A program made the translations under genes and the position numbers. From assembly GCA_918797485.1 (NCBI GenBank), contig CAKKNE010000005.1:2294001-2358000 (forward strand): 64,000 nt of DNA, given 5' to 3'. This DNA is from Pelagomonas calceolata. Lineage: Eukaryota > Sar > Pelagophyceae > Pelagomonadales > Pelagomonadaceae. This document shows positions 1 to 64,000 of the stretch, one piece after another. Positions within the stretch are counted from its first letter, which is position 1. Each line of letters starts with the position of its first letter. Under the pieces are notes generated by a model. The model searched no databases. It had not been told where the DNA came from and saw only the letters and a list, made by a program, of their open reading frames with translations.

Positions 1-656
1 GACCAAGCGTGGGGACCTACCGAACGATGTCGAACGGCCGGAGCGAACAATAAGGCCCGTTCGGCTGCGGCATCCGATGGCGCATTTCGGGGTGCGCCGA
101 TGGGCTGGCGCGATGTCATCGAATCGCCGCGGCGAGCCCGTTGACGTGCGTGGGCCATCGCATCCGATCCTTATAGATGCTCCGTGGCCACAGTTTTGGT
201 TCAATCGGCCCGGAAGGCACCATTTGGGCTCCACGAAGTCGGCCTCGACGTCACGTTCGGCCCACTGAATGTCGGCGTTGTGGAGGTTTTGAGCGGTCCG
301 AACGGTTCGGACCCACCCATGGGTCAGCATGGAGGCCCCCAACGGCCGGACTACGCGCGGAGGCAATTTTTGTGAATTTTCTAGTATGTGATTTGTGCCT
401 AACATCTGTCAAACCTCAAGATTTTTTCTCAAACTTTGTGTGAATTAAGATTAGGCATAGATACGTCCCATGACCGGTTTTCGTCCATATAATTTTCGAT
501 GCGGCGCCGCTAGAGCCGGAGTTAAAACCCGGGACCCCCCTTACTTAAATCAACCGCCCCCGCTCCGGCTGCCATTGGAGCCATCCCGTGCACCCGTTGG
601 CGCTGGCGGACGCCGCGCACGATCCTCAAAAACACAGCGAGCCGGCCCGCCTAGCC
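1..656. other. 5' gene-free stretch upstream of the carboxypeptidase gene
   Basis: No convincing coding sequence. The composition is clearly less GC-rich than the genes. Short GAACGG/CCGTTC words recur, and there is a perfect 9+1+9 inverted repeat at 295-313 (GGTCCGAAC, g, GTTCGGACC). A very degenerate match to the recurrent promoter-type palindrome may lie at 380-403, but I do not count it. The stretch presumably contains the promoter and 5' leader of the gene starting at 657. Confidence 0.5.
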
Positions 657-2738
657 ATGCCCGGGGAGGACCGCCCCCTCTACCGCTGCTCCAAGGCCGG
701 CGCGACGGTCCGGGAAGGCGTCGAGCTCTCGTCGACGAAGGTCGGACGACTAGCCGGAAAGAGTATAGTAGGCATCAGTGAAGAGCGCACTACCGAAGAT
801 GGAGTAGCAAGAGCGCGACTCGACAGTCGAGCGGACGATTTGGAAGGGGGATGGGTCTCGAAGTGGGTCTTGAAACCCATGGACGAGGACAGTCAGCCGC
901 CGCCGCCGCCGCCCATGGAAGATCCGGCGGGTCCTTGGTTGGAATTAGAAGACGGTGTGCTGGAAATTGATGGTCTGCGTTTTACGAGCGACTTCTGCTC
1001 TGGCAACTTACAGTGTGTCAGAAAAGGCCACGACGGCGTCCTCGAACTCGCAGCACGAAGGGACAACCAGGGCACGCCCTTTGAATCGCGGCATTGTGCC
1101 TGGTTGTATTTCCGTGTTGAGGACAAACGACGGAAAAAAGAAAGTGTTACTTTACGAGTGCGCAGCGCCTCGAGGCAAGCGGCGTTGTACCGAGCGGGCT
1201 ACCGACCCGTGGAAAGAGACGGGAGTTGTCGCAGAAGTGATGGTTCTGATTGGGCCTCGTTATCCGGAGACGCCGGCTGGAAAAGAATAGCGCAGCATTC
1301 ATTTAGATGGAACGAGTGCCCCGACGTCGTGCCGCCGGACACGCCGTCGAAGCGCAAGTCGCGCTACGCCCAGAAACGGAGCGACTTAGACACGCCGAAA
1401 GCTTTACTTGAATGGGACGCGGAATTTCCCCCTTCCGGTGTCTTGGAGTTCGCCTTCTGCTACCCGTATTCGTACGAGTCGGTCTGTGCTACGGTGGATG
1501 CGTTGGCGCGCGCGAATTTGGGTGATGACGTCTATTTAAGGAGGGAGACGCTGACGACGTCGCTGGAAGGGAGACCTGTGGAATTATTAACAATCACGGC
1601 CAACGACGACACGTATTTTGGCGACGAGCCCCTCGACTGGCGTACGCACCATGATACGTCAGAGAAGAGCTCGAGGGGAGGCCTCGCGTTCAACATTTCC
1701 AGTGAAGGCGGCGACGATTCGAGCGACGACGGCGAGGACTCGGGCCCCGAGGGCACGAACAAGCCGTCTCTTCCCAAACCTCCTCTCCTCACTCCACATC
1801 GGAAGGACACGGAGGTGCGTGCTTGCAGTAAGCGGGAGGTCGTCATCAGCGCGAGAGTGCACCCCGGAGAAACGCCGGCCCAATTTGTGATTGATGGGTT
1901 GCTAGCAGCTGTGCTAGCGGACGGTCCCGTCGGCCAAGCCTTAAGGGAGGCCTACGTGTGGCGCGTCGTGCCTTGTTTGAATCCCGACGGCGTCGCGCGG
2001 GGTCACTACCGCAAGGATGCCAGAGGCGACGACCAGAACCGCCAGTACTGGCCGCCGCCGTCACCCAAACCATCACAACATCCAGCGCAAGCGGCCTTGC
2101 AGGCTCTAGCGCGGAGTAGCGGCGACCGGCTGCGCTGTTTGGTCGACGTGCATGCCCATGCTAATAAGCGGGGCTGTTTTCTCTTTGGAAACCACAACCC
2201 GCTCGGCGGGCCGGACGCGCCGGAGTTGTTGGCTTGTAGACTGTCCGCGCATTCTAGACATGCCGAGTGGCAGGCCTGTGATTTCAGTCGAAGAAAAATG
2301 GGCAACTCCGGGTCTTGTAGGGTAGCTTTACATCATGCTGGTATTGCAGATGGAAGACCTCGAGGAGCGGAGCCGCCGGCGCACGCGTACACGTTGGAGT
2401 GCAACTACAACAAGGGGACGACGGCGACCACTTCCGTGGTTACTGACGACCCGCCCGGTTCCGTGAGAGCGGCCTGGGCGAAGTGTAGCTATTTGTCGCC
2501 TTTATTAGCGGCGCCGTACGATCCGGGGGCTTGGAGGGATGTGGGACGTGCCCTAGCGATGGCGTTGTTGGACCTGGCGGCGGACGACGCGGCGCGGGGC
2601 CTGGACGACGTGCGGACGACGCGGACGCTGGACGAGTGTCGCAACTGGCTCGAGGCGCAGCGTTTGAAGGAGCGGCGCATCAAGGCCAAGTTCCGGCCGC
2701 GGCGCAAGAAGAAGGAGCCCCTCTCTAGTAACTCTTAA
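657..2738 (+). CDS. Cytosolic carboxypeptidase (CCP5/AGBL5-like, M14 family)
   Basis: Predicted 693-residue M14 metallocarboxypeptidase of the tubulin-deglutamylase (CCP) family. The N-terminal part (about residues 5-70) looks like an SH3b-type module. A CCP N-domain follows, opening with the FTSDFCSGNLQ motif and containing FAFCYPYSYE. The peptidase domain has the zinc motif HPGET (H402, E405), LNPDGVARGHYR, RGDDQNRQY, DVHAHANKRGCFLFGN (third ligand about H499) and YTLECNYN with the catalytic Glu at about 581. The HAHxxKRGCF and ECNYN wording is closest to CCP5. The canonical RGVNLNRQY is RGDDQNRQY here. The open frame begins with GTG at 588; the first in-frame ATG is 657. A basic tail ends the protein. 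Expected role: trimming glutamates from tubulin, which fits the DNAAF4 gene at 48.2 kb. Confidence 0.88.
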   Translation: MPGEDRPLYRCSKAGATVREGVELSSTKVGRLAGKSIVGISEERTTEDGVARARLDSRADDLEGGWVSKWVLKPMDEDSQPPPPPPMEDPAGPWLELEDGVLEIDGLRFTSDFCSGNLQCVRKGHDGVLELAARRDNQGTPFESRHCAWLYFRVEDKRRKKESVTLRVRSASRQAALYRAGYRPVERDGSCRRSDGSDWASLSGDAGWKRIAQHSFRWNECPDVVPPDTPSKRKSRYAQKRSDLDTPKALLEWDAEFPPSGVLEFAFCYPYSYESVCATVDALARANLGDDVYLRRETLTTSLEGRPVELLTITANDDTYFGDEPLDWRTHHDTSEKSSRGGLAFNISSEGGDDSSDDGEDSGPEGTNKPSLPKPPLLTPHRKDTEVRACSKREVVISARVHPGETPAQFVIDGLLAAVLADGPVGQALREAYVWRVVPCLNPDGVARGHYRKDARGDDQNRQYWPPPSPKPSQHPAQAALQALARSSGDRLRCLVDVHAHANKRGCFLFGNHNPLGGPDAPELLACRLSAHSRHAEWQACDFSRRKMGNSGSCRVALHHAGIADGRPRGAEPPAHAYTLECNYNKGTTATTSVVTDDPPGSVRAAWAKCSYLSPLLAAPYDPGAWRDVGRALAMALLDLAADDAARGLDDVRTTRTLDECRNWLEAQRLKERRIKAKFRPRRKKKEPLSSNS

Positions 2739-2750
2739 ATTTTGACCTAG

Positions 2751-3039
2751 CTACTGCTTGCCCTTGGGCGTCTGGATGAGCGTCTTGATGAAGACGTCCT
2801 TTTCTTCGAGGATGACCTGCGTGTGATTGTGTCAACGCCATCGACGCCGTCGAGGCGAGGAAGGGCACTCGAAGGACGCCATCGACGCGAGGGCCAAAGC
2901 GTGGACACCGGGCGCGGACGGCGTTCTTCTCGATCTCCTCGTTCGCCGCGTCAAGCTTGGCCTGGATGACTCCTGCCGCCTTCGTCGCGGCGTCGCGCTC
3001 CTCCTTGGCCGCTTTGAGTTCTTGCTCGAGCTTGATCAC
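2751..3039 (-). pseudogene. Orphan coiled-coil gene tail (two exons, no start)
   Basis: On the minus strand, a strongly charged heptad-like frame (IKLEQELKAAKEERDAAT..., 3039 down to 2920) ends in NA. It continues after an intron (2919-2817) as VILEEKDVFIKTLIQ...GKQ and a stop at 2751-2753. The join is phase 0 with GT..AG ends. No ATG precedes it: the frame begins within a perfect 24-nt palindrome (3043-3066) that coincides with the end of the neighbouring ankyrin gene. It therefore looks like the 3' remnant of a gene whose front was replaced. It could instead be an alternative 3' exon of an unknown transcript. The family is not recognised. Confidence 0.5.
2817..2919 (-). other. Introner-like intron in the orphan tail
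   Basis: 103 nt, 5' splice site GTCCGC, 3' end CACACGCAG, phase 0. On the minus strand it holds two copies of the CGTCGATGGCGT core shared with the introns at 16172, 20463 and 27815. The splice prediction rests on continuity of the coiled-coil frame across the join. Confidence 0.6.
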
Positions 3040-3938
3040 GCTGTTCTGGGCGCGTGCGCCCAGAACGACGCGATTCGTGGGAAAATTTCTTCGGGAAGGA
3101 CGGGTAACTTCGGAGCGAAGAGCTTCGCGAGCGACGCGTTGACCGCCTTCGCGTAGGCCTTGTACCCGCCAGCTGCGACGACTCGTTGTAAAAAGGGAAA
3201 TGGCCGCGGGAAATCACCAAAGCATCGAGCACCTAAGGGTGTGGTCATGAGGTCCGGTACCCGCGCGCCAGCGCAGAGCAAGATCGGCCAGGTCCGGCGT
3301 GTGCCGTTCTGACCATGCAATATGGCAAAATCCAGCGGCGTCCGGCACTCGGCATAGTTTTGTCCCGGGCCGAGGTGAGTGGGCCGTGAATACCCTTCGT
3401 AACGCCCCTCGATGTCTACCGTGGCCCCGGCCGCCAAAAGCAGGGCAACACAACCGGCATGATCAGCTATTACGGCCAAATGTAGAATCGACGTATTCCC
3501 GCACGGCGCATTAACGTCAGCACCGCCCAGAATGAACGCTTGCACGATTTCCAGAGAATTCTCATACCACCGTGGAAATTGCCCATGGAGCCTCAAATAT
3601 TTTTGGAGAGGAGTTTCATCATACCGATCGCGCGAGTTGGGATCCGCGCCCGCCTCGACCAGGATGGCGATGCACTCAGCGCTTGTGCGCTTCCCAAACG
3701 TCGGAGGCGATACACGGGCCAACTCGTGTAACGGTGTAGCTTGGTGGTAGCCCGTCACATGGTTGGGATCCGCGCCGGCCGCGAGCGCCTTGCGCAGTAG
3801 AGCGGGGTCTTTAAAGCTTGCGGCATTTACGAGATGATTCGTCGGGCTTACGTGTTCATGCCAGCGGACGGTGTATCCCGTAACCACGTCCTTGACCATC
3901 CTCAGGTCAGGCCGGTCCTCCTCTGAGTCCTCGGCCAT
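3036..3938 (-). CDS. Ankyrin-repeat protein
   Basis: 300 residues from ATG 3938; the open frame extends upstream only through a TTG. About four or five ankyrin units are readable: KALAAGADPNHVTGYHQATPLHELA, ILVEAGADPNSRDRYDETPLQ, AFILGGADVNAPCGNTSILHLAV and VALLLAAGATVDIEG, plus a weaker C-terminal one. The C-terminal LPEEIFPRIASFWAH segment resembles a hydrophobic cap after the repeats. No catalytic domain is present, so a protein-interaction role is likely. It is divergent from the pseudouridine synthase at 4192, with a 253-nt spacer holding one copy of the recurrent palindrome. The stop codon lies next to a perfect 24-nt palindrome (3043-3066), so the last few residues may be products of a rearrangement. 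Confidence 0.85.
   Translation of the reverse strand: MAEDSEEDRPDLRMVKDVVTGYTVRWHEHVSPTNHLVNAASFKDPALLRKALAAGADPNHVTGYHQATPLHELARVSPPTFGKRTSAECIAILVEAGADPNSRDRYDETPLQKYLRLHGQFPRWYENSLEIVQAFILGGADVNAPCGNTSILHLAVIADHAGCVALLLAAGATVDIEGRYEGYSRPTHLGPGQNYAECRTPLDFAILHGQNGTRRTWPILLCAGARVPDLMTTPLGARCFGDFPRPFPFLQRVVAAGGYKAYAKAVNASLAKLFAPKLPVLPEEIFPRIASFWAHAPRTA
3043..3066. repeat. Perfect palindrome at the ankyrin/orphan-tail boundary
   Basis: GTTCTGGGCGC, gt, GCGCCCAGAAC: perfect 11-nt arms around a 2-nt loop. It sits in the last codons of the ankyrin gene, just before the orphan coiled-coil tail. It could be a hairpin, or the scar of an inversion or template switch. Confidence 0.9.
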
Positions 3939-4058
3939 GGTCAGCTTTGCCCAGGCTGAGATCTGGGCGCAGAGTGTCAGGTGGTTCAGGTCGCGAGCAC
4001 TTTCGATTATTAACCACCAAGTCGGCGTCAATGCGCAATGAGCCGGACTGCAGCGCTT

Positions 4059-4082
4059 GCTAGTGTCTTACAGGCCGCTAGG
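4059..4082 (+). promoter_or_regulatory. Recurrent promoter-type palindrome, copy 1
   Basis: GCTAGTGTCTTACA-gg-CCGCTAG, preceded by CTT. It lies between the divergent starts at 3938 (minus) and 4192 (plus), about 110-120 nt from each. Confidence 0.7.
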
Positions 4083-4191
4083 TCGATGTGCGGTGAGCCA
4101 GCACGCGGTAGGTACACGCAGCAGCACCAGCAGTGCAACATCGCTAAATCGAGTAGTCATCGCGATACACCACCAATTTCGACAGTTAACA

Positions 4192-4968
4192 ATGCTCCGC
4201 CACCTGTACGCAGCAAGACGATGCCTCGCCACAACAGCCCAAAACCACCAACGCGTCGCCAAACTGATCGCGAGGACCGGCGCCATGTCGCGACGAGAAG
4301 CCGACGCCGCCTTGGATGCCGGTCGCATCACTGTAAACAATGCGGTCGCGTCGCTGGGCGACAAGGCGCCGCCCGACGCGCGGCTGAAGCTCGACGGCCG
4401 CGCTTTGAAGGCTGCACCGACGGCGCCGCGCGTCTGGCTCGCCTACAAGCATAAAGGCGAGCAGGTGGCAAAATCAGAGCGGGGCGAGAAGATCCCGAGC
4501 GTGTTCAGCCGCGTGCGCCTCCAGCCGCACGTGTGTGCGGTCGGCCGCCTCGACGTGCAGTCCGAGGGTTTGCTCGTGCTGACGTCGTGCGGCGAACTAG
4601 CGCGGGCCATGGAGCTGCCCTCGAACGAACTGCGGCGGACCTACGAGGTGATCGTGCACGGCCGCGTCACCGCGTCGAAACTGGCGGCGATGCGCCGCGG
4701 CGTCCGCGTCGCCGGCGTCAAGTACGCGCCGATGCGCGTTCTGGTGTCGGACGCGCGAGACAATAGAGCGACGTTGGAACTCCAGTGCCGCGAGGGCAAG
4801 AACCGCATGATTCGCAGGATCTGCGACCACCTCCGATTGCGCGTGTCACGGTTGCGCCGTGTCGCGTTCGGGCCCTTCTCGCTGCGAAAGCACCTGCCCG
4901 ACCGCTTCGCCGTCGTCGAGGCGCGCATCCCGGCGTCGCTGCGGCGACTCGTCGACGACGAGAGGTAG
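4192..4968 (+). CDS. RluB/RsuA-type rRNA pseudouridine synthase, organellar
   Basis: 258 residues. It isomerises a specific uridine in rRNA to pseudouridine. An S4 RNA-binding domain (about residues 22-70: RVAKLIARTGAMSRREADAAL...ITVNN) is followed by the TruB/RsuA-type catalytic domain with GRLDVQSEGLLVLT. The Asp of GRLD (about residue 121) is the expected catalytic residue. RTYEVIVHGRV and CREGKNRMIRRICDHL are the usual later motifs. The start ATG 4192 gives an amphipathic Arg/Ala leader (MLRHLYAARRCLATTAQ), which suggests import into mitochondria or plastid. The open frame runs on to a TTG in the promoter palindrome and is not counted. It overlaps nothing and is convergent with gatB. Confidence 0.88.
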   Translation: MLRHLYAARRCLATTAQNHQRVAKLIARTGAMSRREADAALDAGRITVNNAVASLGDKAPPDARLKLDGRALKAAPTAPRVWLAYKHKGEQVAKSERGEKIPSVFSRVRLQPHVCAVGRLDVQSEGLLVLTSCGELARAMELPSNELRRTYEVIVHGRVTASKLAAMRRGVRVAGVKYAPMRVLVSDARDNRATLELQCREGKNRMIRRICDHLRLRVSRLRRVAFGPFSLRKHLPDRFAVVEARIPASLRRLVDDER

Positions 4969-5060
4969 AAATAATGTGACTGACTTGTTAAAAAAAACGC
5001 CCCTGGCGTCGCGACGCTCCATGTGACGATTGTAAACTTTACACACACAACAAACAACAA

Positions 5061-6488
5061 CTAGAGAAGCGCCTCGTCGAGCGCCTCCCCAAGCTTCTTC
5101 GGGTCCGCGCGGCCCCGGGCCCGCTTCATGCACCTCCCCATCAACACCTTGCGCAGCTTCGTCTTGCCGGCCCGGAACAGCGCGACTTCGTCCGGACTCT
5201 CATCAATAATCTCGGCCACGATGCCACTCATAAAATCGGCGTCGTCGACGCGCGCCAGGCCCCGTTTCTCAATCTCCGCGGCGACGCCAAGATGTTCTTG
5301 AAACAACACGGGCAGGAGCTCCTTCGCCGACCGTCTTGACAATGTCCCCGCCGCGACGGCGCCCACGAGATCGGCCAGGTCCCGCGGCGTGAATGACGAA
5401 GGCAGCTCCGTACTCAAAGCGGCGACCTCGCCGAGCAGCCACCGGGCACTTGTCATTGCGTCGGCGCCGCTATCAACAGCCTCCAGCAAGAACGCGTCGA
5501 GGTCGCGGTCTACCAAAAGACTCGCGGTTTCGCTATCGAGCCCGGCCGCGACGCACCGTCGTCGAGCCGCGCGCGGCGTCGTCTCTTCTATTTGAACGCG
5601 ATCCAACTGCGCGAGCGCCTCTGTTAATGGAAGAGGCGGCAGGTCCGGCTCCGGCGAGAAGCGGTACTCGGCCGCGCCGCCCTTGTCTCTCATAACATAC
5701 GTCTCGGACCCATTCCATCCCAGTGTCTCCCGCTGAACAGTATCACCACTTTCATACAATAAAGCTTGCCTCCGTAGCTCAAAATCACAAGCTAAACGCA
5801 CGGCTCGCAACGAGTTCAAATTCTTGAGCTCGACGCGTTCCCTCACTTCACCTTCTTGCGTTACTGACACATTGACATCGACCCGCAGCTCGCCGTGCTC
5901 CAGGCGAGCTCGAGACGCGCCGCACCTCTTGACGACCTGCTGGAGCTCGCGCACAAAGGCCGCGGCCTCCGTCCCACTCCTCAAATCGGGCTCCGTCACG
6001 ATTTCAGCCAGAGCTATTCCAGCCCGGTTGTGATCCAAAACATCGGTAGTCTTGGCGCTGTCCTCCTCCAAGTGTAGGGAAGTGATGCGGATGGTTCGAT
6101 CGTCAATCTGGACTTTACCGGATCGCGCGAGCGGCGTCCTCGCCTGCGTGATCTGGTAGCCCTTCGGGAGGTCCGGATATTGATAATTTTTGCGGTCCCA
6201 CTCGAGCGTTTCTGCTAGTTCGTCGCAGTCCAAGGCCACTGCTGCCTTTAATCCAAGTAGAGGTGCGTCTGTGGACGCCACGGGCAGGGACCCCGGCTCG
6301 CCTAGACAAACGCCGCAGACGCGCGTGTTCGGGGGCGCCGTCGTCGACGGCGCGCAGCGGCAGAAGGCCTTGGTTGGGGTGTTGAGCTGGACGTGGCACT
6401 CTATTCCTATTACGGGGCGGAAGCCGCTGCTCGCGCGGCGTGTCCTGAGCACTGCCTGCAGCCTGGCAGTGATAACTCGCTGTAGCAT
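5061..6488 (-). CDS. gatB: Aspartyl/glutamyl-tRNA amidotransferase subunit B
   Basis: 475 residues, normal length for GatB. It is part of the GatCAB complex that converts Glu-tRNA(Gln) to Gln-tRNA(Gln) in organelles. Clear motifs: VIGIECHVQLNTPTKAFC, NTRVCGVCLGEPGSLP, ALDC, WDRKNYQYPDLPKGYQITQ, HLEEDSAKT, NRAGIALAEIVTEPD, RVDVNVS, VELKNLNS and the C-terminal YqeY-like tail with a GKTKLRKVLMGRCMK segment. The zinc-type Cys pairs are present (C43/C45 and CGVC). The leader MLQRVITARLQAVLRTRRASSG is Arg-rich with no acidic residue, typical of organelle targeting. It is head-to-head with the gene at 6830, and the spacer holds a degenerate copy of the recurrent palindrome. Confidence 0.95.
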   Translation of the reverse strand: MLQRVITARLQAVLRTRRASSGFRPVIGIECHVQLNTPTKAFCRCAPSTTAPPNTRVCGVCLGEPGSLPVASTDAPLLGLKAAVALDCDELAETLEWDRKNYQYPDLPKGYQITQARTPLARSGKVQIDDRTIRITSLHLEEDSAKTTDVLDHNRAGIALAEIVTEPDLRSGTEAAAFVRELQQVVKRCGASRARLEHGELRVDVNVSVTQEGEVRERVELKNLNSLRAVRLACDFELRRQALLYESGDTVQRETLGWNGSETYVMRDKGGAAEYRFSPEPDLPPLPLTEALAQLDRVQIEETTPRAARRRCVAAGLDSETASLLVDRDLDAFLLEAVDSGADAMTSARWLLGEVAALSTELPSSFTPRDLADLVGAVAAGTLSRRSAKELLPVLFQEHLGVAAEIEKRGLARVDDADFMSGIVAEIIDESPDEVALFRAGKTKLRKVLMGRCMKRARGRADPKKLGEALDEALL

Positions 6489-6829
6489 CGTGCGAGCCCC
6501 CGCAGCGATCGGCGTCGGGAAGCACCGATCAGAATTGATGCTATGCGGCGCCCGCGGCCGCGTTTTATGCCGTAGAGACTGTGCTTTTATTTTTTGGCTT
6601 TGGTGAGTTGAAAGATTAGTGTGTTACTGTTCTAGCATTCGGATTTCAAAAAAGCACGGAGAGTGCGGCCGTCTGCGTACAGGTGGCTCAGCAAAACACA
6701 CTCGCGGGAGCCAGCGACAAGCCCAGCACCTACGCTATCGAGCGCACGAGGCCGCGCTCGTCTAGCGGACAAAAAAACAGACCGCAGCCAGGGCACTGTT
6801 GTACACACGCCGCCGACGCGCGCTACATA
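6489..6829. other. Divergent promoter region gatB / 6830 gene
   Basis: 341 nt between two head-to-head start codons. No coding sequence. It contains a degenerate palindrome copy at 6614-6636. Confidence 0.6.
6614..6636 (+). promoter_or_regulatory. Recurrent promoter-type palindrome, degenerate copy 2
   Basis: GATTAGTGTGTTACTGTTCTAGC on the plus strand, split here as GATTAGTGTGTTAC then TGTTCTAGC. It keeps TAGTGT, TTAC and the closing CTAGC. It lies 126 nt from the gatB start and 194 nt from the start at 6830. Confidence 0.45.
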
Positions 6830-8275
6830 ATGGCCGACGTCAGCGTAAGAGCCGAAGCGCGCAAGGCCCTCGCCCAGTTCGCGCGGCTCTACCCTAAAGA
6901 ACAGAGAGGACAAGTGGTCGACATCGTCTCCGCGTACGGCGTCCGCTGTATTTTGAATGAGGTGGCGCTCGAGCAGCTGAGCCCCGCGCGCCTCGCGGAA
7001 GCGTGCGAGGACGCCATTAGCGAGCTGCCGGCCATGCTGAAGCCGAGACCTAGGGGTGGCCGAGGTGATGTGAAGCCCGAGCCCCCTTCGAGAGTCGCCA
7101 TCGCAAGAAGAGCGCACAGAAGGGTGCGCAAGGATTCCGGCAGGCAGTACCCTTTCGTGGACGACGAGCAGCAGGGCGTGGCCGCCGTGCTGAGCGGAGA
7201 AGCTTCTAGGGATGCGTCCAAGTTCCTCGAAGCCCCGCCGGCCGAGCAAGCGCGGCGGGCGAGGGGCGTCTTCGCTGCTTTACGGACGCAGCCTAATAGA
7301 CTACTGAGGAGCGCTGCTGGTCCCGCCTTAGAAGAGGTGGCGGGCCGGCCCTTCCCGCCGGCCGAAGTTAGACTACTACTGGGAGACCACTGGGACGACG
7401 TCTCGGAGCTCCAGTTCCTCAAGGCGGTCCGACGAGTAGCTCAAGGCGGGTATGACGTGCCCGAGGAGCGGTGGGAGGATTCCTTAAGGGGCGAGTTGAC
7501 CGACGAACCGGCTTACGTGGCACCGACGTCGGCCGTCGCGGCCTTTGCGCAGCCTTCGTTTCAACCCGCCATCGAGGAAGCACCGAGAAGGAAGGCGCCT
7601 AGAGCCTGGGCGCTGCCTCTAGATGCGCCCACGGTGTCCACCGCGGCGAAACAGAGACCTCTCGCTCGCCGAAGGCCGAACCCCACGCGCCAGGCCTGGG
7701 TGTCTGAAGCGAAGAGGAACGTGTCGAGAAAAACGCCGCGCTATCTAGTGAACGTCGAATCGAAGATCAAGGACCAGCTGAACGCTCATAGAGCGCGCCT
7801 GAAGCGGGAGCGGGCCGCGGGTCGGGACGCGCTCGGCGACTCGTCCAATACTCCTCGAGCCGTGGACATCGCGGACGCGTTCCTGCGGAGCGAGGCGCCG
7901 CAGTGGGACTCGACCATTGATGATGCTGCCTTAGATGATTATGGTTTGCCGGCGGACGACCAGCCGGTGCCCGATTACCAGCCGCCCCGGCGCAAGGAGG
8001 GCGAGCGGCCCGACTACTCGTCGTGGGTCGGCGACTACGGGCCGGTCAACGCCAAGGGCGAGAAGCCGATGCCTCCGGCCGACGGCGAGGAGGCGGCCCG
8101 CGACCTCGCGGCACCGGCGGACGTCGACGCGGCGCTGCAGGCCGCGGCGGCGGCGCCCGCCGAAACGGCGGAGGAGGCCGACGATGACGCGCTCGACGAG
8201 GCCTTCCTCCAGGAGCTCGCGGGCGACGGCGCGGAGACGCTGTCGGCCGGCGAGGACGCGGTCCTCGACGACTGA
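6830..8275 (+). CDS. Conserved-looking protein of unknown function, disordered acidic C-terminus
   Basis: 481 residues from ATG 6830; the frame runs upstream to a GTG at 6683 only. The first 60 residues form a possible helical domain (ALAQFARLYPKEQRGQVVDIVSAYG). The middle is basic and Pro/Arg-rich (SRVAIARRAHRRVRKDSGRQYPF; RKTPRYLVNVESKIKDQLNAHRARLKRERAAGRD). After about residue 350 it becomes acidic and Ala-rich. No signal peptide, membrane segment or catalytic motif is visible. I do not recognise the family. The strong GC3 bias and continuous frame support real coding. It is tail-to-tail with the Sel1 gene. Confidence 0.75.
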   Translation: MADVSVRAEARKALAQFARLYPKEQRGQVVDIVSAYGVRCILNEVALEQLSPARLAEACEDAISELPAMLKPRPRGGRGDVKPEPPSRVAIARRAHRRVRKDSGRQYPFVDDEQQGVAAVLSGEASRDASKFLEAPPAEQARRARGVFAALRTQPNRLLRSAAGPALEEVAGRPFPPAEVRLLLGDHWDDVSELQFLKAVRRVAQGGYDVPEERWEDSLRGELTDEPAYVAPTSAVAAFAQPSFQPAIEEAPRRKAPRAWALPLDAPTVSTAAKQRPLARRRPNPTRQAWVSEAKRNVSRKTPRYLVNVESKIKDQLNAHRARLKRERAAGRDALGDSSNTPRAVDIADAFLRSEAPQWDSTIDDAALDDYGLPADDQPVPDYQPPRRKEGERPDYSSWVGDYGPVNAKGEKPMPPADGEEAARDLAAPADVDAALQAAAAAPAETAEEADDDALDEAFLQELAGDGAETLSAGEDAVLDD

Positions 8276-8354
8276 GCCTGCTGTTCCCGCGCCCCCCGAC
8301 GTAAGAGACCCGGGGTGTAAGTCATCTGGTACTATACTTACTTGCACAGCAACA

Positions 8355-9470
8355 TCAATCGCCGACATATTCCGGCACCTCCATTCCATTGCTCTGCAGT
8401 TCCTCGGCCGCCTCCTCATCATCGTTCTTAATAACCGCGTGTCGCCACAAGCGCTCGGCTTCGCCCCGGTCGGCGGGCACCCCCAGGCCACGCAGGTAAC
8501 AGCGCCCGAGCTGGGTGTATGAGTACAGGGCGCTCCGGGTTTCAATATCGAATTTGAACAGGCGCACGGCCTCTTTGTACCTGGTCTCGGCGTCTGGAGT
8601 GGGGATCTCACCATCAAAGTACATTGTGCCAAGTTCCTCAATCGCTGCGAAATGACTGATATGCTGTGCGGTAGCCATCGCCAAGTACTCGGCTCTGCGA
8701 GGGAGGTCCTTGAATGCAGGCCTCAATCCGTCGAGATACCTCGCCATGGAGAATTGGGCTCCCGCGTGCCCCTGGCGGGCGGCACGTTCGTTCCAGAGCA
8801 GTGCCGCCGGGATATCTCTGTCGCCGCCAATCCCGAAGGCGTAATCGCCACCCAGCTGGTACTGCGCACTTGCGCTTCCTTTCGTCGCATGTTCGTGTAG
8901 TTGCTCTCGTAGTAATTGACTCTCCGTAGCAGTCGGATGACCCCGCCGGCGGGGTAGATTCGATCCACAGACCGGGCAATTTGCGCTGCCCCTCCTACAT
9001 TTACCGCACATCACACTACCACAACACATCACCGTAGCGTGGTCTAAGTGGCCTATGGCTGGCATGGGGCCGATGCAAACCTGGCAACGCCACTTGGCCC
9101 GGGCAGCCGCCGCGGTTCGTGGAAAACAGCACGCGCCGCCGGCCGCGTCCCAGAGCACGATGCTTTCCTCGTATCGCTTGAGCCACGCCGCACCGGTCTG
9201 CTCTTCGCGCCGGTAATACACGGTCGCTTGCGACCGCCTGTCGCCGAACCCGAGGCGCCAGTCGGGATCTGGCAGCCGCGCGATCCGTGCCCGCACCCGC
9301 GTCAACGCATACCGATTGACAAAACTGAAGCGCCGCAAATATTTGATGCCGAGCTGCCGCAGTATTTCGTTCAGCAAAGTCTCGGGCAGGCGCAGGAGTC
9401 TGTCGGACTGATACGTCTGCGCGAGGGCGTCTCGCATTCCTGCAGCTGTGGTGCAGTCGAAGCGCGGCAT
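8355..9470 (-). CDS. F-box-like / RING-like / Sel1-repeat protein
   Basis: 371 residues from ATG 9470 (an upstream in-frame TTG at 9551 is ignored). An F-box-like helix segment (about 25-66: LLRLPETLLNEILRQLGIKYLRRFSFVNR) is followed by a Cys-rich RING/MYND-like finger with Cys at about 129, 132, 149/150, 155, 158, 165 and 168 plus His 141/144. From about residue 197 there are Sel1/TPR-like repeats (SAQYQLGGDYAFGIGGDRD, GAQFSMARYLDGL, YTQLGRCYLRGLGVPADRGEAERLW). The architecture suggests a ubiquitin-ligase adaptor or ligase with substrate-binding repeats, which is inference from domain order. It is divergent from THOC1, with only 193 nt between the ATGs. Confidence 0.82.
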   Translation of the reverse strand: MPRFDCTTAAGMRDALAQTYQSDRLLRLPETLLNEILRQLGIKYLRRFSFVNRYALTRVRARIARLPDPDWRLGFGDRRSQATVYYRREEQTGAAWLKRYEESIVLWDAAGGACCFPRTAAAARAKWRCQVCIGPMPAIGHLDHATVMCCGSVMCGKCRRGSANCPVCGSNLPRRRGHPTATESQLLREQLHEHATKGSASAQYQLGGDYAFGIGGDRDIPAALLWNERAARQGHAGAQFSMARYLDGLRPAFKDLPRRAEYLAMATAQHISHFAAIEELGTMYFDGEIPTPDAETRYKEAVRLFKFDIETRSALYSYTQLGRCYLRGLGVPADRGEAERLWRHAVIKNDDEEAAEELQSNGMEVPEYVGD

Positions 9471-9566
9471 GGCTGCCAACAGCAGTGCGTGTTGGGGCTG
9501 CGTGTTGGGGCAGCCCTGCCTGCCTAGGCCGCCATGAAAGCGCCTGCTCAAAGGACCCGAGACATT

Positions 9567-9590
9567 TCTAGTGTCTTTACAAACGCTAGC
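9567..9590 (+). promoter_or_regulatory. Recurrent promoter-type palindrome, copy 3
   Basis: TCTAGTGTCTTTACA then AACGCTAGC. It is centred between the divergent starts at 9470 (minus) and 9664 (plus), 97 and 74 nt away. Confidence 0.65.
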
Positions 9591-9663
9591 AGCCGATTTT
9601 GGGCTCGCCTGCGCTTGTTTGCGTGAACGCGCACATAGCTATAGCTGGGAAGATCTTCTAAGC

Positions 9664-12600
9664 ATGGCTGGCGACGGCGACGCGATGGAGGTCGACGCTG
9701 AGGCGCCGGCGCCCGCCGCCGAGGCCACAGAGGCAGCAGAGGCAGCCGAGGCACCAGCACCCGCGCCAGCCGCCGCGGAGGAGGCGCCCGCAGCCGCCGC
9801 GGAGGCCCCAGCACCCGCGCCGGCAGCGCCCGTCATCGAGGTCACGCCCGCCGGCCCGTCGCAAGACGAGACCTGCGAGGCCGCCGTCAAAGCCACTCTC
9901 GACGCGCCCGATAATGCGGGAGAGCGCATCCGCAACGCGGCCTGGGCCGAGGCGCCGGACGACGTGGCGGACTGTGTAGAATTAGCCGCTAGGCAACTCC
10001 TCTACGAAGCTCTAGATAAAGAAGATCAAACAACGGCAAAAAAAATCGTCGCCGTACTCGTCGACCACACGGTCCATTGCGAACAATGTGGTGATAGAGG
10101 TCCGGTCCTGAACGTGGCCCATAAACTCCTCGAGGACTGTATTGATGCCGCACCGTCGACGAACGCTGATGGTTGGTGGGATCTTGTTGAGTCTCACAAA
10201 GGAGCATTGACCGAGAACCCAGCTATTTTCAAGGCCGGCAAGTTCATCTTGTTACGGTTATGCAACTCCCTCCTGAAACGATTATCCAGAACGAGGCAAG
10301 CGACGTTGTGCGGACGAATTTTAATGTTCATGGCGGCCGCGTGGCCTCTGTCCGAGAAGTCGGCCCTGAACATGAAGGGCCTCTGCCACACGGATAATGT
10401 GACGGAGTTCGAGAGTGCAGACCAGTTCGACGCCCAGAACGCCGACGACGACTTCGACGACGCCGGCGACGGCGCGCCCAAGGAGGACTACGACACGTAT
10501 TCGGGCTTCTGGTCCGTGCAGAAGTACCTGTCTAATCCCCCGTCCTGCTTCAAGGACGTCAAAGGCTTTCTTGCAGCTGTTGATGTCACTTGTAGTGCTC
10601 TTGAGAGAACAGCATGTACGCCTGATGAATTCGAGCGGGAGCGGGCCGCGATGGTCGAAAGGCAGGCTCAACCTATGAATGTGGAGCCCGAGGACGATAC
10701 GCAGCAAATGCTCGGCTCCCAGAAATATTTAACGAATTCTCGGTTACTCAGGATCCAGTTACGAGATCCGCAGCTACGGACCCAGGTCTGTTCGCAGCTC
10801 TACATGGTCTTGGATTATCTGAGGAGAGAACTAGAGTCCATGAACGCTAGAGATTGGGCCTCGGAGCCGAAAGCAAGAGTGCGAAAGATCCTGGCCGGGA
10901 CGCCGCCGACCGGCCCGGAGGCGGCCGGGAGTCTAGACTTACTCTTAGAGCACGAGGTCCAGTGGGCCGCCTGGAAGAAGAAGGGCTGCCCGCCCTTCGA
11001 GAAGGAGCCGCTACCCGAGAAGCCCAAGCAGAAGCGGCCCTACTACGCGCCTCCACTGCCAGAAGTCCTCAAGAGGAAACAAGCTAGAAGGGACGCTCTA
11101 GAAAAGAAGCGGAAAGACGAGGAGCCTCCCTTGGAGGAGAAGTGCCGTAGATTAGCCTCGCAGATCCCCACGCTCAAGGAACACCTCCAGGAGTGGCGCG
11201 ACGCCGACGACCCCGCCGAGGATATTGATGATGAATATCACCCGAGGCACGACCCGGTCTGGAAGTTCCGCGCTTTACGCTTGGTCATGAAGGAGAAGCT
11301 GCCCTGGTTCGCGGACATGCACGACGCGAACATCGAGGTCGCCGTCGACAAGATGTTTCCCGACCGGCCGAAGCGGACCGACCGGCCGGCGCCGCCGCCG
11401 CCGCCCCCTAAACCCGTGGTGAAGAAGAAGCGGGTGCGCGAGGAATCTCCTCCTAAGGAGGAAGATGCGAAACGTCGTAAGGACGACCGCGACGAGTCGC
11501 CGCGGAGCCGGCGGGAGCGGTCGGCGCGCGACCGCCCGGAGCCGCGCGGCCGCGGCGCGGAGACGGCGCGCGGCGGCCGCAAGTCGCCCGACGAGTCCAA
11601 GAAGGGCGGCTTCTCGGACAAGCGGGACGCGCGCGACCGGAAGGAGCGCGACGACGACAAGCCGCGCGGCCGCGGCGCCCGGGCCGCCGACGACAAGCCT
11701 CGGGGCCGCGACGACGACGCCAAGGCCCGGGCGCCGCGCGGCCGCGGCGCCGACGAGTCGCGCGAGCGGTCCAAGAAGGCCGACGACGACAAGCCGGCGC
11801 GCGGACGCAAGGATAATGACGACAAGCCCCGGGGGCGCGGCGCCGACGAGTCGCGGGAGCGCTCCAAGAAGGCTGACGACGACAAGCCGGCGCGCGGCCG
11901 CGACGACAAGCCTGCGCGGGGCCGCGGCGCCGACAAGGACTCCAAGCGCGACGACAAGAAGGCTGAGGCACCAGCGCCGGCGCGCGGGCGCAGCGACGAC
12001 AAGCCCCGGGGCCGGGGTGCCGACGAGTCGCGCGAGCGGTCCAAGCGCGACGAAAAGGACTCCAAGCGCGACGACAAGAAGGCCGAGGCGCCGGCGCCGG
12101 CGCGCGGGCGCAGCGACGACAAGCCTCGCGGCCGCGGCGCCGACGAGTCGCGGGAGCGCTCCAAGCGCGACGACAAGGACTCCAAGCGCGACGACAAGAA
12201 GGCTGACGACGACAAGCCGGCGCGCGGGCGCAAGGCCGACGACGACAAGCCTGCGCGCGGCCGCGGCGCCGACGAGTCGCGGGAGCGCTCCAAGCGCGAC
12301 GACAAGGACAAGGACAAGGACGCCAAGGCGGGCGCCAAGAAGGCCGAGGCGCGCGACGAGAAGAAGGACTCGTCGTCGCGCGACCGGCGCCGCGACGCCA
12401 AGGACGACGACAAGGCGTCGCCGCGCGACCGGCGGCGGGCCAAGAAGGACGACGACGAGGCCAAGCCCAAGGCGCGCGGCCGCGGCGCGGCCGAGGACAA
12501 GAAGCGGGGGCGCTCGCCGGAGAAGGAGGACAAAAAGCGGGGCCGGAGCCCCGAGAAGAAGCGCGGCCGCTCGCCGGAGAAGGACGAGCCCGCGCGGAAG

Positions 12601-12714
12601 CGGGGCCGCGGCGGCGATGACGCGCCGCCCGCGCGGCGCGGCGGGCGCGCGCCGGCGCCGGCGCCGACCCGACAAACGCGGCCACGCGGCGGGCGCGGGC
12701 GCGGGCGGCGCTGA
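9664..12714 (+). CDS. THOC1: THO complex subunit 1 with very long charged C-terminal tail
   Basis: 1,016 residues. THOC1/Hpr1 is a core subunit of the THO/TREX complex, which couples transcription to mRNA export. An Ala/Pro/Glu-rich N-terminus (1-60) precedes the conserved region (about 65-480). Diagnostic motifs are AGKFILLRLCNSLLKRLSRTR, LCGRILMFMAAAWPLSEKSALNMKG, NVTEFE, YSGFWSVQKYLSNPP and QLRTQVCSQLYMVLDYL. From about residue 610 the tail is a low-complexity array of RGRG, DDKPRGRGADESRERSK and KRDDKK units (DNA 11480-12700), far longer than in animal or plant THOC1. It is probably an RNA-binding disordered region. The start is the first in-frame ATG; the frame continues upstream into the promoter palindrome. 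GT-free antisense frames of 430-490 codons over the tail are artefacts of its composition. Confidence 0.9.
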   Translation: MAGDGDAMEVDAEAPAPAAEATEAAEAAEAPAPAPAAAEEAPAAAAEAPAPAPAAPVIEVTPAGPSQDETCEAAVKATLDAPDNAGERIRNAAWAEAPDDVADCVELAARQLLYEALDKEDQTTAKKIVAVLVDHTVHCEQCGDRGPVLNVAHKLLEDCIDAAPSTNADGWWDLVESHKGALTENPAIFKAGKFILLRLCNSLLKRLSRTRQATLCGRILMFMAAAWPLSEKSALNMKGLCHTDNVTEFESADQFDAQNADDDFDDAGDGAPKEDYDTYSGFWSVQKYLSNPPSCFKDVKGFLAAVDVTCSALERTACTPDEFERERAAMVERQAQPMNVEPEDDTQQMLGSQKYLTNSRLLRIQLRDPQLRTQVCSQLYMVLDYLRRELESMNARDWASEPKARVRKILAGTPPTGPEAAGSLDLLLEHEVQWAAWKKKGCPPFEKEPLPEKPKQKRPYYAPPLPEVLKRKQARRDALEKKRKDEEPPLEEKCRRLASQIPTLKEHLQEWRDADDPAEDIDDEYHPRHDPVWKFRALRLVMKEKLPWFADMHDANIEVAVDKMFPDRPKRTDRPAPPPPPPKPVVKKKRVREESPPKEEDAKRRKDDRDESPRSRRERSARDRPEPRGRGAETARGGRKSPDESKKGGFSDKRDARDRKERDDDKPRGRGARAADDKPRGRDDDAKARAPRGRGADESRERSKKADDDKPARGRKDNDDKPRGRGADESRERSKKADDDKPARGRDDKPARGRGADKDSKRDDKKAEAPAPARGRSDDKPRGRGADESRERSKRDEKDSKRDDKKAEAPAPARGRSDDKPRGRGADESRERSKRDDKDSKRDDKKADDDKPARGRKADDDKPARGRGADESRERSKRDDKDKDKDAKAGAKKAEARDEKKDSSSRDRRRDAKDDDKASPRDRRRAKKDDDEAKPKARGRGAAEDKKRGRSPEKEDKKRGRSPEKKRGRSPEKDEPARKRGRGGDDAPPARRGGRAPAPAPTRQTRPRGGRGRGRR
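11480..12700 (+). repeat. Degenerate coding repeat array in THOC1 tail
   Basis: Imperfect tandem units of roughly 60-130 nt encode GRGADESRERSK, DDKPARGR and KDSKRDDKKAEAPAPARGR motifs. Two units (about 11935-12050 and 12055-12170) are nearly identical. This indicates recent unequal crossing-over or slippage. Confidence 0.8.
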
Positions 12715-12783
12715 CCGGTGTTCCCCCTGCGTAAGTTTGGAGACGACGTACGCCATCGCCGCGAAGCGTACTTAATACAAAAT

Positions 12784-13812
12784 TCAAACTAGCTCGACAT
12801 TGCAAAGCCTCAGCTTGAGCTGGTCGCTCGCCGACGTCTGGACGACGTACCGCCCCGCGCCGCCGTCCCAGGACTGCACCGTGCCCTGCCTCCCGTTCAG
12901 CTCGGCCCGCGACGTGCCCACCACCCTTACGAGCGCGCCGGCCGGCAGGATCAGGTTCTCGCTCTTGACTGCCACAGTCTGCCTGACGGAGGACAGCGCC
13001 ACGACGTAGCGCTCGTCTCCCGTTGGACTCCGCCGCGCTCCCAACAGATTGCCCGACTTGCCGTCTAGTTCCGGAGACGACTTGATATCCGTTAATCGCA
13101 CTCCCCGCAAGATCTGCTGGAGGTTCTGCGGTTTCAACGACAAGACGTCGCCGTCGTCGTCGAGCTTGACGTTATACCGCCCCTTACTATCATCATATGA
13201 TTGTACGGAAGCCATCTCATTATTTAATTCCGGTTTGGACACCAAATCCTTCAGCACGACCTTAGTATTAGGCTGTAGCACGTCGTAGCGTTTCGGGGGC
13301 GGCGGCGCGCGCCTTCTCGAAGGACCCCCTCCGAACGACGAGAAGACCTGCGGGCCACCCGGACCACCGCCCATCTGGATGCGGATGCCTCCCGGCATGC
13401 CGCCGAACCCGGAGCCGCCGAACATGGACTCGAAGGGGTCGTCGCCGCCGCCCATGCCGCCCCCGCCAAAAAACATGGAAAACATTTCTTCCGCGCGCCG
13501 CGCGTCCATGCGCACGCCGCCGCCCGGGAAGCCGCCCCCGGGAAAGCCGCCGGGCACGCTCTGGCCCTGCTCCGCGGCCTTCGCGCCGTCCTTGCCATAA
13601 TTGTCGTAGGCCGCGCGCCGCTGTTTATCCTGCAAGCAGTCGTAGGCCTCGGACACGGCCTTGAAGTGCTCCTCCGCCCGCTTGTCGTCGGGGTTCTTGT
13701 CCGGGTGGTACTTTATCGCGAGCTTGCGGTAGGCTTTCTTTAATTGCGCTTCAGTGGCGTCTCTTGGCACGCCGAGCACGCGGTAGTAGTCGTCGCTCGT
13801 GGGGTCCGCCAT
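12784..13812 (-). CDS. DnaJ (Hsp40) protein with C-terminal KOW/SH3-like repeats
   Basis: 342 residues. A canonical N-terminal J-domain (about 8-71: [36 protein letters not shown]..., HPD about 37-39) is followed by a Gly/Phe-rich region (about 88-165). In place of the class A/B peptide-binding domains there are three repeats of about 60 residues: [52 protein letters not shown]...ERYVV and [31 protein letters not shown]. These resemble small beta-barrel (KOW/SH3-like) units. It is thus a class C type co-chaperone for Hsp70 with an unusual effector end. No signal peptide is seen, so it is probably cytosolic or nuclear. Its 5' spacer holds a palindrome copy 222 nt upstream. Confidence 0.9.
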
Positions 13813-14034
13813 CGTGGTCGTGTGCTGCTTCCTTAAGACCCCTCTACGCCTCCGGTGCTGCTGTCAGCTCGACAGTGGTTGCCTCGCGTATGCTCTGCAG
13901 ACGCGTATTGATGCGCGTTTCGCCAACTGTGCTGCTCTCCAGTGCGTGTGTGGCAGTGTGCGTTCGTTCAATTCCTCAGCGACGACCCACAGGCGCACCT
14001 TGCTGCAGTCGAGTTTTGAGAGCTCGATGGCGTT

Positions 14035-14058
14035 TCTAGCGTGCGGTGACACACTAGC
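14035..14058 (-). promoter_or_regulatory. Recurrent promoter-type palindrome, copy 4 (reverse)
   Basis: TCTAGCGTGCGG then TGACACACTAGC on the plus strand. Read on the minus strand it starts GCTAGTGTGTCACC. It lies 222 nt upstream of the DnaJ ATG, in the same orientation as that gene. Confidence 0.6.
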
Positions 14059-14267
14059 TCCGTGAGGAAACGTGCACGCAGCTATTTGAGTATCGCTCGG
14101 TTCGCTAATGGTCCAAAGAGACCAATGGGACACTTCCTGGGGGGTGAAAAAATTAATTTTTTAATTCGCGATATTGACGGTCCCGCCATGGCGGGCGCGT
14201 AGCTGGAATCCTGTCGATTCGTGGTCCTGAAGTCTCCCCGAGGCCGCCTAGGGTCGGAACAAGACAT

Positions 14268-14428
14268 GGGTAGTCGCCTACGCCGCATGCACCGCCGCTT
14301 CCAGAGTAAGATACATCTCCCATGGTCCTTTGCGCTATACCTCTGTTGGCCATGATTTGCCAAAGATTTCGATCCAGAGCTCTCTGGGGAGCTCCAAGCA
14401 CGGGCGCATGCGGCGTAGGCGACTACCC
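14268..14428. repeat. Foldback-type inverted repeat
   Basis: The left arm 14268-14290 (GGGTAGTCGCC then TACGCCGCATGC) is repeated as its exact reverse complement at 14406-14428, with a 115-nt spacer. Similarity continues weakly a few bases inward. It may be a small foldback or MITE-like remnant, or a structured RNA. I see no target-site duplication outside the arms. Confidence 0.8.
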
Positions 14429-14687
14429 GACCCCAGACCTACCCCGGAGGGAGTCCGCGAGCCGATCTACATCCGAAAAAAGTAAATAATTTGGACCCGA
14501 TGGCGCCCCGCCACGATAAAAAACGTCAATTACCCGAGGGCCCCCAGGAATCGTAATAGCGGTCTCGTCGGACCCCATACTACCCCACCGATAGTCAATT
14601 ACAAGTATATGACATCTACACCACGAGAAGGGTACTTTGGGCCGACCACGCTCGGGACGTGAACATCTTGATCTGGACCTCGCGCAA

Positions 14688-15055
14688 GTCAGTCGATCAT
14701 GGAACAAATGATCGCGTTAGGGTCCATGGTGAAGGTACACGGGCTGATGGTCGCAGGTCCGGGTGTTGCGCCATAATTGGTGAGATCCTGGGCTCGCGAG
14801 ACCGACGACCCGCGCCGAGCATCTTTGGGTCTCGGAGCAATGTAGTAGGCAGTCAGGCCGGTTATCTGGCCCGTCCCATAACAGAAACGCCTGAAACGCA
14901 AATTTATTTTATAAACCACCGGTCTGGGGCCAATTCAGTGCCCCGCGTACGCACCGTCGTCCGCGGAGAACGGGCAAGTCGGTCGATTGTGAATAGAACG
15001 ACGGCGTTATAGTCCATCTGGGTAGTGGCGTCGCTGATACTCGCAGATTTAGGCT
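14688..15055. repeat. Pair of diverged direct repeats
   Basis: About 14688-14770 (CAAGTCAGTCGATC...GTTAGGGTCCATGGTGAAG) and about 14970-15055 (CAAGTCGGTCGATT...GTTATAGTCCATCTGGGTAG) align along roughly 80 nt, with about two thirds identity by eye. They look like old tandem copies of a non-coding unit of about 280 nt. Confidence 0.55.
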
Positions 15056-15541
15056 CCGAGTCCGCCTTTGCAAAAAGGCAGGGGCGTGGAGTCGACGTTT
15101 CGCGCGGCTCTAACGGAGCATCTCATTCTGCTCAGTGATTGTTCAATCGGCCTAGATGGACTCTACCACTAACAAACGGAAGGAAACGAACATAAACTCG
15201 GGAGTTGTCTAGTAGAATTCTTTTCCCGCCCTCCGAGCGCGGGCCGTCGGCTCCAGTTCCGTCGAGTGTGTATGAAAACTGGGCTGGAGTTGATATGATG
15301 TACCATTTGGATGGTAGATGGCGGTGTCAATCGCTGGTGTATTTTTGGCGAGCCGCAAGATTCATCTGTGAATGTCGGCGCGGGGCAGTGTCTTCCGGGA
15401 GCCTCGAGGTATGTTCCTCGGTCGCCTCGCGTCGACGGCGTGGGGGCCGCCGACACGAAGACTCGTTCCGCTTTGTACATAGTGCCTGTAAAATCTTGAT
15501 GTTGAATGCCCAGTCTTTGTTAAAAAACCAAAAGCTTACGT

Positions 15542-16632
15542 TCAATCCCGCTTGCGCCGCGTGCGCCGCGGAGGAGGCGGAGGCGCCGGAGCAGCCGTCC
15601 GTCGCGGCGGCCGCCGCCGTGGAGGCGGAGGCGCCGGAGGAGCCGTCCGCCGCGGCGGCCGCCGGCGCGGCGGCGGAGGCGCTGGCGATGGCCGGCGCGG
15701 CGGAGGAGGCGGCCGCGGCCGCGGAGCCGCGCGGAGAAGCTGCGGCGGCAGCACGTCACTATAGTTCTCGCCGACGTAGTCGACCTTGTAGCGGCCGTCG
15801 TCGAGCCGCGAAGACGCGACGACGGCGGGATAGTAGCACTGATCCGGCCCGTAAAACGCAGAGACGCGCTCGCCCCGCGAATAACTCTCGGCGCGCTCCA
15901 GCGAGCGCACCAGGTCCGCCGACACCTCGCCGCGGTCGCCGTCGTAGTACTCGACGACGACCACGTCGTCGCGCACTTCGACGACCGTCGCCGGGATGGG
16001 ACACCGCCACGCCCAGTAAAACGCGCTGACGCGCGTGCCGACGCGAGGCCGCCGCCGCCGCGTCGGCGCCGCCGGCATCACGCGCCGCGCGCGGCGCTCG
16101 GACCGTTCGCGCAGGTCCGCGACGCGTGCCTCCTCCGCGCGCTCGGCGCGTTTCTTCGCCCGCCGCTCCGCCTGTGTGAATACGTGTTATCCGCCACGCC
16201 ATCGAGCAGTCTACGACGACGCGTCGCGTCGATGGCGCGGGACGCCTTCCATTTGATTTCCACACAGCGCGCCGCCCGCTCGCGCGCCGCGGTCTGGCGG
16301 TCGTGCTCGTCGACCGCCGCTTCTTCCTCGTCCTCGTCCTCGACGGCCTCGCCGCGATCGCGCCGCCACGCCGCGACCGCGCGCGCGTCCGACGCCATCG
16401 TAGCAACGGCGCGCACCTCCCAGCCCCGCTTCGCGCCGGCCGGAACAAAGACGTCCGAGCCGAGGCGCCGCGCGCGCGCCGCGCACATCGCCTTCACGCG
16501 CCGCTCGATCTCGTCGATCGAGAAAAACGTGACGCCCGGGTCGAGGCGGTACGTGAGGCCGCCCTTGCGGAGATCCTGCAGCGCCTGATGATGCTCCGGC
16601 TCAAGGTACTGTTCGCCGTCGCCTTGCGGCAT
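15542..16632 (-). CDS. Coiled-coil protein with two Tudor/Agenet-like modules
   Basis: Two exons: 16632-16264 (123 codons) and 16171-15542, joined in phase 0 across a 92-nt intron; 332 residues. The N-terminal half (about 1-125) has an acidic stretch (EDEDEEEAAVDEHDR). A basic/acidic coiled coil spans the splice join (AARERAARC|AERRAKKRAERAEEARVADLRERSE). Two beta-barrel-like units follow: VGTRVSAFYWAWRCPIPATVVEVRDDVVVVEYYDGDRGEV and GERVSAFYGPDQCYYPAVVASSRLDDGRYKVDYVGENYSDVL. These resemble Tudor/Agenet modules, which usually read methylated histones. The C-terminus is Pro/Arg-rich. The first Met of the second exon frame (16081) is internal. Chromatin function is inferred, not shown. Confidence 0.75.
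16172..16263 (-). other. Introner-like intron in the Tudor-like gene
   Basis: 92 nt, 5' splice site GTGGAAATC, 3' end TTCACACAG, phase 0. It begins with GTGGAAATCAA, a word also found inside the intron at 27815-27891, and carries a CTCGATGGCGTGG core. The splice restores a continuous coiled coil. Confidence 0.7.
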
Positions 16633-16936
16633 TGTGGACTTGCGGCGGCTCGGCGCTTACGGCGCGCGTGCAGACCGTGGAAGGCTCACTTTTTCAAATG
16701 ATAAATGATTTGCCACGACTCGCAAGGCGTCGTGGGCCAGTGGGGCGATGCAGGCGGCGCTTTACGCCTCTTGCCGTGTGCAAATAATCCGCACGTGCGG
16801 ATGGCGGCGCGGCTTGGCGCGGCCCAGGCTTGCTTGCTTGCTTGCTAGTATGTACACGCCGCTAGCGAAAGCCGCTCCTAGCACCATAACAACAACCCTA
16901 TTCCGAGCACCTAAACCCGTTTTACAAAGGGCACAT
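16633..16936. other. Spacer between Tudor-like start and JmjC 3' end
   Basis: 304 nt. It contains a GCTT microsatellite (about 16828-16844) running straight into a palindrome copy at 16844-16866. Otherwise nothing is recognised. Confidence 0.5.
16844..16866 (+). promoter_or_regulatory. Recurrent promoter-type palindrome, copy 5
   Basis: GCTAGTATGTACAC then GCCGCTAGC, preceded by a (GCTT)n run. It lies 212 nt upstream of the minus-strand gene starting at 16632. Confidence 0.55.
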
Positions 16937-18085
16937 TTACCTCCCCACCCCACAAGCATCACAAACCGCCCGCCGCAGCTCGCCAGCGCAAAACTCCTCG
17001 CGCTTCGCGTCGAAGCGGGCTCGCGCGGCGTCGTCGCCCGTAAAGAGCGCGTCGAGGACGGCGGCGCCCTGAACGGCCTCGAGGACGTGCGCGCCGCGGC
17101 CGTCGACGGCCTCCAGCGCCCGACTCCACGCGTCCGCGCCGTAGCGGTCCGCGAGCGATGAGACGGACAGCGCGTCGACGGCCGGCCCGCGGAAGAGCCG
17201 CGGCGGCAGCGCGCCGCGCCGAAGTGCTTCGGCGCGCGTCGACTCGTCGTCGACGACGTACGTGGCGGCGTCGGCAACGACCGCCGCGAGCCGCAGCTCG
17301 ACGACGCGGTGCGCGAGCGTCCGCAGAGCGAACGCGGCGCGCGGCGCCGGCAGCGCGACGAGCTGCGGCCGCACGCCCGGCCACCACACGTTGACGGCGA
17401 TAGTCCACGCGTCGGAGCGCACGCGGTGCCACCAGCCCTCGGGCCAGTACGCGCAGTCGCCCGCTTCGAGCGTGAAGGAGACCGCCGGCCGCGGCGGCGC
17501 CGCGGCCGCTCGATACGCCCAGGCCGGCGCCGAGCGCGCGAGCTTCGGGCAGCCCGGCGGCCAGAGGTCGACGGTCTTGCGGCCGCGCGTGACGACCATG
17601 AAGTTCTCGAGGCCGTCGTAGTGCGCCGTCGTGGTGGTCGGCGCCCGGCCGCCGATCCAGACCTGGAGCGACGCGTCGCCGCCGCCGTCGGCGGCCGCGG
17701 TCGCGGCGGCCTTCGCCGCCACGGCCCAAAAAGGCACGGCGGCCGCGGCCGCGCGGGCCATCGCCCGCCGCAGCGGGCCCGAGCCGTCGAGCGGGACTTG
17801 CATCGCGTACAAATCGCCGTGCGTGGCCTCGCGCGACGCGGCGGCGGCAAGGATCGCGGCGAGCGGGAGCTGCACGTCGCGCCGCGCCGCGCCGCCGGCG
17901 TAGACGCCTCCCTCCGCCGGGATGGTCGCGCTGCACATGCATCCGTCGTCAGTTTGCGCTATTTCTAGGAACGACGACAGCTCGAAGCGGCCAGCGGCCG
18001 CGCCGGCGGCGTAGCAGGGCTCGCCACGGGCGATCGCGGCGGCGAAGTCGGCGGCGAGCGCTTCGGCGGTGGTTTGTGCGGCCAT
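16937..18085 (-). CDS. JmjC/cupin-8 family Fe(II)/2-oxoglutarate oxygenase
   Basis: 382 residues. The jelly-roll core is recognisable: WIGGRAPTTTTAHYDGLENFMVVTRGRKTVDLWPPG supplies the iron ligands H155 and D157 and a 2-oxoglutarate-type Lys (K170), and LEAGDCAYWPEGWWHRVRSD supplies H220. Such proteins hydroxylate proteins or tRNA (JMJD5, TYW5 and FIH-like) or demethylate histones; the substrate cannot be told from sequence. It has an Ala-rich N-terminus and no presequence. A C-terminal CDACG pair (residues about 374-378) might bind metal. It is head-to-head with the pyrophosphatase gene, whose spacer has no palindrome copy. Confidence 0.85.
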   Translation of the reverse strand: MAAQTTAEALAADFAAAIARGEPCYAAGAAAGRFELSSFLEIAQTDDGCMCSATIPAEGGVYAGGAARRDVQLPLAAILAAAASREATHGDLYAMQVPLDGSGPLRRAMARAAAAAVPFWAVAAKAAATAAADGGGDASLQVWIGGRAPTTTTAHYDGLENFMVVTRGRKTVDLWPPGCPKLARSAPAWAYRAAAAPPRPAVSFTLEAGDCAYWPEGWWHRVRSDAWTIAVNVWWPGVRPQLVALPAPRAAFALRTLAHRVVELRLAAVVADAATYVVDDESTRAEALRRGALPPRLFRGPAVDALSVSSLADRYGADAWSRALEAVDGRGAHVLEAVQGAAVLDALFTGDDAARARFDAKREEFCAGELRRAVCDACGVGR

Positions 18086-18966
18086 TTCTTTGTGCGACTT
18101 TCGTGCAGCGGCGATGCAGCGATCACGATGCAGCGATCACGATGCAGCTAGCAGTAGAGCAGCAGTGAGCAGTGGCAGTGCAGCTGGCAGTGGTGCGCGA
18201 GCAGTGGTGCAGCGACGCAGCGAATCTGCCCCAGCGATGCCGGATCCAGCGACGCGCAGGCCGAGTGTGCACAGTGCAGAGGCAGCAGTGTGCAGCTGTG
18301 TGGTCTGGTCTCTCTGGTTTCGTGAGAGATTCAATCGCAGCTCGCAATTGCACGAATGGTAACGTCTGAAATGATTATTATTGTCAGACACCAGCCTGCA
18401 GCTCCAGAGTTGGCAGAGGCAAGGCAGCAAAACAAGCAGGGCAAAACCATCAAAATCAAGGCCAAGAGAAGAGTCGGTAGCCTGGGAGGGATGCGTCAAG
18501 AGCCAACGCGTGCTTTTTAGAAGAGTTTGGGGAAGCCGACAAACCCGCACGAAACTTCCGTCACCCGTCATGAGGCTATTTCAATCCTTTGGAGCCCTCT
18601 ATTTCCCCCATGGCCACTCTCAGAGACATCCGGAGACAAGCGGTCGGAGGCTGGTCACAAAAATTGGTCGAGTCGCCCGCGTGCGTTGGCGTGCAAGAGG
18701 GAGGATACTTGGGGCGCGCGACAGCGCCCGTACACATTTTTGAAAGAACGACCGCGGCGCTGCGCGCGTTGCTGCAAAAACTCAGCGACGCGTGCTCAGC
18801 TGGGACCACCCAATTGGATATCGGCCTAGCCGCGGCGCGCGCACGCGCGCAAGAGGAGTTTAGACTCCACGCGGACGCCGCGCGGCGCCGCGCGCCACCG
18901 CCCGCAGCTCTCGCGCCCACGCAAACAATTGACCCGACCGCCCCGCAGGCCGTAGACAAAAGGAGG
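18086..18966. other. Divergent spacer JmjC / pyrophosphatase, long 5' leader
   Basis: 881 nt. A 14-nt tandem repeat (GATGCAGCGATCAC twice at 18113-18140) is followed by GCAGTGG-rich sequence. An open frame continuous with the pyrophosphatase starts at TTG 18589 and has an ATG at 18610. Its third positions lack the strong G/C bias of the real gene, so I treat it as leader rather than a 119-residue extension. Confidence 0.5.
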
Positions 18967-21304
18967 ATGACGGGCGTCGACGTCTTCATCTTCGCCGCCG
19001 TCGGCGTCGGCATTTGCTTCGCCGCGTATAATTTCGCCGTCATCCAAAGAACGAAGGTCAACCCGGGCAGAACCTATCAGCCGGCGAATTCGCCCTTAAT
19101 CGCCGTCCAGGCCGAGCTCGCCAAGGTCGAGCAGATCCACGCGACGATTGATACGGGCGCGAAAGCATTCCTAAGAGCGGAGTACACGATCTGCGTGCAG
19201 TTCTTATTGGCGTTCTCCGTACTCTTACTCATCCTGACGACCGTCGGAAGCTCATTTGCTGAAGGCCTCTTCACGACGGTGGCCTTCCTGGTGGGTGGGT
19301 TCACCTCGATCGCGTCGGGGTTATGTGGCATGCTCGTTGCGGTCGACGCGAATGCGCGCACGACGGTCGCGGCCGCGTCGGAGCCCCCGTCGCGATTGAC
19401 GGCGGCGTTCAACGTCGCCTTCCGAGCGGGCGCGGTCATGGGCTTCGCTCTATGTGCGCTGGGTTTGGGCGTTTTACTAGCATTATTGTTAGCCTACCGC
19501 GTGCACTTCAGCGACGTGAGCGAGTGGGCGACGATGATGGACTGCGTCGCGGGCTTCGGGCTGGGCGGGTCCTCCGTGGCCATGTTCGGGCGCGTCGGCG
19601 GCGGCATCTACACGAAGGCCGCGGACGTCGGCGCCGATCTGGTCGGGAAGGTCGTGCACGGCCTCGAAGAGGACGACCCGAAGAACCCGGCGACCATCGC
19701 CGATAACGTGGGCGATAATGTCGGAGACGTCGCGGGCATGGGCTCGGACCTCTTTGGTTCCCTCGCGGAGTCGACGTGTGCCGCCCTCGTCATCGCCTCG
19801 ACGTCTTCTGATTTGTTAGATGCGGGCTGGGCCGCTCTATTGTTCCCCCTCACGATCTCCGCGGCGGGCATTCTCGTGTGCATGGCCTGCTCCTTCATCG
19901 CGACGGATCTGAAGCCCGCTGTGCGGGAGGCGGACGTCGAATCCGCTCTGAAACTGCAGCTCATCTCCACGACCTTCCTCGTCGTGCCGGTGGTGGTCTA
20001 CTTAGCGCATGCCTTATTGCCGGACAAGTTCGAGCTGCCTTCCGTGGTGAGCGGTACGATCAAGGCGTCCTCGACGGGCGCCGCTATTTGTGTGTCCGTG
20101 GGCGCCCTCGGTGGTCTGCTCATCGGCCTCGTGACGGAGTACTACACTTCGCACTCCTACGAACCGGTCCGGGAGTGCGCGCACGTCTGCAAGCAGGGCG
20201 CGGCCGTGAATCTGATCTACGGTCTGGCCCTTGGCTACCGCTCGGCCATCGTGCCCGTGTACACGCTGGCGGCCATCGTCTACTTCGCCTTCTCGCTGGC
20301 TGATCTCTATGGCGTCGCTTTAGCCGCCTTAGGCATGCTCTCGACGCTCGCGACGGGCCTGACGATTGATGGATATGGCCCCGTGACCGACAACGCGGGC
20401 GGCATCGCGGAGATGGCCCAGCTGCCGGCGGCCTGCCGCGAGAAGACGGACTGCCTCGACGCGTGCGGTTGCGGCGTCCCCCTTTCTTCGCCTGCTCGAC
20501 GGCGTGGCCTCGACGCCGTCGCCGCGACGCCTCGTCACCAACGCCGAGGCATGACATACCTACCCACGCAGGGCCGGCAACACGACCGCCGCGATCGGCA
20601 AGGGCTTCGCCATCGGCTCGGCTGCCTTAGTTTCGTTAGCTCTCTACGGCGCCTTCGTCGTCCGCCTGGGCATCACGACGGGTGTGAATGTGCTCACGCC
20701 CCTGACGTTTGCTGCCTTACTCGTCGGCGCCAATTTACCCTACTGGTTCAGCGCCATGACCATGAAGTCGGTTGGTTTAGCGGCCGCGGAGATGGTCCAG
20801 GAGGTCGAGCGCCAGTTCAAGGCCGACCCCTCGCTGCTCGATCCCAACTCCACGAGCACCCCGGACTACGACGCCTGCGTCGAGATCTCGACGAAAGCCT
20901 CGCTGAGAGAGATGATCGCGCCCGCCGCGTTGGTCATGCTCACGCCGCTCGTCGCGGGCACGTTCTTCGGCGTCGAGGCCGTGTTTGGCATCCTGACCGG
21001 CGGCCTCGTCTCGGGCGTCCAGCTCGCCATCTCCATGTCCAATAGTGGAGGCGCCTGGGACAACGCGAAGAAGTACATCTCCGGCGGCTTCGACCCCGAC
21101 CCGGCGCTGCGCAAGAAGGACGGCAACGGCAACTCGACGCCCGCGCACGACGCGGCCGTCACGGGCGACACGGTCGGCGACCCCTTCAAGGACACGTCGG
21201 GGCCGGCGCTCAACATCCTCATGAAGCTCATGGCCATCCTGTCCCTTGTCTTCGCGCAGTACTTCGAGAGCATCAATGGTGGCAAGGGCCTCTTCAAGCT
21301 CTAG
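18967..21304 (+). CDS. Membrane-bound H+-translocating pyrophosphatase, K+-dependent type
   Basis: Two exons, 18967-20462 and 20572-21304, phase 2; 742 residues, normal for the family. It hydrolyses pyrophosphate to pump protons across vacuole or acidocalcisome membranes. About 15-16 membrane segments. Motifs: [11 protein letters not shown] (residues 220-230), [49 protein letters not shown] and, across the splice, [22 protein letters not shown]. The Ala after GNTTA marks the K+-dependent class. Near the C-terminus come [34 protein letters not shown]. Odd point: the last residue of [11 protein letters not shown] is Val (GTG, 19654-19656) where the family has Glu. The start is chosen at the Met just before the first membrane helix; ATG 18610 is the alternative. 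Confidence 0.93.
20463..20571 (+). other. Introner-like intron in the pyrophosphatase gene
   Basis: 109 nt, 5' GTGCGG, 3' CCCACGCAG, phase 2. The join is fixed by protein conservation ([14 protein letters not shown]). Inside is GACGGCGT-ggcctcg-ACGCCGTC, a hairpin with 8-nt arms built on the same GTCGA/GGCGT core as the other introns. Confidence 0.9.
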
Positions 21305-21946
21305 GTGGGGCTTGGCACGAATTGATTCGGCGCGCGTCTTCCCCGCCGTTCTTAAGCACGTAGTCACTTATGTCCTTGTACGTCGCGTCGATGGCGTGGG
21401 GTTGGCGCCGGACCTTGTCTCCCCAGGAGCAGAGGGCTGCCTCGAGAGTCGCGTCGACAGAGTTGGGGTTGGCGCGTCGCCGCTGCGGCAAAAGGGCTGC
21501 CCCCAGCGTGGTGGGAGGTGCAGAACGAACATGTAGGATGGGGGTTGCGTCACCGATGCTGCCGATGCTGCCAATGGGAGCTGAGACCAAGCAACCAGAC
21601 GCGGACCCGCCAATGTGGGCGCACGTGCGTTTCGTTTGCGCTCGATTGGAGAGCGAGCGGAGGGGTCTCTGAAGGCGGGATTGGTACTGCGAAGCGTACA
21701 ACAACGCGTCTAAAAAAAGGCCTTCAAGTTGGGTGGCGGAAGGCAGTCAGCCGCTGCGCTCGCCGCGCGCGGGCTAAGCGGCTCCGAAGAAGCTGCAGCG
21801 GTGTGAATGATCTACAGTGACCACTCAAAGTCGTGAGATAGAAGTGGTTCGTTTTAGGCGTGCGCTGAAGTAAAAAAAGCGAGACCAGACTGGAGCCATA
21901 CCGGAAGCCCTGCGCGCGGAGCGGCATAAAAACGCCAGCGGACCGG
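21305..21946. other. Spacer pyrophosphatase / ankyrin gene with introner-like direct repeats
   Basis: 642 nt between two plus-strand genes. Two related units at 21382-21408 and 21448-21475 start GTCGCGTCGA and end GGGGTTGGCGC, each followed by a GGGCTGCC word. They look like dead copies of the intron family core. No coding sequence or promoter palindrome is seen. Confidence 0.5.
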
Positions 21947-23143
21947 ATGGAACCCCCAGCCGAGCGTGATGAAGCCTCCAGCAAGCCGAGCCCCCCAGTA
22001 AAAGCCAAGTCCACGCCCACCGCCGGACCGCCGCTCGACGCGGCGCCGCTCGACTACTTCGAGGCCATCCTCAAGGACTCGCCCCACGGGACCAGCAATG
22101 CTACTACTAGATTTCAGGCGACCCACTTCTGGTGGACGGACCCGACGCCGCGACAATTGGCAGACTACGACACGGAGCTGGCGGCCGCGGCTCGGTCGGA
22201 CGACGTTTCCGCCCTCGAAAAAGCTGTGAGTAGTGGACGGTGCCTCGACGCGCGCAATAAATATGGAGAGTCGTTAGTGCATGCGGCGTGTTATGGGAGC
22301 GCACCGCGGGCGCTGGCGTATGTGCTGAGACATGGCGGCTCGCTCAAGGGCTGCGACGCGACGGGGCGGACGCCGTTACATTATGCTTGTTCTGCTAGAA
22401 CGCCCTGTTTTGAAATAGCTCTCCAAATCCTAGCGAGGGAGCCGCGCCAGGCGCACGCCTTCGACGCGCGCGGGAAGCGAGCTCTGAGCAGCGTGCCCGA
22501 CCAGAATCGAAGGGCCTGGTGCGAGTTCATCTACGCGAATCGGCGGGCCCTGCGCGGTTTAGCCTCACCAGAGCCGCGGCTCGTGCCGCCGCGCGTCGCG
22601 AGCCCGCCGCCGCTGTCGACGGTCGCGCCGCCGCCCGCGCCGGCCCTCCCCAAAAAGACGCCGATGACGAGCGGCGAGGCCATCATGCGCCTCATGCCCT
22701 CCTCGCACGGGGACAAGTCGCCGGGCCTCGCGGACGTGTCTCCTCTGATAGCCTCTATGCCCCGCGTCGACAGCCGCGCGACGGTCGGCGAACCTGACCA
22801 AAAGCCGCAGAAGGCCCTACAAATCGACAGCGGCGCCGCGGCGCGCGCCATTGATAGCATCGGCAAGCACGCCAAAGGTAGGGCCGCGTCGCCGCCGCCG
22901 CTCCGGACGTCGCCGGCGACGCGGCTGCGCGAGACGTCCGGCGCTCAGTCCAAAAAGCACGACCGCGACGCCGCCTCCGACGAGGACGACCACAACCGCG
23001 AATGCAAAAGAGCGGAGCCGGACTCGAGCGGCGAGTCGGCCGTGCGTTTAGGATTGCCCGACCCGTCGCCGCCCTTCGACGCGTCACCGGCCGTGCGGAC
23101 GCTCGACCACACGCCGTCGCTGGCGTCGCGCGTGCGGTCCTGA
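21947..23143 (+). CDS. Ankyrin-repeat protein with disordered C-terminus
   Basis: 398 residues. After a Pro/Lys-rich head, a short conserved-looking block (LDYFEAILKDSPHGTSNATTRFQATHFWWTDPTPRQLADYDTELAAAARSDD) leads into three ankyrin units (about 85-200: SALEKAVSSGRCLDARNKYGESLVHAACYGS, ALAYVLRHGGSLKGCDATGRTPLHYACSA, and a weaker third). The remainder (from about 215) is Pro/Ser/Arg-rich and disordered, with an acidic patch near residue 345. The FWWTDP block before the repeats may be a defining feature of an algal ankyrin family, which I cannot confirm without a search. ATG 21947 is the first Met in frame. Confidence 0.82.
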   Translation: MEPPAERDEASSKPSPPVKAKSTPTAGPPLDAAPLDYFEAILKDSPHGTSNATTRFQATHFWWTDPTPRQLADYDTELAAAARSDDVSALEKAVSSGRCLDARNKYGESLVHAACYGSAPRALAYVLRHGGSLKGCDATGRTPLHYACSARTPCFEIALQILAREPRQAHAFDARGKRALSSVPDQNRRAWCEFIYANRRALRGLASPEPRLVPPRVASPPPLSTVAPPPAPALPKKTPMTSGEAIMRLMPSSHGDKSPGLADVSPLIASMPRVDSRATVGEPDQKPQKALQIDSGAAARAIDSIGKHAKGRAASPPPLRTSPATRLRETSGAQSKKHDRDAASDEDDHNRECKRAEPDSSGESAVRLGLPDPSPPFDASPAVRTLDHTPSLASRVRS

Positions 23144-23529
23144 CCCGAAATTCGGAAAGCTGTTGCGTCGCGCGACGCGTGTTCCCGCCCCTGCCTATTG
23201 TATATTTTATCTATCTAGCACAAGGGGGAGGCGCAAGCCCCGACGTCCATCGGAGCTCCTGGTGGGAGACCGCGCATCAGGCTACCCCATCACTTCGCTG
23301 CTAGTGTCTCACTGGCGCTAGCTGCTCCGTCGTCCCGGCTTTTTGCTCGTAGCGCAGTGCTAGAGGAGCGATTGCGTTTAGCGTTGCCGAATTTGTGCGC
23401 TGCCACAGTTGCAAGGGCGAGACCAGCGATTGGGCGCCGACCTTTTAAGCCCAAGTGCCAAACTGCTGCACCAACCTCCAGAGCAGCCGTTGCCCGCGCG
23501 CGGCATCATTTGTGTGATTACAACGCGAG
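23144..23529. other. Spacer ankyrin / deaminase genes
   Basis: 386 nt between co-directional genes. It contains a palindrome copy at 23300-23322 and a TATATTTTATCTAT stretch at about 23200. Nothing else is recognised. Confidence 0.5.
23300..23322 (+). promoter_or_regulatory. Recurrent promoter-type palindrome, copy 6
   Basis: GCTAGTGTCTCACT then GGCGCTAGC. It lies 208 nt upstream of the deaminase ATG and in the same orientation. It is not part of a divergent pair. Confidence 0.62.
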
Positions 23530-24330
23530 ATGCCACCCCCAGCCCCGCAGCAGTTGGCCGCCGCCGCGACGGCAGCGCTCTTGGTCGCGATGCTCCTGCA
23601 CCGGCGCCGCCGAACAACATCGACGCCGCCGCAGCACATCAGGCCGCTGCCCGACTTCGCCACGTTACCGCGCGTCGGCTGGCGCTGGGAGCGCTGGAAG
23701 ACCGCGGACGAGAACTGGCTGGACCTCGCATATCTCGTCGCGCGGGCGTCCGAGGCGAAGGACGGCCACATGGGTTGCTGCATCGTGCGCGACCCGCACG
23801 GCCGCGAGCCGTCCTTGATATCGACGACGATCAACTGCGGCATCTATGGGAGGTACCGCTCGGACCTGCACGCGGAGGCGGCCGCGGTGTCGGACTGCGC
23901 GCGGCGCGGAGAAAAGCTCGAGGGCTGCACGTTGTATGTCACGCGCGCGCCGTGCCCGCGGTGCCACTGCTTGATCGCGGCGGCGGGCATCAGGCGCGTC
24001 GTCGCCCCGACGGACCTTGAAACGGAAGCCTGCGTCGTGTCCGCGGAGGAGTTTGGCATCGAGATGGTCAAGCTGCGGGACGCGCCGCCGCGGAAGGCCT
24101 GGCGCGACGGCCTCGCGGAGAAACACCGAGATAACGACGCGATACTAGCGGCACGCCTCATGCGCAAGAAGCTGAAGAAGGACAAGACCTTCGGCAAGAA
24201 GGTCACGGCGACGCCGCCGAAGCCGAAGTACCCTCCCGGCGATTTCTCTCCAGGAGCTCGCGTCACGACGCCTCCGCGCGCCGGCGCCCCGTTGGCGGCG
24301 ACGCCGGTGAGACCTCGGGCGCCGGACTAA
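23530..24330 (+). CDS. Zinc-dependent cytidine/deoxycytidylate-type deaminase, membrane-anchored
   Basis: 266 residues. The deaminase fold is marked by DLHAEAAAVSDC (H114 zinc ligand, E116 proton shuttle) and RAPCPRCHCLIAAAGIRRVV (C142 and C145 zinc ligands). An N-terminal hydrophobic stretch (about 8-23) followed by RRRR looks like a signal anchor or organelle leader. The substrate (dCMP, free base, or nucleic acid) is undecided: spacing and the PCPRC motif fit the dCMP/ComEB-like group. The C-terminus is Lys-rich then Pro-rich and disordered. It is convergent with the glycosyltransferase-like gene, with 46 nt between stops. Confidence 0.8.
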   Translation: MPPPAPQQLAAAATAALLVAMLLHRRRRTTSTPPQHIRPLPDFATLPRVGWRWERWKTADENWLDLAYLVARASEAKDGHMGCCIVRDPHGREPSLISTTINCGIYGRYRSDLHAEAAAVSDCARRGEKLEGCTLYVTRAPCPRCHCLIAAAGIRRVVAPTDLETEACVVSAEEFGIEMVKLRDAPPRKAWRDGLAEKHRDNDAILAARLMRKKLKKDKTFGKKVTATPPKPKYPPGDFSPGARVTTPPRAGAPLAATPVRPRAPD

Positions 24331-24376
24331 TGTGTTTCTGGGACAACTTGAACATGTCTTAGTACAAGGGGAGAGG

Positions 24377-26053
24377 TCAATCATCAATGACGATCACGTC
24401 GTCGCCGTCGTCGTCCTGCTGCTGCGGGACGTCCGCGACCCGGAGCCTCTCCCGGCCCGGCGGCGCGCGCCGCCACGCCGCGATCCACGCCTCGAGGAGT
24501 CGTACCGTCGCGGTCTTTGCGTGCTCGCCGTCCTCGAGGAGCGGCGCGCCGCCCGGGCGCGCCGCGAGCGCGCGCTCGGCGCCGCAGCCGCCGTCGCGCA
24601 GGCGCCCCTGCCAGAAGACACACGAGTTGACCTTGAGGAGCTTCTTGCCCGACGCGAGCGCGGCCTGGGAGAAGGCAACGTCCTCGGCCCACCGGAGCCG
24701 CGGCTCGAAGCTCAGGCCGGCGCACTGCGCGAGCTCGAAGCGGCAGAACTTGAAGATGGACGTCGCCTTCGCGTCCACGGCGAAGCGCTCGCCGCGCGAC
24801 ACGGTGCCCTTGCCCGACGACGCGATGCCGACGGCCGCGTAGTCGCGCGCGACCTTGAGGCGCCCGACAGTCCGGAGCACATCAAGGAACGACGCCGCCA
24901 CGTCGTCGGCCTGAAGGCCCGAGGGGCCCCACTGCTTGACGCTCCGGACGTTGTCGTCGACCATCCAGCAGCGCGGCACGCAGCACGGCGCCCGGTGCGC
25001 GACGCCCGGCGCGCGACTCAGTAGCACGGCGCCGCGGCAGAACTCGAGGACGCAGAAGCGCGCGAAGCCCACGCGGCGGCCCGCCTCCGGCAGCGCGAAG
25101 AGCAACGGCGTCGTGCGAGGGTCGTCCCCGAAGCCCACGACGTCGCGGTACGCGTCCGCCTCCGCCGGGTCGACGACGTAGCAGAACAGCGTCGCTGCGT
25201 CGGCCGCGGATTCTTCTGCAAAACCGCGGAAGTCCAGGAGCTTCCCGGGCGCCGCGCGCCCGCGCGTCGGGCAGAAGACGACGTGGCGGTCCTTGCCGGC
25301 GTCGCGGTTCGCGACATACCGCGCGAAGCTCTCGACCTGGGCGCGGCCGCCGGACACGTTCACGACGGCCGGCGTGCCCTGGGACAGGCCCGGACCGAGC
25401 GTTGGCACTTGGAACGCGTAGTCGACGACGACGGAACCGTCGGCCAAGGGCTTCGGTCCTAGAGTCGCACCGTCGGCGGCCACCGCCGTCGCGTCGTCGT
25501 CCGGGCCGTCGCGCGGGAAGTATCGGCGCGACGGCGCGGGCATACGCTGGATGCGCGTCGCGTCGTCCGCAGCGTACGGCGTCGCGGCCGCGTGGAGCCG
25601 CGCGAGGTCTCGCCGAATGGCATCCTGGCGCGCGCGCTCGCGCTCGCGGTCGGGCGCGAGCGGTGCGCCGCCGACACGCAGCCCGGCGCCCTCGTTGTTG
25701 CCGTGGAACGCGGGACCGGCAACCCTGGGTCGCTTCGGCGGCGGGTTGTCGACGCCCTCCAGGCGGGCGATCGCCGCGTTGCGTGCGGCGTCGCGCGGGT
25801 TGACCGAACCGCTCCCGAGGCGCTGGCCGTCGGACGGGTCCTGGCCGCCGCCGCGTCCCCGGCCGCCTGCCGCCCGACCGCCGGTGCCGCGCCTTACCTT
25901 ATCCACAAAGCCGTCGCAGTCGTTGCACCACACCACGTCCTTGTCGGCCTCCTTTTTACTTTTGCGGTACCGGACGCTCTTGCGCGGGCACGGCGGCTTG
26001 CAAATCTTGAGGTCGCCTCGGCCGCCGCTGCTAGGGCGGATCGTGCGCGACAT
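24377..26053 (-). CDS. Possible TAGT/GREB1-type GT-A glycosyltransferase
   Basis: 558 residues from ATG 26053; the frame also has ATG 26350, but that extra 99 codons lacks the gene's codon bias. The N-terminus has four Cys (CKPPCP...WCNDC, about 20-50) that may bind zinc. A disordered Arg/Gly-rich linker follows. The C-terminal 330 residues read as a GT-A-like fold: DRHVVFCPTRGRA, CCVPRCWMVDDNVRSVKQW with a DD pair in the DxD position, KATSIFKFCRFELAQCAGLSFEPRLRWAEDVAFSQAALASGKKLLKVNSCVFW. The WMxDDN and K(F/T)...WAED(V)xF pattern is like the TET/JBP-associated glycosyltransferases, which include the GREB1 C-terminus. If correct it might glucosylate modified DNA bases; this assignment is from memory of the family and unconfirmed. 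Confidence 0.45.
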   Translation of the reverse strand: MSRTIRPSSGGRGDLKICKPPCPRKSVRYRKSKKEADKDVVWCNDCDGFVDKVRRGTGGRAAGGRGRGGGQDPSDGQRLGSGSVNPRDAARNAAIARLEGVDNPPPKRPRVAGPAFHGNNEGAGLRVGGAPLAPDRERERARQDAIRRDLARLHAAATPYAADDATRIQRMPAPSRRYFPRDGPDDDATAVAADGATLGPKPLADGSVVVDYAFQVPTLGPGLSQGTPAVVNVSGGRAQVESFARYVANRDAGKDRHVVFCPTRGRAAPGKLLDFRGFAEESAADAATLFCYVVDPAEADAYRDVVGFGDDPRTTPLLFALPEAGRRVGFARFCVLEFCRGAVLLSRAPGVAHRAPCCVPRCWMVDDNVRSVKQWGPSGLQADDVAASFLDVLRTVGRLKVARDYAAVGIASSGKGTVSRGERFAVDAKATSIFKFCRFELAQCAGLSFEPRLRWAEDVAFSQAALASGKKLLKVNSCVFWQGRLRDGGCGAERALAARPGGAPLLEDGEHAKTATVRLLEAWIAAWRRAPPGRERLRVADVPQQQDDDGDDVIVIDD

Positions 26054-26653
26054 TCTTGGTGCTTTCGTGAGTCTCGCCTCGCCGCGGCGTCTCTGTGGCC
26101 CGCAAAGCTTAGTCGGGTCACCAGGCTCTCCGTAGCTTTTTTGCGCTCTCAGGGTGCCGTTGCTTAAAAAAGCTGCAGCAGAGCGTTGCCAAGGACCGAT
26201 GCGCAGCGAAACGTTACTCGCGAGCACACGTGCGGCCTTGCACGGCGTATGCCAAGCCCTCCAACCAGGCTCGAACTTTGCGTCGAGGCTTGAGGCGGGT
26301 TTTGCAGGCATTACCAATGGAGGCGTCCTCCGTGGTGGTGGAAACGGCATCTCCAGCGGTCAGAGAGACGAGACTGAAAAACCCGCACCCTGGGATTCAT
26401 CTGCGTCTCGAGCCGCGCGCACGCTGTCTGGCGCCGCTGGAGTGCCACGGTGCCAACAGACTAGTTGTACGAACCAAGCAGCCCCTGTTCACAGCGCCAC
26501 GTTCGCGGCGGCGCGCGATTTGCCGCTGTAAAAGAGCTAAACAGCAAAAAGGTTACAGCCAAATAACCCACGCGAACGGGTAGACGCGCGGCGCGCACAA
26601 GCTCGAAACACGCGAACGGGCCGACGCGCCTTACAAAGTCAACAAAGACGACG
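26054..26653. other. Divergent spacer glycosyltransferase-like / FHA genes
   Basis: 600 nt between head-to-head starts. Two CACGCGAACGGG-x-GACGCG words repeat near 26570-26625, just before the FHA gene. No palindrome copy was found. The long frames here lack coding bias. Confidence 0.5.
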
Positions 26654-28650
26654 ATGGCGCACCCGTGGGGCGTCCTAGAACTCGTCTCCGAGTCGCCCGT
26701 CTACGACCTCAAGCCCTTCGAAGGGCGGACGCACCCGGTCCCGCAGTCCTACGCGTTAAGTGCTCCGCGCCACGCCATCGGCCGCGCGAAGGACCGCCAG
26801 GGCCTCCCTACCTTAGAACTGCCCTTCGCCGTCATCTCGGGCAAGCACTGTTTGATAGAAAGAGACGACAACGGCACCATTAGGATCACGGACCACTCGT
26901 CGAACGGGACGTCGGTCGAGAAAGAAACACTAGGGAAGGGCAACTCCAAAATACTAAACGACGGCGAGCACATCACGGTCTTCCAAAGACAAAAAACGGC
27001 GTCCCAAGATCAAAATGGACCTGGTGCTGTCATCGAGTATGTGTTCAGAAGAAGGGACGACAAGCCCGAAACTCGCGCCGTGGCCCAGGCCCTCGAGAGG
27101 CAGAATTCACAATTAGAAGCCGACCTGAGGAAAGCTCGAGAGGAAGTGGATAAGTTGCTCGGGCAATTACGGGAAGCATCAACATCAAAAGCCACGCTGA
27201 CACGAGACGCGGCCGAGGCGATCGCGGCGGCCGACTTACTAAGAGACGCGCGGCAGGCGGACCAGGCCTGCCTCAAGGCCGTGGCGTGTGCGCGCGATCT
27301 GGCGCAGCGCGTCGCGGCCGACGCTGAAGGTAGAGTCGCCTCCCTGGAGAAGAGGGCGGCGGACTCCGAGACAGCTCTGGAAGAAGCCGAAGCTAGGTGT
27401 GCCCAGCAGGCCGAGCGGTTCACGGAGCTCGAGGCGCGGTCGAAGGAGATCGAGACGCAACAAGCTAAATCGTCCACCAGTTCCGCGGAGCAACAGGAGG
27501 CGCTGACCGCGTCCGAGCGGGCGCGCGCCGAGGCCGAGCGCGCGCGCGACGCGTCGGACAAGCGCGCTGACGAAGCCGAGGCGCAGCGGGCGCAAGCCGT
27601 GCAAGAGAGGGACGCGGAGATGAGGGCGAGGCAGGGCGCGGAGCGAGAAAGGGACGCGGCGGAAGCTCGAGCCATCACGTCCGACGGGATCGCGGCGGAC
27701 CAGACCGCGTTCCGCGCCGCGGCGGACGCGGCGAAGCGCGAGGCGGACCAGGGCGTCGAGGACCAGGACAGGCGCTTCCGCGAGAAGGAGCGGAGCTTCG
27801 ACGAGGTCCGCCAGGTGCCGGACTGCGTGGAAATCAACCAGGGCGTCGCGTCGATGGCGTGAATGCGCCGTAAACTTTGATCTCCATACAGGTGCTGGAG
27901 CGCAAGGCAAAGAAGGCGGAAAGCCGAGCCGACGAGCAGAAGCAGCGCGCCGACGCGGCCGAGGCCAAGTCGCGCACCGCCGAGGCGTCGACGGACCAGC
28001 TGCGCGCGGACCAGGCCGCGGCGCGGGAGGAGTGCGAGGAGAATTGCATGGCCCGGGACGCGGCGGTGGCGGCGTGCAGCGCCGCCGTCGCGCTCGCGTC
28101 GAGCACGCAGTGGCGCGTCGAGCAGCTCGAGCGGGGCCAGGAGGCGCTCCAGGCGGCGGCGTCGCGGTCGCGCGAGGTCGCCGCGGCGGCGTCGCGTTCC
28201 GCGGCGGCCGTTGGTAGGGACGTGGAGCGCCTGACGGGCGAGATCCTCAACCAGATCGTGCCGGGCCTGCGCCAGGCGCGGTCGGCGCTGGCCGACGCCT
28301 CGATCGCGGCGAGCGACACGCCGCCCGGCGGCTCGCAGACGCTCGACGCGGACGCGATGCAGGACGCCCTGCCGCCGCCTCCTTCATTACCGAGCGTCGA
28401 CGACGAGGACGCGCGCGAGCTCGACTACGCCGCGGATAATGCAGGAGACGAGACGCAGCTCGGCGAGCCGGCGCCGGCCGACGACGCCTCGGCGGCCGCC
28501 GACGCGGGCGACGAGACCCAGGACCCGCTCTCGCCGTCGCCGAAGAAGCGCGGGTCCGAGGAGACGTCGGACTTGCCGCCGCCGAAGCGGGCGCGCGCGT
28601 CGCAGGACACGGCGGACTCTGGCTCACCGCCCGAAGAGCTGAACTTCTGA
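26654..28650 (+). CDS. FHA-domain coiled-coil protein
   Basis: Two exons, 26654-27814 and 27892-28650, phase 0; 639 residues. An N-terminal FHA domain (about 38-112) has the phosphothreonine-binding pattern GR (HAIGRAKD), SGKH, and DHSSNGTSV. A very long coiled coil (about 135-500) rich in Ala/Glu/Arg heptads runs across the splice (DEVRQ|VLERKAKKAESRADEQKQR). The C-terminus is acidic with KRGSEE and KRAR patches that could be nuclear signals. It probably scaffolds phosphorylated partners, for example in DNA-damage or transport pathways; the exact role is unknown. Without the intron, the frame would stop at 27862. Confidence 0.85.
27815..27891 (+). other. Introner-like intron in the FHA gene with flanking duplication
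   Basis: 77 nt, phase 0, CAG|GTGCCGGA at the 5' side and CAG|GTGCTGGA at the 3' side. The near-identical 11-nt flanks look like a target-site duplication that supplies both splice sites. Inside is GTGGAAATCAA followed by GCGTCGCGTCGATGGCGTG. Confidence 0.85.
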
Positions 28651-28694
28651 GTTCCCCCATCCCATCCCTTGTTAAGAGTCCTAGACTATCACAA

Positions 28695-29693
28695 TTACAC
28701 AGACAAAATGAGGTCGCCGAGCGTCAGGCCGCGGCCGAACAACTCAGCGTCGATGGAATGCGCGGCCTCGTTGCCGAGGCCGCCGTCGGCGCCCGGCGCC
28801 TTGAACGACACGTAGAAGAGCACGCGCGTCCCCTTGCTGTTCGGCTGGCCCGCGTGGAGGAGCCGCCCATCATATAATGTGCAGGCGCCCGCGCGCATGG
28901 CCCCGAGCTCAGCGCCGAACGCGTCCAAGACCGAGGGCCCGTCGTCCTCGAGGTCGTCCTGCGCGTCCGGCGAGAGGTGGCTGCCGGGGAAGAAGAGCGT
29001 CGGGCCCCGCTCGAGGTCTATATCCTGCAGCGCGACGAACGCCGTATACAAGCAGGGTTCAGAATCCCAGAACGTGTCTCCATGCACAGTCTGAGCCGGC
29101 GCCCCGGCCTCGCTGACTAATGCCGCGCACTCCCAGAGCTGCGCTTCGGGTCCCACGAGCGCGTCGAGGGCGGCCGCGAGCGGTCCACGTAGGAGCGTCG
29201 TGGTCGCCTCAGACACGACGTCGTCGTAGGGGAGCCTTATGTCAAAGCGCGTCGTCGCGCCGCCGTCGCATCGCTCGCCGAGCACTGCCGAGAGCCCGGC
29301 GCCGGCGTCGCGTCGCTCGAGGATGCGGCTTCGCAACGCTTCGCGCAACGACGCGTCCGGCAGGGCGTCCTCGACGAGGGCCACGCCGCGCGTTCGCACC
29401 GCGTCGACGGCGTCTGTCGCCGGTGCGAGCGGCGTGGTGCGCGACGCGTAGCTCTCGTGCTCCGCCGCTGCACGGATGCGCATTTGCTCGTCGAACGCTT
29501 CGTCGTCTTCGTCGTCGTCCTCGTCCCAGGCGCTGTCGTCGAGCATCCATGCGATCTCTTCATCGGTCGCGGCCAGCCTGCTGCAATGCAGCCTGCTGCA
29601 CGGCTGCACCAGGGAAAAAGCTGCGACTTCCGAGGCCAGCATCGCTGCAAACGCTATTATTAGCGCATTTCTATGCATCCTGAACGTACGCAT
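28695..29693 (-). CDS. Plastid-targeted phytanoyl-CoA dioxygenase-like protein
   Basis: 332 residues. The N-terminus is a signal peptide (MHRNALIIAFAAMLASEVA) followed directly by AAF (residues 24-26) and a Ser/Arg-rich stretch. This is the bipartite presequence with an ASAF-like motif used for complex plastids of heterokont algae. The catalytic part is PhyH-like Fe(II)/2-oxoglutarate oxygenase: QTVHGDTFWDSEP carries the HxD ligands, RGPTLFFPGSHLS is the usual turn, LLHAGQPNSKGTRVLFYVSF gives the distal His and the 2-oxoglutarate Arg. An acidic linker (DDSAWDEDDDEDDE) precedes it. The substrate is unknown. ATG 29693 and ATG 29678 are both possible starts. Confidence 0.85.
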   Translation of the reverse strand: MRTFRMHRNALIIAFAAMLASEVAAFSLVQPCSRLHCSRLAATDEEIAWMLDDSAWDEDDDEDDEAFDEQMRIRAAAEHESYASRTTPLAPATDAVDAVRTRGVALVEDALPDASLREALRSRILERRDAGAGLSAVLGERCDGGATTRFDIRLPYDDVVSEATTTLLRGPLAAALDALVGPEAQLWECAALVSEAGAPAQTVHGDTFWDSEPCLYTAFVALQDIDLERGPTLFFPGSHLSPDAQDDLEDDGPSVLDAFGAELGAMRAGACTLYDGRLLHAGQPNSKGTRVLFYVSFKAPGADGGLGNEAAHSIDAELFGRGLTLGDLILSV

Positions 29694-30050
29694 AAGGGCT
29701 AACGGAGCTCAACCACTGCTCGCGTTAAACAACGAGCTAGCGTCCTGTAACATACTAGGGAACGCGAAGAGGAATCAAAGCGTCCAGAAAGGCAGTGGAT
29801 TCACGAACACACGATGCGACGGGTGGGTTTGGAATAATGAGGCTCGTCGTGTGCAGGCAAAGCAGGGATAACCCGGTTAGCCGGCTCTCTCCGATACGCT
29901 AAGCCGAGACGCGTTGTCTCTGTTTTAGACACGCATCGACCACATAAATACCGAGGGCCCGAGAGATCTGCGTCGCGAAGGCCGAGCGGGCGCGAAAACT
30001 ACCGGTGGCACGCGTCGCACTTTCGGGATCGGGAGGAGCGAGCTCGAGTC
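29694..30050. other. Divergent spacer PhyH-like / 30051 gene
   Basis: 357 nt with a palindrome copy at 29736-29758. It may also hold the missing 5' exon of the plus-strand gene; the frame is open from about 29841 but has no ATG. Confidence 0.45.
29736..29758 (-). promoter_or_regulatory. Recurrent promoter-type palindrome, copy 7 (reverse)
   Basis: GCTAGCGTCCTGTAAC then ATACTAG on the plus strand. It lies 43 nt upstream of the PhyH-like start, the shortest spacing seen. Confidence 0.65.
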
Positions 30051-30719
30051 TTGGAGGCGTTTCGGGCCTTCCTAGCTGTTGGTTTTCAGTGTTTGAGGCG
30101 GGACGAGGCCCACAAGCCCCTGGAGACGCTCGACGCTTTACAGTACGCGGAAGAGATAGAACGAGCCGAACACTGCGACTGGGCAACCCAGCTAGGTAAA
30201 ATTGATGTTGACGTGGAACCTGCTGCTGATGGCGCCTACGCCTGCACGGCGCGGTTCCGGCAGCGGACGGAGCCGCCGCCCGACTCGCCCGAATCAATGA
30301 CGGACTGGACGCTGAAAGTTAAATTAAGGGTCTGGGACGCGGCGCCCTTCCTGGGGGCGCCGCCGAAAATGACGGCGCAATTAGTTCATTTACGTCAAAC
30401 TAGGCTGAAGGCATGTACGCCGCCGGAAACGCCAAGGACGCCCGGCACGATCAAGACACGGAAATCTAGGTTTCGGCTCTCGTGGCCGTCTTTTTTCAGA
30501 CGGAAGCCTCAAAACCGGGACAGCGTGGACACCCGCTTCCGCCCCGGCGAGGAGGCCGTGTCGCCGAAGTCGCCCGCGCAGCAGATGGTGCGGCGCGCGA
30601 GCTCCGGGCTCAGCTCCCTCGGCACGGCCGCTAGAACGTCGGCGGGGTCGTTCTCGAAGTTCCGCCGCGCCATGTCAATGCGGTCAACGGAGTCGCCACT
30701 CTCCGGCGGCGGCGAGTGA
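30051..30719 (+). CDS. Unknown protein, 5' end unresolved
   Basis: The frame gives about 222 residues. The first part (AFRAFLAVGFQCLRRDEAHKPLETLDALQYAEEIERAEHCDWATQLGKIDVDVE) and a middle (MTDWTLKVKLRVWDAAPFLGAPPKMTAQLVHLRQTRL) look folded. The C-terminus is basic and Ser-rich (RKSRFRLSWPSFFRRKP, RRASSGLSSL), with possible kinase sites. No ATG occurs in the open frame before 30298. Either the start lies in an upstream exon (a TTGGTTTTCAG at about 30080-30090 would serve as 3' splice site) or translation begins at 30298. The start given is the open-frame coordinate, not a proven start. Family not recognised. Confidence 0.55.
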   Translation: MEAFRAFLAVGFQCLRRDEAHKPLETLDALQYAEEIERAEHCDWATQLGKIDVDVEPAADGAYACTARFRQRTEPPPDSPESMTDWTLKVKLRVWDAAPFLGAPPKMTAQLVHLRQTRLKACTPPETPRTPGTIKTRKSRFRLSWPSFFRRKPQNRDSVDTRFRPGEEAVSPKSPAQQMVRRASSGLSSLGTAARTSAGSFSKFRRAMSMRSTESPLSGGGE

Positions 30720-30792
30720 GGCCGTCCTCCCCAGTCGTCCCTCTCCTGTCGATAGTGTGTCACCCTAAATTTGGAAGAAACAAGTCACAACA

Positions 30793-31977
30793 TTACCCCA
30801 CGCGGTACCCCGTCGTCCCGGGAGTAGTCGAGAGCCGCGCCAGGATCCGCTCGCGCGGTGCTCGATCGGCATACCGCTCCTCGGGCAGCGCGACGCCCGG
30901 CGTCGCTTGGTCGAGCGCGTCCAGGACGAACTCGGCGCAGCTCTGGCCGACGCACCGTCGGAAGGAGTCGTGGCGCTGGACCGCGGCGACGGACCGCTCC
31001 GACGTCGCCGACGAGACGTCGACGCGCATCGCGTGCGCCTCGCCGACGAACGCGTCGGTGACGCGGACGAGCGGCTCCGAGAAGCGCGCGAGGCCCTCGG
31101 AGAAGCGCTTGGAGGACCACCATTTGCGCGGCACGACGGCGACCATGAGTCTGAGGACAGTGTTCCAGATGGCCGGCGCCGTCCCCATGCCGGCGCGCGA
31201 CGAGCCGGTGATTTTGAGGAACTCGCCCGTCGTCGCCGCCTCGGGGAACGGCCACGCCCAGCACTCGGCGTTGAGGCCATCATACGCAATGGTCCCGAAG
31301 TCCGTCCCCGCGTAGTTCTCAGTACGCGTGGCTTCGCCGGCCACGATGCGAGGCACGGGCGGCCCAAAACCATAATTGGTGATGTCGAGGTTTATTGCCC
31401 CACTGCCCCCCAGGCCAGCCGTGAAATAGCTGAAGTTGAGGTCCTTCACAGGTTCTCCCAATAAATGCGCGGCCTCCACGGCCAGCACGTTGCTGAAACC
31501 GGGGAAGGCGCCAGCACATAATAAGGCAGACGTCTTTCGCGCGTCCAGCGCCTTCGCTTCATCGATGTACTCCAACGGGTCGCTCACGTCCACATACACG
31601 GGCGTTTCGCTCGCGATGGCAGCTTTCAGGGGCTCCAGCTTGTTTTGGCCGACGAAGGGGCCCGCGACGTGCACGACCGCATCCTGACCCTCACAAGCCG
31701 CGCGCATCGCGGCGGCGTCGCGGTAGTCGAGCTCTAGAAAGCCGCAGTCGGCTGCCTCGGCTGCCACCTCGGCTGCCACCTCGACAGCGGCGGCGCGGCC
31801 ACGCTCGGCACTTCGTCCGGCCAACGTGATTTGCAATTCCGGCCGACGCTGCAGCAGATGGATTGCTACTGCGGTGCCTATGCGACCAGTCCCTCCTACA
31901 ATGAGCACCGATGGCGGCGCGAGGGCAAGTGTGAGGGCTGTGCATGTGCAGCATAAGAGGGCTGGCAGCTTAGGCAT
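30793..31977 (-). CDS. Saccharopine dehydrogenase-like NAD(P)-binding protein
   Basis: 394 residues. An N-terminal hydrophobic leader (MPKLPALLCCTCTALTLALAPPS) precedes a Rossmann fold with GGTGRIGTAVAIHLLQ (about 28-43), an acidic/basic strand end (LAGRSAERGRA), VVHVAGPF and YVDVSDPLEYIDEA. The CAGAFPGFSNVLAVEAA and later FTAGLGGSGAINLDITN stretches match saccharopine-dehydrogenase-like and trans-acting enoyl reductase-like relatives. The leader suggests entry into the ER or plastid, but the AAF-type motif is not clear. The substrate is unknown. It is convergent with the 30051 gene and divergent from TFB5. Confidence 0.78.
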   Translation of the reverse strand: MPKLPALLCCTCTALTLALAPPSVLIVGGTGRIGTAVAIHLLQRRPELQITLAGRSAERGRAAAVEVAAEVAAEAADCGFLELDYRDAAAMRAACEGQDAVVHVAGPFVGQNKLEPLKAAIASETPVYVDVSDPLEYIDEAKALDARKTSALLCAGAFPGFSNVLAVEAAHLLGEPVKDLNFSYFTAGLGGSGAINLDITNYGFGPPVPRIVAGEATRTENYAGTDFGTIAYDGLNAECWAWPFPEAATTGEFLKITGSSRAGMGTAPAIWNTVLRLMVAVVPRKWWSSKRFSEGLARFSEPLVRVTDAFVGEAHAMRVDVSSATSERSVAAVQRHDSFRRCVGQSCAEFVLDALDQATPGVALPEERYADRAPRERILARLSTTPGTTGYRVG

Positions 31978-32308
31978 GGTTGATGTCGAGGCGCCGCAGG
32001 CGTCACTAATGGTGCTGTGGGATTAATTTTGTAGCGCTTACTGATACATTCACTGCATTTAAGGCCCCGATCTATCGGGATAGCGAATCGACTTTTGGCT
32101 AGCGTCCTGTAAGACACTAGCAAGCTTGGCAAGCCGAGACCGCGGCGGCCGCCTTGTGGTCCGCAGCAGTCGTCGCGCGTCTCAACTCCAACCGTAGACG
32201 CAGCGCGCAGCCGTGCCTCGCTTGACTACCTCCAAGAGAGCACCCCTCTCCAGGGCCTGCAGCAGGTCACCGCGCAGACGCCGCCGCCGCGTCCGCAAGC
32301 GGTGATAC
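31978..32308. other. Divergent spacer saccharopine-DH-like / TFB5
   Basis: 331 nt with a near-consensus palindrome copy at 32098-32121 roughly midway. Otherwise nothing is recognised. Confidence 0.6.
32098..32121 (-). promoter_or_regulatory. Recurrent promoter-type palindrome, copy 8 (reverse)
   Basis: GCTAGCGTCC then TGTAAGACACTAGC on the plus strand, followed by AAGC. It is one of the closest matches to consensus. It lies 121 nt from the minus start (31977) and 188 nt from the plus start (32309). Confidence 0.75.
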
Positions 32309-32638
32309 ATGGACGCGGCCTCCGTTCGCGAAGGCACGCTCATCACCTGCGACGTGCCGACGCGCGAGCTCATTTTGCACCTCAACGAGACGCACAACTT
32401 TTTGTTGGAGCGCCTCGACGAGACGACGCTGCTCATCGACTCCTCCTTCTCGCACATCGTCGAGGCGGAGCTGGGCAAGACGCTCGAGCGCCACGTCTTC
32501 TCGAGCCGGCACTTGTTTGCCCACGAGAAGGAGCGGCCGCCGCGCGAGCGCCGCGAGGACCGGCCGCCGCGCGAGCCGCGCGACCCTGACGAGGAGTACA
32601 AGCCGCGCGAGCGGCGACCGAAGCGCCCGCGCCGGTAG
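32309..32638 (+). CDS. TFB5: TFIIH subunit TFB5/GTF2H5-like
   Basis: 109 residues. The first 70 match the small TTD-A fold: REGTLITCDVPTRELILHLNET...FLLERLDETTLLIDSSFSHIVEAELGKTLERHVFSS. TFB5 stabilises TFIIH by binding p52 and is needed for transcription and nucleotide excision repair. The family is usually about 70 residues. Here a 35-residue Arg/Pro/Glu-rich tail (RPPRERREDRPPREPRD) is added. The next gene's ATG lies only 5 nt past the stop, in a different frame. Confidence 0.8.
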   Translation: MDAASVREGTLITCDVPTRELILHLNETHNFLLERLDETTLLIDSSFSHIVEAELGKTLERHVFSSRHLFAHEKERPPRERREDRPPREPRDPDEEYKPRERRPKRPRR

Positions 32639-32643
32639 TCACC

Positions 32644-33423
32644 ATGTGGGCCGCCGTGCTGCTGTACAGCGCGACGCGGTCGTCGTACGTGGCTGTATGT
32701 AAGAGCGACGACGTCGACAAGCAGCCATCACGGCTGGACGCGAGTGACGCGGACGGGCCGCTCGCCGTCGCGGCGCCGTGGCGCATCGCGTGCGTCGCCG
32801 AGCGCCGGACGAAGGAGGGAGCGGAGGCCGTGGCATCCGCCGTGGCGAAGTGCGGCGGGTTCCGCGCGCGGTTCCGCGCCTGCGAGGCCCTGCGGTTGGC
32901 CGCGCCATCACGGGACGCCCCGCCCGCGGCGGCGGTGGCTGATGCCCTCTCGAGCATCGACCTCGGACTCCACGGCGAGTGCGGCGCGGCCGACGCGCTG
33001 GACGGCATGACCTACGCGTGGGTGGACGTGCGCCATCCTGACAAAGCAGACTTTGTCAGGGTTCGCACGCTCGTCGACACGGGCAGCACGGACTGCGAAC
33101 TCAAGGCGGACGTCATCCGAAAGCTGGGCCTGCCGGCTACTGGTGAAACCGCCCACTTCGAGACGGCCGTGGGCCGCGTCACGGAGCAGCCCATCTACGA
33201 GGCCGTGATCCGCGTGCTCGGCCGCGAGGCGCGGGTCGTGCTGTCGCCGGCCGACGGCGACGAGTCCGACGACGAGTCGGACGAGTCGGACGAGGAGTTG
33301 GACCAGCGGTTTGGGTTCGATAGGGTCTCGGACGAGGGTATGCTCGGGCACACGGCGCTGGCGGCGCTGAACCTGGCGGTGGACTGCCGGAAACGGCGGC
33401 TCGTGGTGCTGCCCGACGAGTGA
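32644..33423 (+). CDS. Clan AA (retropepsin-like) aspartyl protease, cellular type
   Basis: 259 residues. A single-lobe aspartyl protease domain occupies about 125-259: VRVRTLVDTGSTDCELKADVIRKLGL with D145-T-G-S as active site, a flap-like GETAHFETAVGRV, and the closing GMLGHTALAALNLAVDCRKRRLVVLP. This ordering matches the stand-alone clan AA proteases known from bacteria and protists; it would act as a dimer. No integrase, reverse transcriptase or terminal repeats lie nearby, so it is a host gene and not part of an element. An acidic insert (DESDDESDESDEELD) sits between flap and closing strand. The start at 32644 (CACCATG) is 5 nt after the TFB5 stop; the next Met is 33007. Confidence 0.72.
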   Translation: MWAAVLLYSATRSSYVAVCKSDDVDKQPSRLDASDADGPLAVAAPWRIACVAERRTKEGAEAVASAVAKCGGFRARFRACEALRLAAPSRDAPPAAAVADALSSIDLGLHGECGAADALDGMTYAWVDVRHPDKADFVRVRTLVDTGSTDCELKADVIRKLGLPATGETAHFETAVGRVTEQPIYEAVIRVLGREARVVLSPADGDESDDESDESDEELDQRFGFDRVSDEGMLGHTALAALNLAVDCRKRRLVVLPDE

Positions 33424-33854
33424 TCCTTCCTTTCCTTCCTTTGGGGGTTTGTAATTCTTAGTGGTAGATTTGGTCTATCTTCACCACCCGGGCGTCGAAC
33501 GGCAAGCTTCCTCACGGACGGCGCCAGCGGCCGGCGCGCGGGCTTCGCGGCGGCGGCCTGCGCGGTTGCGCTCGCGTCTAGTCCATCCCACCTTTCTCCC
33601 CTGGACACCTCCGCGTAAAATTTGCTCCCAAAACGTTCCCGCAAGCTTGCTAGTGTCTTACATACCGCTAGCTTTATAGGAATGCTCTGCAGATTTTTGG
33701 GGTGCGCATCGTGCTCTTTGACGGCCGCGCACGCTGCCTAAAAGACATTACGAAAGCCAACCGCTGCGCTACGAGTAGCTACAACACACTAATCTTCCAG
33801 CACACGTCGACTCGCAACGCGTTACTCTGCTACAGCCCAGCAGCCCACAGCATC
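33424..33854. other. Spacer protease / 33855 gene
   Basis: 431 nt between co-directional genes. It contains a near-consensus palindrome copy at 33649-33672 followed by TTTATAGG. An upstream continuation of the 33855 frame to 33702 lacks coding bias. Confidence 0.55.
33649..33672 (+). promoter_or_regulatory. Recurrent promoter-type palindrome, copy 9
   Basis: GCTAGTGTCTTACA-ta-CCGCTAGC, preceded by AAGCTT. It lies 183 nt upstream of ATG 33855 in the same orientation. Confidence 0.75.
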
Positions 33855-36626
33855 ATGTCGCATTACTACGATCTGCGCTTCGAGCGCAGCCTAGACAAAG
33901 CCCTGGAAGCAGCTCGACTCGCACTCAAGTCCGCCAAGTGCGTCAAATTGACGGACGAGGCCCACGCCTACGGCGACAAGTTCGCGGCTGCCGAAGTGGC
34001 CGTCCGCCTCGCGACGTCCTCATCTCTGGCGTTCGCCGAGCTGCTCGGCCTCGGCGCCACGAAAGCGTCGCAGATCCGTGACGCCAAGGGCGACGGCAAA
34101 CTCCAACTCGTGTGCGACTTCGGAGGCACGACCACGTACCTGAGGGAACGCGAGCGCGAGGTGGAAGGCCCGACGGTCGTCGTCGAGCAGAAGAAGGACA
34201 CCAAGGGGGGCTTCTTCGGCGGCTCCTCGACAACAAAAGAGACATCTACCAAAGTCACTACGAAAATCACCGAGCACCTCTGGACGCGCACGTGGTCGCT
34301 CCGTTTGATCGCGAAAAAAGGCGCGACGGAGATCGTGCTGCTGGACCACGCGCTGACCACGACGGAGGCGACGCGCGCGAAGGAGAATCGCCCCGAGCAG
34401 GCGCGCAAGAGCGTCACGCTCGCCGACGCGGACTGGCTCGTGAGCCTGGATCCGTCGTCGTTCTCCATCGACCGTGCGCACGAGGACACGAAGACGCCGC
34501 GGCGCAACGATGACGTCGAGGCGGCGCTGAAGCGCCTCCGGGAGCTCGCCCAATTCGCGCGCGCCATCGAGGCCAAGGCGTTCCCCGTCGACGTGTCGCG
34601 GGCGGTGGCCGCCGCAGGCCTCGGGGCCCAGCGCGACGCGGTCTTCCAGCCGGCGGCCTGCGTGGCGCTCGTCGAGGGTCCTGACGATGGCGCAACACCG
34701 CTCGACTCGTCGAACGAGGCCGAGCTTCTCGCGCACAGCCGCGCGACGGCCGCGACCGCCGCGCAGAACCTGGCGGCGGCGGCGACCAAGGCCCGCGAGA
34801 ATGCGGTAGAGAAGGATTCGGAGGCGCCCGCGTGCCTGCTGGACGCGACCGCGGCCCAGGTTTTACTTGGCAGCGGCCTCGTCCAGGCCGCGGCCACGAA
34901 CCTCGCGGGCGCCCTCGACCACTTGGAAAAAATGCTCTACGCGCAGCTGCGCGACGCCGTCGGCAAGGAGCTCACGCCGCAGGATTTCGAGAGCTACATG
35001 GTCTCGCATGAACGCAAACTGTTCAAACCGTGCTACCGGCCGGCGCCGCTCACTTATGCCGTGAGAAGATCGGCGACGGCGTTTCCCGACGGATCCTTGA
35101 GCCTCGAGGATTCAGACCGGGCGCCGGTCGCGGCGCTGTCGCGGCGCGTCGACGTGCCGGGAGACGAGCCGCGCGCGGTCCGACTCCCGCTCGGCGCCGC
35201 GACGATCGTCGAGTGCCAGGGCGAGACGTACGCGCACGCGTACACGGCGCGGACCTTCGCCGGCGCGCGGCCCGCGCCGCTCCAGCTCGTCGCGTCGGCG
35301 CGGCAGTTCTCGTCCTGGATCCTCGTGCTCGGCACGGTGACCGCAGTCGACGAATTCACGCCCGCGCACGCGATCGTGGTCTCGAACAAGGATGAAGTCA
35401 TCATACCGCTCTTGCTTGATCCGCTGCCGGCCCCCAAAGCGTTCCGCGACGCGATCGAGTCGCTGTCGCCCGAGCAGCAGGACTTCTGCAGGGCCTTCCG
35501 CGCGATGCAACTAGCCTCGTCGCTCTTCGGTATTCTGGTGGTGCAAGTGAAGCCGCAGCTCGAGGCGGTGCTGAACCTTCCGGCGGGCGCCCTGACGAAG
35601 GAGATCGAGCTCTCGTCGCAGCTCATGGATTTCCTGCAGACCTACTCCGTGCCGACCGACGTCCTCTCCTTCGACGGCGACGCGGCGCTCTCATCATCAG
35701 ATAAGGTCGCGGCGGTGAGGGCGCACGCGTCGACGATCAGCAAGATGGTGGCGGACGCGCGCGAGCGCGACCTCGCGGCGAAGAAGGCCGAGGCCCAGGC
35801 GGCTGTTTTGGATTCCATCGCGGACGAGGGCTTCTCTCTACCTGAGTGCGAGGAGGAGGCCGAGTGCGTGGGCGCCGTTATGACTTTCGATTGCGCCGCG
35901 CCGATGATGGGCGCCGCGCCGCCGGGCCGGAGCCGCGGCGGCGGCGGTGGTTCTTATGGTGGGAAGGGCGGCCGGCCCATGAAGATGCGGTCGAAGAGGG
36001 CGGGCGCGCTGCGGTCCACGGGCGGGGGACGCTACGAGCAGGACTTCGGCGCGCCGCCGCCGCCGCCGCGACCCTGCGCCGCAGCGCCCGCGAGCAACGG
36101 CGCGGTCCAGCCGCCGACGCCAACGCCGGCGCCGCCGCGCCCGCAGCAGACGGACGACGAGCCCGTCGCCGGCTTCGACGTCACGGCGCTGCCGCGGCGC
36201 CTCGACGCCGCCTTCGACAAGCTCGACGGGGACGCCTGCCTGCGTCCCACCACGATCAAGCCATCTACCCCTTGGCGCGTGTCGAGCCAGAAGGGCCTCC
36301 TCTCCGCCACGAAGCAAACGACCTACGACGCCGACCGCCTCGCCACCGAGAAAAGAAAAGCCTTCGAGTTGCTCGACGCTTTGACGCGGAGCGGCGCCAT
36401 CCCCCTGCTGTCGACGCAGCTCCACGTCGTCGTCGCGGCGACGCACGCGTTCGACCACGACGTGGCGGAGACGGTGATCCGCGACAACGTGAACCCGATC
36501 CTCAAGGCGGAACGGTCGTCGCTGCTGGTAGCCTCGACGCTGTTCGGCGCGGCGCCGCGGACCCTGGTCGAGCCGTCTCGCGTGCCGGCGCTAGCAGTTC
36601 ATGACGCGGCGCTGCTGGACGGGTAA
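33855..36626 (+). CDS. Large protein of unknown function, protist-type
   Basis: 923 residues from ATG 33855. Readable regions: an N-terminal helical/beta segment (MSHYYDLRFERSLDKALEAARLALKSAK), a strand-rich part (LQLVCDFGGTTTYLREREREVEGPTVVVEQKKD...WTRTWSLRLIAKKG), a long mixed region, and a conserved-looking block near 540-610 (SPEQQDFCRAFRAMQLASSLFGILVVQVKPQLEAVLNLPAGALTKEIELSSQLMDFLQTYSVPTDVLSF). There follow a Gly/Arg and Pro-rich linker and a C-terminal helical domain (DADRLATEKRKAFELLDALTRSGAIPLLSTQLHVVVAATHAFDHDVAETVIRDNVNPILKAERSSLLVASTLF). I have an impression that the PEQQ..AFR.MQL block recurs in oomycete and diatom proteins of unknown function. No catalytic motif is seen. Confidence 0.75.
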   Translation: MSHYYDLRFERSLDKALEAARLALKSAKCVKLTDEAHAYGDKFAAAEVAVRLATSSSLAFAELLGLGATKASQIRDAKGDGKLQLVCDFGGTTTYLREREREVEGPTVVVEQKKDTKGGFFGGSSTTKETSTKVTTKITEHLWTRTWSLRLIAKKGATEIVLLDHALTTTEATRAKENRPEQARKSVTLADADWLVSLDPSSFSIDRAHEDTKTPRRNDDVEAALKRLRELAQFARAIEAKAFPVDVSRAVAAAGLGAQRDAVFQPAACVALVEGPDDGATPLDSSNEAELLAHSRATAATAAQNLAAAATKARENAVEKDSEAPACLLDATAAQVLLGSGLVQAAATNLAGALDHLEKMLYAQLRDAVGKELTPQDFESYMVSHERKLFKPCYRPAPLTYAVRRSATAFPDGSLSLEDSDRAPVAALSRRVDVPGDEPRAVRLPLGAATIVECQGETYAHAYTARTFAGARPAPLQLVASARQFSSWILVLGTVTAVDEFTPAHAIVVSNKDEVIIPLLLDPLPAPKAFRDAIESLSPEQQDFCRAFRAMQLASSLFGILVVQVKPQLEAVLNLPAGALTKEIELSSQLMDFLQTYSVPTDVLSFDGDAALSSSDKVAAVRAHASTISKMVADARERDLAAKKAEAQAAVLDSIADEGFSLPECEEEAECVGAVMTFDCAAPMMGAAPPGRSRGGGGGSYGGKGGRPMKMRSKRAGALRSTGGGRYEQDFGAPPPPPRPCAAAPASNGAVQPPTPTPAPPRPQQTDDEPVAGFDVTALPRRLDAAFDKLDGDACLRPTTIKPSTPWRVSSQKGLLSATKQTTYDADRLATEKRKAFELLDALTRSGAIPLLSTQLHVVVAATHAFDHDVAETVIRDNVNPILKAERSSLLVASTLFGAAPRTLVEPSRVPALAVHDAALLDG

Positions 36627-37490
36627 CCGGCGCCGCGACACCGCGGCGGCGCAGTCCAAGTTGTTGTTGCCCGACTTGTAGCTCTCACCATCCCCTTGTA
36701 ATTTCCCATTCCCATTCAAGTAGCTTCGGCGGAGGAGGTAGAGTAGGGCACTTGTCACTGGGCCGCGGCGGCGGAGTGGAGGCGGCGCGTCGGGCCGCCC
36801 CGGGGAAAGGGCGCCACGCCTCTCGCTTGTGAAAGAGAGGTATGGGGGGTCGTCGGATCTTTCGCGCCGAGGCCCATTCCAGCACTCTCGCCTCGATGGT
36901 CGGCAAGCAATTTTGAGCTGCAATTTGAGCCGACGCCGCGTCGGCCGCGTCGGTTTTCTGGCAATCGTCGTGCAATCGTTGCTCACCAGAGTCATTTCCC
37001 ACGCGTTTCCGACGTTTCCGGCGCGACGACAAGCCGAAAAACACTGCCAAAGCTGCAGTGTGCATTTCATAAAAAAACGCCGACGGCGGCCCGATCCGCC
37101 GGCAACTCACGGCGAGCGTCGCGGACGACACCCGAGAACACCGACGACCGCCCGACCGCGCGCCGACCGCCCACGAGCGCGCCGCCCGCAGGTCGCGACC
37201 GCCGAGCTCGGCCTCTCGTGAAAATCGACGACCTCGTTCATCAATACATGGTCGACTCGAAGAACTTCACGTCGCCGGCGATGCCGCGGTGCAACGGCTT
37301 CCCGAAAGCTTGAGGGCCATTCCCAATCCTTTGCCTGTCCTTTCCGGGCCCCGGCTGAAGAAGAATCTGTCTTATAGCTTATTAACTTCTGTATATTTGA
37401 ACTTTGTTCACTCGCCTTGGGTAGCCGTGTGCAAAGTGGATGAATTTTAGCAGTACTTAGGTCAAAAATCGCTCGGGAGGACGCGTGTGG
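36627..37490. other. Convergent spacer with a short orphan frame
   Basis: 864 nt between two converging genes. Mostly non-coding, with (CGG)-rich and T-rich stretches. A 32-codon coding-like fragment lies at 37218-37313. No palindrome copy, as expected for a region without promoters. Confidence 0.5.
37218..37313 (+). pseudogene. Possible orphan 3' exon or gene fragment
   Basis: The frame VKIDDLVHQYMVDSKN then FTSPAMPRCNGFPKA, ending in TGA, has amino-acid composition and G/C-ending codons typical of genes here, unlike its surroundings. It is not attached to any start. It could be the last exon of a short gene (a CCCGCAG lies at about 37186-37192) or a fragment of a lost one. Family not recognised. 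Confidence 0.3.
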
Positions 37491-38720
37491 CTAGCGGAGC
37501 AGGGACGCCGTCACGGCGCGCGGCGAGGCCTGCGGCGTCCGCACGCCGCCGCCGCGGCGCGAGGGCGAGGGCGGCACGGGCCGCGTGACCGCGAGGTCCT
37601 CGAGGAGGTCGTCGAGCTCCTCCGCGCGGCTCGCCGGCTTCGCGCGCGGCGCGTCGGCCAGCAGCGTCGCGGCGTGCTTCTGGAGGTCGCGCCAGCACGC
37701 GTCGGCGAGCGACTGGAACTCCTTGGCGCCCTCGAGGAGCAGGTGGTAGTTCGACGAGCCGTGCTGGCGCCCGCCGGCGAAGTGCGCCTCGCCGGAGTAG
37801 TGCCGCGACGTGCCATGACCCGCGTTCGCCTGCCTAGGAACAGTCCTCTCCAGCTTCGCGCGCATGACGCGGAAGCCCGCGAGGCAGCGCTGCGGCGCGG
37901 AGTCGGCTTTGAGGGCAATCCTATCGGCTTCCGCGGCGGACTTGGCCGCCGCCGCGCCGGGAATTTTGATTGCGCCGCCGCCGGGCGACACGCTTACCAA
38001 TAGAGACGCCCTTAATACAGCATCAAAAAACTCCTCGAGCTCCAACCCGCCGAGCGTGTCCGCGTTCGTCACCGACGACGAGTCCACGAAGAGCTGGCCG
38101 ACGGCGTCACTTCCTAGTCTATCAGTAATATTGAAGGTCGAGCAGAACGTCGCCCATCCCGAAAAGGGCAGGGACTGCTGCATGCGGTCGACGTCGGCGC
38201 GCGGCGCGTGGCGCTGCAGGACTTTAATCTCGAAGTCCGTCGGCGTCTGGCCGTAGTACGCAAAAACCTTGGCGAGGCACGGCGCGAACGCTTTCAAAAC
38301 CGACGCGCAGGCGTCGCGGGCCGGCTCGATGTCCCGTTTATCTCGTTTGGGCCAGCCGCCGCACTTCGCGTCGACCAATGCCGCTAATGCTCGCGCCGGC
38401 CGCAGCTCCGGCTGCAACCTAGCTGCGACGACGCACAAAGCTCTTTTAAAGGCCGAGAAGGGGAACGTCCTTTTCGCGGTCCGGCCCGCCTCGGCGTGGT
38501 AGACGACGGTCAGTTGTTCCGGGGGAGCGCATCCTTCCAGCAACCTTAAAAACTCGCGCTTCTTCATCGTCGCCACGGGATCGCTCCGCGCGTGGTGCGC
38601 TCCTCTTAATGCGCCTCTGACGAAGACGGGCCAGAGGCGGTCGTTCAGGACCTCCATGTCGACGCTGCCGCCGAAGGTGCGCGTCGGCGGGTTGACCGGT
38701 GGCGCGGCGAAGGAGGTCAT
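37491..38720 (-). CDS. Unknown protein with EF-hand-like helical modules
   Basis: 409 residues. Two related helical modules can be seen, one at about 20-140 (MEVLNDRLWPVFVRGAL...MKKREFLRLLEGC...FPFSAFKRALCVVAARL) and one at about 150-255 (SVLKAFAPCLAKVFAYYG...LPFSGWATFCSTFNITDRLGSDAVGQLFVDSSS...GGLELEEFFDAVLRASLL). The pattern F..F..FC..F.I with a following L.L.EF/FF..L resembles degenerate paired EF-hands without calcium-binding loops, as in some protist and axonemal proteins. The C-terminal 120 residues are basic and disordered. The precise function is unknown. It is divergent from the ketopantoate reductase gene. Confidence 0.72.
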   Translation of the reverse strand: MTSFAAPPVNPPTRTFGGSVDMEVLNDRLWPVFVRGALRGAHHARSDPVATMKKREFLRLLEGCAPPEQLTVVYHAEAGRTAKRTFPFSAFKRALCVVAARLQPELRPARALAALVDAKCGGWPKRDKRDIEPARDACASVLKAFAPCLAKVFAYYGQTPTDFEIKVLQRHAPRADVDRMQQSLPFSGWATFCSTFNITDRLGSDAVGQLFVDSSSVTNADTLGGLELEEFFDAVLRASLLVSVSPGGGAIKIPGAAAAKSAAEADRIALKADSAPQRCLAGFRVMRAKLERTVPRQANAGHGTSRHYSGEAHFAGGRQHGSSNYHLLLEGAKEFQSLADACWRDLQKHAATLLADAPRAKPASRAEELDDLLEDLAVTRPVPPSPSRRGGGVRTPQASPRAVTASLLR

Positions 38721-39219
38721 CGTTTCGTTTACGCGGCTGGCGCGTGCAACAAGAAACAGTGAGGCAGAGAGGCAGCAGTTTTTTAGCTAGCGGTGCGGGC
38801 GGCGAGCGTGGCACAACGCGAAGGACTAGGTGGGTGTCCTGGGCGTCGTACGAGCGTGTGGTTCCCTTACGGTACGAGCTCTGTGCCGAGCAATTGCCGT
38901 CCAATGGACAGCGGCGGCGCGGGCTCGAAGATGGAAGCGACCGGATGTCTCCCCGTCGCGCGTCCGGAGACAGTGTGCGCGACGGCTAAAACGTCTTCTG
39001 GAAAGCTTGCTTGCTTGCTAGTGTCTTACAGGCCGCTAGCTCTGCGGGATCAGGCCTTGTCTTTGCGCAGCGTTTTGCTTGCCGCATAGCTGCATCCTTG
39101 CGTAAAGACCAGTGTATTTCATTTGGCAAACATACTGCATCCGCACACGGCTGCACGCTGTCTGCTGCATCTCGAGACCGCTACCAGCCTCTGCAGCCTC
39201 TGCTCGCCCAGCAGCCTGC
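38721..39219. other. Divergent spacer EF-hand-like / ketopantoate reductase
   Basis: 499 nt with a consensus palindrome copy at 39017-39040 preceded by a GCTT triplet run. No other feature. Confidence 0.6.
39017..39040 (+). promoter_or_regulatory. Recurrent promoter-type palindrome, copy 10
   Basis: GCTAGTGTCTTACA-gg-CCGCTAGC, exact consensus, preceded by GCTTGCTT. It lies 180 nt from ATG 39220 and 297 nt from the minus start at 38720. Confidence 0.8.
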
Positions 39220-40251
39220 ATGACATTGTGGCACGCCGCGCGCCGCCTGGCGTCATCATCATCCACAGCCATGCGCCCGCTCCGGGTGGGCGTCGTCGGC
39301 GCCGGCGCCGTGGGCACGTACTTTGGGGTGCGGCTCGCGGAGCTCGGCCACGACGTGCGCTTCTTGGTGCGGAAGCGCCACGACGCTCCCAAAAAACTGG
39401 GCGTCACGAGCTGGCAGGGCGACTTCGTGCTGGAGGGCCCGACGATCGTGCGGGAAGCGTCGGAGCTCGGCGACGATTTAGATTGGGTGCTCGTCGGCCT
39501 CAAGTCCACGGCGTTGGAACAGGAAAATGTATTACGGGACCTGCTCGAGCCCTGCGTCGCCCCGAATACGCGGGTCCAGCTCCTGATGAACGGTTTGGGC
39601 GCCGAGGAGAAGGCCGCCGAGATTGTGGATGCCAGACGCGTCCACGGCGGCCTCGTCTATGGCGGTCTGTCGCGGCGGGGCTTTGATGTTAATCATGCTG
39701 GCGTGCCCTGCGCCATCCACGGCGGCTCGTTTGTGGATGACGAAGCGGAGCTCGCGGCCGCGGAGCGGCTCTGGACGCCGGTCGATCGAGAAAAACCGGC
39801 GGGCGCCGTGGCCTACGTGCCCCAGCCCTGTTTACTCCTGGCGCAGTGGTCCAAGCTCGCGTGGAACGTGCCCTTTAACGGCTGCACGGTGCTCGCGGCC
39901 GGCGCCGACGTCGGCGCGTTGTGGAGGGACGCCGCGGGTAGGGAGGCGGCCGTCGCGGTCATGCGCGAGGTCTGCCGCGCGGCGAACGCGGACCTCGCGG
40001 CGCGCGGTAGTGCAGCCTCTCTGGACGAGGAGGCCGTCGTCGCGCGGCTGTCGGCCGTCACGGACGACATGGCTCAAGTGGATTACGTGCCGTCCACTAC
40101 AAAGGACTTCCGCGAGGGCCGGCGCATGGAGGTCGAGGCCATATTCGGGGAGCCGTTGAGGCGCGCTCTGGCGAACGGCGTGGCGACGCCGCGGCTCGAG
40201 GCCATGGCGGCGCTGCTGCGCGTCGCGAACGACCGCGTCGCGCCTAGCTAG
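39220..40251 (+). CDS. panE: 2-dehydropantoate 2-reductase (ketopantoate reductase)
   Basis: 343 residues. It reduces ketopantoate to pantoate with NADPH in pantothenate (vitamin B5, CoA) synthesis. The Rossmann motif VGVVGAGAVGTYFGVRLAELGHDVRFLVRK is at about 22-51. DWVLVGLKST, LMNGLGAEE and GGLVYGG follow, and the C-terminal helical domain has LLAQWSKLAWNVPFNGCTVLAGAD-type residues with the catalytic Lys in SKLAWN. Near the end VPSTTKDFREGRRMEVEAIFGEP matches the conserved SSMxQD-like and E(V)DxxxG region, here with TTKD. ATG 39220 gives an organelle-like leader (MTLWHAARRLASSSSTAM); ATG 39271 would give a cytosolic form. Confidence 0.85.
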   Translation: MTLWHAARRLASSSSTAMRPLRVGVVGAGAVGTYFGVRLAELGHDVRFLVRKRHDAPKKLGVTSWQGDFVLEGPTIVREASELGDDLDWVLVGLKSTALEQENVLRDLLEPCVAPNTRVQLLMNGLGAEEKAAEIVDARRVHGGLVYGGLSRRGFDVNHAGVPCAIHGGSFVDDEAELAAAERLWTPVDREKPAGAVAYVPQPCLLLAQWSKLAWNVPFNGCTVLAAGADVGALWRDAAGREAAVAVMREVCRAANADLAARGSAASLDEEAVVARLSAVTDDMAQVDYVPSTTKDFREGRRMEVEAIFGEPLRRALANGVATPRLEAMAALLRVANDRVAPS

Positions 40252-40310
40252 TAATTCAAGTTTACATTAATGGAACAAAAAAAGGGCCCGGGATGTGCAT
40301 GCGGAGTCGG

Positions 40311-43300
40311 CTACACGTGGGTGCCCTCGCTGGTTTCCTCCGCCGGGAGCGCTGGCGGTTGGTAACCCTCGCTGGTTTCCTCCGCCGGGAGCGCCGACGG
40401 TTGCCAACCCTCGCTGGTTTCCTCCGCCGGGAGCGCCGCGAGGGTTTCCTCCGCCGGGAGCGCCTCCTCCGCCGGGAGCGCCGACGGTTGCCGCCGCCCG
40501 CACTCGCCGCAGAACGGGCCGCGGAGGGCCGCGCCGCAGTCGATGCAAAAGTTCCGGCCCGGCGGCGCCGACGCCGCCTTGAGGACGTAGCTGGGGGCGG
40601 CCATCGTCTGTCCGTACGTGGCCATTTCCACGACGGGCGCGTCCAGGGGCGCATCCGGACGCTGGAGCCGCTGAATCTTTAAATACAGGATACCGAGGCC
40701 GACAATCAGCACAAGGCACACCGCCGCGGCGACGGACGCTATGATCGTGGACGTAGACGCAGCGTCCGGCCCGTCGTCTTTACTTTTGGCCTGCCCAGAT
40801 ATCGAGCAGGCACAACATTGGTGGTCTTCGGAGCATTCTGCCACATCCCTGTTGAGGGTGACGCAGTGGCCCCGGTGGTACTCGCACAGCCCGCCGTCGC
40901 ACTCTCCGTACTCGCGCGCCGACGAACAGCCGGCAGGCCAACCCCACGCCCCGTCGCCGTCGGCGTCGTTGAATCCGACCCAGACTTCGCCGCACGTGGC
41001 CTCGGCCCGGAGCGCATCGAGCGCGGTCTCGTCGGCGTCCGACGTCACGCAGGCCACAGTGCCGCCCAGACTCGCGCAGTGATTCTCGCAGGAACCAAAC
41101 GTCATTGGACCGCCGCTGACCTCGTATCCGCCGCCGCTGGCAAATCCATTAGACGCCGGGCAGCACGTGTATTGGCAGTCGTCGCCCGGACTCGGCGGCC
41201 ATGGCGAGTAGCCGTTCGCGCAGGTGGCCGGCTCGCCCCAGTTCATCGAGGCACAGCAGTCTTCGGCCCAGGATGTGCAGTAGTCCGGGCGGCAGCCGTT
41301 CTCCCACATCCAGTCCTCGTCCTCGTCCTCGTCGCCCTCGCCCTCGTCGGGGCCACATTCGTGCGGCAGCGCGCCGACCCTCGAGTCGCGCGTGATGAGG
41401 TAGGTTCCGATGTCGCCGACGTCCTCCATGCACTCGCAGTCGTGTTGGCAGTAGCAGTCGCCGCCGTCCCCCCAGTCGATGGCCACCAGGCCGTCGCCGT
41501 AGTAGCCTAGGCACATCGCCCAGCAGTCACCTGGCGACGCCGCGCAGCCCACGTGTTCGTCCAGGTCGCTGTAGCACCACCCATTCCCGGCGCCGTGATT
41601 CGTCGTGCCGCTTGGCGAGGAGCTGCGGTCGTCGGACGTCTCGATGTCGCAGTCCTCGTCCTCGTCCTCGTCCCAGTCGTCGTCGTCGTCCTCGTCCCCC
41701 TCGCACTCGTCCTCGTCGCCCTGGTCGTAGGCCGCCGGCCCGGTCGCGAAAATCCGCAAGTAGCGCACGGTATCGCAGCCCGGCGTGGCACGACACTCGC
41801 ACTCGTAGCCACACACGAGCACGGACCCTTCGTTGTAAGTGTAAGCCCGCATGTCACCGTTTTGGTCGCCCGAGTCGGTTTTCACCTCGATGCCGCAGCC
41901 CGGCGAGACGCGGAAGAAGTCAGTGCCGCTGCAGGCGTCGTCGTGGATGTCGATCCACTCTGCGCCGTCCGTGCCGCGCCACTCGACGCCGCAGTATCCG
42001 CCGTTCGTGCCACAGCAGGGTTCATCGGAGCCGTCGTGCATGCCTCCCTCGCACGTGCTCTTGGGGTTGCAGGTGCAGCCGGCGATCTCGTAGGCGCGCA
42101 CCGTGCACGACGCCGGCGAGGGCGTCGGGGCTGGCGTGATGGTGGGCCGCGGCGTGCCGCCCTGGCACCCCATCGTCTCAAAACAGCCGCCCACGCGGAC
42201 GCAGACGGCGCCGAGGTCGCCCCACTCCTCGCTAACCTGGGGGCAGTAGCCCCGCGCGGGCCGCGTCCAGCAAAGCTCTTCCTCATCTCCATCCCAGAAG
42301 CAGGGCGGGTGATCTTCCGCGTAAGGCCCTTCGGCGCCGCCGTACTCGTAGCCCGAGCTCAGGTCCGCGGCTCGTTGGCAGGCTCCCTCGGTCGCCGGGA
42401 AATCGTAGCCCTCCGGGCAGCCCGTCATGTACGGCGCTAGGTAGATGTCGTCGGCGCAGTCGCCTGGTTTGTTGTTGTTGTTGTTGTTGTTGTTGCAGAG
42501 CGCGTGGGGCCAGTCCAGGTCCCAGGCGTCGAACCAGGCGGACTGCGCGTAGTTTGGGGCGTCGAACCAGGTCCCTTCGTAAACCCCGCCCCGGACGTCG
42601 CCGGAATTCATGACCGCGTCGGCCTTGTCGTGTTCCCAGTCGTGGGGCTCGCCAGACTGACTGTCCCAGTTCAGATATGCGGGCGTCGAGCCGTCGGACC
42701 AGACCCAGGTCCCGTTGTGCGTGACAGTTGCTCGACCCCCGTGGTTGACCTCCTGCAGGTCGAGCCAACACACGGCCATGTCGCACTGGCTCAGCGCGTT
42801 GACGTTCTGTTCAAACGAATCGATGCGCGCGAGGCCGTCGGCGCCGCAGTACTCGCGCGCGACCTCCTTGCTGGCGACCTCGTCGTCGGAGCGGTAGTAG
42901 CTCGTCGTGCACGTCTTCTCGCCCCCGGTCTCGCAGACGGCCTCGCAGTTCTGCCGGGCCTCGAGTTCTTCGTTCTGATCGTTATGATAGGCGCACGTGC
43001 CCTCGTGGAACTCGTCGCAATCGTCGTCCCAGGGGATCATGTTGCACCGCCAGAGGTAGTAGCACAGCTCGCAATGCCCCTCGCCGTCCTCGTCGACGTA
43101 GCAGAACTTGCACTCGCCCTCGCAGTCGTCGTTCGAGTCGCAGGGCTCGTAGCGGCGCTCCTCTTCGTCTTCGCAGCCGCGCAGGGACCCGCAGGCCTCG
43201 TCCCGGAACCAGTTACCTACCTCCGAGCCGTCGTCGAAGTCGCAGCCCCCGCGGACGAAGGACTCGCGCTCGCTCTCCCCGACGGCGTCGCCGCACTCGT

Positions 43301-43781
43301 CGCAATCCTCCCCGAAGCAATCGCTACAAATCTCCGAGTGCGGCTCGTTGCCTTCGCATTCTTCGTTCACGCACCTGAGGCACGCCGCCATGGCGTCGTC
43401 GTTCCCGTCACAGTTGCAGCAGCGCACGTCGAGCTGCGTGCTCTCGTCGTAGCACGCGCAATCGGTCGACGCCGGGTGGCCGTTCGAGACGCACGCAAGC
43501 CGCTCGCCCGCGCCGCAGCTCCATGAGAGCGACTCCGACGACCACGTGAAGGAGTCGTCGTCAGTCCACGCGTAATCGAACATGTCGCACTCGCTCGTCG
43601 AGCGCGTCGCCTCGTCCGCGAGCATCTCGTACGGCGAGCACAGCGCGCCGCCTTCCGACGCGCAGATCGCCGCCGCGCCGTCGGCGTCGGCCTGATCGCA
43701 ATCCAGCCAGCAGCCGTCGCCGAGGGCTGCCCCCAGGGAGGCGAGGGCGGCGAACACTAATAAGAGCACTGCTCGCGCCAT
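40311..43781 (-). CDS. Cys-rich single-pass surface protein with two C-type-lectin-like domains
   Basis: 1,156 residues. Signal peptide (1-20), then a very acidic Cys-rich ectodomain. C-type-lectin-like domain 1 is at about 293-417 (CWLDLQEVNHGG...WVWSDGSTPAYLNWDSQSGEP). An eight-Asn tract sits near 430. A WSC-like module is at about 721-797 (TTNHGAGNGWCYSDLDEHVGCAASPGDCW...VAIDWGDGGDCYCQ). Lectin-like domain 2 is at about 883-994 (CENHCASLGG...VWVGFNDADGDGAWGWPAGC). A membrane helix (about 1013-1034) leads to a cytosolic CIDC/CGEC zinc ribbon and a tail of ALPAEETSEG repeats. It is likely a cell-surface glycan-binding receptor or adhesin. No introns over 3.4 kb. The WSC-like module recurs in the giant gene at 50.2 kb. 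Confidence 0.82.
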   Translation of the reverse strand: MARAVLLLVFAALASLGAALGDGCWLDCDQADADGAAAICASEGGALCSPYEMLADEATRSTSECDMFDYAWTDDDSFTWSSESLSWSCGAGERLACVSNGHPASTDCACYDESTQLDVRCCNCDGNDDAMAACLRCVNEECEGNEPHSEICSDCFGEDCDECGDAVGESERESFVRGGCDFDDGSEVGNWFRDEACGSLRGCEDEEERRYEPCDSNDDCEGECKFCYVDEDGEGHCELCYYLWRCNMIPWDDDCDEFHEGTCAYHNDQNEELEARQNCEAVCETGGEKTCTTSYYRSDDEVASKEVAREYCGADGLARIDSFEQNVNALSQCDMAVCWLDLQEVNHGGRATVTHNGTWVWSDGSTPAYLNWDSQSGEPHDWEHDKADAVMNSGDVRGGVYEGTWFDAPNYAQSAWFDAWDLDWPHALCNNNNNNNNKPGDCADDIYLAPYMTGCPEGYDFPATEGACQRAADLSSGYEYGGAEGPYAEDHPPCFWDGDEEELCWTRPARGYCPQVSEEWGDLGAVCVRVGGCFETMGCQGGTPRPTITPAPTPSPASCTVRAYEIAGCTCNPKSTCEGGMHDGSDEPCCGTNGGYCGVEWRGTDGAEWIDIHDDACSGTDFFRVSPGCGIEVKTDSGDQNGDMRAYTYNEGSVLVCGYECECRATPGCDTVRYLRIFATGPAAYDQGDEDECEGDEDDDDDWDEDEDEDCDIETSDDRSSSPSGTTNHGAGNGWCYSDLDEHVGCAASPGDCWAMCLGYYGDGLVAIDWGDGGDCYCQHDCECMEDVGDIGTYLITRDSRVGALPHECGPDEGEGDEDEDEDWMWENGCRPDYCTSWAEDCCASMNWGEPATCANGYSPWPPSPGDDCQYTCCPASNGFASGGGYEVSGGPMTFGSCENHCASLGGTVACVTSDADETALDALRAEATCGEVWVGFNDADGDGAWGWPAGCSSAREYGECDGGLCEYHRGHCVTLNRDVAECSEDHQCCACSISGQAKSKDDGPDAASTSTIIASVAAAVCLVLIVGLGILYLKIQRLQRPDAPLDAPVVEMATYGQTMAAPSYVLKAASAPPGRNFCIDCGAALRGPFCGECGRRQPSALPAEEALPAEETLAALPAEETSEGWQPSALPAEETSEGYQPPALPAEETSEGTHV
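40326..40485. repeat. Minisatellite encoding ALPAEET repeats
   Basis: Five imperfect copies of TTTCCTCCGCCGGGAGCGC, three of them in longer units of about 42-48 nt, at the 3' end of the lectin-like gene. They encode the cytosolic ALPAEETSEG tail. Confidence 0.85.
42471..42495. repeat. (GTT)n microsatellite encoding poly-Asn
   Basis: Eight GTT units on the plus strand read as AAC codons on the minus strand, giving eight consecutive Asn in the lectin-like protein. Length variation between strains would be expected. Confidence 0.9.
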
Positions 43782-44016
43782 GGCGGGGTGGGCAACAAGA
43801 GCAGCTGCAGGTGGGCCAAAAAGTTCAGGCGGAGGTGATGCGCTCCCACGGGGCTGCAGCAGCGCCCACCAGAAGAGACTACGGACACGCCGGGAAGGTA
43901 CTAAACGCCTCGTACGAGCAACAAAAGCTGCCCCAACGCCTCAAAAACCCTTGGCTCAAAACGCCTCAACCCGCACGAAAAACCATCTTTGCCTTTTCTG
44001 AGGCCTCCGGACGAGT

Positions 44017-44033
44017 CCAATTACTAGTATTGG
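44017..44033. promoter_or_regulatory. CCAAT-type near-palindrome shared with 58194
   Basis: CCAATTACTAGTATTGG, with CCTCCGG 6 nt before it. The 13-nt core CCAATTACTAGTA, with CCTCCGG again shortly before it, is found at 58194-58206. Both lie 240-280 nt upstream of a minus-strand surface-protein gene. Confidence 0.45.
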
Positions 44034-44391
44034 GAGTCAAGATGATTGCTTTCCTGGACTGAGGCTTCTCTTGTGGCCTTGATTTTAGTGCAGGCACCGA
44101 GGCAACACGGAGCCCCCAACTTCCCACGCGGATTGACAATCCTAAAACAGACAGGTAGGTAGATCACTAAAACATAACTGACGCCTTCGACCACAATTTG
44201 CCCACCATTGGTGCAAGTTATCGATCGCTGCGGCGACGGCCGTCCTCGCGGGCCTCGCGTTCTAGACGCCACGCGCGTCGACCACGCGCCCTCTAAGCAC
44301 CCGCGGCCGTGGACACATGCCCTTCCGCCGCGCCGTCGTACTTGTTACCTCGGAGCGGACTCCAGACACTCGTAAAAAATCCTCTAGTGAT

Positions 44392-44415
44392 TCTAGCGGC
44401 TTGTAAGACACTAGC
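44392..44415 (-). promoter_or_regulatory. Recurrent promoter-type palindrome, copy 11 (reverse)
   Basis: TCTAGCGGC then TTGTAAGACACTAGC on the plus strand, followed by AATATATAG. It lies 237 nt upstream of the sulfotransferase ATG and over 600 nt from the minus-strand start, so it probably serves the plus gene. Confidence 0.7.
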
Positions 44416-44651
44416 AATATATAGCCTTGAGAGAGACAAAAAATTAATTAAATACTGTGTCCTCTGCCCTCCTTGGGGCAGCGTTGGCACCAAATCCATG
44501 CATTGGTAGCCGCGCAACGAGCAACTACGACCGGGCAGCCCCGATGATGCATCGATAGCGCGCGATCGTAATCTTGTGCACGTGTTGTCACCTCATTCAG
44601 CCTCGAGGCTGTGCCGCACTGGTCATCCTAACCGACTGAGCGGGGAAAAGA

Positions 44652-45779
44652 ATGCATGTCATCCGATTGCTGCTGCTGCTCACCACCGCGAGGGCCGCCA
44701 AGGTCGCACCGCTGCCAACGGGAGCGAAGCGCTTCCTCGTCGTCGGCCAGCCGCGCGCCGGCTCGACGTGGCTCACGAAGTACTCGCCGCTGCTCGCGCG
44801 ATGCCCGGGCGTCGTCTCGACGGGCGAGGCCCTCCACCCGCTTACGGTGGAACGCCTCGCGCCGCAGCTCTTGGGGCACGAATCGGCGGCGCCATTACCG
44901 CTGCCCGACTACACGGCCTACGTCCGAGGCGTCTTCGAGAAGCTGGAAGCCGGTGGCTGGAACGAGTCCTCCCGGCCCCTCATGACAAGCCCAAGGGGCG
45001 CGGGCTTCAAGGTCCTCTACCCCCAGCTGCCGAAGCGGGGCTTCGGCGTCGACTCGCAGTCGGCGCTCAAGGGGTTTCTCAAGTACGCCGCGGCGTCGCG
45101 CGTCACGCTCGTCCACCTCGTGCGCCTGTCGCAGCTCGAGCGCTTCATGAGTCTCGAGAGCATCCGCCAGGGTCAGATACAGTACCATGATGGGGACTTG
45201 CCGTCGTCGCATTCGCGGTCGCGACCCGCCCCGCTCTACATTGATCCATCAAAAGCATATGCGTGGGCCACGAAGCAGGCCGAGCAGAACGAGCACCTCC
45301 AGCTCTTCTTCGATAGATATTGCGAAAAGTTCGGCGGGACCTGCCTCACCGTAACGTACGAGCGCCTTTCGTCAAAAAATGCCATCTGGGCCTTCGCGGA
45401 GCTGCGCCTCGCGATTTTTGGCGAGTCCGTCGCGTGCGCGCCCGGCGCCTCTCCACCCGAATGGGTGCCCTGTTCGGAGCGCGTATCTAATTGGCCCGAA
45501 GTCGCCCGGCGCTTCAACGGCACGCTCTGGCTCGATTTGTGTCTTGAGAACACGATCCCCGCGTGGGCGCGCCTCGCGGCGGCGCGGCACGCGCGCGCGC
45601 GGGCGCGGGTGACGCGCACGAAGGCCCATCGAGACGTCGACGACGCGGCCCTCGCGCGGGCGGCGGCGCACCTCCACGACAAGGGCGCCTTCTTCGACGC
45701 CGCGGGGCAGTTGACCTATGTGCCGCCGGGACCGGCCCGGCGGCCTCGGCGGGAGGAGAAATACAAGCGGGTCTACTAG
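44652..45779 (+). CDS. PAPS-dependent sulfotransferase-like protein, secretory
   Basis: 375 residues. A short signal peptide or anchor (MHVIRLLLLLTTARAA) leads to KRFLVVGQPRAGSTWLTKYSP (about 26-46), the 5'-phosphosulfate-binding loop of sulfotransferases. A later LVHLVRLSQLERFMSLESI fits the 3'-phosphate-binding strand and helix with Arg and Ser. YCEKFGGTCLTVTYERLSSKN and AFAELRLAIFGE match the end of the fold. It probably sulfates a glycan or small molecule in the Golgi. The C-terminus is basic (RARARVTRTKAHRDV...PRREEKYKRVY). An intron-like sequence follows the stop at about 45785-45878, so an alternative last exon is not excluded. Confidence 0.78.
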   Translation: MHVIRLLLLLTTARAAKVAPLPTGAKRFLVVGQPRAGSTWLTKYSPLLARCPGVVSTGEALHPLTVERLAPQLLGHESAAPLPLPDYTAYVRGVFEKLEAGGWNESSRPLMTSPRGAGFKVLYPQLPKRGFGVDSQSALKGFLKYAAASRVTLVHLVRLSQLERFMSLESIRQGQIQYHDGDLPSSHSRSRPAPLYIDPSKAYAWATKQAEQNEHLQLFFDRYCEKFGGTCLTVTYERLSSKNAIWAFAELRLAIFGESVACAPGASPPEWVPCSERVSNWPEVARRFNGTLWLDLCLENTIPAWARLAAARHARARARVTRTKAHRDVDDAALARAAAHLHDKGAFFDAAGQLTYVPPGPARRPRREEKYKRVY

Positions 45780-45784
45780 TCGGC

Positions 45785-45878
45785 ACGCGGCAGCTGACCT
45801 CCACGCAATCGACGCGGCGCTTGCTCGATGGCGTGGCCAGGGGGTGTGTTAACTAAACTTGTGGTTAAGCAGACACTT
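45785..45878 (+). repeat. Introner-like sequence outside a confirmed intron
   Basis: Just past the sulfotransferase stop, CAATCGACGCGGCGC then TTGCTCGATGGCGTGGCCA matches the core of the intron at 16172-16263. It ends in GTGGTTAAGCAG, a plausible 3' splice end. It may be an intron in a 3' UTR or alternative end, or a fossil copy. Confidence 0.4.
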
Positions 45879-45933
45879 GGGGCGCACGCGCGGTCACGCC
45901 AGTGGCAGGGAGGCGCCGGCTCCGCGCCAAGGA

Positions 45934-47700
45934 TCAGAGCGCCAAATCCAGGTGCAGCGTCAGGTCCGGCCCCGCGACGGCGAACAGCGACTTGAGCACG
46001 TCGTAGATCGCGAACTGCCCCGAGATCACCAGGCCACTCCACGCGCACCGCGCCAGCGCCCCGCGGTAGAACCCCGCGAAGGACTCCTCCTCGAGGATGT
46101 CTGCGAAGGCCTGGACCACGGGGTACTGGCCTCCTCTCGCATTCACGCGCGACAACACCGCGTCCGCGGGCTGCGAGACTAATGAGGACGCCGTGCCCGC
46201 CGCGAGGCCCGCGAGGAACGAGACGAATAGACGACTCCCAGCCGTCGCCTCGAGCGAGGGCGCCGCTTGGAAGATCGCGTCGGCCAAGCTATCAAAAAAG
46301 AAGAACTTGACCATGCCGAAGATGACCTGGCGGACCACTAACGGTCTAAACCCGTTGTATAGCACGTTGCCCTCTTCCCTTGATACCCGTGCCGCCATGC
46401 CGAACAGGTTGTCTCCCTCGAAGCGTTGCGGATCCGCTACGACTCGGATTCGTAGGGCTTCGGCTGGACACACCCCAACACACGCTACTAGTGTAGCTAG
46501 GGCACCGGCCAGTAACACGATGGCGGCGCGAAATTCAATGGCTTGCGAGGGCGCCACTAGCGTACTCAACGTCCTCGAGAAATATTCATATCCAGGATAG
46601 ACCGTCAGTCCATAATAACAGTAGCCAGCTAACGTGGGCGCGGCGCCGAGAAACAGCGCCGACAAGCCTTCATTCTCGTATATTCTGATAGCAGCACTCC
46701 CAATGGAGTCCGGTTCTGCTTCCGTCTGCTGCCTCGTCTTGACCACATCAATCGGCACTAAAACAGCGTGCGTCGCCGAGCAGCCTAGTAAGCCGGCGAC
46801 CGCGAACGACGCGTACGTTCCTAGCTCTAAAGGCCTTTCTATAGTCACGGCCTTCTTGCCCTTGTCGCCGAAGACCGAGGATTGGGACGCTAGTACCGGG
46901 GCTAAACCGCGGATCTCAAAGGCCTTTTTCGTGGAATCCAGGACTGGGAGTTGCGTGCGAGGTAGTAACGCCAGTGGATCCGCATATAGATAATCAGCCA
47001 AACCGGGCGAAAAGGCCGGCGGCAGCAACGCCCCGACGCCGCCTCCCCTCTTCCCGTAGACCGGAACGCCTACCAGTAGATCCTTGATGCCTCGCACTGG
47101 TTGCCTGTCGGGCGCCAGTAACGTAAATGCCAAAGCTAAGTGCCGCCGTCGCTCCGGATCGAAGCCGTGCTGCTGCGTGAGTTTATCTAGCAACGCTTTC
47201 CTACCACTACTACCGGGATACCTCCTCAGACCGTATTCGACAGAACTCGTAAACGTCCCGAATTTCGCCGCCAGAAAGGCAGTACGCCGCTTCTTGTCGT
47301 AGGACGCGGGCACGGCCCGCTCCTGCTGGGCCCACCAATTTGAACAGTCGCCGTCGAAGTTGAGCAGGAAACGAGACAAGTAGGTCACGAATTCTGGGCC
47401 ATAATAGCCGTCGACGATCTGCTTCGCCGTCGCCGAGAAGGGCGTGCCGCCGGCCCAGTTCAGCGTCGGGGCGCGGTCGTCGGCGGTTGCCGGTTGTACT
47501 AATTCGACGGCGTTCGCTGTTCGTGTGAGTGACAACGTGAACGCCGCGATGGCCGCGCGGCGCTTCAGCTGCGTGCGGCAGGCCTCGTCGTCGACGTGAG
47601 CGTGGCGGCGCGTCGTCCTCGTGATGGTCTTGCGCGGCGACGGCGCGCGCGGCGCCAGGAGCGCGGATGTGCTGACCAGCGCGGCGGCCAGCAGGCGCAT
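45934..47700 (-). CDS. SLC25 (mitochondrial carrier family) protein with plastid-lumen-type presequence
   Basis: 588 residues, about twice a normal carrier. The C-terminal 290 residues hold three carrier repeats with PIDVVKTRQQ, PAEALRIRVV and PADAVLSRVN in the PxD/ExxxxR positions, closest in feel to phosphate-carrier relatives. The N-terminal 290 residues are unusual. A signal-like start (MRLLAAALVSTSALLAPRAP) is followed by an Arg/Thr-rich transit-like part, then a second hydrophobic stretch after a twin Arg (R47-R48) ending ANA (62-64). This is the layout of a thylakoid-lumen or plastid-membrane presequence. A domain of about 220 residues of unknown function follows (LNWAGGTPFSATAKQIVDGYYGPEFVTYLSRFLLNFDGDCSNWW). 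Plastid location is inferred. Confidence 0.8.
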   Translation of the reverse strand: MRLLAAALVSTSALLAPRAPSPRKTITRTTRRHAHVDDEACRTQLKRRAAIAAFTLSLTRTANAVELVQPATADDRAPTLNWAGGTPFSATAKQIVDGYYGPEFVTYLSRFLLNFDGDCSNWWAQQERAVPASYDKKRRTAFLAAKFGTFTSSVEYGLRRYPGSSGRKALLDKLTQQHGFDPERRRHLALAFTLLAPDRQPVRGIKDLLVGVPVYGKRGGGVGALLPPAFSPGLADYLYADPLALLPRTQLPVLDSTKKAFEIRGLAPVLASQSSVFGDKGKKAVTIERPLELGTYASFAVAGLLGCSATHAVLVPIDVVKTRQQTEAEPDSIGSAAIRIYENEGLSALFLGAAPTLAGYCYYGLTVYPGYEYFSRTLSTLVAPSQAIEFRAAIVLLAGALATLVACVGVCPAEALRIRVVADPQRFEGDNLFGMAARVSREEGNVLYNGFRPLVVRQVIFGMVKFFFFDSLADAIFQAAPSLEATAGSRLFVSFLAGLAAGTASSLVSQPADAVLSRVNARGGQYPVVQAFADILEEESFAGFYRGALARCAWSGLVISGQFAIYDVLKSLFAVAGPDLTLHLDLAL

Positions 47701-47835
47701 GTTTGCCTATCACCACGCTGATTTCTCTAGGCAGGCATTGGCAGTGAGAGTATAGCGGCCAAAATCACTGGCTCAACGTGCAAATACGGTATTTATGGCG
47801 GCGTATGGCCAGGCTCTGGCGCGCGCTTCTGCATA

Positions 47836-47859
47836 GCTAGCGGCCTGTAAGACACTAGC
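47836..47859 (-). promoter_or_regulatory. Recurrent promoter-type palindrome, copy 12 (reverse)
   Basis: GCTAGCGG-cc-TGTAAGACACTAGC on the plus strand, exact consensus in reverse, followed by AAGC. It lies 136 nt from the minus start and 316 nt from the plus start. Confidence 0.8.
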
Positions 47860-48088
47860 AAGCAGACGTAGCCATCGAAAAAGAGCTATCCAACGCGCGC
47901 AACAACCGAGAAGGCTCGACTGGAGCAGTGCAAAAAATCGCGCGCGTCGAGGAGCTCCAAAGCAGACATCCAAGCGCTGCGCGGCTTTCCAAGCAGCACA
48001 CCGCCGTGCAGGCTGCCGATCCACCGCGCAGGACTCGCGCACGACTCGGCCGCGGCACGCTCGCGCTGCCCCGGTCGCCGCCAGTGCC

Positions 48089-48165
48089 AGCAAGCACCAC
48101 AAAAGCCAAAAGCCAGTGCCAGCTAGCAAAGCACAGGAGCAGCCAAGCAAGCACCACAAAAGCCA
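48089..48165 (+). repeat. 20-nt direct repeat in DNAAF4 leader
   Basis: AGCAAGCACC then ACAAAAGCCA occurs exactly at 48089-48108 and again at 48146-48165, ten nucleotides before the ATG. The leader around it is rich in AGCC/AAGCA words. Confidence 0.85.
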
Positions 48166-48174
48166 GCACGCACC

Positions 48175-49884
48175 ATGCCGATAGCCGGCGAGTACTCCTG
48201 GAAGGAGACGTCGACGCACTGCCACGTGCGCGTGTTGCTGCGGGGCGCGAACCCCAAAGCCGTCGACGTCTACGCGTCCGATACCTACGTGAAGATCTCG
48301 TACGCGCCGCGGCTCATCGAGCTTGACTTGGTACAGGAGATTGATGATGACGGCGTGAAGGCGCGCGTCAAGGACAACGCGCTGACGCTGACGCTGCCGA
48401 AGAAAACGACGGGGTTGTGGGGGGCTCTGGTAATAGAGAAAGGGTCGCTGTCGAAGCCCGAGGTGCTAAAGCGGCGAGCGGACGCGCGCGACCGACGCAC
48501 GAAGAAGGAACAAGCGCTCGCGGAGCGCGCCAAAGACCGGAAGCAGGAAATGGATAGAGATGCATTGAGAAAACAAATGGCTTTAGATGAAACGGAAAGA
48601 ACTACGGTAGACGACAGAAAAGACTCCGAGAAGAAGCTCGCGGAGGAGGACATGTACGCCAAGTTCCGCGAGGTGCAGATCAAGGAGGCGCAGTTGAAGG
48701 ACGAGGCGGACAGGGAGAAGCGGCGGCGCGAGAAAGCTGCGCTGAAGCAGGCGGCAGCGACAGGTGTGCATGAGGTAACGGAGGCCGGATTTGACTTAGA
48801 CGACATGATGGCGAACGACGACATCGAGGAAGAGGACGAGGAGAACGTGCCACCTCCACCGCCGCAGATACCAACCGTGCGACCGACGAAAAGAGTGGTC
48901 AATGTGAACCACACCCCCCGAGTGTTCCCCACGCCCATGCGCGAAAGCAAACTGAAAGAGGAGAACGCATGGGTGCAAAAACATCGGCAGCACCTCCACA
49001 AAAATAAAATGCTCTTCGGCCAGAATTTGGTGGGCAAAGATGGAAGGACCATCGAGGAGGCGGATCCTACGTGGTTGAAAAGCAGGGCGGACAAGTTCTT
49101 CGCGTCCGGCGACATCATGAGTGCGGCCTCTGCTTATGGTGCCGCTCTCGAGTTGGACGCCGACCACCCGGCGTGCCGAGCCAATAGGGCAGCATGTTAC
49201 CTGAAATTAAATAAATTCGAGGAGTGTGAACGGGACTGCGACCTCGGGCTGAAGCTCTCAGATGCGTCCGACGCGCTGAAGGTCAAATTTGCATGCAGAC
49301 GGGCGGCCGCTAGATGTGGCGCCGGCAAATATTCCGAAGCGGCCGAGGACTTCCGGCAGGCGGCGTCGCTCGCCGACCGCGACTCGGACGACCAGAAACG
49401 CTTGTTCGCCGACGCGGTGCGCGCGGACGTGTTGGCGGAAGCGGCGCGGTGTAAGGCCGCCGGCGACTCCTTGCTGTCGTCCGGCGACGCGAAAGCCGCC
49501 GTCGACGCGTACGGCGAAGCCTTGGGGCACGAGCCGTCCTTTGTGTCCGCGCTGGCGAACCGGGCCGCGGCCCGCCTAGCGTCGGGCGACGCGGCGGGGG
49601 CCGTCGACGACTGCGGCGCGGCGCTCGATATCTTCGAGTCGGACGACGTCGTCGCGGGCCCTGTGCCGCCCGCCGGCTCGGCGCAGCGGCGGACGTGGGT
49701 GCTGCGGACCCTGGCGCGGCGGGGGGCCGCTTTATCGCGATGCGGGCGCTTGGACGACGCCGTCGCGGACTACGAGGCGGCTGTGGCTATCGCCCCTGAC
49801 GACGCAAAACTCAAGAGTGACTTGGAGAAGCTGCGAACAGAGGCTGCGAAGGCGACGCCGGTGGCGGAGGCGGCGCTGGACTAA
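48175..49884 (+). CDS. DNAAF4: Dynein axonemal assembly factor 4 (CS + TPR)
   Basis: 569 residues. DNAAF4 (DYX1C1) helps HSP90/HSP70 pre-assemble dynein arms of cilia. An N-terminal CS domain (about 3-80: GEYSWKETSTHCHVRVLLRGANPKAVDVYASDTYVKISYAPRL) is followed by a charged coiled coil and the family signature VNHTPRVFPTPMRESKLKEENAW (about 240-265). C-terminal TPR units (about 300-560) include ADKFFASGDIMSAASAYGAALELDADHPACRANRAACYLKLNKFEECERDCD. Its presence implies a flagellated stage or recent flagellate ancestry. The stop region is duplicated 236 nt downstream. It is divergent from the SLC25 gene. Confidence 0.9.
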   Translation: MPIAGEYSWKETSTHCHVRVLLRGANPKAVDVYASDTYVKISYAPRLIELDLVQEIDDDGVKARVKDNALTLTLPKKTTGLWGALVIEKGSLSKPEVLKRRADARDRRTKKEQALAERAKDRKQEMDRDALRKQMALDETERTTVDDRKDSEKKLAEEDMYAKFREVQIKEAQLKDEADREKRRREKAALKQAAATGVHEVTEAGFDLDDMMANDDIEEEDEENVPPPPPQIPTVRPTKRVVNVNHTPRVFPTPMRESKLKEENAWVQKHRQHLHKNKMLFGQNLVGKDGRTIEEADPTWLKSRADKFFASGDIMSAASAYGAALELDADHPACRANRAACYLKLNKFEECERDCDLGLKLSDASDALKVKFACRRAAARCGAGKYSEAAEDFRQAASLADRDSDDQKRLFADAVRADVLAEAARCKAAGDSLLSSGDAKAAVDAYGEALGHEPSFVSALANRAAARLASGDAAGAVDDCGAALDIFESDDVVAGPVPPAGSAQRRTWVLRTLARRGAALSRCGRLDDAVADYEAAVAIAPDDAKLKSDLEKLRTEAAKATPVAEAALD

Positions 49885-50136
49885 TTTATCCCGTTACACG
49901 TGCGGGGGAAAGGGGGCGGGGCCGCGGGGGAAAACACACTTACCAGTGAAAACACTAGCCTGAGGCGCAGAAAAAATTGAGCCCGGTTTACATACCTTGC
50001 CCCTTGCCCTCGGCCCGCGCGACGTGCCGGGCGATTCTGGAGAATCGCCAAATCAACCGATCATTACTAACCAGTACTAACCAGCCAGTGCTGACGAGTC
50101 GGACCGAGTAGCTGGACTAATTTATCCCGTTACACG
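49875..50136. repeat. Direct repeat across the DNAAF4 stop codon
   Basis: A 26-nt exact repeat (GCTGGACTAATTT then ATCCCGTTACACG) is at 49875-49900, containing the DNAAF4 TAA, and at 50111-50136. Similarity continues about 30 nt into G-rich sequence. Between the copies lie a perfect hairpin (GGCGATTCT-gg-AGAATCGCC, 50030-50049) and two ACTAACCAG words. Confidence 0.85.
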
Positions 50137-50171
50137 GCGCGGGGGACAGGGGCTGGGGGGGGAACACGTGT

Positions 50172-53100
50172 TCAGGACACCGCCGGGTCCGGCGGAGGCG
50201 CGCCGAACGGGTCGGCGGCGAAGGGGTCGGCCGCGGGCGCGTCGGCGGCGCCGGCCGTCGCCGTGGGCTCCGGCGGCGCGCCAAACGGGTCCGCGCCGAA
50301 CGCGTCAGCGGCGAAGTCCGCGGCGGGCGACGTGGCGCCGTCGTCGGCGACGGCGGGCGCCGCGGGGGCAGCGAAGGGGTTCGCCGGCGCGCCGAAGGGG
50401 TCCGATGACGATGCCATGGCCGCGATCTCGGCCGCGTCGTCGGCGTCCAAGGGCGGCGCAACAGAGGACGCCGACGACGACGGCGGCGGCGGCGCCTCGG
50501 CGCCGTCCGACGAGTCGGAATCATTTCCTGGAGAGTCCGGTCCCAAAAAAGCATCAACATCACCAGCAGACATCTTCTCCTTGGGCCACTGGGCTTTCCC
50601 CTCGTCCTCGGGCCATTGATCATCATCACCTCCCAGGAAGCGGTCGATGTCGCCGGGCGACATGGGCGCCTCCTCGTCTGGAGGGGGAGGAGGAAAAGGA
50701 GCGTTCGGCGCGCCATCGTCGTACAGAGGCTTCGTTGCGCTATCTTCGATGTGTACTTTGTCCTCCTTCGAGGCGATCTTCGCCCAGTCGGCCTCGCCGA
50801 AGTCCTCGGCGGCGTCGCCCTCCTCCGCATCATAACGCGTCGCGTACTGGTTGCTCTCGGAGTTGATGGCGTCGAACCTTGCTTTTCTAGCCTTCTCCTT
50901 GGCGCCTTCTCTGCTGCGTGTCAGGAAGACGCCGGCGGCGCCCACCACCACAATGCCCCCAATACAGGTGAGGGCGATCATCGTTGGTGAACCTGCAGAT
51001 TGGACCTCGTCCTCAAAACCGTTCTGGCCTCCATTATTATTCGAGGAGGCCTGGGCTAACAGGGGATCTAAGGAGCCCTTGACCGTGGGTGCTTGTGTGA
51101 CCGGGATCGTGGGCGCCGGGACTGGCGAGGCGGTCGACGGCTGCGGTGTCGGTGCCGGCGTCGCCAATGCTTCGACGCACGTCTGCGTAGGACAAGTTTC
51201 ACCCAACTCCGCGAGCTGGGCCTCGTAGTGGCACTCGATCGCAGAATAATAGTCGCTCTGGCAGGCATCCGACGCGTCACTTCCGGCACAGTCGCCGTAG
51301 AGCGCGTGTTCGTAGTAGTCGCAGAGCGTGCACTCTTGAGGTAGAGTCATGTCGGCGCGCGTGATCACAACAGGACTCACATCAAAGTCCATGCACGGGC
51401 ACGAGTCCTGGCACCAGCAGCTGCCGTCGGCGTACCAGTCGATGGCCACCAATCGATCACCATGTGAACTCTCGCACGCCGCCCAGCATTCGGCGGGCGA
51501 CGCCGTGCAGCCCACCTTCTCGTCGAGCGTCGACATGCACCAGCCCACTCCAGAACCGTGGTTCGTCGTGCCGGCGATGTCTGAACTTAAATCGGAGCCC
51601 CCGTTGTCGCAGTACTCGTCCGGGTCGTCGTCTTCATCATCCCCGGTGCACGCCGCGAGCGTGGCGTCGCACGAGCACGCCGGTTCCAAACATTGCTCGT
51701 ACGCGTCGAGCGTCGGTTTTAGGGTCCAGGTGGGCTTCGCCGACGGCGCCGGCGTAGGAGCAATCACTGGCGCCGCGCTCGGCGCGCCCTCGGCGATCGT
51801 GACGGCCTGCAGCGCCTCGAGCGAGTTCGCCTCGCCCGAGCACGCGGGCCCGTCGTCGTAGCCCGCGTCCGTGGCCGCGGTCGCCAGGGACGTCGTCAAG
51901 GAGCCGTCCGCGGCGGCCGTCGCGAGCTCTGACGCGGCGGTGTCCCCGGACTGGCCAACCCCCCAGAGGCGCACGGTGAAGGACACCGTCTTCGGCTGGG
52001 AGACCTCGGTCTGGAGGCCGCGGCGGCCCTTGTGTCGATGGCGCAGCGACGCGAAGGGCGCGCGCTTGGTCTTCGAGGGGGACACGTCGAGCCGCCGTTT
52101 CGTTGTCGGCGACGGCCTCGCGAGCACGTCCAGCGCCGCGTCTTGCGCGCGGCGCCGTATGGCAGCGGGCGAGGTCGTTGCCGGACGCGTCGTCGACGGC
52201 GAGAAGAGGCGCCGCGCCCAGTCGAGCACGCCCAGCTTCCGTCGGAACTCCCGCGTCAGGGCGCAGTCGAGGTCGCACTCTAAACCCATGGCAGTCGTCC
52301 ACGAATTGAAGATGCACTCCGCCTGGGCGTCGAATTTGTCGCCGCAGGCCTCTTGCACAATCTTCGGCTGCGCATCACAAGCCTCGGCGAAGCCCGCGTC
52401 CGCCTGGACGTCGATGCACGACGTCACGTCATCCGACAGGCTCACATCATCATCAGTCCCGGACGCGTTCCAGCGGTCGTCGTCGCCCATGAGCGTCGGG
52501 TCCTGGAGCGCCTCCAGCATCGCGGCGTCGTCGTCGGGGTACAGGTCCAGGTAACATGAGAACGCGGTCAGCGTCTCGTTGAAGCACTCGAGGCCCGCCA
52601 GGTCCGGCGACGCGTACGAGTACGAGTAAGGGACATTGTACGTGAACGAGAACGAGTAGGCGTCGCTCGCGGCCGTGACAACCTCACTCGTGAGGCTCGC
52701 CGTCGTGCACGCCGCGAAAGTCGACGAGGCGCCGGCCGCGGCCGCGGCCTCCGCGATCGCGGTATCCACCAACGTCGGGTCGGCGGCCGCGTCGGCGAGG
52801 GCCATGGCGACGTCCTGCGCCGTCTCCAGCGAAACGTAGATCTCGTAGTCCACAGTAACACCGGCGCCGTCGTCGAGCCGGCGCCGGCGCGCCGCCGATA
52901 TGCTCGTGACACTGCAAGCGTCCGCGTCGACGCCGGCGACGCGCGCGAGGCCGTCCTCGATCACGGCCTTGTTCGCCTCCGCGTCGGGTTGCGAAAGGCC
53001 CGCGAACGCGACGCTGCCGGAGATGACCGAAGCCTGTTCGGCCGCCTCGACGGCCATGGCGGTCGGCGCGGCCGTCGTCGTCACCGTCGTTGTGGCGGTG

Positions 53101-56100
53101 ACGTCGCAGGCTAAGACGTCGTCCGCCTCGCGGACGCCACTCAACGTGTCCACGAGCGCCGCACTCACAATATCTGTCAAAGCGTCGTCGTCCATGTCGC
53201 TCGGGACATCATCAATAACTAATTGCGACGACACCAAGATGGAGGGCGTCGCCGTCGGTGCCGGAACCGCAACAGTCGGCGCCGGCACGGGTGCGGGCGT
53301 CGCGGGCGTCGCGACGGGTGCCGGCGTCGCCGGCGTCGCAACGGGCGCCGGCGTCGGGTCCTTCGGGGCAATAACAGGCGATGGCGTCGGGTCCTTGTTG
53401 ACGGCGAAGGGGCAGTTCATGCCGTCATTTGATTTTACGTCGTCGCCGGGGCCCTTGTACTTTGTGACGAGTGGTACCGATGTCGCTGCATCACAGAACG
53501 TGTGAGTAGAGGTGTCGAGGCCCTCGTTCCAGCATGCTGACGGCACCGTGATCGGTAACGTAGTCGTGAAGACGCCCTTGTCTTCATTGGAGGAGAACAG
53601 TAATTCCGCATTGTAGGCACCGCTCGACTCGACCGTCAAATAGGTCCACGCTGCCCCAATTTCTTGGGAGGACGGGTTCGCGTCGCCGTCGAGTGTTGAT
53701 GGTAATACAGCGTATTTGGACGGGTAGCCCTCACTATCGATATATACCACAAGTACCTCCAAGTGTTCTCCCAATCCTATGAGATAGTCTCCAGTAACAC
53801 CGTCATCGATGAAGTTCGAGGTCACCGTCAGACCCGTCCTTCCGACGCCACTGTCGTCGAGCTCTTCGCGTAGAGGAGCAAAGTCCAAGACACCGTCTTC
53901 GTACAGGTCCGTCTTGATGACGAACTTGACGTCATTGTGAAATTCCGGAGACGTAGAGTCAACATGATCGACCCAGTAGATGCCCTTCTCGTCCTTGTTC
54001 CCGGGGTCCTTGGCGTAGTAGTATCTATCTACTAAAACAGCGCCGGCGTTCGGCTTCGTGACCTCCAGTTCGCCGTAACACTCGATCCTTTCCACATTGC
54101 CCCCGAATCTACATAGCTGCGAAACGCCATCTTCGGTGATGCCCGCCACGTTATAATAGGCATTCTTGGTCGAATCGTAGACCATACCGACAGCGTTGAT
54201 GTGCCCGTCGAACCAGTCCAACGAATAAAGTACTTCGTACTTACCTGTGGCATAATCGAGCATCCTCACGGAGTACTCGTCGTCGTCGTCGTACTTCATA
54301 ACTTGTAAAGGATTTCCTGCTGCCGCGCAATCTACCGAACCAACCGGCTCTATGGATGGCGGTTGTGTCGGAGAGTACAAGTCCGGCGTCGGTTGGGCCG
54401 AGGTCGGTTGCAAGGTAGGAGGGAACAATTGCAGCGAGTCGGGGCAGTTTAAACCATCATTGGAAGAAGCATCAGCGGTGTTCAGCAACCACTGGACATT
54501 CACGGTATTGCTGCAGGCGACATGAGAAGATGTATCAGTACCAGTATTCCAGCACTCGTCCGGAATAGTCATGGGGAAGCCCACCTCGAACAGGCCGTGG
54601 CCTTTATTGTCCGAGAATAATACATGGATGCCCTTCTCACTCATAAACGTGTAGGCGGCGCCGAAGCTACCTTCGTCCTGCACCTCCCCAAAACTCCAAT
54701 CTATGACAGACGGTAGGACGGCGTAGGCCGACGGGTAGCCCGTCTCGTCGCACCGCACCACCAGCACTTCAAATCCTTCAGCCATGCCGACTAGGTACCT
54801 GCCATTCGTCACGCCGTCATCAATCAACTCTTCGCCGACGAAGAACTCGTCCACAGTAGCCACATCCAGCACCGTGCCCTCGTAGACACTCGCGGAAATC
54901 TTGAACAAAACGTCATCGTGGAAGATCGGCGTGCCCGTCACGTTCTGGACCCAGTGGAAGCCTCGCTCCGTCCCGCCTCCCGGGTCTTTTGAGTAATAAT
55001 AATCCGTATGCACCAGAGTACCAGCGTTCGGCTTCGGTTCTGCCAAAGGCGTGTCCAGGCAACACTTCTTGTGAGCGTCGAAGGCGCACAGATAGCCCCC
55101 AAATGATGCATAAGCGTATCTAGAACCATCCACACCCACGAACATACCAGCGGCATTAATATGGCCGTCGAACCAGTCGATGTCATACAACACGTCATAT
55201 TCTCCGGTAACGGTGTTGAGCTCACACACGGAATACATGTCTTCATCTTTGTCCCTTTGGAGGATCTGGATGGGTTCGGAGTACGCGGCGCAGTCGAAGG
55301 GCTCACATGTTAACATAGTGGGCTTTGCTGATGGCCCGTAGTTCGGCGCCGGCGACGGCATGTACAGAGTCGGTTGGGGCGACGGTTCCGGCGACGTGGG
55401 CATGACTTGCGGGGCGTACGTCGGTACTGAAGTCGGCGCCGGCTGCTCCGGCGTCGGCTTGGGGGTGGGGAAGGGTACAGGACTATAGGAAGGCGTGGCC
55501 GTCGTCGGTACCGCGGTCGTGGGCTCCTTCGTCGAAGGGCCGGTCGGCGCCTTTGTCGGCTTGTAGGACGGCGTCACCGACGGCGCCACGGTCTCGAAGA
55601 TGTCGCCCTTGGGGCAGTTCAGCCCATCATTACTGTCGGCCTCGTCCGAGGCGGAAATCCACGTCAGCTGCGCCGACGCGTCGCATTCAGTATGTTCAGA
55701 CGCATCCAAACCACTATTCCAGCAGTCGTCGTCGATGGTAAGCGGCAGTTCTAGTTGTAAAAGGCCCGTGCCCTCGTTCGACGCGAAATAAACCTTCGTC
55801 ATGCTCCCGTCGCTCGGCTCGTAGGCGAAGGCCGCGCCGTAGGTGCCCGGGTCGTCGGGCGCGTCCTGGAGCCGGCGCTCGTCCGTCGGCGCGCCCGCGA
55901 GCCGCCGCTCCGGGTTTTCGGTAGGCTGGTACGTCGGCGCGTCGCCGGCGTCCTCCTCGGAGTCCTCTTCCTCCTCGCCCTCCTCGGAGTCCTCCTCTTC
56001 GCCTTCCTCAGAGTCCTCCTCTTCCCCTTCCTCGGAGTCTTCTTCTTCCTCCTCGGCCTCGTCAGACGCCTCGGCCTCGTCAGACTCCTCAGTCTCGTCA

Positions 56101-57917
56101 GACTCTTCCGCTTCGTCAGACTCTTCCTCTTCAGACGCCTCGTCCTCGTCCCCCGCCTGCAGCGCGGCCCAGCCCGACCAGTCGGCCGTGCCCGGGACGA
56201 CCGCATACGAGTCGGGGAGGCCGTCCTTGATCTTCGCAATAAACACTTTCAGATCCTTCGACAAACCAATGAGGTACAACCCCTTGTTCTCGTCGTCGTC
56301 GATACGCGTCGTCCCATCAGCTTCCGAGACGTAGGCGTAATCTAAAATCTCGTCGTCGAACAATGATGAGCTAACAGCAAATTTATTTGTATCCGAACCG
56401 TGGAACGTCGGCGTGTCACTGTTGATGCCCTCGACGACATGTATTCTGGTATCCTTTTGGCCCAGATTCGACGAGTAGTAGTAGTTCACCCCACCGACGG
56501 CGCCGGCATTGGCCTTCACTTCGAGTTCTGTGTCAAAACAAACCTTGGACTCGGAATCGAACCGACAGAGCCGCTTGTCGAACTTGCCGATCGCATAATA
56601 CGTCGTCGGATCATCAACAGGAGAACCTAGTAACCCGACGGCGTTCACATGTTGCGACTCGCCCTCGTCGTCGAGGGCAAACTCCAATTCAAACATTTCC
56701 TCGTACTCGCCAGTTTCTAAGTCAAGAGTCATGGCCTTGTAGGGGTCGTCGCCGTCCTTCATGACCTGCACCGGCGAGAAGAAGCCGGCGCAGTCCCACG
56801 CGGCTACGCTCATGTCGGTCCAGCAGACCTCGTCGTCCGGGCACGTGACGGGCTCGGGTGTCGGCGCGTACGTTTCTGATATAGTCCAGACCACGGGGCA
56901 GTTCATGCCGTCATTACTTTCAGCTTTCGCCGCGTCCGCGACGCGCGTGAGCGTGGCTGTCGAGGAATCGCATTTGGCGTGGTCGGTCGGGTCGTCGCCG
57001 CTGTTCCAGCAGTCCTCGTCGACGGTAATCGGCAAACCGATCTGGAACAACCCTTCGCCGTCATTGCCGGCGAAATAGAGCGTCGCGGATTCACCATCAG
57101 CCGTGTCGTAGGCGAAGGCCGCGCCGAACGCGATCCGGTCAGACTCGTCGGCTCCGTTCCAATTGACACTCGAGTCGACGACCGCGTACTTGTCGGGCGC
57201 GCCACTATCATCGAGGTGCACGATGAGCACCTCGAAGCCCTCGCCCAGGCCGATGAGGTAGGACTGCTCGTCCTCGCCGTCGTCGATCAACGTCGCGCGC
57301 TCCTTGACCGCGACGAGGTCCAGGACCTGCCCCTTCCACACGTCGGTGTCGTCGTCTCCCGTGCCCTGGAAGGCCAAGTTGTCTTCATCATAATGAAAGT
57401 CCGGCGTGTTGCCGTTGATGCCCGAGACGCGGTAGATGAACGTTCCGTCGTCGTTGTCGCCCAGATTACGAGAATAATAATACGTGTTGTCGAGGATGAC
57501 GCCCGCGTTCGGGTTGCTATTTCCCTGGAGCGGACTCTCAAAACACTCCTTGTGGTCGGCCTCGCCCGCGTCGATGCGACACAGGTGGGGAGCCTCGTCG
57601 TCGCCGTCCATTTGGACGGCCGCGAACGAGAAGAACTCGTCGTCGCCGTCTTCACTGGTATGGTGGTAGATCGCCGCGGCGTTGATCTTCTTCACGTCCT
57701 CCAGCTCGAGGCTGAAGATGTTCTCGTAGGTGCCCGTGGCCACGTCCAGCTTCTCAACGACGTAGATGTCGTCGTCATTCTTATAAACTTGGATGGGCGC
57801 CGGCTCCTCGTCGCAGTCCCACACACCAAACTTCTCGTCGTCCCAGCAGAGCTCGGTGACGGGGCAGTCCTCCGCTCTTACTGACACGGCGAGCGCCAGT
57901 ATTGATAGGAGCCTCAT
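50172..57917 (-). CDS. Giant single-pass surface protein with four large tandem repeats
   Basis: 2,581 residues, no intron in 7.7 kb. The start is ATG 57917 (MRLLSILALAVSVRA signal peptide). Four homologous domains of about 300 residues follow (roughly 13-340, 353-773, 870-1160, 1193-1506). Each has PIQV(M/Y)K, a TGxYE turn, INA(A/V), NAG...YYY, a FH(x)D, IDDG...YL(I/V)G(L/M), (F/L)EVL(V/I)V, KYAV, (S)FGAAF, ITV(D/P)..CWN and SNDG(M/L)NCP, and looks like a beta-propeller-type fold. Pro/Thr linkers separate them; repeat 2 carries a long SDEAEESD acidic insert. Then come a SEA-like stalk, a WSC-like module (about 2106-2192), a membrane helix (about 2310-2333) and an FGAP-rich cytosolic tail. 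Probably a cell-wall or adhesion protein; the repeat family is unknown to me. Confidence 0.85.
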   Translation of the reverse strand: MRLLSILALAVSVRAEDCPVTELCWDDEKFGVWDCDEEPAPIQVYKNDDDIYVVEKLDVATGTYENIFSLELEDVKKINAAAIYHHTSEDGDDEFFSFAAVQMDGDDEAPHLCRIDAGEADHKECFESPLQGNSNPNAGVILDNTYYYSRNLGDNDDGTFIYRVSGINGNTPDFHYDEDNLAFQGTGDDDTDVWKGQVLDLVAVKERATLIDDGEDEQSYLIGLGEGFEVLIVHLDDSGAPDKYAVVDSSVNWNGADESDRIAFGAAFAYDTADGESATLYFAGNDGEGLFQIGLPITVDEDCWNSGDDPTDHAKCDSSTATLTRVADAAKAESNDGMNCPVVWTISETYAPTPEPVTCPDDEVCWTDMSVAAWDCAGFFSPVQVMKDGDDPYKAMTLDLETGEYEEMFELEFALDDEGESQHVNAVGLLGSPVDDPTTYYAIGKFDKRLCRFDSESKVCFDTELEVKANAGAVGGVNYYYSSNLGQKDTRIHVVEGINSDTPTFHGSDTNKFAVSSSLFDDEILDYAYVSEADGTTRIDDDENKGLYLIGLSKDLKVFIAKIKDGLPDSYAVVPGTADWSGWAALQAGDEDEASEEEESDEAEESDETEESDEAEASDEAEEEEEDSEEGEEEDSEEGEEEDSEEGEEEEDSEEDAGDAPTYQPTENPERRLAGAPTDERRLQDAPDDPGTYGAAFAYEPSDGSMTKVYFASNEGTGLLQLELPLTIDDDCWNSGLDASEHTECDASAQLTWISASDEADSNDGLNCPKGDIFETVAPSVTPSYKPTKAPTGPSTKEPTTAVPTTATPSYSPVPFPTPKPTPEQPAPTSVPTYAPQVMPTSPEPSPQPTLYMPSPAPNYGPSAKPTMLTCEPFDCAAYSEPIQILQRDKDEDMYSVCELNTVTGEYDVLYDIDWFDGHINAAGMFVGVDGSRYAYASFGGYLCAFDAHKKCCLDTPLAEPKPNAGTLVHTDYYYSKDPGGGTERGFHWVQNVTGTPIFHDDVLFKISASVYEGTVLDVATVDEFFVGEELIDDGVTNGRYLVGMAEGFEVLVVRCDETGYPSAYAVLPSVIDWSFGEVQDEGSFGAAYTFMSEKGIHVLFSDNKGHGLFEVGFPMTIPDECWNTGTDTSSHVACSNTVNVQWLLNTADASSNDGLNCPDSLQLFPPTLQPTSAQPTPDLYSPTQPPSIEPVGSVDCAAAGNPLQVMKYDDDDEYSVRMLDYATGKYEVLYSLDWFDGHINAVGMVYDSTKNAYYNVAGITEDGVSQLCRFGGNVERIECYGELEVTKPNAGAVLVDRYYYAKDPGNKDEKGIYWVDHVDSTSPEFHNDVKFVIKTDLYEDGVLDFAPLREELDDSGVGRTGLTVTSNFIDDGVTGDYLIGLGEHLEVLVVYIDSEGYPSKYAVLPSTLDGDANPSSQEIGAAWTYLTVESSGAYNAELLFSSNEDKGVFTTTLPITVPSACWNEGLDTSTHTFCDAATSVPLVTKYKGPGDDVKSNDGMNCPFAVNKDPTPSPVIAPKDPTPAPVATPATPAPVATPATPAPVPAPTVAVPAPTATPSILVSSQLVIDDVPSDMDDDALTDIVSAALVDTLSGVREADDVLACDVTATTTVTTTAAPTAMAVEAAEQASVISGSVAFAGLSQPDAEANKAVIEDGLARVAGVDADACSVTSISAARRRRLDDGAGVTVDYEIYVSLETAQDVAMALADAAADPTLVDTAIAEAAAAAGASSTFAACTTASLTSEVVTAASDAYSFSFTYNVPYSYSYASPDLAGLECFNETLTAFSCYLDLYPDDDAAMLEALQDPTLMGDDDRWNASGTDDDVSLSDDVTSCIDVQADAGFAEACDAQPKIVQEACGDKFDAQAECIFNSWTTAMGLECDLDCALTREFRRKLGVLDWARRLFSPSTTRPATTSPAAIRRRAQDAALDVLARPSPTTKRRLDVSPSKTKRAPFASLRHRHKGRRGLQTEVSQPKTVSFTVRLWGVGQSGDTAASELATAAADGSLTTSLATAATDAGYDDGPACSGEANSLEALQAVTIAEGAPSAAPVIAPTPAPSAKPTWTLKPTLDAYEQCLEPACSCDATLAACTGDDEDDDPDEYCDNGGSDLSSDIAGTTNHGSGVGWCMSTLDEKVGCTASPAECWAACESSHGDRLVAIDWYADGSCWCQDSCPCMDFDVSPVVITRADMTLPQECTLCDYYEHALYGDCAGSDASDACQSDYYSAIECHYEAQLAELGETCPTQTCVEALATPAPTPQPSTASPVPAPTIPVTQAPTVKGSLDPLLAQASSNNNGGQNGFEDEVQSAGSPTMIALTCIGGIVVVGAAGVFLTRSREGAKEKARKARFDAINSESNQYATRYDAEEGDAAEDFGEADWAKIASKEDKVHIEDSATKPLYDDGAPNAPFPPPPPDEEAPMSPGDIDRFLGGDDDQWPEDEGKAQWPKEKMSAGDVDAFLGPDSPGNDSDSSDGAEAPPPPSSSASSVAPPLDADDAAEIAAMASSSDPFGAPANPFAAPAAPAVADDGATSPAADFAADAFGADPFGAPPEPTATAGAADAPAADPFAADPFGAPPPDPAVS
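55940..56160. repeat. Minisatellite encoding the acidic insert of repeat 2
   Basis: Imperfect 24-30-nt units of TCCTC/GAGTC and CGTCAGACTC encode (E)EDSEEGEE and SDEAEESDE runs within the second domain of the giant surface protein. The other three domains lack it. Confidence 0.85.
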
Positions 57918-58622
57918 GACCGAGAAATTTGGTTGTCTGGCTGCCCGGCTCGGCACGTCACCAGCGCTGCGCGTGCCGCGTCGCGTCGAAACGGCGAATC
58001 ACACCAGGGCTGCCCGTGCATGCGCCGCCACGCGCAATGCCAGCACCGTCGCGGCCGTTTTGCGCTGGTTTGCCAAGCCTAAAAAAGTGAGCGCCGGCTA
58101 GTGTGCAAAAATTGGCCGACGGGGTCCTGGACCGGCCCGGAGGGAGTCGTGGGGTTGTCCTGTGTGGTTTTTTTTTAGACCTCCCTCCGGCACCCAATTA
58201 CTAGTAGGGAGCGACCTCGCCAGGCTGGAGACAAAGCGGACTGCAAAAGCGTGCCAGTCTGCGTCCGAGATCGAAATACGAGCTGCCTACGACGTAGTTT
58301 GAGCTTCGAATGAATCGCTGTCGAAGCCGCTGCGCGAAACGATGACGCCTCGCCGAGTATGGCCCAATGCCCGCTGCACTGCACGTCTCGGCCGCTCAAG
58401 CGCTCCCGGCGCGATCACTGGTCGTGCCGAGAGCTGTAATGAGCAGCGGTGGCGTCTGCGCAGCGGTGTGGCGTTCGCTGGGCCGTGCGGCGGCAAGCGC
58501 GGCACCACCTCGACGTTCAAAACGTCTGAATAGCACGCCGCCGCCGCGCGCACGCCGCCGACGCGCCACGCCTTGACTCACCGCTCGATCCAACACAGGC
58601 CGCCCAGAGGGAGACCACAAAG
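57918..58622. other. Divergent spacer giant surface gene / eL40
   Basis: 705 nt. It holds a poly-T run (58167-58176) and the CCAAT-type motif at 58194-58206. It has only a partial hint of the main palindrome (GGCTAGTGTGCAAAA near 58095). No coding sequence. Confidence 0.5.
58194..58206. promoter_or_regulatory. CCAAT-type motif shared with 44017
   Basis: CCAATTACTAGTA, preceded by CCTCCGG-cac. It is the same core as at 44017-44033, and likewise 240-280 nt upstream of a minus-strand surface-protein gene that carries a WSC-like module. Confidence 0.45.
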
Positions 58623-58784
58623 ATGGTCTACGACCCGTCGCTGGCCGCGCTGGCCAAGACGTACAACTGCGACAAGATGATCTGCCGCAAGTGCTACGCG
58701 CGCCTGCCGCCGCGCGCCAAAAACTGCCGGAAGAAGAAGTGCGGGCACACGAACCAGCTGCGACCGAAGAAGAAGCTCAAGTAA
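58623..58784 (+). CDS. RPL40: Ribosomal protein eL40, not fused to ubiquitin
   Basis: 53 residues, too short for most gene finders. The sequence contains [31 protein letters not shown] and [16 protein letters not shown], a near-perfect match to eL40 including the zinc C-x2-C and C-x4-C pairs (C21, C24, C35, C40). In most eukaryotes eL40 is made as a ubiquitin fusion cleaved after Gly-Gly. Here an ATG (AAAGATGG context) stands at the junction, giving MVYDPSL, and no ubiquitin coding sequence precedes it in any frame of the 700-nt spacer. The stop is TAA 58782-58784. Confidence 0.92.
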
Positions 58785-58847
58785 ATGAGCAAAGGGGTTC
58801 TTTCGTCTAAACTTGTTCGCTCTATATATTTCTACAAATCACATCCT

Positions 58848-59948
58848 TTAATACTCGCGCGGCAGCAGCTCCTGCGACCGCCGCAGCGATCCCGTCCGGC
58901 CGTGCGAGTCGACGGGCGCCGACGTCCCGGGACCGATCGCCGCCGGCGGCTCAACGACCCAGTCGACGACTTGCGTCGCGGAGCTCTCCCAGGAGTCGTC
59001 GTGCGTCTCGTACTCGCCCCGCAGGAAGCGCGTGCCGTCCGACGCGCACGTCTGCGCGAGGAACGACCCGCTCGCGTGCGCGCCGTACAACGCGTCCACC
59101 ACGACGCGCGCGCCGAGCCGCGGCGGCCGCGGCCGCAGGCCGCCTTCCCAGACCACGGGGTTGTGCCGCGTCCGGAGCTGCCCCGGCGCCACCGCAAGAA
59201 AACGCATCTCGGGCCGCTGCTGCGCCATGATGCGCGTCCACGCGTTCAGCGCGCACTTCGAGAGGCCGTGGGCCGGCGTCGCCAAGGTCGTGTAGGGGCC
59301 GTAGTCGTCGTCTAGCAGGTCCGCGACCTCGTAGGCCGCGCGCCGAACGGCCTCTATATCATTGGCTTCGAAGGCGTCCCTATGTCTCGGCTCCAAGAAC
59401 CCCAGCGTCCGCGCGGCCTGGCGCGACGACACGTTGACGACCGTCGCGTCGTCGGCGAGGAGCGGCAGGAACGCTGTTGTCACATTCATAGCCCCTTCAA
59501 AATTCACCGCGAGGGACGCCCGTGCCGCCGCGGACTTGCGGTAGATGTCGGCCTCGGCGTCCAGGAAGATGCCCGCGTTGTTGACTATAGCATCGAGGTA
59601 CTCTCGCGACTTCTGCACGTGGCCGTCGTCGCGCGCGGCGAGCGTCTTGCTGACGTAGTCGACGGCTCGCTTGATCGACTCGCCGTCGCTCACATCTAAC
59701 TCGACGGCCTCGCTCCGGTCGCCGCCAAGGTCCCACAATTCCCCGCAGCACAACGCCGTGCCCGCTTCGAAGTCGCGGCAGCCGAGGTAGACCTTGTCGA
59801 CGTCGTCGCGTTCCAGTAATGCTTTCACTATTTCCAAGCCCAGGCCCCGGTTGGCGCCGGTGACGAGGACGCGTCGCGGTGTCCGCACGCCTTCGAGGTC
59901 CTCTGTTGTCAGAGTCGTGCCCTTGCGCAGCACTTGCGGGGAGTCCAT
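58848..59948 (-). CDS. Short-chain dehydrogenase/reductase, catalytic Tyr replaced
   Basis: 366 residues, carbonyl-reductase-like SDR. TGANRGLGLEIVKAL (about 30-44) is the dinucleotide-binding loop. LDVSDGESI, DAIVNNAGIF (about 120-128) and VVNVSSRQA (Ser about 174) are in place. The active-site YxxxK reads H227-GLSK231: His stands where Tyr is expected, within TPAHGLSKCALNAWTRI. The rest of the helix and APGQLRTR (PG motif) are conserved. Activity may be lost or changed. The C-terminus extends about 60 residues beyond a typical SDR. No presequence. It is tail-to-tail with eL40 and head-to-head with the F-box/kelch gene. Confidence 0.85.
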   Translation of the reverse strand: MDSPQVLRKGTTLTTEDLEGVRTPRRVLVTGANRGLGLEIVKALLERDDVDKVYLGCRDFEAGTALCCGELWDLGGDRSEAVELDVSDGESIKRAVDYVSKTLAARDDGHVQKSREYLDAIVNNAGIFLDAEADIYRKSAAARASLAVNFEGAMNVTTAFLPLLADDATVVNVSSRQAARTLGFLEPRHRDAFEANDIEAVRRAAYEVADLLDDDYGPYTTLATPAHGLSKCALNAWTRIMAQQRPEMRFLAVAPGQLRTRHNPVVWEGGLRPRPPRLGARVVVDALYGAHASGSFLAQTCASDGTRFLRGEYETHDDSWESSATQVVDWVVEPPAAIGPGTSAPVDSHGRTGSLRRSQELLPREY

Positions 59949-60301
59949 CGTGGTCCGGGCAGCCCCCCAACGCGTCGGTCCTAGCCTAGCCTAGCCTCAG
60001 CTTAACCGACGGGTTTTTGCACGCGGTCTTGCGGGACCCCTCCCCGCCCCAGGGGACTCGTCGCAGAGGTCGTGCAGCGATGTGCGGGAAAAAAAAAGGG
60101 AACCGCCGCTGTCGGTGCTTGGTGATTGCTAGTGTCTTACATTACGCTAGCTGGCCGGACCCGCGGCTCATTTTTGCCGCATTTGTGCCAAGGAAGCGCG
60201 CTGTGGCTCGCTCAGAGAGCCCTTGTCGTCATCCGAACGCGTGGACTCGTCGCCGTCGTGCAGCGGCACAGTCCCATCTGCACACTCACATTTGCTGACC
60301 C
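59949..60301. other. Divergent spacer SDR / F-box-kelch gene
   Basis: 353 nt. A CTAGC triplet run (59983-59998) lies near the SDR start and a palindrome copy at 60128-60151. No coding sequence. Confidence 0.6.
60128..60151 (+). promoter_or_regulatory. Recurrent promoter-type palindrome, copy 13
   Basis: GCTAGTGTCTTACA-tt-ACGCTAGC. It lies 180 nt from the SDR start (minus) and 151 nt from ATG 60302 (plus). Confidence 0.75.
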
Positions 60302-61381
60302 ATGGCTCTCACGGCGCTCCCGAGTGACTGCCTGCTTGCCTGCTTGGCACGCGTGCCCTACGCCGACCTGCGCAATGTCATCCCCAGCACTTGCAAGAGC
60401 CTGCGCGACGCCGTGACGTCGGCGGCGTTGCGCAAAACGCGAGAAGCGGCTGGATGGACGGAGTGGGCTGTGTTCGCGGGTCGATACGCCGTTGGGTCAC
60501 AGTGTTTTATCATTACGGCGTTGGGCGCGCGCCGCACGGCGCGTCGTCCACACGTTCACGGCGAATTTGTAACGCGCTTCTCGCTGTCGAGTGGCCAAGA
60601 TGCGGTAATCGTCATGGAGAACGAAAACAGGTCAATGCGTGCTTGTGTGTTTGACCCGCGCCAGGATTGCTGGCACTATATCTCTCCGCTCTTTCTAGTG
60701 CAGAACGTTGGCAGTCAACTCCAGGGCAATATTTCCACCGAGGGTGCGACTGGGACAGCACTTGGTAGTTCCATCATGGCTCTTGGCGGTGCTTCTGATA
60801 GGAACTTCGACCTGTACGACACTTCCCAAAATACATGGTCGCGGCAGCTCCCACTGCCATTCAATAGCTCATATTCGCAATTCGTAGAGGTCGCCGGGAG
60901 GCTCTGGTGTTACGCATCTAATGATCATCTCCAGGAAACGCATATATATGATCCTGAGACGCGCCTTTGGACAGCCGGACCGCGCCTCCCGTTTGCACTT
61001 TTTCAGGGCGGCACAGGCGTTCATTGGCACACCAATGCGTTAGAAGTGCATGGTAAGTTCTGCATCATGGCCTATTTCGAGTTGATTCCTGAAACAGCGA
61101 GCTACTCGGCTTTCGTGTGGGACCCGGCCAGAGAAAGTTGGGACGAAGCGCCATTTCCCGTGCCGCCGGTCGTCGGCTTCGAGTGTAGCCACATTGACGG
61201 CCATCTCATTGTTAGCGGCCACCTTCCTTCGGACCTGGGCCCGGATACCATGCAGTTGGGCGCGTCCGATGATGATTCACGCCTCTTCGTGCTGAGCCCG
61301 GGTAGCACGGAATGGGCCGAGTGGCGCCTCCCCGACGGTGTCGAGCGAGCGACGCGCATCGCCGCGATTCGCCTCGGTTAG
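60302..61381 (+). CDS. F-box/kelch-repeat protein (paralog A)
   Basis: 359 residues. An N-terminal F-box-like segment (LPSDCLLACLARVPYADLRNVIPSTCKSLRDAVTS, about 6-40) precedes kelch-type beta-propeller blades: MRACVFDPRQDCWHYISP, NFDLYDTSQNTWSRQLPLPF, THIYDPETRLWTAGPRLPF and SAFVWDPARESWDEAPFP. It is expected to be a substrate receptor of an SCF ubiquitin ligase. It is about 45% identical by eye to the gene at 62785, including the C-terminal LSPGSTEWAEWRLPDGV / LRPGSRNWAEWDIPAVV. The paralogs lie in the same direction on either side of the RRM gene. Confidence 0.85.
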   Translation: MALTALPSDCLLACLARVPYADLRNVIPSTCKSLRDAVTSAALRKTREAAGWTEWAVFAGRYAVGSQCFIITALGARRTARRPHVHGEFVTRFSLSSGQDAVIVMENENRSMRACVFDPRQDCWHYISPLFLVQNVGSQLQGNISTEGATGTALGSSIMALGGASDRNFDLYDTSQNTWSRQLPLPFNSSYSQFVEVAGRLWCYASNDHLQETHIYDPETRLWTAGPRLPFALFQGGTGVHWHTNALEVHGKFCIMAYFELIPETASYSAFVWDPARESWDEAPFPVPPVVGFECSHIDGHLIVSGHLPSDLGPDTMQLGASDDDSRLFVLSPGSTEWAEWRLPDGVERATRIAAIRLG

Positions 61382-61409
61382 TTGTATAAGAATGTTCCAC
61401 TACACATAC

Positions 61410-62666
61410 TTACGCCAGCCCCGCGAAGATCGCGTCGACGCCCTCCTGATCTTTCTGAAGCTTCGCGCGCTTCAGGCGCCGCCGCTCCTTCGCGTTGAGC
61501 GCGACCTCCGCTGACTCGGGCACGGCCTCGACGGAGGGCGACCGCTCCCGCTTCATGTCCTCGAGCCGCCGCGGCGCCAAAATCTCGGGCTCTGACAATT
61601 TCCCAGAGAACTTCTCGAAGGGGTTCTCTTCCGCGGAAATCCTACAAACGATCTTCGTCAGGTAGGCCGCGGGATTATCAAAACTTTCCCTCCCCTCGAG
61701 TGACGCGAACTCTTCCAGGGCCATATTGGCCACTCTTCCAGAGCGCCTTTGCAGCAATTTCCGCACCCCTTCATCAAACACCCTCTCTTCAATCCGACCT
61801 TGCGACACGAACTCGCCTATAACTCTATCGACGCTCTCCTCGATTTTTTGGTCCTGCCGCTCGCGATGCCTCTTGAGCTTGTCCTTTTTGGTGGCCTTGC
61901 CCCCACCAGCACTCTTTTCCACATTAACTCTTCTCCCGTCCAAATGGGCGTGGTGGCACGCGACGCACGCATACAGCGCTTCCGCCGTCTCGCACTCCAC
62001 GAACGCCATACCTCTACTTCTTTTCGTCTTCGCGTCCGTTAACAGTCGCACCTTCAGGGTCCCCTCGACGCCCTGGCTCCGGAAGAACTGCTCGATGCGC
62101 TCCTTGGTGGTGGAGTAGTGGAGCTGGCCGACGAAGGCCACGAGCGGCGCGCGCTTCGGTGGTTGTGAGGCCCGCTTCGGCGGCGGCGCGGCGGGGCCCT
62201 CGCCGCGCGCGGCGGCGCGCTTCGCGAGGCGGCGCTCCTTGGCCGTCGTCGGCGCCGCCGCCGGCGCCTGCGGCGCCTGCGCCGCCGCGGGCGCCGCCTC
62301 TCCGCGCGCGGCGGCGCGTTTTGCTAGTCGCCGCTCCTTGGCCGTCGTGCGGCCGGCCGGCGCCGGCGCCGACGACGTCGCCGCGCCGCGCGGCACCGGC
62401 GCCGGTGCCGGCGCCTCGGCCGCGCGCGCTGCGGCTCGTTTCGCTAGGCGGCGCTGTTTCGCAGTCATGCCGTCGCTTGCGTCGCTCGACGGGGCCTTCG
62501 CAGTCATGCTGTCGCTTGCGTCGCTTGACGGGGCCGCGCTCGCGGGCGCTGGCACTGCTGCAGCAGCAGGGGTGCCATTGCTTGCAGCCGCCCGCGCGGC
62601 CGCGCGTTTCGCCAGCCGTCGCTGCTTGGCAGTCATGCCGTCGGTCGCTGTGGCGTCGGCCGACAT
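61410..62666 (-). CDS. RRM RNA-binding protein with repeated basic N-terminal motif
   Basis: 418 residues. Four copies of TAK(Q/E)RRLAKRAAAR lie at about residues 12, 68, 108 and 141, with Ala/Pro spacers; a fifth, looser NAKERRRLKRAKLQ is near the C-terminus. A single RRM (about 175-252) has VAFVGQLHYS (RNP2) and KRSRGMAFVEC (RNP1). After it comes a helical region (EESVDRVIGEFVSQGRIEERVFDEGVRKLLQRRSGRVANMALEEFASLEGRESFDNPAAYLTKIVCRI). The basic motifs could be nucleolar localisation or RNA-contact helices, which would fit a ribosome-biogenesis or splicing role; this is inference. Only 118 nt separate its ATG from the next gene's. Confidence 0.85.
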   Translation of the reverse strand: MSADATATDGMTAKQRRLAKRAAARAAASNGTPAAAAVPAPASAAPSSDASDSMTAKAPSSDASDGMTAKQRRLAKRAAARAAEAPAPAPVPRGAATSSAPAPAGRTTAKERRLAKRAAARGEAAPAAAQAPQAPAAAPTTAKERRLAKRAAARGEGPAAPPPKRASQPPKRAPLVAFVGQLHYSTTKERIEQFFRSQGVEGTLKVRLLTDAKTKRSRGMAFVECETAEALYACVACHHAHLDGRRVNVEKSAGGGKATKKDKLKRHRERQDQKIEESVDRVIGEFVSQGRIEERVFDEGVRKLLQRRSGRVANMALEEFASLEGRESFDNPAAYLTKIVCRISAEENPFEKFSGKLSEPEILAPRRLEDMKRERSPSVEAVPESAEVALNAKERRRLKRAKLQKDQEGVDAIFAGLA

Positions 62667-62784
62667 GGCTCAGTGAGGATCTGTGCGAACTGCTGCGGCC
62701 CGGAGACGGCAATGTCGCCCGAGAGCAGCGCAAGTGACCTGTCTTAAACTCCGCCGTCGAGGCCAAATTTCGCTAGAAATCGCA

Positions 62785-63870
62785 ATGCTGCGCATCACTG
62801 ATCTACCAAACGACTGCTTGCTCGCGTGTCTCGCGAGGTGCCCGTACGCCGACCTGCGCAATGCTGTCCCCTCGACATGCAAGCAATTGCGTGATGCCGT
62901 CGCGTCGTCGGCGTTCCGGAAGACGCGAGAGGCGTCGGGTTGGGTGGAGTGGGGCGTCTTCGCGACGGCACGAGGGGCTTCGACTGACGCCTGTTTTCTG
63001 ATCACCGAATCGGGCACACGCCGTACGGCGCCACGTCCACCATACCAATCAGGCTACTATGTCGAGCGCCCTCAAAACGAGGTCATCGTCATGAGTGGCC
63101 TGGAGCCTATGCGCGCTCGCGCCTATAACCCCAGCGAGAATACATGGCGGGACATCGCACCGCTGGTGCGAATGTATGGCGGCAGGAATTACGATTCTCT
63201 TGACTATCAAGCTTCATTAGGCTGCGTTGGCGGCCATCTTGTGGTCCTCGGTGGCGGGATTGATGAAAGCCGCGAGCCTTTGATGAGGCGCATGGATGCG
63301 TACGATCCAGCTGAGGACACGTGGTCGAGGCTGCCGGATGTGCCATTTACTAGCGACATGAACGGCTTGGTTGAAGTCGGCGGGAAGTTGTATTGCTTTG
63401 GTGGCTATCAAGGGCATCAAGGGCCCGGAAGTCAGCACGAAGATGCACGGCGGACGTTTGTCTATGATCCAGCGACCCGCGCCTGGACGGACGGGCCGCG
63501 GCTTCCACACGAGCCACTGGTCAATGAATATGGTCTTAAATACATTTCAGCCTTCGAGCGATCAAAGCGTCTCTGTATCATGGGCACCTTTAGTCTGAAT
63601 GACGGCCCCTTTAGTCCCTCTCTTTTCTTGGCTTTCGTGTGGGACCCGACGAGAGAGACTTGGGACGCGTTTCCTACGCCGCCGGTCGTGCCCGAATACA
63701 GGAGCGTTAGCCAGGTGGACGGTCATGTTGTTGCTTACGGTTATGATTCTGCCGGGGAGCACATCTTCGTGCTGCGTCCGGGCAGCAGAAACTGGGCCGA
63801 GTGGGACATCCCCGCCGTGGTCGACAACGCAATACCGTTGCCTCACTTCCACGCGGTCCGCATCGGCTAG
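62785..63870 (+). CDS. F-box/kelch-repeat protein (paralog B)
   Basis: 361 residues from ATG 62785 (the frame upstream to 62683 is a non-ATG extension). An F-box-like head (LPNDCLLACLARCPYADLRNAVPSTCKQLRDAVAS) precedes kelch blades: RARAYNPSENTWRDIAPL, MDAYDPAEDTWSRLPDVPF, GGKLYCFGGYQGHQG, TFVYDPATRAWTDGPRLP and AFVWDPTRETWDAFP. It shares its full length with paralog A at 60302. It is divergent from the RRM gene across only 118 nt, so both promoters must be very short or shared; no palindrome copy lies in that gap. Confidence 0.85.
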   Translation: MLRITDLPNDCLLACLARCPYADLRNAVPSTCKQLRDAVASSAFRKTREASGWVEWGVFATARGASTDACFLITESGTRRTAPRPPYQSGYYVERPQNEVIVMSGLEPMRARAYNPSENTWRDIAPLVRMYGGRNYDSLDYQASLGCVGGHLVVLGGGIDESREPLMRRMDAYDPAEDTWSRLPDVPFTSDMNGLVEVGGKLYCFGGYQGHQGPGSQHEDARRTFVYDPATRAWTDGPRLPHEPLVNEYGLKYISAFERSKRLCIMGTFSLNDGPFSPSLFLAFVWDPTRETWDAFPTPPVVPEYRSVSQVDGHVVAYGYDSAGEHIFVLRPGSRNWAEWDIPAVVDNAIPLPHFHAVRIG

Positions 63871-64000
63871 GAATGTGTGTATTGTAGTAAGTGTGTAGTA
63901 TACAAACAAGGGATCTTATACATCAGGCGGCCGGCTGGCTGTAGTGCACGTACGCGCGCATCGGCTCGTCCCTCAGATGAGCTTGCAATTTCCGCCGGTT

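Follow-up and report, generated by a model that had tools for sequence, protein, structure and literature searches.

A two-armed near-palindrome in the 5' spacers of Pelagomonas calceolata as a probable binding site of a promoter-organising factor

In vertebrates, the CGCG element (TCTCGCGAGA) is a palindromic promoter motif that supports bidirectional transcription and is enriched at ribosomal protein and housekeeping genes (PMC6192621). The element described here, a near-palindrome of 24-26 bp in the genome of Pelagomonas calceolata, is, by sequence and position, likewise a palindromic promoter motif. The vertebrate motif differs in that it has 10 bp of unrelated sequence, whereas the element has T/C-asymmetric arms and a flexible gap. 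We rejected an identification of the two, the consensus TCTCGCGAGA not being matched by the matrix used in this work. In the oomycetes, which are also stramenopiles, a core promoter block of 16-19 nt (INR+FPR) lies near start sites and is well conserved in about 13% of genes (PMC3599244). This block is similar in being a long promoter motif, but it is a core element near start sites, unlike the element found here. The sequence of the oomycete block is also unrelated to that of the element.

In yeast, the general regulatory factors Reb1, Abf1 and Rap1 bind specific promoter sites and contribute to nucleosome-depleted regions (PMC11069190). The likeness to the element lies in specific sites shared by many promoters, and membership of this class is putative. 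Yeast general regulatory factors act free of orientation, and we know of no sequence relation between the motifs of Reb1, Abf1 or Rap1 and the element. Finally, introners occur in many dispersed copies in pelagophytes, both in this genome and in Aureococcus, with inverted ends in some families (PMC9481584, PMC9860276), and the intron lengths of P. calceolata show a peak near 210 bp (PMC9481584). However, introners are introns, while the element has 24-26 bp and lies in 5' spacers.

The element is undescribed among the open-licence literature matches listed, most of the subscription literature being outside the scope of the search. The sequence GCTAGTGTCTTACA has no occurrence in the open-licence literature searched, and the matches listed for five words of the element include none with the 22-mer and none that, by its title, deals with algal promoter elements. 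Similarly, nothing in print on pelagophyte promoter marks appears among the matches listed, and 'motif', 'palindrom' and 'promoter' are absent from the main text of the genome paper (PMC9481584), the part of that publication to which this statement applies.

The window, that is, the whole stretch of 64,000 nucleotides analysed, comprises bases 2294001-2358000 of contig 5 in a genome of 32.4 Mb and 8 contigs, of which six are nuclear and the others are the plastid and the mitochondrion; the assembly carries 16,667 genes (PMC9481584). Sites were scored with a variable-gap matrix that was seeded with eight window copies, iterated on 164 kb and used with a cut-off of 16 bits. These 164 kb, the unselected set, consist of the window and ten 10-kb stretches chosen by round coordinates. 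The gene map was built from the predictions of a three-periodic hidden Markov model (HMM) trained on the fetched sequence.

An initial annotation of the window had listed 13 copies of the palindrome, eight on the plus and five on the minus strand. The sequence, or a variant of it, is present at each of the 13 places, and the strand split is correct if the copy at 6614 is counted, but that copy is weak and below the cut-off, which leaves 12 strong sites. By the HMM gene calls, nine of these lie in divergent spacers and three in tandem ones, in line with the promoter-spacer placement proposed earlier, and none of the 12 falls in coding sequence or in a convergent spacer, from which the copies had been said to be absent. 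The divergent sites on the plus strand are found at 4057..4082 (matrix score 39.7), 9565..9590 (33.4), 39015..39040 (43.0) and 60126..60151 (43.1), and those on the minus strand at 14035..14060 (25.3), 29736..29761 (32.8), 32098..32123 (43.1), 44392..44417 (40.5) and 47836..47861 (43.0), the last of them flanked, according to Pfam, by genes for a mitochondrial carrier and a TPR/CS-domain protein. For two of the nine, at 14035 and 60126, the plus-strand gene is distant (1,496 and 886 bp, respectively). The tandem sites are all on the plus strand: those at 16842..16866 (between minus-strand genes; 25.7) and 23298..23322 (between plus-strand genes; 27.0) have a gap one base shorter, and the third, also between plus-strand genes, is at 33647..33672 (43.0). 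The weak copy, GATTAGTGTGTTACTGTTCTAGC at 6614..6636 on the plus strand of a divergent spacer, is doubtful; its left half scores 12.1, and 3.6 halves with such a score are expected by chance per 164 kb.

The element is made up of two half-sites that contain CTAG: CTAGTG (followed by TCTTACA) and, on the opposite strand, CTAGCG. They are nearly always paired, at a spacing of 14-18 bp, mostly 18. A fixed gap of 2 nt, as first proposed, was not borne out, since 10 of the 30 matrix sites have a shorter one (two bases in 20 sites, one base in 8 and none in 2), and these gap-length variants retain both arms. The distances between CTAG starts tell the same story: in the window, 10 pairs are at 18, the distances 16 and 17 have 2 pairs each and any other distance has 0-2, and the 164 kb hold 18 pairs at 18, 7 at 17, 4 at 16, 4 at 14, 3 at 13 and 1 at 15, counts that include some chance pairs. 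The distances 14, 16 and 17 are seen again elsewhere in the genome, and a shorter, more fully palindromic class of the element is also present, for example CTAGCGTGTCGACATACTAG.

CTAG is followed by T on one arm and by C on the other in 84 of the 98 noncoding pairs at distances of 14-18, a fraction that is inflated because the set includes copies fetched by exact match. This asymmetry bears on the idea that the element acts as an RNA hairpin in the 5' leader, with the stem GCTAGYG/CRCTAGC. The arms are indeed inverted repeats, and the variable gap between them is loop-like. Nevertheless, the T/C combination that is so often kept is not a Watson-Crick pair, a U-G pair on one strand becomes a C-A mismatch on the other, and the orientation of the element is random relative to the gene, so that a hairpin seems to us very improbable.

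Conservation is uneven across the columns of the 20 unselected sites with a 2-base gap (chi-square p=1.6e-7, obtained with small expected counts and on sites picked by a matrix that rewards conserved columns), and the left CTAG is invariant in 20 of 20. Such unevenness speaks against the neutral decay of a repeat, which would be even. Of the left halves scoring at least 16, one of 28 lies outside a full site, which speaks for a paired binding site; of those scoring at least 12, seven of 35 do, versus 3.6 expected by chance, which speaks against it. Around 30 exact copies the flanks are unrelated and the edges sharp, with little information except TTG before the element and C after it. In addition, GCTTG is common just before the left arm, with 36 occurrences in the nearest 20 bp versus 0-8 per bin elsewhere (64 sites).

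With the cut-off of 16 bits, the matrix finds 30 sites in the unselected 164 kb, including the 12 strong ones of the window, while ten first-order Markov shuffles of the same sequence gave 0.0 sites at this cut-off; these shuffles are the control for the fact that the matrix scored the sequence used to refine it. The weakest of the 30 has a score of 20.1 and the best match beneath it one of 11.5, with none between 12 and 20, and the six matches scoring 6-12 compare with 3.3 expected at 6 or more. Genome-wide, near-exact copies (CTAGYGTCTTACANNCCGCTAG) number 790, and the control with the reversed pattern gave 0; the looser pattern GCTAGYGN{4,20}CGCTAG occurs 2,984 times, versus 131 for its control. 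As 19 of the 30 matrix sites fit the looser pattern, roughly 4,500 sites would be expected in the genome, and the density of the sample (30 per 164 kb, of which the 100 kb beyond the window contribute 18) leads to about 5,900. We estimate the whole-genome total at 4,500-6,000 sites. One of the ten additional stretches (L046; 51% GC) holds no site, and the pattern scans of viral contigs gave 0 matches.

Although coding sequence makes up 72% of the 164 kb, 0 of the 30 unselected sites lie in predicted coding sequence, a depletion that the initial annotation had led us to expect. Eighteen of them are in divergent and 11 in tandem spacers, one is at a stretch end and none is in a convergent spacer. 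All of the 29 sites with genes on both sides are 5' of at least one gene. Among the spacers of at least 60 bp in the unselected set, a site occurs in 18 of the 33 divergent and 11 of the 28 tandem ones but in none of the 23 convergent ones; looser criteria give 21 of 33, 12 and 0, respectively. The tandem share is a lower bound, because the tandem spacers of the HMM include introns, and the element is not universal even between divergent genes. The position of 18 of the 30 sites between divergent genes, which are not spliced introns, also led us to reject an identification with introners, the 11 tandem sites being uncertain by the HMM. The larger set of 81 unique sites at loci of this genome, which includes loci fetched through matches and leaves out the duplicate loci L007, L009, L022 and L056, has the same distribution: 0 coding, 43 divergent, 30 tandem and 8 at ends. 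Across all loci of this genome, none of the 41 convergent spacers contains a site, or one of them if looser criteria are applied.

Within divergent spacers the sites are central. The smaller side takes a mean fraction of 0.387, versus 0.25 under random placement (n=37), a centring reached in 0 of 10,000 simulations; the set was drawn from 64 of 71 sites, 7 having been dropped as duplicates or for want of 300-bp flanks. The median distance is about 200 bp from each start. A long, specific and orientation-free sequence in the middle between divergent genes could be expected of an architectural or insulator site between transcription units, with promoter activity as a by-product. Yet a copy that stands midway in a promoter shared by two genes cannot separate a gene from its own promoter, and the absence from convergent spacers (the 0 of 23 above) does not fit a site that divides transcription units, so that we hold this explanation to be unlikely.

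The strand and the distance of the sites bear on the initial interpretation of the element as a core promoter element, which would keep a constant distance from the start site and position the pre-initiation complex. Confinement to 5' spacers and presence in over half of the unselected divergent ones (18 of 33) agree with it. However, the check for strand bias showed none: the near-exact copies are split into 381 and 409 per strand genome-wide, and 14 of 26 tandem sites are on the strand of the gene. In divergent spacers, the element has the nearer gene on its 3' side in 21 of 37 cases. Similarly, the coding start follows at widely varying distances (median 204, quartiles 164-276, 121 gene sides), and a single copy is often central between two divergent genes. 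Going outward from the element, the A-over-T skew of the sense strand is +0.12 to +0.24 beyond about 120 bp and -0.04 to +0.09 nearer. A skew that starts only at this distance weakly suggests that the element is upstream of the start sites and not on them, a reading that is weak because coding sequence contributes from about 150 bp onward and a quarter of the coding starts lie within 164 bp. With neither a fixed strand nor a fixed distance from the coding start, we rejected membership of the core promoter class, and this reading appears to us rather improbable.

Evidence from a relative came from a pattern scan of prokaryotic genome contigs, which gave 2 matches, both filed under Spirochaeta MAGs. 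The contig NZGT01000041.1 (L049) aligns with contig 6 over 7.8 kb at 82% identity and encodes an importin-like protein, which marks it as algal. Three further contigs of that MAG carry the element, two of them collinear with contig 6 (L070, 80-87%; L072, 83-90%). The other (L071) has only short, repeat-like matches to this genome and no syntenic one, and its site is not comparable. L071 also contains a match scoring 10.1, below the cut-off, inside a predicted coding segment. Together the four contigs have 8 sites of at least 16 bits. None is in coding sequence; 7 lie 5' of a gene, and the remaining one is at a contig edge. Four of the eight brought their contigs in through the pattern search and the other four are unselected. 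The element is thus present in the 5' spacers of a sister alga, where the initial annotation had suggested that it be sought.

At the importin locus (L049/L051), a syntenic promoter, the element is 3' of the importin stop in both species and in the same orientation, 74 bases from the stop in the sister and 17 here, where the next gene follows about 290 bp on. The spacer cannot be aligned between the species apart from the element, and this is the one locus at which retention was read letter by letter on both sides. Four of the six strong sites of L070 and L072 are inside alignments or at their end within two bases (585-610, 2685-2709, 2198-2223 and 4290-4313), and an intact element probably stands opposite them in this genome; the remaining two, 461-485 and 5352-5376, lie in unaligned spacers. 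The other of the two scan matches, L050, is algal in part: over 2043-3044 it represents a near-identical strain (96% identity), and bacterial genes follow further on. At this strain locus (L050/L055) the element is identical, a 3-base indel directly adjoins it, and the nearby changes are outside it. Retention was therefore seen at one strain locus and one sister locus, both found via the element itself, and these few loci suggest that selection may keep the element while its flanks drift.

Retention in a diverged spacer also matters for the idea of a small, MITE-like mobile element, or the footprint of its excision, that favours the open chromatin of promoters. Thousands of copies with near-palindromic ends, many of them near-identical, are what such an element would leave, and the genome has other dispersed families as well as introner-length introns, which we count for this reading (PMC9481584). 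For each of the five offsets, repeats of 3 bases flank the element slightly more often than they do in shuffles (on 2-6 of the 81 sites per offset), but the excess is tiny, 3.7% versus 3.1% at the edge (81 sites). Overall, target-site duplications show no clear excess, those of at least 3 bases occurring at 2.5-7.4% versus 1.6-5.0% in shuffles, with a longest of 7 (81 sites, five offsets); this check, foreseen in the initial annotation, disfavours the dispersed element. The uneven conservation of columns, the scarcity of lone halves, the persistence of both arms while the gap length varies and the element kept by the sister alga where the spacer has diverged (one locus) argue in the same direction, and we find a mobile origin unlikely. 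What stands of the initial interpretation is a promoter-linked functional element that is not a dispersed repeat, given the 0 of 30 sites in coding sequence and the retention in the sister; the core promoter part, contradicted by random strand and broad distance, does not.

We consider it likely that the element is bound by a dedicated, abundant and sequence-specific nuclear protein, which would mark about half of the promoters and probably open them. Like the site of a general regulatory factor, it is a long and specific motif that favours 5' spacers and avoids coding sequence. Its position in the tandem spacers, where 14 of 26 sites share the strand of the gene, would fit an activity independent of orientation. 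Both the candidate factor and its effect on chromatin are inferred. A dimer or a multi-domain protein would bind the two arms, the bound factor would exclude nucleosomes from the middle of the promoter, and polymerase II would initiate perhaps 60-120 bp from the element, to one side or to both, much as with the yeast general regulatory factors or the vertebrate CGCG element. A rigid dimer is harder to accept, as a gap variation of up to 4 bp would be unusual for it. It is tempting to speculate, as a narrower and doubtful version of this proposal, that a pelagophyte-specific factor unlike the known ones defines the open centre of roughly half of the promoters. It would read the asymmetric CTAGTR/CTAGCG pair at a flexible spacing of 14-18 bp, and might do so as a heterodimer or by distinguishing T from a methylatable C.

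If one factor serves half of the genes, the alga would provide an independent case of the strategy of the yeast general regulatory factors. Moreover, an element present in thousands of promoters is a handle that predicts promoter positions and can be used as bait for the putative factor, and it offers a test of promoter sharing between head-to-head genes in compact genomes.

The genes that the element serves in the window include, by Pfam, those for GatB, THO complex subunit 1, a DnaJ protein and a pseudouridine synthase, as well as a cytidine deaminase-like protein, PhyH, a mitochondrial carrier and a ketopantoate reductase. Several other served genes are without a Pfam match, and no common pathway was seen among the served genes in the Pfam results for 30 of the 35 listed window segments. 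Genes without a copy within 700 bp include those for a proton pyrophosphatase and an RRM protein. In promoters without the element, the top words, from GTGTGGAAATCA and CGATGGCGTG, resemble dispersed repeats or intron ends.

The DNA of L070, one of four element-bearing contigs of the sister alga, is 80-87% identical to the Pelagomonas calceolata genome where the two are syntenic, which is below the level reached by its short dispersed repeats: for those at L070:1484-1545 and L070:2251-2308, the best P. calceolata copies are 93-97% identical to L070. Another contig of the sister alga, L072, carries a repeat of about 157 bp (L072:299-455) that has 39 copies in P. calceolata among the matches listed, with 80-88% identity to the sister copy. 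In size, this repeat is introner-like.

These contigs are filed in a bacterial MAG, Spirochaeta sp. MED672. At least three of its contigs (L049, L070 and L072), at 80-90% identity, are collinear with P. calceolata, and L071 is a fourth that has the element and repeats in common with this alga, so that the reference collection is contaminated here. A further MAG contig, CAJWEZ010000013.1, looks chimeric, since bases 2043-3615 match P. calceolata at 90-96% while bacterial-type MgtE and MurB genes occupy it from about 4.1 kb onward.

Within the P. calceolata genome, one divergent spacer on contig 1 (575885-575946) holds the element twice, with both copies pointing the same way and set 37 bp apart. 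Two words recur in spacers lacking the element: TTGATTTCCACACAGG, which was assembled by eye from overlapping words and resembles the 3' terminus of introner-type introns, and CGATGGCGTG. Finally, the protein predicted at 24380-26083 of the window matches the Pfam family TET-associated glycosyltransferase weakly, with an E value of 1.6e-6 and a score of 28.6 bits where the cut-off is 27.5; the match is of interest with regard to DNA base modification in P. calceolata.
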